Part shown: piece by piece, positions 1 to 64,000 of the stretch
How positions within the stretch are numbered: the first letter of the stretch is position 1
Layout: each line of letters opens with the position of its first letter
Assembly: GCF_026914265.1 (NCBI RefSeq)
Contig: NC_069125.1
Location: 68,802,046 to 68,866,045, forward strand
Reading direction: 5' to 3'
DNA from: Mya arenaria
Lineage: Eukaryota; Mollusca; Bivalvia; Myida; Myidae
Length of the DNA stretch: 64,000 nt
The notes under the pieces: generated by a model
Databases searched by the model: none
The model's input: only the letters and a program-made list of their open reading frames with translations
What the model was told of the DNA's origin: nothing
Translations under genes and position numbers: made by a program

Positions 1-700
1 CTTAAAACCACCGTGCACTACCATTATGAGGCCCTGAATTTCCCAGCTGTAATCAAACCACCCTGCACTATCATTATGAGGCCCTGCAATGCCCAGCTGT
101 CCTCAAACCACCATGTATTACCAATTACCATTATGAGGCCCTGAATTACCCAGCAGTCCTCAAACCACCGTGTATTACCATTTTGAGGCCCTGAGTTACC
201 CAGCAGTCATCAAACCACCGTGTATTACCATTGTGAGGCCCTGAATTGCCCAGCAGTCCCTAAACCACCGTGTATTACCATTATGAGGCCCTGAATTACC
301 CAGCAATCCTCAAACCACCGTGTATTACCATTATGAGGCCCTGAATAGCCCAGCAGTCCTCAAACCACCGTGCACCATCATTATGAGACCCTGAATTGCC
401 CAGCAGTCCTGAAACCACCGTGGTCTACCATTACGAAGCCCCCAATCGCCTAGCTCTCCTCAAACCACCGTGTACTATCATTATGAGACCCTGAATTGCC
501 CAGCAGTCCTGAAACCACCGTGGTCTACCATTACGAAGCCCCCAATCGCCTAGCTCTCCTCAAACCACCGTGTACTATCATTATGAGACCCTGAATTGCC
601 CAGCAGTCCTGAAACCACCGTTGTCTACCATTACGAAGCCCCCAATCGCCTAGCTCTCCTCAAACCACCGTGTACTATCATTATGAGACCCTGAATTACC
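1..700. repeat. 50-bp minisatellite with a 100-bp dimeric domain
   Basis: About 14 tandem copies of a 50-bp unit containing CAAACCACCGTG, ATTATGAGGCC and CCCAGCAGTCCT. From about 361 the array switches to a 100-bp dimer in which alternate monomers carry ATTACGAAGCCCCCAATCG. The dimer repeats at 361, 461, 561 and 661. The array stops just before the first visible sulfotransferase exon, so it probably lies in an intron of that gene. It begins at or before the window edge. Confidence 0.9.
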
Positions 701-735
701 CAGTCGACTTTATAAAACCACTGCGCACTTTATAG

Positions 736-2220
736 GGTACCTGTTGACATACGGAACAAGAAGGTGAAGGTCGTGTTTGTGTTGCGGAACCCGAAGGACG
801 CGGCTGTGTCTTACTTCAACATGATGGTGGGGATGAAACACTACAACTACAGCGGCAACTTTCAAAACTGGCTACCTCTCTACATGAACGGACCGTGTAT
901 GTACAGCAAAGCATGCATGGGATAGCACATTCGTACAACCGACGTTTTCAAATGTTCTTTTTAGGATCGAACTTAGTTTATAATAAAGAGCTTTATTACA
1001 CACCACTTTATACTTTTCAATAAAGCGTTTAGTTTTACTTGAATGTACGTGTTTTTTGTTTCCCCTGACAGTGGCATTCATACCGTACACGGACTATCTA
1101 CAGGAGTGGGAACAGGTGTACCGGGACCAACTGTACGACATGATCATCGTTTACTTTGAGGACATGAAGAAGGCATGTATATAAAAGCGCGCCCCACCTG
1201 CCCCAACACACTTGCCACTTTGGGACTTTAAACCGTAAAATTGCGCCATGTCAGTCCATGTAAGAGTATGATTTTCATACCTATTAATTAGCACATACAT
1301 TCCATTTCAAATGATTTGTATCTTTATGCTTAGCGTGACTATTTTTTTCCAGAATACGATGCATGAAGTAAAAAGGCTCGCCGACTTTCTCGGTGTATCG
1401 TACGCAGATGAGCTTTTGGAGGAGATTTCCGGCAAGTGCCAATTCAAGGAGATGCAAAACCGATATGACAAAGATATGATGGGCAAATATAAAGACGAAG
1501 TCAATTATGGGTTTTTGAGAAAAGGTACAGTAATCGACTATACTTTCAACTTAAATTCAAAGAAACGCCAACTACCGCAATGCAGGAAACATAAGCAGGG
1601 AAAACATTGCAAATATACATCACTTAACACTGGATTGAGTTCCCTTGGCTACGCGATGCAAACACCACAGTCAATGAAGTTTTCTGAAAATATTGTATTT
1701 TGAATGTAAAAAATGACTGTACATAAATTTTGTTGTATATCAAACAGCTAAATATATTCAGATAATGGACCTAGAAATATACACACATTATTAAGTCGTC
1801 AGATAATGGACCTAGAAATATACACACATTATTAAGTCGTCAGATAATGGACCTAGAAATATACACACATTATTAAGTCGTCAGATAATGGACCTAGAAA
1901 TATACACACATTATTAAGTCGTCAGATAATGGACCTAGAAATATACACACATTATTAAGTCGTCAGATACTGAACCTTTCGTAAAGTCGCTGATTTATTT
2001 ATTCATTTATGATATGCAATGTCATTGACCGTTACTCTACCGTGTTTAACAGTGTTGAATTGAGCAGTCACATAAACATTCGAATACCCTCTGCTTTTTT
2101 CTTGCAGGCGAGGTTGGAGACTGGAAGCGTTGGTTCACGGTGGCTATGAGTGAGGAATATGACGCCCATCTACAACAGCACCTCGCGGGCTCCATGTTTC
2201 AATTCAAATATGCATTGTGA
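736..2220 (+). CDS. Cytosolic sulfotransferase, 3' exons (partial, 5' end outside window)
   Basis: Transfers sulfonate from PAPS to a hydroxyl or amine acceptor; members of this family are cytosolic. Four exons read in one frame: 736-896, 1072-1172, 1353-1524 and 2108-2220 (TGA). The first carries the RNPKDAAVSY motif (3'-phosphate contact in SULT enzymes). The second ends in the family's YFEDMKK. The third contains the ADFLGVSY stretch. The join of exons three and four recreates the C-terminal PAPS-loop signature FLRKGEVGDWKRWF, and the protein ends MFQFKYAL. The N-terminal P-loop (TYPKSGTTW-like) is not in the window, so the gene must start upstream of the minisatellite. Intron 2 appears to use a GC donor (AAG|GCATGT). 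Substrate cannot be told. Similar length and order to animal SULT C-terminal halves. Confidence 0.9.
1759..1963. repeat. 41-bp tandem repeat, five near-identical copies
   Basis: Five copies of a 41-bp unit beginning CAGATAATGGACCTAGAAAT lie head to tail in the last intron of the sulfotransferase gene. A sixth truncated copy (CAGATACTGAACC) follows. The copies are almost identical, suggesting recent expansion. The array does not touch an exon boundary. Confidence 0.95.
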
Positions 2221-3174
2221 CAGCTGGCCATGTTAAAACATTATAATATAGTACTATTTAACATTTTGTGTAATATTGTCCCTAAATCGGATTGTCTTTC
2301 ATTGGTGACGTGCGTTTAGTGACGTCAACAGTTCGGCTGTGAGATCCATTTGATCCCGATATTATTTAAGCAAGATATTTATGTTTTCAGACCGAAATTT
2401 GTTTTTGTCTCGTCCAAAAATATACATGAACGGGAAATAAACTGTAACACTGAATTAACTAATTAACTTATGTGTCCCTCTTAGCGAGACTTTTTCAATG
2501 ATGTTTTAAACGAAAGTTCCGACGCATGTCTTACAAAGAGTCTCCCTAGAAGTGTTCAAGCACACCTTGAAATTGCATATAAAAGGTTTCAAGCATGCGA
2601 AACGCAATATTTTCCGCAAGGGAACTTAAAATAAAATAAAAACTGTTGATTTGGTTTTTATCGGTAATTAATATTCCCAATTGTTTCCCCTCGTATACCG
2701 CTTGAAGCTGATTTCTTTCATCGATTCCGAGCGAGTTGTGTGCCTATTTCCAATGTTAAGCCCTCGTTAACACTACAGTTTGAATTTGCAGATATAAAAT
2801 GCCATTTCGGGACATATACTTTCACTGGGAGTTTGATCTATTTCCATTTATTTTTTAAACTATGACCTTTTTCGACTTTCAAAATATCTTTTTTCTGGTT
2901 CATGTTGAAAAAAGACAAACGTACATGTTTGTTTACGTGTGCTAAATATAACTAGTATAACCTATACGTAATGTGAAGGTTAACGATAAAATACATGAAT
3001 GACCTACATTCGTATACCGCTGTAAGACAGACATGCTGCTCGCTAGCTGTATTGGAGATACGTGCAAGAATTGTTGACTTTCACACGGTAGTTGGTGAAA
3101 CAGGTAAAACAAAGGTATATTTATGTGCACGTGAATAGCTGGCCATGATCAAGCGATAGCCAGTAAGCTGACCA
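2221..3174. other. Intergenic: sulfotransferase 3' UTR and GH63 copy A upstream region
   Basis: No coding exon is recognisable here. The left part is probably the sulfotransferase 3' UTR, and the right part should contain the promoter and 5' UTR of the first GH63 gene. No convincing TATA box or conserved element was seen. Confidence 0.5.
2436..2441 (+). terminator. Probable poly(A) signal of the sulfotransferase gene
   Basis: AATAAA lies about 215 nt after the stop codon. A second AATAAA-rich stretch occurs near 2630, so the exact 3' end is uncertain. Confidence 0.45.
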
Positions 3175-6100
3175 ATGGCTAGTGTAGAGCGAGAAAGGCT
3201 GAAAGAAGATAAATTTCGGAAACGGAGCTGGAAGCGCTGGGGTCCCTTCCTGTCTGAACGCCAGTGGGGTACCGTCCGCGAGGACTACTCGGCAGATGGA
3301 GACTGGTAAGCAGTTATACATGAATTTTCCTTTCAGTTTATTTCAATACGTCTACTTTCATTTTCAGTTTTAATGCATATAGTACATAATGTCTTGGTGT
3401 AGGATAACTTCAAATGTCACCATCGTTTTCTACCTAGTTGGTCTCATTTCCCCCACGAGCATGCACGGTCGCGGGCGTACCGGTGGGGAGAAGACGGTCT
3501 TTTTGGGGTCACGGAAAGTCATTGCCGCCTCTGTCTATCCCTTGCTCTGTGGAATGGCAAGGACCCCATTCTCAAGGAACGACTCTTCGGTCTAAATAGT
3601 CATCAGGTCAGTGTCGTAGTTTCGATAACGATGCATTGCAAGTCAAGTACTTGTATACTTTGTGTGTTAATTTCATTGACGTACCAACTGAAATAGACTG
3701 TCGTTTCATGAGATTTCATGAAGCAATTTAATTCGAGTGATGAGTAAACCTGAAGCAATCTTTGTTTTCAGGGCAACCACGGTGAGGACGTTAAGGAGCT
3801 GTACTATTACCTTGACAACACACCCACACACTCATATATGAAGGCCCTTTACAAATACCCGCACGCGGAGTTCCCTTACGCTAAGCTTGAGACGGAAAAC
3901 GCGCGCCGGGGCGTCAACGACCCCGAGTATGAGATCCTTGATACAGGTAGGCCCTCCATCCCATCACTTAAATCACGTGCACAGTTGTTTGATTGTTATT
4001 CGATGGTTTTGAATCTACCCACTACCGAATGCGGATGCATTACAAGGCTACGTGTTTCACCGGTGACGACGGAGCGGTAAACGGCCCTGTCTACTACTGT
4101 CATTATGAAGCTTACTCATTTCAGGAGTGTTTAACTATGGCCGCTACTTTGACGTTACGGTGGAGTACTGCAAGGCGAGCCCCAACGACATACTAGGCCG
4201 ATATACGGTGGCCAACAGAGGGCCGGAGCGCGCCACGGTGCACGTGTTGCCGCAACTCTGGTATCGCAACATCTGGGACTGGGGAGAGGATTGCGAGGTA
4301 TGATAATGAGGCATCAAACGGTCGAAGTCACATAAAATATGGATTATGGTTGTCAAGGCAGTGTGTGCTCTGTTATTTGCGACCTTGTTGTTGTAGTGTG
4401 ATCAATGTCACATTTTGAGGTCGAACATCGCACATACATATTTTTTTTCCTTTACAACTGCAGGCATATCACGAGGTCAAGCCGATACTGGTCAAAGACA
4501 AATCCGGGAAGATCCGATGCGAACACCCAACACTAAGTATCCCGCTACTCTTAAACAGCTGCTATATACATGGATTTTTCATTATATAAGCAATACACTA
4601 TGTTACAGTATATTTTTAACCATACACATTTAAGTAATACTGCAACACATGTCCCCTAAAGTCGTGTAAACTGGGGAACAACATATTCTTTGTTGAACTA
4701 AGCGAAAATTATTTCATTTTATTTCTTGCTCTTTGAGCAGGTGAGGTAGAGGATCGTCCGCGACTGAACTCGATGGATCGGTACGTGGAGGAGATGGAGC
4801 CGCCTCACGACCGCGCGTCCGTCCTTTACCACCAAACCTCCGTCCATGGCGAGGACAAAGGTGAGGCCGCCTACCCCATCGGGGCTACAGTCTGCCATAT
4901 ACATTCTCAATCAGCATTTTTTAATTAAAGTTTGACTTTGGTTGTGTGAACTAAGTGTTTTAGTTTATACTAATTTCTTTTAGCTCGATTTTGCTGATAG
5001 TTTCACTCTCGATTCCGTTTTCTGGGAAGGAACCGGTACTTTCGTCCATTTTGAGAGACAATGAAAAAGCTCCTCAGTTGGAAATTGAACCCACCACCTC
5101 TTGGGTGCTGAGAGGCAAAATTTGGAGTTTTGCTTAATAATTTGCTAATTATAAATTACAGGTGCTAATAGCAATAATTAGCAAAAAAAGAGGAAAATCG
5201 ACTTTCATTTTCATCATTTTTTCAGGAGTGTTTTTCTTCGAGTTAGGGCCTGACCAAGATGACAAGGCTGTTCCTGTTTTGTTTACCGAGAATTCAACCA
5301 ACGCGGAAAAGTTATATGGTGGATCAAACAAATCAAAATACGTCAAAGACGCCTTTCATCACTACGTTATTAATGGTGAGATCAGATTATTGCGAGCCAT
5401 TACTAGAACTCTAGAAATAAGTTCGAGATGTTCACGGAACATTTTCCTAGTAGACCAATGCTATATGAAAATTTATTTGCTCAATGATCATTCCCTATTT
5501 GTATCACGGTAGACATGTCAAATCTTTAAATACCCAAATTGTCTTTTTGGAGTTAATGGATGTTCTGAAATATTATACAGGTCAGACTGACACAGTGAAC
5601 CCTAAACAGTATGGCACCAAGTGCGCGGGTCACTATGTCTTTGACCTTGACCCCGGTCAGGAAGTGGTGATCAAAGTGAGGCTCTACCAGGGTGCTGAGA
5701 AGCCGAATGGGTTGACTTTTGGGGATGACTTTGATGAGGTGTTCCAAGAAAGGATCAAGGAAGCTAATGAATTTTACAAAGAGGTATGGTTTCTGCGAAA
5801 TAGAGCGTTGACAATTCCTAGGAGATTGCTTAAAAACTGAAACACACATTATAGTAGAAAAGATAGACACATGTTACATTTGCGAGTCTTTAATTTGTCA
5901 GCGTTAATGAACTATGTATTGTAATAATGTATATGAACGTTTGTGACGCGCCATTTAAGGTTATGCCTCCCAACATCAGCCCCGAGAGTGCGAGAATAGC
6001 CAGACAAGCCTTTGCTGGGGTGCTGTGGAATAAACAGTTTTACTATTATATCATTAAAGGTAAGTTTGCTTATTTTTATTTCGACACTTTACAATGGATG

Positions 6101-9100
6101 TGTTTGTCACTTTAATGAATCGGAATATAGAGTTTGTAGAGACCCCGGTCACGGTCCTTGGCCGGCAGCCACCTTATTGCCGTCATTATTGATACCACAT
6201 CGACGTGATCATATTTATATAGTATATTTTGCCTTCCCGATTACCTTAACAAGTGTTGTATAACGTTATATGTAAGGGACGCATCGTGTGGTTAGCTTTC
6301 TTTATATTTTGACGCTGTAGAGTGGATGCGCGGGGATGCTGGGCAGACCCCGCCCGAGGAGAGCCGGCAGCAGGACCGGAACCGCGAGTGGCAGCACCTC
6401 AACAACAAAGACGTCATATCCGTCCCTGACAAATGGGAGTACCCTTTTGTACGATCACCTATATTTAGCCCAGCAGCTATTTCATCAGAATATAAATTAG
6501 GTTGAATAGGGATCCATTCGTACAATATGAAAATGCCCAATGCATTAATGTTTACATCAAATATGTACCTTGAAATTACAATTTGAAGCCTTCAAGCTCA
6601 ACAAACTATTTCAACAGTACACATTTTATATCCAACCTGTCCGTGTCTATCACAGTACTGCACGTGGGGTTTGGCGCTGCAAATGATCCCGATGGCGCAG
6701 CTGGACATCCAATTCGCCAAGTCACAGCTGATTCTCCTCCTAAGCGAGTGGTACATGCAAGCTACCGGACAGGTACGTCCCAAGGGCCGCCATCATAGTC
6801 GCCATGTTTTGAAGAGGAAATCATTGAACAGCTGTTAAATCCTTCTACAATCAATGGATGATATAATGGGCTGAAGCCGGACTGTTCAGTTTAAGATTCC
6901 AGCGGTATTTAGTGATATGTTTTTGCACAGATCCACTTGTGTAGTACTGAGAAACCCATGGATTAAGTAGACACGTTTATGTATTTGATATTTTTGAATC
7001 AGTCTAAGATACAATTTGGTTTATACTAATTTATTTTAGCTCGATTGAGACGAAAGCTGATAGCTTATAAGATCACTCTCGAGTCCGTTTCCTGGGCAGA
7101 AACCAGTACTGTGTCCTTTTTGAGAGGCCATGAGAATGTACCCCTAGTGGGGATCGAACCCACAACCTCTTGGATGAGAGGCGGACACCTATACCACTAG
7201 ACCACTCTCACCCCTAAGATACAATTTGAATGAGGTATTTAGGAAAGACGGGTTAACCCAATAAAGGATTTCCATTGCTTACGTGCACCGTGAAAAAAGC
7301 ATACTCAAAACCAAAATGTAATGATTTTGTTTCTTCTTACACTTTTCCATTATCCTTAAATGATGTTCACAGCTGCCGGCGTACGAGTCCCGGTTGGACG
7401 ACTTTACTCCGCCTCTACACGCGTATTCCGTCCTGAAGGTGTACAAGGCTTCCGGTCAACGGGGTCACCGGGACGAGCTTTTCCTCGCTAGGTGCTTCCA
7501 CAAAATCGTCCTTAACTACACATGGTACGCATATTAAGTACTTACAAGGTTCGTGTAGATAAAACCACACCGCCGCGGAAAGAACGCTTAGACATGTCTG
7601 TTTTATTAAAGACAATTATCAAAGTCAGAGCTTCGGCCTTGTTATACAATTGCAATTTGCCATTGGCAACATGTATACCAAGTTACATTTGAATATATTC
7701 AATGGTTTTAGTGTTATGCCCAAGGTTGAATTTTTACACGATGATGACGCTGCTGACCGTGAACTGCTGACAACGACACCAATGCTGTGACAATACCTGG
7801 ACTTTAATCTTCGAAAAATAAATTTGCTTTTAACTGGTGCATTTTACAAGTTAATTATATAGTTTAGTGTAAGCGTTGGTCTTACCCAATTAATTAATAA
7901 TATTTTATAAAGAAAAATTTTGGCTAGCGTAGATTATAAGAATTGCAAACATTACTCATTACAGGTGGTTGAACCTGAAGGACTTTGAGGGACGCAATGT
8001 TGTGAGGGGCGGATTTATAGGCATCGACAACTTCGGCATTTTTGACAAGTCGCAGACACTTTCAGACTCGGGTACCATTGCTCATGTGAGACTTTTCAGC
8101 ATTTTATCCTCGGGTACCATTGCTCATGTGAGACTTTTCAGCATTTTATCCTCGGGTACCATTGCTCATGTGAGACTTTTCAGCATTTTATCCTCGGGTA
8201 CCATTGCTCATGTGAGACTTTTCAGCATTTTATCCTTTCATCTTGTCTGATAACTAACATTCACAAAGGCAAAAACTAAAACACGATTTCAAGTTATATC
8301 ATGTTTTATGAGTACGTGCAAAAAAATAAACACAATATATAACAACCCTCCTTCTACTTTATTCCTAGGCGAATGCCATCCCGTGGATGGGTTTCCTGTG
8401 CTCCATCATGCTCGAAATCAGCCTCATTCTGGCACACCGGGACTGTATCTACCAGGACATGGCCTCCAAGTTCTTTGAAGATTTTGTCGTCGTCATGGAC
8501 TCGCTAAACAGCGTCGATGATATTGGTACGTGTTCATGCTGTTTATGGTTGTTACATATGGGAATGTTAAAAATATAAACATCATACTAACTTACCGCTT
8601 TGTCTTTATTTCACACAGTAATTCACTATAAACATCAAGAAAATTGTTTAATGGCAAACGATTAATGGCAAATTGCTCGAAATATTTTTGCATGACTTCA
8701 CTTGCATGAATTATTTTAGATTTGATATTCAATAATTTATAAAGTGCATGTTTTCAGGACAATGGAACGAGGCGGACGGGTTTTTCTACGACCATGTGAG
8801 GGAGGGGAAAACGAGCCATCCAGTGAAGATCCGCTCCACGACCGGCTTCGTGCCGCTGCTCTGCTGTCTCGTGCTCAATGACGTCGACTTTCGGGAGCAC
8901 CCGGGTTTCGCTAAACGAACAAAGTGGTTCATAGAGAACCGAAGGGACCTTGCGAAGGGCGTAAGTGTTGATAACTGCCTACAAACAACTAACTTGAAAA
9001 ATGGCCAATGGCGATGTTTTTGTATCAATTTGAAGAACCATAACTCCACTATCCATGAATCACATCGCTCCACCCCTCCCCCGTGATATTGTTTATGTTT

Positions 9101-11912
9101 GGACTGTGCTTGAAACCTGTTTCGGCAATGCTTTTGTTTGAAACAGATGGAAATGAGAAGTTGTACACATTACCAGAACTCTTTGACAAATACTTTAAAC
9201 ATAATGTATGTTTGATGATCATTTTCCATTGGCTATCGATCACAAATGGTTAGATTTAGTGAACCCTAAAAAGTTATATATACAATGTACCACAGAGTAA
9301 TACCAATGGCAGAAAAGAAAGTGCTTTTAGAGCCATTCAATGACATACACTGGACGCTTATTTTCAAACCGTCTTTATGTGATGATAAACGTGTTATTTA
9401 TACACCTGTGATCTGTAGACTTGATTAGCTAGATGTCTCGGACTTTAATGATCATAACATGGAAATACATTCTGAACTCTATAGGTGACCTTAAATGCTG
9501 TTCACAGCTGCCGGCGTTTAATGATCATGTTATGTTCACTAAATGGACGTTTGAAGGTCCCAACCGTCGAACGCGAGTCACGCTTTTCACTACATTGTAA
9601 ATATAGGAACAATTTATGATGAGTGAGCAGCATTGTGTACTGCAAATACCATTGTTGCTGACACCCATCTTGACACACCATACTGCAAATACCATTGTTG
9701 CTGACACCCATCTTGAAACACCTTCAAATTGCTCGCTCTGCCAAAGATGCTATCATTCCTGGCCATTTCACATGTTCACTCTATCTAGCTCTATATTTAA
9801 CCTAGATGTCGTTCATGACGCGGGGAAGCAAGGAGGGCTGTACTCTGCTGTCCATGGTCAACAAGGAGAAGCTTGTCAGGATCCTCGCACACATGCTGGA
9901 TGAAAACAAGTTCCTCTCGCCCTACGGAATACGTTCCCTTTCGAAGGTCAGGTGGTGAATTTTAAAAATGCTGAATACTCTTGAGTTATGTAAGCCGTTT
10001 CATAAAGAATCACGCCGTTGGTTTTATGCATACATTATTACTGAACTGTTGAATATGTATCTTAGGTATGAAACCGCTCCTTGTTATGACGGAACTGCCC
10101 CGGTGGGCAATGATAACAAACAGTCTCAAGTCTGAGTTAAGCAGGAAGATATTTTTCTGAAGGAACAAAAATAAATTTAAATAAATGTAAAACATTCAAG
10201 TAATATAATTTAGCAAGGTTTTCCATAAGGGCTTTGCTGGAAGGAAATTACAATGAAGATTTACATTTGTTTAGTCTTGAGTCCTGAACTGAGACTTGAA
10301 ACTGTTCGTAATCACTGCTCAGGTGCTCACCATTTTCAATCATGATAAAAAATTAAGTCATGTACATTTTTAAATTCCAAACATTCCTCGATTATAAAGA
10401 ACTGAGAAATGCAGAAAACTGCAGGCTGTTTTGAATGCCCCTCCTCAGTAAGAACTACATTCATCTTTATGTAAGTGTGAAACTGCATTTCACATTTTGT
10501 TTTTGTTGCACGATAACCTTGAACAGCCATTTGTCAACAGGAGTACGAGGCAAGCCCGCATGAGTTTGAACTGTCCGGGGAGACGTATCGGGTCCAATAC
10601 GAGGCCGGAGAGTCACGGACAGGAGAGTTCGGGGGCAATACCAACTGGCGGGGACCCGTCTGGATACCCAGTACGTCATGACCGATTTTAATATTTGTGG
10701 ACGTTGTCTTGTGGAGTTAAAGTGGCATCATAGATTAAAATCAAAAGAATTCGTTTTGTGTAGCTTGAATATGTAAACATACACTTGTTTTGCAATGAAA
10801 GGTTATCATTAAAAGCATTTATTGTAAGTCCGGTTTTTATCTTTTATCTGTTTTAATTGAAACAAATAAATCTTTTTTATAGCACAGTTTACATAGTCGC
10901 TGTGAAATGTTTCAGTGAATTTCCTTATCATTGAGAACTTGCGTCGGTTCCACTACTTTTACGGCTCGGACCTGAGCGTCGAGTGCCCGACGGGATCTGG
11001 GGTGTTCATGGACCTGGGGGAGGTCGCCGACAATCTTGCTTGCCGCCTCGCAAACATCTTTCTTCCCGATCACACAGGCCGACGACCCTGCCATGGTACG
11101 CAGACTTCATTATACGAATACCTATGAATGTCCTGAATGTAGAACAGATTATTGTAAATAACTTATACCTTGACAGTTGGTAACAAAGCGTTAAGGATAT
11201 TCTATGTATCATCACTCGCTGTCATATGTTGTTATGTTTGTATAACATACTTAATATCCTTTATATATCGGTAAGTAAACAAAAGTAAATGGTAAACATT
11301 GGCTACTTCAGGAGACGAGTCGGTTTATGCCAAGGACGCGCATTTCCAGAACCTGTGTCTGTTTTACGAGTACTTCAACGGTGACGATGGGAAGGGATGC
11401 GGCGCAAGGTAACTGGATGTACAAGTTGATATCCAGAGTTAAATACACTTACTAATGTAACCTCACTAGCGGGTTAAGGTATAGGGATAGCCCCCCCCCC
11501 CCCCCCTAAAAAAAGAAAGAAAGAAAAAAGAAAGAAAGAAAGAAAGAAAGAAAGAAAAAGAGAGAAAAGAAAAGAAAGAAAATCAAAAGGAGATCATTGT
11601 ACAAGTAAATTTTTCAATATCTGTGACAAATGTTGTTAGAATACACCTGAATTAAACATTTTATTGGGGTGTATTCCGTTCTGTTATTATTCGTGGTGAC
11701 CAACTTAAAAGTTAGTAATGTCAAAAGTGTGACATGTTTGCTCAACTCACCATTTAGTTCTGTCATTATGCAGTGATATGTGTTGTAGATTGTTATATTT
11801 ATTCACCTATATGTTCACATATGTTCTTCCTTTCAGCCACCAGACGGGATGGACAGCCCTGGTTGCAAACTTGCTGTGCCAAAACCCTCTGGAAGATGAA
11901 CTCATATTTTAA
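3175..11912 (+). CDS. GH63 / MGH1-like glycoside hydrolase, copy A (20 exons, 931 aa)
   Basis: Belongs to the bacterial/fungal-type GH63 branch that includes yeast YMR196W, probably a cytosolic alpha-glycosidase; substrate unknown and no signal peptide. Exons: 3175-3305, 3438-3606, 3772-3946, 4125-4297, 4464-4536, 4741-4860, 5226-5375, 5581-5783, 5960-6059, 6321-6448, 6656-6772, 7373-7524, 7965-8085, 8369-8525, 8758-8960, 9806-9946, 10541-10670, 10916-11095, 11312-11408, 11837-11912; all joins keep one frame. Family marks: [11 protein letters not shown] (about 56-66), [14 protein letters not shown] (about 102-115), NWRGPVW (806-812), GRRPCHG (868-874) and HQTGW (908-912). By analogy with other GH63 enzymes, D585 in GFIGIDNFG is the likely general acid and E894 in FYEYF the likely base (inference). 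The start is supported by the shared context GACCAATGGCT in copy B. The exon 13 donor is multiplied by a 42-bp repeat, so its 3' end is ambiguous. Confidence 0.9.
4963..5116 (-). mobile_element. Diverged tRNA-derived SINE copy
   Basis: Similar along most of its length to the intact SINE at 7019-7213, in the same (minus) orientation. It has the same AGTTTATACTAATTTC and AGCTCGAT start, the CTCTCGATTCCGTTTTCTGG core and a decayed B-box region (GAAATTGAACCCACCACC). It lies in intron 6 of GH63 copy A. The tRNA head is truncated and no target-site duplication was found. Confidence 0.7.
7004..7228 (-). mobile_element. tRNA-derived SINE with 15-bp target-site duplication
   Basis: The minus strand reads a tRNA-like head with A box TGGTCTAGTGG and B box GGTTCGATCCC, followed by a core and an AT-rich tail. 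The body (7019-7213, about 195 bp) is flanked by perfect direct repeats CTAAGATACAATTTG at 7004-7018 and 7214-7228. That is the hallmark of LINE-assisted insertion. It sits in intron 11 of GH63 copy A and is better preserved than the copy at 4963. The head resembles a tRNA-Glu gene, but the acceptor stem does not pair, so it is not a functional tRNA. Confidence 0.88.
8068..8235 (+). repeat. 42-bp minisatellite spanning the exon 13 splice donor, in frame
   Basis: Four copies of a 42-bp unit start at 8068, 8110, 8152 and 8194. Each unit begins with the last 18 nt of exon 13 (TCGGGTACCATTGCTCAT), followed by the donor GTGAGA and 18 nt of intron. Each copy therefore offers an identical donor. Forty-two is divisible by three and no stop interrupts the run, so using donor 2, 3 or 4 would insert 14, 28 or 42 residues made of repeats of [14 protein letters not shown]. 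The paralogue (exon 13 ending at 25395) has a single donor and no array. Confidence 0.93.
9489..9595 (+). pseudogene. Relic copy of GH63 exon 12 and its acceptor
   Basis: Positions 9489-9517 match 7354-7382 (end of intron 11 plus first bases of exon 12, including TTCACAG and CTGCCGGCGT) over 29 bp with one mismatch. Downstream similarity is patchy but in the right order (TGAAGGT, then AACGCGAGTCACG and CTTTTCAC against the exon's TGAAGGT, AACGGGGTCACCGGG and CTTTTCCTC). It lies in intron 15 of GH63 copy A and has no usable reading frame. Confidence 0.5.
9639..9722. repeat. 42-bp direct duplication
   Basis: Two adjacent copies of a 42-bp segment beginning TACTGCAAATACCATTGTTG, nearly identical, in intron 15 of GH63 copy A. 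This is a two-copy tandem duplication, perhaps an early minisatellite. Confidence 0.85.
10119..10306. repeat. Short inverted repeat in intron 16 of GH63 copy A
   Basis: AACAGTCTCAAGTCTGAG near 10119 is matched in inverted orientation by CTGAGACTTGAAACTGTT near 10289, with about 150 bp between. It could be a decayed foldback element or chance. Confidence 0.35.
11491..11590. repeat. Poly(C) run followed by GAAA microsatellite
   Basis: Sixteen consecutive C residues are followed by a purine-rich GAAA/GAAAA tract of about 80 bp in the last intron of GH63 copy A. This is simple-sequence DNA. Confidence 0.95.
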
Positions 11913-13387
11913 ACCAACCTGCTCCCACTGTTAACCGCCTTAATAGTAGATTTTAGTTTATTTAGTTACTAAATAGACATAATTAGAATCATGAATGTAT
12001 TGCACTGATTAATGTCATTAATGCTTACATGTGATAACACGTGAATTCATGCTGCATGACACGTGAACAGTTATATGTGACAATTTCTCAAAGTAAACGT
12101 TATTATTGTTTAATGATATATAATTATGAAGCGCTGTATAACAGTATTGTGCTTTTAGTGAAAAGTATTGTGCTATTAGTGTGGAATGTGTCGAATTAAT
12201 TGTATCATCAATAAAATAACAAAGAACAATATGTTGATTTTTCTTCCTTTCCTGACATCACGAGAAAGCTTGAAGATCTGAAGAACACTGTTATTGACCC
12301 AGGAAGACTGTTACAGTATCCCACATCTCAAGTGTATCTGTACTTCAATGCTACATGTCTCAAGAAGATTCAGGAAATAAAGTTTTGCCTGTACCGGATG
12401 CCCGTTAATATTTAGATAAAAATGTGTTCTTCCAAGTATTGGACCTATTAGTTTTACTTGTTAACATCGTGAAATTCGACTCTGTAGAAGATCACCGTTT
12501 AGTGTGCCCCCCCCCCCACCCCCCTACGCACCAGATACCCAACCATTTATCATACTCTTAGAGCCTCTAGTTTTCTGTTTTGATGGTAGCCAGGTGCAAG
12601 TCTCAATTTGCGCCCCCTTATTGCGATCCCTCATTTTGCCCCGGAGTATAACGCCTCTTAATTAGCTGAATATTGACCGACTTGTTTGACCGACTTTTAC
12701 TGACTACTGTGACAGTTTGTTAGCTTGCGTATGGCTAGTCCAAGTAGTGCATATGTCATGTCATTGGTATCAGAGTGAAATTCAACCCCCTGTTACCATA
12801 TATATTGTGTCAGTTCATTGATCGCATGTATAGTGTACATGTTAGTCTGTGACCGAGTTTTGCTGGATAAAAAGAATAGTGTTCCATTTTATCGGTTAAA
12901 CTGAAACTAGGTTAAACACCTCTGTACAAAAAAGGAACGTTGGCTTGATGAATGAATGCTTCTTTAAATTGGGAGTATAAACAATCAAAACACAAGTTCG
13001 CGTGTTATTTGTGCTACAGCTTGTCTAAGGTCAAGGTGAAAGTAAAATACATGCTATCGTTGTACTATTTATTAGCCTGGAAGCAGCTGTCAGCATAACG
13101 CAATTATCGAGCAGTTTGGATGTAAACTTTGTTATAATGGAAAACGAGATCTAAGATTGTAACGGGAAAATAAATTTTAAATACACACAGTAGGATAAAC
13201 AATTATTGTTGACATTCATTTGATAAGTACAATACTGTACTTAATCTGTGACAACCTAGTTACCTTTAAAAAAAAAGCATCTGGAAATAAAGGGCATTCA
13301 TTTATACCGTAACTGACATTTACTTTCTGTTTGCTGTGCATTGAGATTGAGAGTAATGGGCTAGCCGGTGTTGGACGAAACTGACCA
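11913..13387. other. Intergenic spacer between the two GH63 genes
   Basis: About 1.5 kb between the stop of copy A and the start of copy B. The first few hundred bases look like 3' UTR. The middle holds a C-rich tract near 12510, and no exon is recognised. The last bases before the copy B start (CTGACCAATGGCT) match those before copy A, so the start region belonged to the duplicated block. Confidence 0.6.
12210..12215 (+). terminator. Probable poly(A) signal of GH63 copy A
   Basis: AATAAA lies about 300 nt after the stop codon. A second AATAAA at 12376 is an alternative. Confidence 0.5.
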
Positions 13388-16300
13388 ATGGCTGGACTGG
13401 AGAAGAAGAGGCTGAAGGAGGATAAGGTGCGCGCCCGGAACTGGAAGCGCTGGGGGCCGTACCTCTCGGAGCGCCAGTGGGGCACCGTGCGTGAGGACTA
13501 CTCCGAAAACGGAGACTGGTAGGCAGGCTAATTATCGTGTGTCTGTTATCGGATGTGTTTTGGCAACGCATTTTAAAGTCATGTTTACCTTGACTAGGCG
13601 CGTAGCTAGGGCGAATTTGGGGTTACGCAGATCGATGCCTTGAGGGTAGGTGTGGGAGGGGGTATTTCAAATTCGGGGCTTTTGGTATGACAAAAACTTC
13701 GACCTGTCAAAATTTCATTACGCAACTGCGTATTTGCATACAGTCAGCTGCGCCTGTTGACAGTTATTTTCTTGTTGTTAATTCAATGAATATGAGTTAT
13801 TGCCATGAAGTGTTGAATAAGCTTGTGTTAAAAGACCCAATTAACCGACTTAAGCGATGAACAATATAAACCCACCTACAATTATTAGTATAAATTATAC
13901 ATCGATGCATACACTTACAGATCATATATGTAAACAATAATACGGGTTTGCACAGATAAAAACATAATCGGACACAATTTATAAGGTAAATGCTGTAAAC
14001 ACAACACATGTGATTCATTATTTAAACTGTAATATGATGGGTATTATCTCGGTCAATAACCACACATGCATCACCTGGTCCATGTGTTTTTATCGTGTGT
14101 TTGTTTCTGTGGATCCGCTCAGCTCGTATATTGGATTGATGTAGTATTTGCCTTGTGTCACCTAATCTAAACATACAGTACATGAAGTCAGAAAAATATT
14201 GATGCCGGCATTAGCTTGTAGTTGAAAAGCATGAGGCCTGATAACGGTTTCATCCCTGCAGAGAAATGGCTTATGATAAAGGGCACGTTCAAAAAAACCA
14301 TTTGCAAGTTGTTCCATCCCTATTCCAACATTTTCCTGACAATTCTTTGCAAAATTGATGAAATTGTCTGGTGTATTGAAATGACAACGAATACCATTGC
14401 GGAGTAAATTACATTTACGCTCAGTTTCTGACAAATGTCAGTAATTGAAAAATCCTGAGAGTGAGAGGGTGGACGGCGTTCAGTGACATTAATGACACAT
14501 GTGATTATTCATCATGATATAATTTTCAATTTTCATTTCTTTACAGCCTTTTATTCGTCATTTGTGCAGTGTCAGAATTTTTGCTGACGCTGACTTTTCT
14601 GAATCGTTCATGTTAGCCACACCAAACAGCTTCAAATATGAATTTGTGTTCGATTCTGTCATGAATATGACATTTTTGTTATATGCATAATTATCAGTAA
14701 CCGGTGCTACTCCGTATTTTCAGCTGGTCCCACTTTACGCATGACCAAGCTAGGTCGCGGGCGTACCGATGGGGGGAGGACGGGCTGCTGGGAGTCACGG
14801 ACCGTCAGTGCCGCCTTTGTCTTGCGCTAGCCCTCTGGAATGGCAAAGACCCCATTCTAAAGGAGCGCCTGTACGGGCTCACGGGACACCAGGTAACCCG
14901 CGTGCTACAATTCCATTCCAATGTACTCCGAAATGTGGTCAATTGCTGGTGTTTGTTTTGTTTTGTTGTTGTCGTTGTTTTCAAATTACCCACCTATCTG
15001 GATGGAAAGAAAATCAAATTACTAAATAAATGAATGTATGTCGCTGCAATTGACATTAAAGAAGAATTACAAAGCTTTGCTTGCATGTGCATCAGTTTTC
15101 ACTTTAAACCATGTATGTAAAAACAACCTTGGAAGCTACCTATATCAGGACTTGCCAGATCTTTTTTAATCCGTATTTTCCATATATAGTGAGTGCTTTA
15201 TGTTTAACAAAGTATATACATCAGCAATATCGCAGCACAGAAGTACATATATGTGTCAATGCCCACGCAGGAAAAGTCTTACGTAATTTCACCTCGTTGA
15301 GAATTCAATTAAGTGGTTCAACATTTGCATATCATTGTTCCTTGTAGGGCAACCACGGTGAGGACGTAAAGGAGCTGTACTATTACCTTGACAACACACC
15401 CACCCACTCATATATGAAGGCCCTCTACAAATACCCGCAAGCGGAGTTCCCTTACGCAGAGCTGGAGACGGAGAACGCGCGTCGAGGCGTGCAAGACCTC
15501 GAGTATGAAATCCTTGATACAGGTAGGCATCGTTCCAAGAACCCGAGTATGTGATCCTAGATACAGGAAACACCTCAGTCCACGACCCCGAGTATGGGCT
15601 CCTTGATACAGGTAGGCTCTCCGTCGACGACCCCGAGTATGAGCTCCTTGATACATGTAGGTTCTCCGTCCACGACCCCGAGTATGAGCTCCTTGATACA
15701 TGTAGGTTCTCCGTCCACGACCCCGAGTATGAGCCCCTTGCTACAGGTATGCCCTCCGTCCACGACCCCGGGTATGAGCTCTTTGATACAGTAGACTCCT
15801 CGTCCACGACCCCGAGTATGAGCTCCTTGATACAGGTAGGCTCTCCGTCCGCGACCCCGAGTATGAGCTCCTTGATACAGGTAGGCTCCCCGTCCGCGAC
15901 CCCGAGTATGAGCTCCTTGATACATGTAGGCTCCCCGTCCGCGACCCCGAGTATGAGCTCCTTGATACATGTAGGCTATTCATCCGCGACCCCGAGTATG
16001 AGCTCCTTGATACAGGTAGGCTCCCCGTCCGCGACCCCGAGTATGAGCTCCTTGATACATGTAGGTTCTCCGTCCACGACCCCGAGTATGAGCTCCTTGG
16101 TACAGGTAGGCTCTCCGTCCGCGACCCCGAGTATGAGCTCCTTGATACATGTAGGCTCCCCGTCCGCGACCCCGAGTATGAGCTCCTTGATACATGTAGG
16201 CTATTCATCCGCGACCCCGAGTATGAGCTCCTTGATACAGGTAGGCTCCCCGTCCGCGACCCCGAGTATGAGCTCCTTGATACATGTAGGTTCTCCGTCC

Positions 16301-19300
16301 ACGACCCCGAGTATGAGCCCCTTGCTACAGGTATGCCCTCCGTCCACGACCCCGGGTATGAGCTCTTTGATACAGTAGACTCCTCGTCCACGACCCCGAG
16401 TATGAGCTCCTTGATACAGGTAGGCTATTCATCCGCGACCCCGAGTATGAGCTCCTTGATACAGGTAGGCTCCCCGTCCGCGACCCCGAGTATGAGATCC
16501 TTGATACAGGTAGGCTCTATGTCCACGACCCCGAGGAGCTCCTTGGTACAGGTAGACTCCCCGTCCACGATCCCGAGTATGAGCCCCTTGCTACAGGTAG
16601 GCCCTCCGTCCACGGCCCCGGGTATGAGCTCCTTGATACAGTAGACTCCTCGTCCACGACCCCGAGTATGAGCTCCTTGATACAGGTAGGCTCTCCGTCC
16701 ACGACCCCGAGTATGAGCTCCTTGATACAGGTAGGCTCCCCGTCCACGACCCCGAGTATGAGCTCCTTGATACAGGTAGGCTCCCCGTCCGCGACCCCGA
16801 GTATGAGATCCTTGATACAGGTAGGCTCTCCGTCCGCGACCCCGAGTATGAGCTCCTTGATACAGGTAGGCTCTCCGTCCACGACCCCGGGTATGAGCTC
16901 CTTGATACAGTAGACTCCTCGTCCACGACCCCGAGTATGAGCTCCTTGATACAGGTAGGCTCTCCGTCCGCGACCCCGAGTATGAGCTCCTTGATACAGG
17001 TAGGCTCCCCGTCCACGACCCCGAGTATGAGCTCCTTGATACAGGTAGGCTCCCCGTCCGCGACCCCGAGTATGAGATCCTTGATACAGGTAGGCTCTCC
17101 GTCCGCGACCCCGAGTATGAGCTCCTTGATACAGGTAGGCTCTCCGTCCACGACCCCGGGTATGAGCTCCTTGATACAGTAGACTCCTCGTCCACGACCC
17201 CGAGTATGAGCTCCTTGATACAGGTAGGCTCTCCGTCCGCGACCCCGAGTATGAGCTCCTTGATACATGTAGGCTCTCCGTCCACGACCCCGAGTATGAG
17301 CTCCTTGATACAGGTAGGCTCCCCGTCCGCGACCCCGAGTATGAGATCCTTGATACAGGTAGGCTCTCCGTCCACGACCCCGAGGAGCTCCTTGGTACTG
17401 GTAGACTCCCCGTCCGCGACCCCGAGTATGAGCTCCTTGATACAGGTAGGCTCTCCGTCCGCGACCCCGAGTATGAGATCCTTGATACAGGTAGGCTCTC
17501 CGTCCGCGACCCCGAGTATGAGCTCCTTGATACAGGTAGGCTCTCCGTCCGCGACCCCGAGTATGAGCTCCTTGATACAGGTAGGCTCTCCGTCCACGAC
17601 CCCGAGGAGCTCCTGGGTACAGGTAGACTCCCCGTCCACGACCCCGAGTATGAGCTCCTTGATACAGGTAGGCTCTCCGTCCACGACCCCGAGGAGCTCC
17701 TTGGAACAGGTAGGCTCCCCGTCCGCGACCCCGAGTATGAGCTCCTTGATACAGGTAGGCTCTCCGTCCACGACCCCGAGTATGAGCTCCTTGATACAGG
17801 TAGGCTCCCCGTCCGCGACCCCGAGTATGAGATCCTTGATACAGGTAGGCTCTCCGTCCACGACCCCGAGGAGCTCCTTGGTACAGGTAGACTCCCTGTC
17901 CACGACCCCGAGTATGAGCTTCTTGGTACAGGTAGACCCTCCGTCCACGACCCCGAGGAGCTCCTTGATACAGGTAGGCTCTCCGTCCACGACCCCGAGT
18001 ATGAGCTCCTTGGTACAGGTAGGCCCTCCGTCCACGACCCCGAGTACGAGTTCCTTCATACAGGTAGACCCTCCGTCCACGACCCCGAGTATGAGATCCT
18101 TGATACAGGTATGTAATAAGTGGATGTAGTTCGTATTTATTTCTTTTTATGTACAAGGATAACCTTAATATCCGGAGGCCGATACTTGACAGAAGTGTAC
18201 TGCAAGGAGAGGGGCAGCGGTATGCTGGACCGGTATACGGGGGACACAACATCATCTGTAGATGTTCGGAACCTCTGTGCACTGTCGCCAACAATTGCAC
18301 AGATCTACCACAGTAGTTCACATCTACCAATTTGTGTTTCAGGTGTGTTCGACGACAGTCGTTACTTCGACGTGACAGCGGAGTACTGCAAGGCGGGCCC
18401 CAACGACATACTCGGTCGGTACACGGTTGCCAACAGAGGGCCGGAGCGCGCCACCGTGCACGTCCTGCCACAACTCTGGTACCGGAACGTCTGGGACTGG
18501 GGAGAGGATTGCGAGGTGCGGACTCACTGCTCTAAGTCACATGTTTCATACAACCGGAATCAGTGGCAATAATAAACAGATCTATGATTCGGTCACCGGC
18601 AGGGACGCTTGCTGGTGTCACCTTTTAATGGAAATAACACTAGTTTCGATGCAATTATAAATTGGAATATTGCTAAACATCATGGTTGATGCTTGTTGGA
18701 AGCTGTCTTCTCCATCAAATTCAAATAATTTCGTTTCTATAATTTAGACGCCACATGCCTCACTAAATGATGGATGGTATTTTACATGATTTCTTAAATG
18801 TTAAAACCAACTGTCGACAATGTATTTAACAAGTCTGTGTGATACATTTATTTGTTTTGTCAGGCCTATATGGAGATGAAACCAATATTACAAAAAGAAA
18901 AGAGTGGCAAAATCAGGTGTGAATGTTCAACTTTAGGTGAGTGAATTATGCAGGCTCAGACTTATCAACGCTCACCTTTTGGGATCTATTACAATATAAT
19001 GCCATTTCAGCTATTACATATATAATTTTAGATTTGAATGCTTATAAATATAAATATGTATAAGCACGTGCTATTGGGGACGGTGTCTAGAGGTTTATAC
19101 CATCTACGTGTTCTTCATCCAGGTGCGGTGCAGGAGCGGTACCGACTTAACTCTATGGACAGGTACGTGGAGGAGATGGAGCCCCGACCCCGGGATACGC
19201 TGCTCCTGCAGCACCAGACATCCGCTAACGGGCATGACGAAGGTATAGAGTGTGCACTTCTCGGGTCTTAACTTAACTCAATAGAAGTACATACTGTTAT

Positions 19301-20180
19301 AAATATGTGAGGCAATGGCTTGTCAACTGTCTGAAATCAATATTTTAAACGAATTGTCAATTTTAACCACTTCATATGTACATATATACGGGGGTTTTTT
19401 CAGGCGTGTTCCGGTTTGAGTTCGGTCCGGGTCAGGACGATCAAGCTGTACCTGTTATATTCACCGAGAATTCCACAAACTACGAGCGTCTGTACGGCGG
19501 GAAAAACAAGTCCAGACACGTGAAAGACGCATTTCATGACTACGTCATACATGGTAAGAGAGATGGCTTTGACACAAAAGTATGTAAGGTACTTCATTTA
19601 TACTTGCACTATATATGAGAAATACAGGTCGTGGATACTAACTTACAATGGTTTTATTTTGGAGCAAGTGCCTGCAGAGTTCTAAGACTTATTTATACAC
19701 GATGGCTTGGTCCACCATCAGTTTTCAAAGGTTATTTTCTACATGTATCCTCGTTCGCAGAAAAAATGTTTAAAAAATTCTAGAGGTTAGAAATAAATGA
19801 CGATTAAGTAAGATAACAATCTTTGATATTTATCAAACGGGACGCATTATGGCCACTAAGCTGTCGGCGCTCTAACTCGAAAAGCGTTTGCACGATTGCC
19901 ATTAGACTTGGTCAATATGTCTATGGGCAGTATATCTAGGCTAAGTTCGATAACCGCATTATGTCCGGTCGCCCCAAACTTGGACAAAATACGCATAAGC
20001 AGAATATCTCGGCCAAGTTCGATAGTCACATTTTGTCCGAGTGCCACAAAACTTGGTCAATATACCAATGAGCAGAATATCTCGGCCAGCCATTTCGCCC
20101 CAGTCACGTCAGAGTAATATCCCATGCATTGCTTAATTTACACAAATTTAAAAAAGTTTCGATAGACGTATTTTCTGTTG

Positions 20181-20211
<31 letters not shown>

Positions 20212-23200
20212 ATCGGTGGAGTTGTCTCACGACTAAATGATACATTTTTAGACATGCAGAAGAAGGTTAACCTGAAGTATGGCACAAAGTGCGCGGGTCA
20301 CTACGTACTTAACCTTGAACCCGGACAGGAAGTTGTGATCAAAGTGAGGCTGTACCAGTGCCTAGAGGCGCCCCAGGGGGATGCCTTCTCGGAAGAAAAT
20401 TTCGATGACATGTTCGAACAACGGATACTGGAGGCAGACATGTTCTATGACCAGGTGCAGGACACATCTGTTTGAACATTACAATCAAGGAATGTAGAAA
20501 ATTGATATTTCTTCAGCAGACCTTAATCCAATGACTTTTGAAGATGTTTAAGCAGTGTTTAATAAAGAAGTAGATCAGACATCTGTATAGAAAATCAGTA
20601 TCAGATACGTATCCTTATTTCTTATAAATCGGTCACCAGAAAATCGGTGACTGGGAACATTGCACAGTATTTTTGTGCACTTCTAACACATAACTGACTG
20701 ATAAACAAGTCATTGTAAAACAGGATGCAATGATTCATCGTGCACCATCTCACCGATTGTGGTATGTCATGACAGTGTATTGATGGAAATTGCAAAGTAA
20801 AAGTGGTCTAACATACACTATGATTGATTACTGAACGCAGAGGGGTTCTCGAAATGTGTGCACTAGTAATATGTATGTTAACTTTAAGTAATAATTATAA
20901 TACTTAATGACTGCCTATCTACAATTTCATTCGCGTATAATGTAGGTTGTATCCTAATGTTTGGTAAAACTTGTTTTTTAACTATTTATATATGAGGCAA
21001 ATCCATTCCCCCGTTCCAGGTTATTCCTACTAGAAAGAAGCAGGAAAGCAGGATAGCCAGACAAGCATACGCGGGACTCCTATGGAGTAAACAGTTCTAC
21101 TTCTATATTCTTAAAGGTATTTTCTTCTATAAAATTGCGTTCTTCTATAGTTCTTATTTAAGATATGATTGCTTTCTAATTTAACATGAGCCTTCGTGGT
21201 TTTCTACTTCTAAAACGGACACCAGTGTCTCGCGTTTCGACATCAGCCAACAGTTTTAAGATGTCACACTGTTCTGTCATATAATCGTTGTTTTTCGTGT
21301 AAAGTCCGTGTTTACTATTGGGTAAAATTAATTGAAATGTCATGAAAACAGCATCCTCATGTCCGTTTTAAGAGTGGTTGCGTGGCGACAGCAACCAGCC
21401 GCCGCCCCCAGATAGCCGGTTGCAGTGGGGCCGCAACCGAGAATGGCAGCACCTCTTTAACAGGGACGTAATCTCCATGCCGGACAAGTGGGAATATCCG
21501 TGGGTAAGTAGGATTACCGGTGGGTTAGTGGGAATATCCGTGGGTTAGTAGGATTACCCGTGGGTAGGTGGGATTACCGGCGGGTTAGTGGGAATATCCG
21601 TGGGTTAGTAGGATTACCCGTGTTAAGTGGGATTACCGGTGGGTAAGTGGGAATACCGGTGGGTAAGTGGGAATAACGGTGGGTCAGTGGGAATAACGGT
21701 GGGTAAGTGGGAATAACGGTGGGTTAGTGGGAATAACGGTGGGTAAGTGGGAATAACGGTGGGTAAGTGGGAATAACGGTGGGTTAGTTGGAATACCCGT
21801 TGGTTAGTGGGATTAACGGTGGTTAAGCGGGAATATCCGTTTGGTTAAAAGTGAGATATACCTGTTGTTAAGCGTTGGTTATCATGGCCTTAATGGATTG
21901 CCCAACCCCTACGTTCAGGAAGTGGCTCTCACTACTGTGCTCGAGTAGGTTTCTAGGCGTAATTCAAGTTTTAATTAAAGTATTTTCTCTTTATACTAAT
22001 CCGTATTTCCAAACAAATCTAATTTTTTCACTATTAAGGGTCATTTCAACTTGATCCTAGTTAAATGTGTGCATTTAATGTTACCGTTATATCATTTGTC
22101 ATGTTTGATAATGTTTGGAATTAAACTGTTTTCTGGTTGTACGATCATGAAATAACCGTCTGAAAGTTTTTGTTGTTGAGAAAATTTGTTGATTGCTGAA
22201 TTGCTTTAACGACTTTCCAGTCTGTGGTTTATTGGTGCATTGCCATACTTCTGCACAACTGTGAAATGTCAGTGTGACTACCATTTTTTTGTTGCTGCAC
22301 ATACTGCGTGTCTTATTGATGGACATGATTTTTGTGCACCAACTTCAAAGTACAATCCATCAGTATTCATATTGTTTACGCAAATTCGGTGTAGACGAAT
22401 ATCTGGTAAAATCATATTCAACATTGTTTTTAAAGGCTGACATATCAGCTATCGGGGCCAATTTACATTTCAGCATTTTCTCTGAGAAAGTATTGAAAAT
22501 ATGTTGTAATAGCCCTGGTGTCTTTCGCGATGTTGTGACACAAAATTATTTCTTCTTGGCGATAACCCAGTACATAAACCTTCATGTAGAAATAGGTCAT
22601 ATGCTACCAGTGAGAATGCCTATATTAGCAAAGCCAATTAAGAATAGCGTTACCTTAACAATTAAAGCGAGCGAGTCGTGACCCTTGATCGAATGAGAAA
22701 ATAGGGAGCGTTATAAAGAAGAAAAGTATATATCTTTATATAAGAAAACATTTCTATTCAACAGTTCAGGCTTTAAATACATCAAAACACAAATAAACGA
22801 AATTGCCTACAAAATTCACAAGGTGTTGTACTTTTCCTGGAAAACAGGCTAGGTATGCACCTTCATTTGCAACATATGGTCTATTGTTTGCAACGGTCGA
22901 AACTGTTGTTTTCTTTTTTCCAGTACGCCTCTTGGGACCTGGCATTTCACATGATACCGATGTCTCGGCTGGACATACAGTTTGCGAAATCTCAACTTGT
23001 CCTTCTTCTCAGGGAATGGTACATGCACCCAAATGGGCAGGTGGGTAAGCGGGTAGATGCATCCAAACGTACCGGTGGGTAGGGCGGGTATATGCATCCA
23101 AACGGACAGGCGGGTAAGGCGTGTACATGCACCCAAACGGGCAGATGGGTAATGCGTGTACATGCACCCAAACGGGCAGGTGGGTAAGGCGTGTAAATGC

Positions 23201-26200
23201 ATCCAAACGGACAGGCGGGTAAGGCGTGTACATGCACCCAAACGGGCAGGTGGGTAATGCGTGTACATGCACACAAAACGGGCAGGTGGGTAATGCGTGT
23301 ACATGCATCCAAACGGACAGGTGGGTAAGGCGTGTACATGCACTTAAACGGGCAGGTGGGTAAGGCGGGTACATGCACCTAAACGGGCAGGCGGGTAAGG
23401 CGTGTACATGCACCTAAACGGGCAGGTGGGTAAGGCGTGTACATGCACCTTAACGGGCAGGTGGGTAAGGCGTGTACATGCACCTAAACGGGCAGGCGGG
23501 TAAGGCGTGTACATGCACCTACACGGGCAGGCGGGTAAGGCGTGCACATGCACCCAAGCGGGCAGGTGGGTAAGGCGTGTACATACATCCAAACGGACAG
23601 GCGGGTAATGCGTGTACATGCACGCAAACGGACAGGTGGGTAAGGCGTGTACATGCACCTTAACGGGCAGGTGGGTAAGGCGTGCACATGCACCTTAACG
23701 GACAGGCGGGTAAGGCGTGCACATGCACCTTAACGGGCAGGTGGGTAAGGCGTGTACATGCACCTAAACGGGCAGGTGTGAAAGGCGTGTACATGCACCT
23801 AAACGGGCAGGCGGGTAATGCGTGTACATGCACCTAAACGGGCAGGCTGGTAATGCGGGTACATGCACCTTAACGGGCAGGTGGGAAAGGCGGGTACATA
23901 CACCTAAACGGGCTGGTGGGAAAGGCGGGTACATGCACCCAAACGGGCAATTTGGTAAGGCAGGTATATGGACCCAAACGGACAGGTGGGTAAGGCGGGT
24001 ACATGCACCGAAACAGGCAATTCGGTTAGGCGGGTATATGAACCCAGACGGGCTTATGGGTAAGGCGGGTGTATGCACCCAAACAGGCAGGTGGGTAAGG
24101 CGGGTATATGTACCAAACCAGGCAGGTAAGAATGGCGGGTGTATGCACCCAGACAGGCAGTTGGGGAGGATGGGTATATGGACCCAAACAGGCAGGTGGG
24201 TAGGCCGATTTATGCACCTAGACAGGCAGGTGGGAACGGAGGGTAAATGCACCCAAACAGGCAGATGGGAAGGGCGGGTATATGGATCCAAACAGGCAGG
24301 TGGAAAGCCGTTTTTTGCACCCAAATGGGCAGGTTGGAAGGCCGGGTTATGCACCCAAACAGGCAGGTTGGTAGGGCGGGTATATGCGCCCAAACAGGCA
24401 GGTGGGAAAGGAGGGTATATGCACCCAAATGGGCAGGTGGGAAGGGAGCGTTTATGCACCCAAAAAGGCAGGTGGGTAGGGAGGGTATATGCACCCAAAA
24501 AGGCAGGTGGGAAGGACTGGTATATGGACCCAATCAGGTATATGGGAAGGGCGGATATATGGACCCAAAAAGGCAGGTGGGAAGGACTGGTATATGGACC
24601 CAAAATGGCAGGTGGGAAGGGCGGGTATATAGACCCAAACAGGCAGATTGGAGGGGCGGGTATATATACCCAAACAGGCAGGTTGGTAGGTCGGGTACAT
24701 GTACACGAAATTGTAGGTGGTTTAAGCGGATACATGCATCTGAACTGGTAGTGCTGCATACTAGCATGAACCGAAGTTGATCCAATGAAAAGGCATATTA
24801 TGCAAATAAAATACTTCAACGCACAGAATTTATTACATCTCATCCAATGTGAATATTTATAGAATCTTACTCAACTTACATTTGAACACTGTCTGGATTA
24901 ACGTGGTTTAATTTCAGCGCTGCCGTTTTTGAATGAGAATTTGTTGAAAACAGAATGACCTTCCTTTTGTTGAACGTTCCCATTTGTCTCCAGATACCAG
25001 CGTACGAGTTTGCGTTTGATGACGTGAACCCTCCGGTGCATGCGTACGCCGTCCTTAAGGTGTACAAGGCTTCTGGTCTCAAGGGCACGCGGGACGAACA
25101 GTTTCTCGCTAGATGCTTCCACAAACTCGTCCTCAACTTCACCTGGTACGTTGCCAGAGAATTTCTTTACGAGATCAAATTCTATGCGTTTTATATTGTG
25201 ATAATTGACCCAATTGTTTATAAGAGGTTGGCTGAGAAATGTTTTGAATAGTGTTTGTTTATTTTAACATTCAGGTGGATTAACAGAAAAGACGTTGAAG
25301 GAAAAAACATATTTTCAGGGGGGTTCCTAGGCTTAGATAATATAGGTGTGTTCGATAGATCCAAACCACTTCCAACAGGCGGTTTCTTGGCGCAGGTAAA
25401 TAGTTGAAAGTTAATTGTTTGTCTTTTCTTTCATTCATATAACATTTTTATTACAAAACCTCTGCATACAATAATGGTAAACTTAAAAAAACAATATTCT
25501 CTCGCGATGTAAATTATAGTTATTGAATTCAAACTTTTGCAAACTTTTAAGGCCGATGCCACCGCTTGGATGGGATTTTTCTGCACGATCATGCTAGAGA
25601 TCAGCCTCATTCTGGCACACAGAGAGCCCATTTACCAAGATATGGCCTCCAAGTTCTTCGAGCACTTCATCGGCATCATGGATGCAATGAACAGCGTAGA
25701 CGGCGTTGGTATGTGTTAAGTTAATATGAAATGGCTTTAGTGTGTCTGAGGTGTCGTATACCCAGGTAGCTGAACCGCGTAACTACTAATTAACTACATA
25801 CTAGTAATTCTAACATTAATACATTTTGGTTTAAAATTGTTTGATTTGATCTAGCGGCTAGATAGTGTTTCCTTGGTTGTTGTAATCAAACAATGTTGTC
25901 TTTGGCTTCCAGAGGACTGTAAAGGTAGTTGTTGTTAAAATGCTTTGCGATATGTGTGTTTGTTTTCTTTTATCGATCGCCTGCGGGTTGGGTTGTGCTT
26001 CTGGTTAGGCTTTCAGTGCAGCTTATTGATGTTTGAGTACTAGATTGTGGCAATACAGTACTACTTTTATTTTTAATTCCTAATTGCTTCGAATCGTACA
26101 ATGCAGATTCCAAAGAAAAAATATATACATTAAATATGAACTATTGTTTTATTGACAAAATGAAAAGACCTATAAGACGTGTGATTTTTTCCTTTTTCTC

Positions 26201-29200
26201 CACCGCTATCTTTTTACACTTTCTTTTTTCTTGTTAGTGAGCAGTATTCATTAAAACTAACCCTTACATGATATTTTTATGTGTTTCGTATGTATTTGAC
26301 TTTGCAAAATTTTATAAATAAGTCGTTATCGTTTTTTTTGTAACTGTAAATCAATACACAGATCATGATGTATAAATATGCAAAACCTTTCTTGAAAAAG
26401 TATAACAAAATAAATTTCAGTGACATTCTACTACTGACTTCCTCTTTCAAAGGATATGACATCCGAGTTGTTAGTATGAACACGACATGTTGCAGGTTTA
26501 TGGGATGAGACGGACGGCTTCTACTATGACCACGTGCGCAACAACCAATGTAGCCAGCCAGTGAAAATCAAGTCAATGGTAGGACTCGTTCCACTCTTCT
26601 GTTCGCTCGTGCTAAAGGACAGGGACTTCAAGCACCACCCGGGATTCGCCAAGCGAACCAAATGGTTCATAGAAAATAGGAAGGACCTCTCAAAGGGGGT
26701 ATGACGTCTTGCCTCTCATTTTTTCTTTCAAAGTCTCTCAAAGTGGGTATGGATATCTTGTCTCTCAAAGTGGGTATGGATATCACGTCTCTCAAAGTGG
26801 GTATGGATATCACGTCTCTCAAAGTGGGTATGGATATCTTGTCTCTCAAAGTGGGTATGGATATCACGTCTCTCAAAGTGGGTATGGCTATCACGTCTCT
26901 CAAAGTGGGTATGGATATCTTGTCTCTCAAAGTGGGTATGGATATCACGTCTCTCAAAGTGGGTATGGATATCACGTCCCTCAAAGTGGATATGGATATC
27001 TTGCCTAACAAAGTGGGTATTGATATCACGTCCCTCAAAGTGGGTATGGATATCACGTCCCTCAAAGTGGATATGGATATCTTGTCTCTCAAAGTGGATA
27101 TGGATATCTTGCCTCTCAAAGTGGGTATGGATATCTTGTCTCTCAAAGTGGATATGGATATCTTGCCTCACAAAGTGGGTATGGATATCACGTCCCTCAA
27201 AGTGGGTATGGATATCACGTCCCTCAAAGTTGGTATGGATATCTTGTCTCTCAAAGTGGATATGGATATCTTGCCTCTCAAAGTGGGTATGTATATCACG
27301 TCTCTCAAAGTGAGTATGGATATCTTGTCTCTCAAAGTTGGTATGGATATCACGTCTCTCAAAATGGGTATGGATATCTTGTCTCTCAAAGTGGTTATGG
27401 ATATCACATCCCTCAAAGTGGGTATGGATATCTTGTCTCTCAAAGTGGATATGGATATCATGCCTCTTAAAGTGGGTATGGAAATCACGTCCCTCAAAGT
27501 GGGTATGGATATATTGTCTATCAAAGTGAATATGGATACCTTGCCTCTCAAAGTGGGTAAGGATATCACGTCTCTCAATGGGGTGTGGATATCTTGCCTC
27601 TTAAAGTGGGTATGGATATCTTGTTTTTCAATTTAGGTATGGGTATTTTGTCTTTTAAAGAAGGGGTATGAATGTCTTGAAACACTTTGAGAGAAAAGAT
27701 ATCCATATCGGATATTTTCTCACTCAAGGTATTTTTTCTCAAAGAGGGTATGGATATCTTGCTCTCAAAGTATTTTCTCTCAAAGAGGGTATGTATATCT
27801 TGCTCTCAAAGTATTTTCTCTCAAAGAGGGTATGTATTTTATGTCTTCCAAAGGGGAAATTGATTTCTTAATTGTCTTGCATTTGGAATATTGATGTCTT
27901 GTTTTGAAAATAGTATCGGTAACATATGATCATAATAGTCAGAATCATACTGACAGTTTATGGTTGCCTTACACACTCTTAGCATGCCACCTGAACACAT
28001 TATTTTAGAAGAGGCTTACATACTATGACATTTATATTGAGCATCATGATAAGTAACCATGTATACAAGAACCCCGTGTACTCACAGATATCATTCATGA
28101 CGCGGGGCACGCACCAGGAGGGATCGCTGCTGCTCTCCGTCATCAACAAGGAGAAGCTCGTCAAGATCCTCAGTCACATGCTGGACGAGGAGAAGTTCCT
28201 GTCGCCCTATGGCATCCGCTCTCTCTCAAAGGTGAATAGTGCATTTAAGCCCGCCTTTAGTGACAGAGATTCAGCTTTTGTAAATGGTTCATGTCTGGTG
28301 TGACCTTTTTTATGCCTGTTAAAATGACAAGCGTTGGTATTTAAGCATACTTGGTCTTCAAATGCCGGGGCTTATCTCTCACTTACACTTTTCAATGTTG
28401 CTCATTCATATTTTGAAAGTTCTCGTGACTTATTGTGTAGTCCGTCTTGCTGTAACCCCCACCCTCATACAGGAGCACCAGTCCCACCCATACGAGCTTC
28501 ACGTTGGAGGCACGTACTACAGCGTGCAGTACGAGCCCGGGGAGTCAAAGACAAAACTATTCGGCGGCAACAGCAACTGGCGGGGACCCATCTGGCTGCC
28601 CAGTGAGAACTCTGACGTTTCTGAGTCATGTTTTATTTTGTAATTATTGCTAGTTTAAGTACATTCAGTTCAATTGTCTGATATATTCAAAGCTTATGTA
28701 GTTTTTTTTATTTATTTATTTTTTAACCGTGCAAACAATGTTTCAAAGTCTGCTTTACATTATGTTTTCATAAAGGCAGCTAGTGATCAACAATAGAAAA
28801 GCAAAGTGATTCCTATACATATCGCAAAACGACTGAGGCTATCAATGCGGTCAACAAATCCTATGTCCATGGTGACTGTGTATATTTCTTTGTTCAGTGA
28901 ACTACCTTTTAATCGAGAATCTGGAGCGGCTCGACTACTTCTACGGGGACGAGTTGAAGGTGGAGTGTCCCACGGGGTCGGGTGTGACAATGCGCCTGGG
29001 GGAAGTGGCACAGAACCTCGAGCGCCGCCTCGTCAACCTTTTCATGCCGGACGCCAAGGGCCGGCGTCCTTGTCATGGTAGGCAACGCTTATTGCGACAT
29101 ACAATGTTAAATGTTTTATAGATGATATACTATTGAAGATGGTAAACAAACTGCTCATTTGTTTTCGAACTTGTTTCGTTTGCTATTGTTCAGTCACAGA

Positions 29201-29721
29201 ATGCTGGTTAATGCTGCATAATGTATTTAAAGACGTTAAACACTGGTATGGAGCTGTTATAGGAAATATATTTCCACTATTTCTTATATCAACTAGTCTG
29301 TATTGTATTGTTTACCATTTATCCATTACATGTTCACATTTTATCGTTGTAGGGAACGACGAGGTATATGCCAAAGATCCACATTTCAAGAAGCTGTGCC
29401 TGTTTTACGAGTATTTTAACGGGGACACTGGCCGGGGCTGCGGTGCCAGGTACGATAGTAATCAAGCTCCATACCTTACTTTCAACATAAGAAAAGGTTA
29501 TGTTGAACGTTTGGTCTGTATATATTTGTGTTTATATATATATTGTAATTATAACGCGCATGCATTATTACAGATATGTAGGATACTCCTAATAACCACA
29601 ATTTTTATATCTTATATATGTCTGCAGTCACCAGACGGGATGGACGTCGCTGGTAGCGAACATTCTGGAACGGAACATTGATGTGGAGGAGGGCTACGAC
29701 AGTGCCGACAGCCTCGACTAA
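13388..29721 (+). CDS. GH63 / MGH1-like glycoside hydrolase, copy B (20 exons, 938 aa)
   Basis: Tandem paralogue of the gene at 3175-11912, with every intron at the same position and phase. Exons: 13388-13518, 14724-14892, 15348-15522, 18343-18515, 18864-18936, 19123-19242, 19404-19553, 20252-20454, 21020-21116, 21373-21503, 22924-23040, 24994-25145, 25275-25395, 25552-25708, 26496-26698, 28088-28231, 28473-28602, 28898-29077, 29353-29449, 29628-29721; one open frame. Key residues are kept: [30 protein letters not shown], with candidate acid D585 (GFLGLDNIG) and candidate base E895 (FYEYF). The carboxyl end differs: copy B ends in an acidic tail. It is longer genomically because introns 3, 10, 11 and 15 hold minisatellites grown from the splice donors. 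Substrate unknown; both copies look intact and probably active. Confidence 0.9.
15494..18110 (+). repeat. 45-bp minisatellite repeating the exon 3 end and its splice donor
   Basis: About 58 units. Each has 28 nt equivalent to the end of exon 3 (GACCCCGAGTATGAG, then CTTGATACAG), followed by 17 nt of intron starting GTAGGC. Nearly every unit carries the donor ATACAG|GTAGGC. Some units lack 9 nt (CCGAGGAGCTCCTTGG). Others, at about 15787, 16373, 16639, 16908 and 17177, have lost a G, so the GT donor becomes TA. The last three recur every 269-270 bp, a higher-order unit of six repeats. The period is a multiple of three, so long open frames appear on both strands by geometry alone. In the gene's own frame a TGA follows soon after the first donor (15522). 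Confidence 0.97.
18168..18310 (+). pseudogene. Relic duplicate of GH63 exon 4
   Basis: Between the 45-bp array and the true exon 4, the frame reads [20 protein letters not shown]. This resembles the exon 4 product [20 protein letters not shown] plus RY. Shared nucleotide blocks include TGTACTGCAAGG and CGGTATACGG, and farther on GTGCAC with GCCAACAATT against GTGCAC with GCCACAACTC. A possible acceptor (TGTACAAG) would lead straight into a stop, so it looks dead. It indicates an older duplication that included exon 4. Confidence 0.5.
19855..20100. repeat. Degenerate tandem repeat of about 75 bp, three copies
   Basis: Three diverged copies share CAATAT or AAATACG, then GCAGAATATCTCGGCCAAG and TTCGATA with a TGTCCG block. 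They lie in intron 7 of GH63 copy B. A dispersed molluscan repeat is likely; no coding potential. Confidence 0.6.
21485..21850 (+). repeat. 20-bp minisatellite seeded by the exon 10 splice donor
   Basis: About 18 units of roughly 20 bp, such as GTGGGTAAGTGGGAATAACG, follow directly on exon 10. That exon ends AAGTGGGAATATCCGTGG before GTAAGT at 21504. Each unit therefore restates the exon tail plus a donor-like GTAAGT, GTTAGT or GTCAGT. Copies near the exon keep the exon text (GGGAATATCCGTGG); later ones converge on GGGAATAACGGTGG. In the gene frame the run hits a stop within a few units. Confidence 0.9.
23019..24760 (+). repeat. 35-bp minisatellite built from the exon 11 end and its donor
   Basis: About 50 units. 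The founder is visible: the last 22 nt of exon 11 (GTACATGCACCCAAATGGGC and AG, 23019-23040) plus 13 nt of intron (GTGGGTAAGCGGG). Copies between about 23100 and 23870 are well conserved and mostly keep CAG|GTGGGTAAG. From about 23880 to the end, units drift (GGTATATGGACCCAAA, GGAAGG) and the donor decays. Because 35 is not a multiple of three, using any later donor would shift the frame. It occupies most of intron 11 of GH63 copy B. Confidence 0.96.
26683..27860 (+). repeat. 27-bp minisatellite seeded by the exon 15 splice donor
   Basis: About 35 units of 27 bp (CTCTCAAAGTGGGTATGG followed by ATATCTTG or ATATCACG) begin at the end of exon 15. That exon ends CTCTCAAAGGGG before GTATGA at 26699. 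Each unit repeats the last 10-11 exon bases and a GTATGG donor-like site. From about 27650 the units become longer and degenerate (TATTTTCTCTCAAAGAGGG). In the gene frame the first extension codons are GTA TGA, so reading through stops at once. Confidence 0.94.
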
Positions 29722-30799
29722 AAGTTGTGGTTCCGGGCGGAGTCGACGGACCGGTTACCCACGCCGGGCCCTCATTGTGATGGTGGAGGAAGTTAACATT
29801 AAAGTGTTGGGTCGCCTCGGCAACTTGTTTGACTAGGGGATAATTGAGCACGAGTTATAAAGAGGACATTTGCTTGCAAAGAGAAAACGGGCACCTGCTA
29901 GGCTGCTTTTACCGGCCAGTTGGAACACCACAGTGAAACCTTGACCCAAAATTGGAAAGAATATATGTATGTACAGCCAGCTTTATGTACTGGTGTTATG
30001 ATGTAATGTAATACTGTAATTCCTTGACGCTAAATTTGTGCCATATTTGAAATGTATTTTAACAAAAAGTATGAATTCGGATATTTTATAGCGGTATTTT
30101 GCTTAACTTTGTGTGATATTCAACAAGTATAAACATGTTATATTTTTATAATTGTTTATATGTGAAAACAAAAGGTGGTGCCTTCAAAAACAAGTATTAC
30201 TTCTCAATATGTTTGTATTATTTTACATGTATGTGTTTGTGTATGTTTGATGTGAACGAATATATTATAAGAAATATATATGAATCGTGAACCATGAAGA
30301 TGCTGTTTAAGACATGTATGAGTGATGTATTTCAAACATTTTGCAATGTAAAACATTTCAATTTATTACAGGTAAATACATAAAAGTTCATTATGTTAAT
30401 GTCAAGTCTTATGTCAAATAATCATGCACTAGGTGTAGTTCGATATGGCATTACTTGAAATGATATCTTTTCAGGCACGTAAGCATTTCCTATTTAATAA
30501 ATTTCAATTCACTTTATATATAACAGCTTAAATTGCCATCGTTAGCTGCATGAATATAATATTTGTTCGCTCATTTAAGTGTGTCCGTTTGTGAAACATT
30601 GGGCTCACTAAAAGTTGAAGGATCTAACATGCTTACAACCATATTTTATTTTATTTTTTATTTTCAAAAGTGTTTATGTTTATAAAATAAAACCAACACA
30701 CGCTTCAGATGCTTTCATTTTATTTGCAAAGTTAAACATCAAATTGGTTAATGTCTTTATTTCAAATTATGACTAAAACTTTCAGCGGTCAAAGTAAGT

Positions 30800-31245
30800 T
30801 TGCGTCGACCAACATACCCGGCAGAGAAGATTATCTTTGAAACAGCCGACCGAGAAGGTTATCTTTGATATAGCCGACCGAAAAGGTTTTCTTTGAATTA
30901 GCCGACCGAGAATGTTATCTTTGATATAGCCAACCGAGAAGGTTTTCTTTGAATTAGCCGACCGGGAAGTTTATCTTTGAAACAGCCGACCGGAAAGGTT
31001 ATCTTTGAAACAGCCGACCGAGAACGTTATTTTTGAAACAGCCGACCGAGAACGGTACTTTTGAAATAGCTGACCGAGAAGGTTATCTTTGAAACAGCCG
31101 ACAGAGAAGGTTATCTTTGAAACTGCCGACAGAAAAGATTATCTTTGAAATAGCCGGCAAAAATCTTTGAAATGACCGACAGAGAAGGTTATCTTAAAAA
31201 CTGCCAACAGAGAAGGTTATCTTTGAAAAAGCAGAGAAGGTTTGA
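30800..31245. repeat. Tandem repeat of about 29 bp between GH63 copy B and the protease
   Basis: About 15 diverged copies of a unit containing AGCCGACCGAGAAGGTTATC and TTTGAAAC. It does not touch any recognised exon. Confidence 0.9.
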
Positions 31246-31690
31246 TACAATCTCAGATAAGTATATCCAAAAATTTAACCATGGTAGAAATTCTTATCTT
31301 GCCCACGGGCAAAGATTAAACAAGTACCCGTATATGGAACTCCATTTTCATGGTCATCACATTGTCATTACCTCCCTTGTTGTAGACCGTCGTATGTAGC
31401 ATCATAGAAACCTTGTCTTATGGCAATATTTAGGATGCTAATTAGTTATTTCTCGCTTTAAATGTCGTCATAAAACATTTTTCACTCACCTTTCAAGAAA
31501 TAATGCTTCACCCTCCTCAGAACTATTAAAAGACCGATTTGACTATTAACATAAGCTGAATCATTGCGCGCATATCCATGACAGCCACGAATTATCGCAT
31601 ATCCATACGCAATTAATTTCACTAAGCACAAAAGAGTTCCAGCAAAAAAATATTTTTTACTTAATTTTGTTTAACTGAGGTGGGAGAAAA

Positions 31691-31840
31691 AGCATCTACC
31701 ATAGCCGCTCGTGTAAGATAGGTTCATCCCGACCCTCGCGCAGGGTGTTTTGCGGAAACTCGGTAAACCTCGTTTCCGCTAAACACCCTTCACTTTGGTC
31801 GGAATGAACTATCTTACACTCTCGTCCATGGAAGATACTT
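31691..31840. mobile_element. Palindromic (foldback) non-autonomous element
   Basis: Two arms of about 65 bp face each other around a short centre. The left arm has TGTAAGATAGGTTCATCCCG and TGTTTTGCGGAAAC; the right arm has GTTTCCGCTAAACACC and GGAATGAACTATCTTACA. The flanks AGCATCTACCAT and ATGGAAGATACTT continue the symmetry. There is no coding capacity. A related half copy lies at 34850-34925, so this is a dispersed family, probably a MITE. Confidence 0.75.
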
Positions 31841-32248
31841 ATAATCTTTTACCCGGCGGATAGGATTATCTTTGATTTACCAGGCGAAGTAGGTTATCTT
31901 TGAAATTAAGAAGAATAGTCAAGGCTTCCGGGTAACTTCACGTCGTTAGGCCGCTTACTTGTAGTGCATTACCGAAGCATCAACATAGCCTTTACGCCGT
32001 TCTGTGAAGGATTGCATTCTATCTCTCAGATAATCAGATTTATGATTTAAAATGAAGAGTTCTATAAAATAGTCAGTGCCATAGTTTGATTGCAGTTTTA
32101 TTGTCAATTAAGTACTATTTAAAGCCTATGTCTACGCAGTTTCGGTCAACTCTATTTACAAGTTAATAAAATGTATATGATGGCAAATACCTGTCTTCTG
32201 TGGTTGAAAGCTGGTTATATGTTGCATTCAGTTCATAGGCGTCGTACA

Positions 32249-35200
32249 ATGCAGGGCACGCAGGAGACGTTGTGTTTCGTGTTGTTGATATTAGTGTTTG
32301 TTCATGTGCGAGGTAAGTACTTATTTTTTAATTAAAAAAAATATCGATGCCAGACTTTGATTTGTGACTGCACTTATGCTGAATGATATGTTATAATAGG
32401 AAATGATAAGTTACACCTGAGAGACATATCAACTCCTTGCGCACGAACCCTAAGGTCCGTCTGCATGCACGTGAAATATGTTAAAAGTCGTAGAAACTGT
32501 GAGTAAAATGAAAATGATTTAAACATAAATTATTATTGATTCCTTCGTAAATCTGCAATCCATTATTTATCAAACACCCTTATTGTATTTTCACAGATTT
32601 CAAAAAATACTTAATTGACATTCAGTGGCTTCACTATTTTAAATCCTTGATGTGGGTGCATCGTTATTAATGATAAATTACCGATCAGGCGATAACTAGC
32701 ATGGGTATCTGCGATAATTTGCCCATTGTATTGTCATTAACTGAGTGACGTAGATGATGCACTGCATAAGATCGGCGCATGGATAATCTGCAGACAATTA
32801 AGGATCGCAGTTTTGATTACTTGTTTCTTTTTCAATATGAATATCCACAAAATTAAGTACCAACGAAAATGTCCATTTTCGAAAAACCACGAAATTTTCA
32901 AGCCCACGAATATTAATTATTTCACAGTATAACATTTTTCGCATACGCTTACTTTTATAGCAATGTTTTGATTAACTAAAGCACCGCCCCCTGCCCGAAT
33001 AATCAATGGTGAAGACGCGGCTCCGGGGTCGCACCCCCACCAGGTGGCGCTACACTGGGACCGGAACGCCTACTACGGCATCAGCGGCCAAGACTGGCGT
33101 TTCGTGTGCGGCGGATCCGTCATCGGTGTCCGCGTCATTCTCACCGCCGCCCATTGTGTCGACTTTGCGTAAGTACTGACAAGTCAAGGGTTAAGAGTAC
33201 AGTTTCAAGTCCCGTTTTTCGTGAGTTCATCTATGTAACCCTTTACTTAATGGCATACGATAAACATGATAAGAACACTTACCCACAACATCATATAGTA
33301 GTTCTCTGGTTCCACTGTTTCAGACCGGACAACCAATTCCGGGTAGTGATAAACGATCACGTTCGTAATGTGGACGAAGGCGCCGAACAGATCATTGGTG
33401 TGGACAAAATCATACTGGTAAATGTCAAATTGGGTTAGTTTATTGTATGAAGAGTTCCTACAGGCTCCTCGTGCACATACATGTATAGCATAAGCCTATT
33501 CAAATTGTGTGGACGTTTACCAACGGCACAAGTAATATAGCACATTTTAAAGACAACATACCTGAAATATGGCTGAACCTGGCGAAAATATCAACAAAGA
33601 AGAGCAAAGAACATTTTGTTAGATTTGTGGCTTACTGGTTGATACGCATTAAAAAATAAAACATATGTAGACAATGTGTATGGGGTAATGGCTCTTCCGC
33701 TCTTTCCTGTTGTAAGGATGGTAGAAAGTCTTCCGCTCGTTCCTGTTGTAAGGATGGTAGAAAGTCTTCCGCTCTTTCCTGTTGTAAGGATGGTAGAAAG
33801 TCTTCCGCTCTTTCCTGTTGTAAGGATGGTAGAAAGTCTTCCGCTCTTTCCTGTTGTAAGGATGGTAGAAAGTATTCCGCTCGTTCCTGTTGTAAGGATG
33901 GTAGAAAGTCTTCCGCTCTTTCCTGTTGTAAGGATGGTAGAAAGTCTTCCGCTCTTTCCTGTTGTAAGGATGGTAGAAAGAGTGTTTCCGGTGATATCGA
34001 TACTGTCACGAGAGTTTGTCACGAGTGATACAAAATGGCTCTATTTCTTCGAGACGACCAGAAACAATATAACAAAATATGGGTGAATATAATCCGTATA
34101 TTGTGATTGCTTGGCACACCAGGAATATTATACGGGTCAAGTACGCTATATAATTTTAAACAGCGACCAATTCATAGGCCTAATCCCAGTACCTGGGCAA
34201 AGTAGTGTTATGGGCATATTTTATAGGGACCCTGTTCTCTCTGCTTTTACTGATCACTATAGTACCAAGCGCCCTAGTATTTATGTGTCAAGTCGTTGTA
34301 TTATGTTGCTGCCGCGCATCTCTCTGCACGTGTGACTACTGGTTTTTGTGACGACTGTCATGTTGCACAGTGTCTTTGGAAGCGACTTATACCAGACGTG
34401 TATGCACACTATACCAAGACTTGAGTTCACAAAGGCATTTTCAGACTAGAGTTCTAGGCTCAAAGAGACTGTGTGGACGCCCAGTGGGATACTGGGAGGG
34501 AGGGGCGGTATTAAAGGAAAGGGAAATATACTTAAAGCATATATATGTTATAAAAACATTATTGATCAAGTTATTTGCAATTCGATTATTTTCTCATTGA
34601 TTGCTACTGAGATAAGACGTGAAATTGCCTATTTTCCAATCTCTCAATGCCGAAGCATATACATTGACAAGCATTGTGCGGTTATGAAAAAAGCGAGTCC
34701 GTGTACATGTATATAACATGAAGTTGAGGTTCTATGTTATTTTCCATTTTACTGAGCATTTGAAGAACCCTCGTAATAAAGGTTATTGTTTCTATTTGTT
34801 TTTCATCTTACAATAACTCTTTATGCTGTATGCATGATAAGTACATTCTATGGCCGCTCGTAAAAAGATAGGTTCATACCAACCCAAGCGTAGGTGTTTT
34901 GCGGAAACGAGGTTAAACGGCACGTGTTAGATACCTTTTGTCCCTCCTCAGTCAAACAGAATATAGTAAAAATGTATTTTAATTTACTTTTTTTTATAAA
35001 AGTTATTTTTTCAATTTGCCCGTTGTCAAGATACGTATTTTCCAAATGGCCAAATATTTGGATCTATTTATCTGGGTAGGGAGAAAGATGTCTTCCGCGT
35101 TCAGATTTCAATCATTACAAACGCTAAACATTTTAGCACGAGCAATACGTGGGCGGCCTGGACTACACGAGATCGGCTTACCCGAATGACATCGCCATCC

Positions 35201-35892
35201 TCGTGCTGGCCGCGGACGTGGGCGACACCTCTACTATCATTCCTCTCGATGACGGTTCTTCCGGGGACCGTGTTGATGAGAAATGCGTCATCTCAGGCTG
35301 GGGACGCAATGGTAACTCGTACAGATATATGTAAATACAGTGTAGTAGATTTCATAGAACGTTCATTAAAATGTTACGCGATCTAAATCCGTTCGTGTTC
35401 ATATCTGAAAGTTTCTGTCATATTCCTCGAGCAGACACGGACGGGGATCTGCCATTGACGCTGCAGGAGCGGGAGATGACGGTGCTAGCGGAGTTTGTGT
35501 GCACCCTCTATTGGGGGAGTTCAGTGTTCGCGGGACACATCTGCGTCTACGATGGCTCCAATAGCACAACTGGAGGTTCGGCCTGCAATGTACGTGCACA
35601 GGTTTATAAGCCGGGTCAAATTTTCGTCTGTGTAACAAAAAAACTCAGAATATTCGTGCTCTCAACACTCTTACTTGGCCTGTATTTGAAATCTATTTTG
35701 ACGTATGTATAGGGTGACAGTGGCGGTCCACTGGTGTGTGGCGGTCGGCTGGCAGGCGTGACGTCATGGGGGATTGACGGATGCCGACTGGCGGACACGG
35801 GCGAGTTCCTGCCCTCTGTGTACGCACGCGTCACCTACTATCTCCCCTGGATAGAGATCACGCTCAAAAGATTCACTTCCGGCAGGGGGTAA
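32249..35892 (+). CDS. Secreted S1 serine protease, chymotrypsin-like pocket (6 exons, 284 aa)
   Basis: Secreted endopeptidase zymogen. Exons: 32249-32312, 32982-33168, 33324-33417, 35137-35311, 35435-35589, 35713-35892 (TAA), all in one frame. Residues 1-21 form a hydrophobic signal peptide ([13 protein letters not shown]). Cleavage is expected at R27 before IINGEDA. The triad is complete: H79 in LTAAHC, D133 in NDIAIL and S228 in GDSGGPL. The residue six before the active serine (chymotrypsin position 189) is Ser (SACNGDSGG), not Asp, so chymotrypsin- or elastase-like specificity is inferred rather than trypsin-like. Compact S1 domain with no extra modules, so a digestive or immune role is possible. 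Introns follow the usual animal S1 layout; intron 3 carries a 36-bp minisatellite. Confidence 0.93.
33693..33980. repeat. 36-bp minisatellite, eight copies
   Basis: Exactly eight copies of a 36-bp unit (TCTTCCGCTCTTTCCTGTTG and TAAGGATGGTAGAAAG) lie in intron 3 of the serine protease. Copies are almost identical. The array begins about 275 bp after the exon 3 donor and does not contain it. Open frames across it are a by-product of the period. Confidence 0.95.
34850..34925. mobile_element. Half copy of the 31691 foldback element
   Basis: CTATGGCCGCTCGTAAAAAG, GATAGGTTCATACCAACCC and TGTTTTGCGGAAACGAGG match the left arm of the palindromic element at 31691-31840 in order. The right arm is missing. 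It lies in intron 3 of the serine protease. Confidence 0.65.
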
Positions 35893-36221
35893 AAGGACTT
35901 GCGACCTGATGTTATGTTATTATGGACAACATTGTTAGACGTTTGTCAAGCGATTATTATTAAATTACTTTGGCAATATATTTGTTTTGTTTTTAAATGA
36001 ATCCGTGTCGTTCGTGCGCCACCAAATTGGTTTTATGTCAATTTCAAAATGAACCCACTCGTGACTGGAGAAAGCATGGGCTTTTATCCATTACCTGTGT
36101 ATCAGCTTTTAATGAATGTTTTGCATTCACACGGGACTGCGGGGCCACATGGAAGGTAAAAACGCGGCCCATTTCCCCCACTATACCCCCAAACCAGGGG
36201 GAATTACGTATGTAACGTACA

Positions 36222-39200
36222 CTTGAGGTACTTTTGCGTATATTGCCATGCATGTACACATACATGTACATTATAGGTCTGTACCTACACCTGGGGTACA
36301 TGTGCGTATATTGTCATGCATATACAGATAGATGATGTACATTGTAGGTCTGTACCTACACCTGGGGTACATGTGCGTATATTGCCATGCATGTACAGAT
36401 AGATGATGTACATTGTAGGTCTGTACCTACACCTGTGGTACATGTGCGTATATTGCCATGCATGTACAGATAGATGATGTACATTGTAGGTCTGTACCTA
36501 CACCTTGGGTACATGTGCGTATATTGCCATGCATGTACAGATAGATGATGTACATTGTAGGTCTGTACCTACACCTGTGGTACATGTGCGTATATTGCCA
36601 TGCATGTACAGATAGATGATGTACATTGTAGGTCTGTACCTACACCTGGGGTACATGTGCGTATATTGTCATGCATGTACAGAGAGATGATGTACATTGT
36701 AGGTCTGTACATACACCTGTGGTACATGTGCGTATATTGCCATGCATGTACAGATAGATGATGTACATTGTAGGTCTGTACCTACACCTGTGGTACATGT
36801 GCGTATATTGCCATGCATGTACAGATAGATGATGTACATTGTAGGTCTGTACCTACACCTGTGGTACATGTGCGTATATTGTCATGCATGTACAGAGAGA
36901 TGATGTACATTGTAGGTCTGTACCTACACCTGTGGTACATGTGCGTATATTGCCATGCATGTACAGATAGATGATGTACATTGTAGGTCTGTACCTACAC
37001 CTGTGGTACATGTGCGTATATTGCCATGCATGTACAGAGAGATGATGTACATTGTAGGTCTGTACATACACCTGGGGTACATGTGCGTATATTGTCATGC
37101 ATGTACAGAGAGATGATGTACATTGTAGGTCTGTACATACACCTGTGGTACATGTGCGTATATTGCCATGCATGTACAGATAGATGATGTACATTGTAGG
37201 TCTGTACATACACCTGTGGTACATGTGCGTATATTGTCATGCATGTACAGAGAGATGATGTACATTGTAGGTCTGTACATACACCCGGGGTACATGTGCG
37301 TATATTGCCATGCATGTACAGATAGATGATGTACATTGTAGGTCTGTACATACACCTGTGGTACATGTGCGTATATTGTCATGCATGTACAGAGAGATGA
37401 TGTACATTGTAGGTCTGTACATACACCTGGGGTACATGTGCGTATATTGCCATGCATGTACAGATAAATGATGTACATTGTAGGTCTGTACCTACACCTG
37501 GGGTACATGTGCGTATATTGCCATGCATGTACAAATAAATGTACATTGTAGGTCTGTACCTACACCTGGGGTACATGTGCGTATATTGTCATGCATATAC
37601 AGATAGATGATGTACATTGTAGGTCTGTACCTACACCTGGGGTACATGTGCGTATATTGCCATGCATGTACAGATAGATGATGTACATTGTAGGTCTGTA
37701 CCTACACCTGTGGTACATGTGCGTATATTGCCATGCATGTACAGATAGATGATGTACATTGTAGGTCTGTACCTACACCTTGGGTACATGTGCGTATATT
37801 GCCATGCATGTACAGATAGATGATGTACATTGTAGGTCTGTACCTACACCTGTGGTACATGTGCGTATATTGCCATGCATGTACAGATAGATGATGTACA
37901 TTGTAGGTCTGTACCTACACCTGGGGTACATGTGCGTATATTGTCATGCATGTACAGAGAGATGATGTACATTGTAGGTCTGTACATACACCTGTGGTAC
38001 ATGTGCGTATATTGCCATGCATGTACAGATAGATGATGTACATTGTAGGTCTGTACCTACACCTGTGGTACATGTGCGTATATTGCCATGCATGTACAGA
38101 TAGATGATGTACATTGTAGGTCTGTACCTACACCTGTGGTACATGTGCGTATATTGTCATGCATGTACAGAGAGATGATGTACATTGTAGGTCTGTACAT
38201 ACACCTGGGGTACATGTGCGTATATTGCCATGCATGTACAGATAGATGATGTACATTGTAGGTCTGTACATACACCTGTGGTACATGTGCGTATATTGTC
38301 ATGCATGTACAGAGAGATGATGTACATTGTAGGTCTGTACATACACCTGGGGTACATGTGCGTATATTGCCATGCATGTACAGATAGATGATGTACATTG
38401 TAGGTCTGTACATACACCTGGGGTACATGTGCGTATATTGCCATGCATGTACAGATAGATGATGTACATTGTAGGTCTGTACATACACCTGGGGTACATG
38501 TGCGTATATTGTCATGCATGTACAGAGAGATGATGTACATTGTAGGTCTGTACATACACCTGGGGTACATGTGCGTATATTGTCATGCATGTACAGATAG
38601 ATGATGTACATTGTAGGTCTGTACATACACCTGTGGTACATGTGCGTATATTGTCATGCATGTACAGATAGATGATGTACATTGTAGGTCTGTACATACA
38701 CCTGGGGTACATGTGCGTATATTGTCATGCATGTACAGATAGATGATGTACATTGTAGGTCTGTACATACACCTGGGGTACATGTGCGTATATTGCCATG
38801 CATGTACAGATAGATGATGTACATTGTAGGTCTGTACATACACCTGTGGTACATGTGCGTATATTGTCATGCATGTACAGATAGATGATGTACATTGTAG
38901 GTCTGTACATACACCTGGGGTACATGTGCGTATATTGCCATGCATGTACAGATAGATGATGTACATTGTAGGTCTGTACCTACACCTGGGGTACATGTGC
39001 GTATATTGTCATGCATGTACAGATAGATGATGTACATTGTAGGTCTGTACATACACCTGGGGTACATGTGCGTATATTGCCATGCATGTACAGATAGATG
39101 ATGTACATTGTAGGTCTGTACATACACCTGGGGTACATGTGCGTATATTGTCATGCATGTACTGATAGATGCACATTGTAGGTCTGTACATACACCTGTG

Positions 39201-40560
39201 GTACATGTGCGTATATTGTCATGCATGTACAGATAGATGATGTACATTGTAGGTCTGTACATACACCTGGGGTACATGTGCGTATATTGTCATGCATGTA
39301 CTGATAGATGCACATTGTAGGTCTGTACATACACCTGTGGTACATGTGCGTATATTGTCATGCATGTACAGATAGATGATGTACATTGTAGGTCTGTACA
39401 TACACCTGGGGTACATGTGCGTATATTGTCATGCATGTACTGATAGATGCACATTGTAGGTCTGTACATACACCTGTGGTACATGTGCGTATATTGCCAT
39501 GCATGTACAGATAGATGATGTACATTGTAGGTCTGTACATACACCTGGGGTACATGTGCGTATATTGCCATGCATGTACAGATAGATGATGTACATTGTA
39601 GGTCTGTACATACACCTGTGGTACATGTGCGTATATTGTCATGCATGTACAGATAGATGATGTACATTGTAGGTCTGTACATACACCTGGGGTACATGTG
39701 CGTATATTGCCATGCATGTACAGATAGATGATGTACATTGTAGGTCTGTACATACACCTGGGGTACATGTGCGTATATTGCCATGCATGTACAGATAGAT
39801 GATGTACATTGTAGGTCTGTACATACACCTGGGGTACATGTGCGTATATTGTCATGCATGTACAGATAGATGATGTACATTGTAGGTCTGTACATACACC
39901 TGGGGTACATGTGCGTATATTGTCATGCATGTACAGAGAGATGATGTACATTGTAGGTCTGTACCTACACCTGTGGTACATGTGCGTATATTGTCATGCA
40001 TGTACAGATAGATGATGTACATTGTAGGTCTGTACATACACCTGGGGTACATGTGCGTATATTGTCATGCATGTACAGATAGATGATGTACATTGTAGGT
40101 CTGTACCTACACCTGTGGTACATGTGCGTATATTGCCATGCATGTACAGATAAATGATGTACATTGTAGGTCTGTACATACACCTGGGGTACATGTGCGT
40201 ATATTGTCATGCATGTACAAATAAATGTACATTGTAGGTCTGTACCTACACCTTGGGTACATGTGCGTATATTGCCATGCATGTACAGATAAATGTACAC
40301 TTTAGGTCTGTACCTACACATGTGGTACATGTGCGTATATTGCCATGCATGTACTGATAAATGTACACTTTAGGTCTGTACCTACACATGTGCGTATATT
40401 GCCATGCATGTACTGATAAATGTACACTTTAGGTCTGTACCTACACATGTGCGTATATTGCCATGCATGTACATATACATGTACACTTTAGGTCTGTACC
40501 TACACATGTGGTACATGTGCGTATATTGCCATGCATGTACAAATTTACATTGTAGGTCCT
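36222..40560. repeat. 71-bp satellite-like array, about 61 units
   Basis: The unit contains GTACATGTGCGTATATTG, CATGCATGTACAGATAGATG and ATGTACATTGTAGGTCTGTA. Variant positions (GCC/GTC, AGATAG/AGAGAG, CCTACACC/CATACACC, CTGTGG/CTGGGG) define unit types. A block of eight units starting at 36301 recurs in the same order at 37576, an offset of 1275 bp (18 units minus 3 bp). Three short units with CTGATAGATGCACATTG near 39163, 39300 and 39440 are spaced about two units apart. The right edge (40260-40560) degenerates. Open frames on the minus strand are by-products of the repeat. Confidence 0.97.
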
Positions 40561-41117
40561 ACTCATATGTTACCTAGTTCCATACCAGAGATGACATGAC
40601 AACTTTAATGTTGAACAAGTGTTTTTATTTTTCTATAAGTAAATAATACACTCAAGTGCGCTCAAAAATAATTAACATTTCTTATATCACACAGTGACAA
40701 AACATGGTTAACATTATTGGTCAGTAAACAAGGCGTACAATACATTTGTATTCAATTTTCTTGTAAAGTAAAATGCTTATCTTGCCACATGTATGGAAAA
40801 CAGTGTTTACGTAAATCATTTGCCCTAATACTGTATACATGTACTTAACAATATAACCAAGCTCTTTTTACTCAACAATAAAAAACGATCTGTAAAAAGC
40901 CCTGTCCCAGTATCACAAAAAAACTTTTTAAGTCAGATCTCAATTTAAATCTCAACTGATTTTACCACATAATATCAAAAGTTATTCAAAAGCAAACAAG
41001 AACTGTCCTATGACACCGTGCTTTGTCTTAGAAATCAATGCATTAATGATTAAAGAATATGTGCCCATCAAAAGCAATAAAGAAAAAAAGTCATATCAAA
41101 AAGTAAATAACATTTAG

Positions 41118-41575
41118 GATAATATGAAATTATGAAACCTAATTGTGCAATGGCTTTGGACAACTGTGGGAAGTATGGGAAGTTAGGGCAATAAAAAAGG
41201 TGTTGGAGTAATAAGTGAAAATGCCAAGTTGCCAAACTTTCTAAGTCACTCCAGGGCCACAATTTGTGTTTAGGATAGTAGTGTGTTAAGTGACTTAATT
41301 GTAGGATGGCTGTCAACAATTGTGTGAACTATGAAGTGGAATGAATGAAGGATATAGGAGTTGAACCTGACACAAACTTAACTAAAACTTTAACCTAAGT
41401 TACAAAGTCAATCAGGGGCCATAATTTGTATAATGGATGATATGGAGTTACGGAACCTAACTTTTTGATGATGCTGAACAACTGTGTGAAGTATAATGTG
41501 AATTGAAAGAATGGTATCAGAGTTACAATGTATAAGTGAAAATGCCAACTTGCCTTAAAGTGACTAGCTCATGTT
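41118..41575. repeat. Two diverged copies of a dispersed repeat
   Basis: GGATAATATGAAATTATG followed by GACAACTGTGGGAAGTAT (41118-41180) is echoed by GGATGATATGGAGTTACG followed by AACAACTGTGTGAAGTAT (41432-41493). CAATTTGTG and CATAATTTG blocks are also shared. An old dispersed element is likely; no reading frame of note. Confidence 0.45.
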
Positions 41576-41730
41576 TTTGGACTTAAAATTTCCCCAGTAA
41601 TGCATCTGAAAACGCATATTTTATCATTAGTTCACTCTATGATATCGAAATTGCAGAAAAAAAATACAGTAATAGCATAAAAAAGTATTTTGATTTTAGT
41701 GGGGTTTGAGCCCCACGCCAGTAAAGTCAA

Positions 41731-41755
41731 GGGGGGGGGGGGGGGGGGGGGGGGG
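41731..41755. repeat. Poly(G) run of 25
   Basis: Twenty-five consecutive G residues in intergenic DNA. Length may be unreliable because such runs are hard to sequence. Confidence 0.95.
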
Positions 41756-43054
41756 TAAAAATTGACTGCTGCATAACATCAGGTGATAAAGTCAATCAAC
41801 CAATCACGCAACACCACAGCCGAAATTAACTTTCAATTGCTTTATAAACGCTAATTCTTTGAATAGTCAAGATAAAAATGTAATTGAGTACCGGGCAATA
41901 ACTCAAATATGTGTTTGCTCTAGAATGAGTTTTCTTTGAATTATTGACAAAAGGTTTTTATCAACACATTTATGAGAACAAACTATTTTAGAAAGGGTAA
42001 AAACATACTAGGTTTTAGGTTTTGAATCAAAATGTGCTTTTATGTGGTAAAATGTCTCTGGATTGGGTTTGAGATTTCACATGCACATTTTTGTGACATT
42101 GGGGCGGAAAAGACGGACTAAATTTGTAGATTGTAGCAACGATAAAAGTACACATGCAATAAAAAAAAACTTAAAAAAAAGAATTATAAAAGATGTAACA
42201 TTCACATTACATATGTTCTTTAAATATATGTCTAAAATGGGAGTAAAAAGCTTGTTAAAAACATGTGATTTCTACAAATATTTTAACATCAGTTTTCTTC
42301 ATTGCTAATGCCTCATTTCATCGTTCAAACTGCACATGTAAACTCCAAGAAGGATTTCAAAAGCAAGAGACACTTGGCCAGGCCATGGATGGACTTATAA
42401 TATCATTTCACTGAGGTAGTAAAAAATAACACTACTCAGTAAGATACAGGGGTACTTAATACAGAACACAAATTACTTACAATGGATGGAAACAAATGTA
42501 AATGAAATATCCTACTGAACAATAATATTGTAATTATATTAGATCATTTATTATAACTTAGATTTACAAATATGTTAATTGGTCACTTACAATTAAGATA
42601 TAATTCCATCATTGACATAAAATACTTTTAAAATAACAAAAAAGTACCCTATAAATAAGGCCAAAATATAATAAGATTTTTAGTCAGTTCACTGCCATAA
42701 AATATGGTGTAGATAGATCCAGATCTATGTGTTAGTGAAGGTTTGTCTTAATATTCAACTCCATAAACCATCACCATCTGGTCTGGGTACATTAACATGT
42801 CTTACAAAAACAAGAAACTTTCAGAACTTTAACCAAAAGGGAGTAACAATGAATGGTAATAAACGACAACTGTCTTGATGACAATAAAAAATAAAGTAGG
42901 TTGCAAGATCAGAAACAAACATTTTTTTAGGTTTCGCCTAAACAAAATAATGACACAACCAACATATTTGACAAAATAACAGTTAAACTAAAAAAATAAT
43001 TTCACTCTTGAAGTATATATTCAGTGCATGTTATATCCCAGGTATGATCAACAG

Positions 43055-43128
43055 TACCTTGAGAACAGGAGGCCATGAATGCCCTATACCGCTACCTTGA
43101 GAACAGGAGGCCATGAATGCCCTATATA
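43055..43128. repeat. 38-bp direct duplication
   Basis: Two adjacent copies containing TACCTTGAGAACAGGAGGCC and ATGAATGCCCTATA, offset by 38 bp, in intergenic DNA downstream of spermidine synthase. Confidence 0.85.
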
Positions 43129-44362
43129 GCTCACCCGAGTATTATGTACAAATGTGAAAACAAGCCTTAAAAGAACTCGACCTAGATATGGGTTTTTTAT
43201 ATAGTGGCTTATTTTTAATTTGATACTTGTTTCCAAACTTAAAATGTTAAACATTTTAACCATATTTCATTCAAATTTATAAGAAAAAAATTAAGGCCTT
43301 TTGTGAGTCAACATATGTTTTTCTGACATTTGATGAAGTGACCTGCTTTTTTTTAGCAGACATGAACAAAACATTCAATCTTCACCTAGATTTTATAAAC
43401 ACACATTTAAATTTTGACTAAACTTCATACAGATTGGACAGATATTGGAAATTCGAACATGTTAACAAGGATATTACATAAGTGTTTTTTAGCCAAAAAT
43501 GACCCATAGTGGAATCATAGAAGTGCTTCTGATAGCTAACTATGAGCAGTTAGGGCTAAGGGGTGAGCTAAATAAATATCATAGAAGTGAAAAATGCCCT
43601 TCAAGTGTGTGGCTAAAACAAGCAAAAATAATGGATAGTTTAAAGAGACTTCTTCACATTTCAAAAAAGTTGATTGTTATTAATTGTTTAAATAAGTGAT
43701 TGAAAATGCTCTATTTGCCACAAAACATGGCGAACTATTTTGGAAATTGATTTATGTTAGGCTTAAATTTACACAACTCTGTTTAATGAGTATCTGCTGT
43801 TCGGTGTTTGATCATAAAAGTAAGTAAAAATAAAAGATCTGTGAGAGAGTGCCTTTAACAGTAATCACTGTACATAACAATCCATAATTGAACTACTGAT
43901 TACATGAACAATATACTTCATGTAATACATCAAATTGGATTTATAAAGTGAAATCTCACTGTGCAAAGATATTATTGAAAGTCAAATAGGAGTAATCACC
44001 GGTAGAAAACACGAAGTAGAACAAACACCTTTAAGAATCACAATCTACAGGTTCATGATTCATACTACCGGTACATCTTAATATAAGAAATGAGCATAGA
44101 CTGTGTTACAATTAAAGTGAATAAAATTCGTGCTTTTTTTCTAATAATTAAACAAAATTAATGTAAACCAATACAGGGTATCACAAAACACAGGTGGATC
44201 CTTCCTGGAACAACATTCTGTCAGGAAAGGAAGAATGACATAAGACATTCCCACTACTGGATCAGATTACACTCCTTGATATCACCAACTGTAGCCCAAT
44301 ATGGACCTAAGGTAACGCTCTACATGTATATGAGATACTCCTAACTAATCTTTAAAGTCACG

Positions 44363-57800
<13,438 letters not shown>

Positions 57801-58689
57801 TTCGCCTTTCTTGCAAATTAAGCTGATATTGCCTTGGAAAATTACTTGGTTGGCGACGATGCTTTTTCTTGCAAGACGCTAAGGTTACATTACACTATTA
57901 GGTGCGGAGTAAAAGCCGGTACCCAGTATCGGTTTATGGGGGGAAATAAATATGTATAAGAATCTATATGTTATTATTATTTTATCAATCAAACACAGGA
58001 AATAAAAAAATGAAAAAAATAAATAATAGAGTTCTAAGCTAATCTGATTTAGTCATTGAAACAATTCGCTGATTATTTCATTTCTGGTTGTTGTTGAATG
58101 TGTTTCAAATCATTCTTGAATGCAGGGTCTGAGACCAGACCAACACCTTTTCACTTCATGTATTTATGATGGGTTTCAAGACCTTAGGGCATCTAGCAAC
58201 ATGGGGGGGGGGGGCTAGGAGCATGTCCGATGGAGGAATTTTTACATACGTTTTCTCTGCTCCAGAAGCATGGTTTCCGCAACAAAATTTGCAGATCTTA
58301 TAAATATCAATGATGAGGCTGCCTCCCCTCATGCGTTTGGTCAAAATACTGATTGGATCATCATCACCATGACAGGTACATCCAATTGATCCATGATAGT
58401 GAAAGTATAACGCCCGCAAGCGTAATCCGACTGTTACAGGTGTGTTGGTTTAAGGCTAACAGTTAGTGTTGATGGACATCTAGATGTGTTAGGTTGTCAT
58501 AAATTGTTGATCGTTAAACCTTGGGTATGTCATCCATCATTAGACTTACTGAAATTCAAATTACCTTTCATCATATCTGATATGGATAAACAGGCGTAGC
58601 CTTCCGGCCGTGTCCAAAGATCAGACTTTTTGAACACTTCTGTAGTAAAATGATTTATGATTTCGTTTTCTTGAATGGTCTCACCATGA
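57801..58689. other. Upstream region of spermidine synthase
   Basis: Probable 5' UTR, first intron or promoter region on the minus strand. It contains a poly(G) run near 58204. An open frame at 58156-58419 (minus) resembles nothing I recognise and overlaps that simple sequence. No clear TATA box was found. Confidence 0.4.
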
Positions 58690-61075
58690 ACTTACCTGCA
58701 ATAGGCGCCATATATATGAAATCGCCATGAACGTACCTGCAATAGGCGCAATATATGGGCTCACCATGAACTCAGTACCTTCAATAGGCGCCAGATATTG
58801 ACCATGAACTCACCTGCAATAGGCGCCATGAACTCACCATGAACTTACCTGCAATAGGCGCCATATATTGACTTTCCATGAACTTACCTGCAATAGGCGC
58901 CATATATGGACTCACCATGAGTTTACCTGCAATAGGCGCCATATATGAACTCACCATGAACTTACCTACAATAGGCGCCATACATGGACTCACCATGAAC
59001 TTACCTGCAATAGGCGCCATACATGAACTCACCATGAACTTACCTGCAATAGGCGCCATACATGGACTCACCATGAACTTACCTGCAATAGGCGCCATAT
59101 ATGGACTCACCATGAACTTACCTGCAATAGGCGCCATATATGGACTCACCATGAATTTACCTGCAATAGGCGCCATACATGGACTCACCATGAACTTACC
59201 TGCAATAGGCGCCATATATGGACTCACCATGAACTTACCTGCAATAGGCACCATACATGGACTCACCATGAATTTACCTGCAATAGGCGCCATATATGGA
59301 CTCACCATGAACTTACCTGCAATAGGCGCCATACATGGACTCACCATGAACTTACCTGCAATAGGCGCCATATATGAACTCACCATGAACTTACCTGCAA
59401 TAGGCGCCATATATGGACTCACCATGAATTTACCTGCAATAGGCGCCATATATGAACTCACCATGAACTTACCTGCAATAGGCGCCATACATGGACTCAC
59501 CATGAACTTACCTGCAATAGGCGCCATATATGGACTCACCATGAACTTACCTGCAATAGGCGCCATATATGGACTCACCATGAGTTTACCTGCAATAGGC
59601 GCCATATATGGACTCACCATGAACTTACCTGCAATAGGCGCCATATATGGACTCACCAAGAACTTACCTGCAATAGGCGCCAGATATGGACTCACCATGA
59701 ACTTACCTGCAATAGGCGCCATACATGGACTCACCATGAACTTACCAGCAATAGGCGCCATACATGGACTCACCATGAACTTACCTGCAATAGGCGCCAT
59801 ACATGGACTCACCATGAACTTACCTGCAATAGGCGCCATACATGGACTCAGCATGAATTTACCTGCAATAGGCGCCATACATGGACTCACCATGAATTTA
59901 CCTTCATTAGGCGCCATACATGGACTCACCATGAACTTATCTTCAATAGGCGCCATACATGGACTCACCATGAACTTACCTGCAATAGGCGCCATACATG
60001 GACTCACCATGAACTTACCTGTAATAGGCGCCATACATGGATTCACCATGAACTTACCTGTAATAGGCGCCATACATGGATTCACCATGAACTTACCTGT
60101 AATAGGTGCCATACATGGACTCACCATGAACTTACCTGTACTAGGCGCCATACATGGACTCATCATGAACTTACCTGCAATAGGCCCCAGATATAGGCTC
60201 ATCATGAACTTACCTGCAATAGGCGCCAGATATGGGCTCATCATGAACTTACCTGCAATAGGCGCCAGATATAGGCTCATCATGAACTTACATGCAATAG
60301 GCGCCAGATATGGGCTCATCATGAACTTATATACCTGCAATAGGCGCCATGCATGGACTCACCATGACGTTACCTGCAATAGGCGCCATACATGGACTCA
60401 CCATAAACTTACCTGCAATAGGCGCCATACATGGACTCACCATGAACTTACCTGCAGTAGGCGCCATACATGGACTCACCATGAGCTTACCTGCAATAGG
60501 CGCCAGCTATAGGCTCATCATGAACTTACCTGCAATAGGCGCCAGATATGGGCTCATCATGAACTTTCCTGCAATAGGCGCCATACATGGACTCACCATG
60601 AACTTACCTGCAATAGGCGCCATACATGGACTCACCATGAACTTACCTGCAATAGGCGCCATACATGGACTCACCATGAACTTACCTGCAGTAGGCGCCA
60701 TACATGGACTCACCATGAACTTACCTGCAATAGGCGCCATATATTGGCTCACCATGAACTTACCTGCAATAGGCGCCAGATAGGGGCTCATCATGAACTT
60801 ACCTGCAATAGGCGCAATACATTGACTCACCATGAATTTACCTTCAATAGGCGCCATACATGGACTCACCATGAACTTACCTGCAATAGGCGCCATACAT
60901 GGACTCACCATGAACTTACCTTCAATAGGCGCCATACATGGATTCACCTTGAACTTACCTGTAATAGGCGCCATACATGGACTCACCATGAACTTACCTG
61001 TACTAGGCGCCATACATGGACTCACCATGAACTTACCTGCAATAGGTGCCAGATATGGGCTCATCATGAATTTAA
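58690..61075 (-). repeat. 39-bp minisatellite repeating a consensus splice donor upstream of spermidine synthase
   Basis: About 61 units. On the minus strand, which is the transcribed sense of spermidine synthase, each reads ATGGCGCCTATTGCAG then GTAAGTTCATGGTGAGTCC. CAG|GTAAGT is the textbook donor consensus. The array ends about 0.9 kb upstream of the start codon at 57800. Variants (GCGCCAGATA, TTACCTTCAATAGG) mark unit subtypes, and blocks of subtypes recur near 59900-60140 and 60830-61050. The 39-bp period gives long open frames on both strands; the predicted peptides are pure repeats and are not taken as a protein. Confidence 0.96.
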
Positions 61076-61189
61076 CTGCTAAATACCTTGGTTTAAGTCC
61101 CATAACCATCAACGTAAGTGCATTTAATGTAATGATTTTTGACGATACAATATCAAATAATTTTATAATACATTGTATTTTATATTTGG

Positions 61190-61370
61190 ATAACCGTTGA
61201 ATAACCTTATACAGTTTAACCTATTTATGAGAGAGTTTGTCCACACTGGCTAAAATTATTAGCCTACTTTTTGTATATTTAGATAGCAGTTGAATAACCT
61301 TCAGAAAATCTTATGTTTGAACTTATTTTAGAGCGGGTGTGTTCACATTTGCTAAAACTATCAGCAACCG
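61190..61370. repeat. Two-copy diverged direct repeat
   Basis: GTTGAATAACCTTATACAG with GTCCACACTGGCTAAAATTA is echoed about 100 bp later by GTTGAATAACCTTCAGAAA with GTTCACATTTGCTAAAACTA. This is an old tandem duplication or dispersed repeat. Confidence 0.6.
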
Positions 61371-63637
61371 CTTATACCTTTTGCGCAAAGTGCTCTTGCA
61401 CTTGTACAACATTTCACGGGTTGTAGTTCCTGGTGAGATTGGACAATATACTCAAAATATGCTCCAAGAGCCGGTCTGGGTACATTAAAAGCCCAATTAA
61501 CCTACCGTACTCCCTATCGAGTGGTCCAGACGTACTATCTTTGCTAAGGATCTATCAAACACAATGCAATGGTCCATCTAACAGAGCCAGTGGACCTCAT
61601 TCTTTATTTTATACGGTACAGTTGTGACGTGGAGTTGAAGGCTGGATTTATGGTCAACCATATTGAAAATACGTAAGTGTACTTATAAACAGTGGTTTTA
61701 TGTAAAATATTAAAGATAAATTGAAAATATGTTTTCAAGTATGTATTATGCTTACATCGCTAATAATTATATTCTCGTATAATCGTATTGGCATGGTTAT
61801 TTAAAAACTATAAACTGCCTTTGAACACATTTTAACAAGATAAATATCTTTAAAATGTATTGGTTAAATATGATTTAACACATTCGTGTATTAATATTAT
61901 TATTTATGTATTTGATTTTACTTCTGGTGATGTAATCTTTAATACAAAGTATGTGTCATGATGACGTATTTATTACCGTAATGATTCATTGTTCCCTGAT
62001 TCCTGTACATGAAACGTGTGGTTAGACATGACATTCGTTTTTTAGTATATTGCATGTATGGTATGTCGCAATAGTTCAATTTTGTCATACTCTTCATAAT
62101 TAGTATACAAATATGAATCCATTTTTATTAAGTACAAGTACTCTTAGCCACTTTGTGCGGCAATATGAGCAATTCATCTACAAAACAGTATACTTAATGT
62201 ACACTTAAAAATGAAAAAGTATAAATAACAAACACCTAACAATACAGCTGAAAGGAAAAACAAAAGCAAAAGAGAAAATCCTTAATGTAAACATCCACTT
62301 CTATTTTAATTTGTATATGACGTATATGGTGTGGCAAAAAGCAGTTAACGATTAGTATTCTTTCGGAAAACCGAGTGTAAATGGTTGTTTCATAGGGGAG
62401 TTGGGTGGGGTGGATCGCGCACAACCGTTACCTCTGATGAAGCGAGAAAACTGTTCCGACCAGGAAAGGTAGGGGTCAGCTTCGAGTCATATTTATTAAA
62501 ATCTTAAGCATGTTTTGGAAAACGTGATCAACATAATATAATTACTTTCGTCTGTCAATATTGACCTCTAGCTGCATCTCATTCTAATATGCATTATATC
62601 TTTTTAATCTTGATAGCAGCCTTTTTCTTCTTACAGTACAGTGTCACCAGCGTTAAGTTATATCAGTATTTTCATAAAGACGTACATGACCGCATCTTTT
62701 AAATCAAATTATTCCATTATTACCTAGCTGTAGCTACCATGATCTACATGTATGCCATTTTAAAATATTGAAAATAACACAGGTTAGAGGTTTTCACCTT
62801 GCCGGACGCCCTTGCTACTCTTCAAAAACATAAATAATTCATTAGTTTCACCTGAAATACAGGATTTGAAATATTGGTATAAGTCGGAAGAAATTTCGGT
62901 AATTTCGCCTTTTCCTGTTATTGCATTATGTAATAATTTTCTCCAAAGAATAAGTATAAAAATAGCAGTTTTTTAATAGTTCATATTGTTTGTTTAAACC
63001 GTAATATGGTCACTTGTTGAATCTTTTGATCGAAAGCCGGCTTGATTTTAACTTAATCTCGTTTCTCTTTTCGATACAACATCAATCCAGCATTAAGAAC
63101 CGAAGTAAACAATTTGCTTATTAGGTAGCTCAAGACAGTAATAGGTATGTAGTTTCTACGATCATATTTTACTCCCTTTGCTCTGAAAATAGGTTTGATA
63201 GTTCCAATCACCATACACTTGGAATTATACCCAATATAAAACACGGACCTATAAACCATATATATCATTGATTTAAAGTTATTATATAATTCTGTTTGAG
63301 GAGGTCCACGGGCTTTTATTTTTAGTTTTACCAGCGTGAAGTTACGACCTATATGCCTTTGGTTTATTTCGTGACTTTGATTTATTCCGTTAAAGATTTC
63401 CTAGTATATTGGAAGCGTTAAACACATACTTGTTAATGAATGAGTTCACTTTTTTTAGTTCTTATTTTCCAGGTCAAGCCGAGTTTTAAAGTAATCCGTC
63501 TTGAATTGTACTTTAATAACGTTCTTTGTTATATTTCACCCGTGCATTTCCAACCAAATAAGGGCTTGTCCTCTGAGTTGTTTTGGCACGTTAATTCCCG
63601 TGTGTTTGGAAAAAGAGGATATTTGCATACCGAACTA

Positions 63638-63792
63638 ATAATATCTGTCATGTTTTTGCGGTCCGGACAGAAAAATCTGACCCGAGGGCAGCTGCGTTGC
63701 CAGGTAACGAGGTTTGCCGAGTTACCGGCTACGCAGCATGCCCATGGGTCGGATTTTTCTATCCGGACCGGACACACATGATTGATATTTTT
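63638..63792. mobile_element. Long near-perfect palindrome (foldback/MITE)
   Basis: Left-arm sequences CGGTCCGGACAGAAAAATCT, GACCCGAGGGCAGCTGCG and TTGCCAGGTAACGAGG pair with right-arm sequences ATTTTTCTATCCGGACCGG, GCAGCATGCCCATGGGTC and GAGTTACCGGCTACGCAG. Symmetry runs from AATATCTGTCATG to CATGATTGATATT, with arms of about 75 bp and almost no spacer. It is much more GC-rich than its surroundings. No coding potential. Confidence 0.75.
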
Positions 63793-64000
63793 CAAGCATA
63801 CCTTAAATTACATTTTTGTGAAAAACATTACATAGAAAAGCGCATTTTTGTACATTTCACCAAAAGGTGCGTGCGATAATGTTTACTGACGTTATGACGC
63901 GCAGTAATTTTTATCCGTTGCATACGTTAAGAAGTTCCTTCGGTATCACGTCTTTCAATGTTATCCAGTTTTGTTTTGAAGGTTTTTTGTAAAGTTAATG

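Follow-up and report, generated by a model that had tools for sequence, protein, structure and literature searches.

In two adjacent, co-oriented GH63-like genes of Mya arenaria, all five intronic minisatellites with at least three copies start in the tail of an exon and carry the 5′ splice site inside their repeat unit, as detected by TRF. The window, that is the whole stretch of DNA analysed, comprises 64,000 nucleotides (NC_069125.1, positions 68,802,046 to 68,866,045), and the sample is one haplotype. Repeated, independent births of arrays on the donors of this gene pair are supported, and we put a probability of about 0.72 on the reading that the arrays are minisatellites of the type called 'mirages' in amphioxus, in which an existing junction has been tandemly duplicated and tolerated as the first donor would still splice. 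That arrays straddle the donors after exon 13 of copy A (A13) and exons 3, 10, 11 and 15 of copy B (B3, B10, B11, B15) had been claimed in an earlier note on this DNA, and is borne out by TRF, by rebuilt gene models and by junction scores of 33-70.

The models of both genes (Table 1) were built with A/B protein homology, the sequence around each block, and agreement of GT-AG boundaries and phase. In these rebuilt models all 19 introns are common to the two copies, GT-AG, and identical in position and phase, and both coding frames stay open over their full lengths (931 and 938 aa) when the first donors are used. The copy A protein matches the Pfam families MGH1-like_GH and Glyco_hydro_63. A pattern search of bacterial and archaeal genomes for GH63 relatives gave 66 matches, none of them confirmed, and a PDB search for such relatives gave two short matches; scanning the 64-kb window with Rfam (gathering thresholds) and with ARAGORN yielded no hit. 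Third-position identity between A and B reaches 0.79 in exon 3 and 0.69 in exon 4, the remaining 18 exons lying at 0.32-0.61; this rise makes gene conversion between the copies at exons 3-4 (3772-4297 in A, 15348-18515 in B) likely.

Table 1. Gene models, donor-straddling arrays and other intronic repeats of the GH63-like pair (window coordinates)
Feature	Positions	Strand	Description
GH63-like copy A	3175-11912	+	predicted from sequence: 20 exons, 931 aa
GH63-like copy B	13388-29721	+	predicted from sequence: 20 exons, 938 aa; 72% identity with A
Array A13	8067-8236	+	42 nt x 4.0, copies identical (100% matches); exon 13 donor between 8085 and 8086; split 19+23
Array B3	15488-18111	+	45 nt x 58.8 (~59); straddles exon 3 donor between 15522 and 15523
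Array B10	21486-21840	+	20 nt x 17.5 (to 21835); straddles exon 10 donor between 21503 and 21504
Array B11	23018-24701	+	35 nt x 48.2; straddles exon 11 donor between 23040 and 23041
Array B15	26687-27660	+	27 nt, ~35 copies; exon 15 donor between 26698 and 26699, straddled by first, degenerate copy
Mid-intron repeats in A/B	9638-9722; 19906-20088		2 to 2.5 copies (TRF)
Microsatellites in A/B introns	11508-11582; 20176-20211		TRF; the former also with periods 14, 23, 31

At each of the five donors the repeat unit takes in both exonic and intronic sequence from a single junction, and in both copies the authentic junction is kept at the array edge with the gene frame open. The duplicated segment takes in roughly 12-35 nt of exon tail and 2-23 nt of intron head. 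Some of the unit splits proposed before had to be shifted by one nucleotide: A13 divides as in Table 1 and not as 18+24, and B15 as about 12+15 and not about 11+16. For B10 the proposed 14+6 is matched in quality by 18+2, as the exon homology reaches 18 nt, and the phase of the unit is thus partly arbitrary. The B10 array also has a 60-nt period, which in TRF is the one that reaches 21840, while TRF delimits B15 to 26733-27660 (27 nt x 34.4), with the exon-tail copy beginning at 26687 and a continuation of related 41-nt repeats (2.8 copies) at 27723-27837. Matches at the base period are 100% in A13 and 83-85% in B3, B10, B11 and B15 (TRF). None of the five array introns is at a position paralogous to another. 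The units had been called unrelated in sequence and period; as to sequence this holds only in part, for B10 and B11 have GGTGGGTAAG in common, and B11 and B15 have GTGGGTA.

For a scan of all 76 GH63 junctions (38 donors and 38 acceptors), each junction, taken as 30 nt of exon plus 16 nt of intron, was aligned to the first 1200 nt of its own intron and compared with 300 mononucleotide shuffles, a score of at least 33 being counted as a strong junction-spanning copy. Such copies were found at 5/38 donors, with scores of 70 (A13), 58 (B3), 59 (B10), 59 (B11) and 33 (B15), none of which was equalled by any of the 300 shuffles, and at 0/38 acceptors, where the highest straddling score was 23. Two weak straddling matches, which we do not claim as arrays, were seen at donor B9 (score 24, p 0.0066) and at acceptor A10 (score 23, p 0.0033, unequalled by its shuffles). 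The A10 match was ruled out as a tandem copy, since its partner is not next to it but at 6077, near the opposite end of the intron.

When each array was collapsed to one unit and placed at random on junctions or within introns, the probability that a donor was straddled by a minimum of 4 nt in either direction was 0.036-0.097 per array, depending on unit length, and the probability of finding all five on donors was 1.2e-6 (2.5e-6 with at least 2 nt on each side). Including the two-copy repeats, the probability of at least five of seven lying on donors is ~4e-5, and a cruder calculation over the eleven intronic repeats of the window, with 0.08 assumed for each, gives ~0.001. It is thus solid that the arrays of the GH63 pair lie on donors rather than anywhere. 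The preference for donors over acceptors is suggestive: over all genes checked, the counts of 5/49 donors and 0/48 acceptors give a one-sided p of 0.030 and a two-sided p of 0.056, and with both weak matches included (6/49 and 1/48) p is 0.11. The preferential location at donors that had been put forward is therefore strong when compared with random intron positions and weak when compared with acceptors. The difference between four arrays in copy B and a single one in copy A does not reach significance (p 0.34).

The same scan was applied to three neighbouring genes, a sulfotransferase, a trypsin-like protease and a spermidine synthase (Pfam), whose models were made by eye; junction-spanning copies were seen at 0/11 donors and 0/10 acceptors. 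This count excludes both ends of spermidine synthase exon 3 and the acceptor of its exon 5; in the protease, an intron and the acceptor that precedes the first recognised exon; and any undetected exons of the three genes. The 0/11 neighbour donors (p 0.57 against 5/38 in the GH63 pair) neither show nor exclude gene-specificity of the donor effect.

The neighbouring genes contain mid-intron arrays at 1758-1977, 33693-33980 and 53231-54879. A 50-nt array at 5-703, in the intron before a sulfotransferase exon, has its 5′ end cut by the window start; it was rejected as an acceptor case, its match ending near 703 without straddling the acceptor at 736. The sulfotransferase gene also has an apparent GC-AG intron (AAG/GCATGT, 1172-1173), as judged from frame and homology. 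The minus strand carries a 39-nt array of ~62 copies (58675-61079), some 900 nt upstream of where spermidine synthase translation starts, and its unit includes a perfect CAG/GTAAGT donor (p 0.006 against shuffled units, ~0.05 overall, as nine repeats outside the five were tested); if it lies in an intron of the 5′ untranslated region, it may be a sixth array born on a donor. Two long satellites, 36218-40541 (71 nt x 62) and 44599-47942 (25 nt x 134), with 95-96% matches (TRF), have no gene found inside them. Three copies of a tRNA-derived SINE-like element are present at 4959-5104 (partial), 7024-7216 and 50002-50194, and one exact 24-base word of it had no match in bacterial or viral contigs.

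We have scored the array GT sites downstream of the authentic donor, taking as a candidate donor any that reached at least the score of the weakest of the 33 other donors (uniform background). There are 291 such candidates, and five of them would keep an open full-length frame: 3/6 in A13, 1/111 in B3, 0/28 in B10, 1/85 in B11 and 0/61 in B15, which amounts to 2/285 for copy B. With an intron background instead, the candidates number 6, 123, 28, 84 and 51, respectively. In A13 all four unit donors are in frame, and splicing from the second, third or fourth unit would lengthen the protein by 14, 28 or 42 aa (14 codons per unit). Exonised arrays in copy B were rejected, as in-frame stops follow 3-42 nt beyond the authentic donors and so few candidates are in frame; the first donor is almost the only one that would yield the full copy B protein.

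Donor strength alone would not select the first site, since many array donors equal or beat the authentic one (6 in A13, 37 in B3, 5 in B10, 16 in B11 and 49 in B15). The donor GT is retained in 4/4 units of A13, 58/59 of B3, 16/18 of B10, 31/48 of B11 and 28/37 of B15. In B11 and B15 it is conserved no better than the other columns, as passengers would be; in B3 it is slightly above the mean column identity of the array (0.93), and several exon columns are equally high. Overall, selection for or against the donor GT is not apparent, although B3 is high, and the arrays most likely have no function.

At all five sites, the paralogue's donor has no junction-spanning copy. In the B3 array, 58 of the 59 units resemble the A junction, which is single-copy, more closely than the B junction (mean 39.5 against 34.6 of 45 positions), the sole exception being B's own exon copy; two of 61 units, partial ones at the edges, were excluded. 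A/B gene conversion complicates any reading of this pattern as homogenisation within the array that bypassed the edge unit. On the simplest reading, the B3 array would record an older junction, both exon tail and intron head, and the exon copy at its edge would have changed since. Gene conversion may account for part of the likeness between B3 and A; with conversion likely at exons 3-4, the copy A junction may itself be converted, and would not be a purely inherited outgroup for B3. A13, with its four identical units, is a recent event. As A13 is identical throughout and the other four arrays match at 83-85%, the births were repeated, and probably took place at different times.

The explanation that fits best is tolerated duplication of existing junctions. 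A short stretch across a 5′ splice site already in place would have been duplicated in tandem, at five different donors and at different times, and each array would then have expanded within its intron; with the first donor used, a normal mRNA would result. The arrays would persist because the added copies sit downstream of an unchanged exon-donor junction. We infer that the first donor is the one used, and that tolerance, not a duplication hotspot, accounts for the array position. The earlier note had offered either a mechanism acting at donors, such as transcription-linked breakage or U1-bound RNA structures, or tolerance through correct splicing of the first copy; the latter agrees best with the data, if unproved, and the former retains one lead, the motif GGGTA. 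Tolerance alone also does not explain why mid-intron minisatellites with at least three copies are absent from A and B, which counts against it.

That lead belongs to a rival reading which we regard as unlikely though not negligible, namely that G-rich donors of the GGGTA type on the coding strand, perhaps through transcription or R-loops, provoke breaks or slippage. GGGTA occurs within -22 to +16 at four of the five array junctions and at 0/33 others, the label-permutation p for any 4- to 6-mer common to four array junctions and exclusive to them is 0.004, and GGG lies within -6 to +8 at 3/5 array junctions against 1/33 others (p 0.0045). However, both the GGGTA motif and its window were picked post hoc, GGG in a wider window is not significant (4/5 against 12/33, p 0.14), B3, which has the most units of any donor array, lacks GGGTA, and GGGTA in an exon tail could stem from array turnover. 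It is doubtful that 5′ splice sites in a GGGTA context are true minisatellite hotspots in this lineage, with introns growing mainly from their 5′ ends and not from acceptors; should the lead hold, a mutational hotspot would become separable from mere tolerance.

The remaining readings are less probable. A selected role in splicing, with decoy donors or isoform choice tuning expression, would suit the frame-keeping unit donors of A13 and has a parallel in human IFI6, where splicing reportedly also starts from repeat units further downstream (excerpts of PMC4526556), but with 2/285 downstream candidates of copy B in frame, and no extra conservation of the B11 and B15 donors, it is improbable. 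Early intron creation through tandem duplication (the proto-splice-site model) is in line with PMC3087553, whose authors suggest that new introns can arise by way of mirages, and boundary repeats are reported as a possible source of novel introns in human paralogues (PMC2812944, in part); for the GH63 pair it is very improbable, as all 19 introns are common to A and B and the arrays extend old introns, none being new. Coincidence or an assembly artefact could be argued from the fact that two genes only are concerned and that A13 consists of four identical copies, but the placement probabilities above (1.2e-6 to 2.5e-6) and the divergence of units in four of the five arrays make this scarcely credible.

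Separate births at five of 38 donors, together with the array-free paralogous junctions, constitute a compact natural experiment on intron lengthening. The same set bears on the question how splicing could pass over the many donors of equal or higher score that follow closely, and what has been a curiosity of lancelets and a few human genes is moved towards a countable process.

The earlier statement that no named repeat class is defined in this way does not stand, since minisatellite-like tandem duplications across exon-intron boundaries are described as 'mirages' in excerpts of two amphioxus papers (PMC3087553, PMC3902484), the genes there being Adh3, the globins BflGb6 and BflGb9, PGBD5 and troponin C. 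Regular splicing is reportedly left undisturbed by the amphioxus mirages (PMC3087553, in part). They resemble the GH63 arrays in their boundary-spanning units, whose length differs between genes; by these partial accounts, however, they lie at both 5′ and 3′ boundaries, whereas the GH63 pair has five donors and no strong acceptor case, and the GH63 arrays differ further in reaching ~59 units and 2.6 kb. Titles and abstract openings in the open-licence literature gave no mollusc case of a boundary-spanning minisatellite, which falls short of proving that there is none. The gain of introns through tandem genomic duplication (PMC4974935; also Rogers, Zhuo, Gao and Lynch, as cited in PMC3087553) likewise involves duplication of splice signals, but makes new introns, whereas the GH63 arrays lengthen existing ones and no intron of either copy is absent from its paralogue.

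Among human genes, CBS has a 31-bp VNTR, c.1444_1467+7(16_21), at exon 13-intron 13 (PMC1395315, PMC5188458), which by its numbering comprises 24 exonic and 7 intronic nt in 16-21 repeats (PMC2630376), and more repeats are reported to go with lower enzyme activity (PMC5188458), all as given in parts of these sources. As in the GH63 arrays, its unit joins exon and intron sequence and is repeated many times; on the same partial accounts it is polymorphic in people and affects enzyme activity, whereas the GH63 arrays are known from the sequence of one haplotype. Boundary arrays are thus not always harmless, which counts against tolerance. CBS also carries 844ins68, described in an excerpt of PMC2630376 as a duplicated intron 7/exon 8 junction. 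Acceptor-junction duplications are therefore tolerated too, a further point against the tolerance reading.

The human IFI6 (6-16) minisatellite was reportedly the subject of work by Turri et al. in 1995. It provides multiple donors, and in the part of PMC4526556 concerned its downstream units are reported as used donors, whereas the GH63 array donors are candidates from sequence. Taken together, the precedents of the mirages, CBS and IFI6 make the GH63 arrays a new and unusually dense set of a known, rarely noticed kind of repeat, and perhaps extend the mirage kind to a new lineage.
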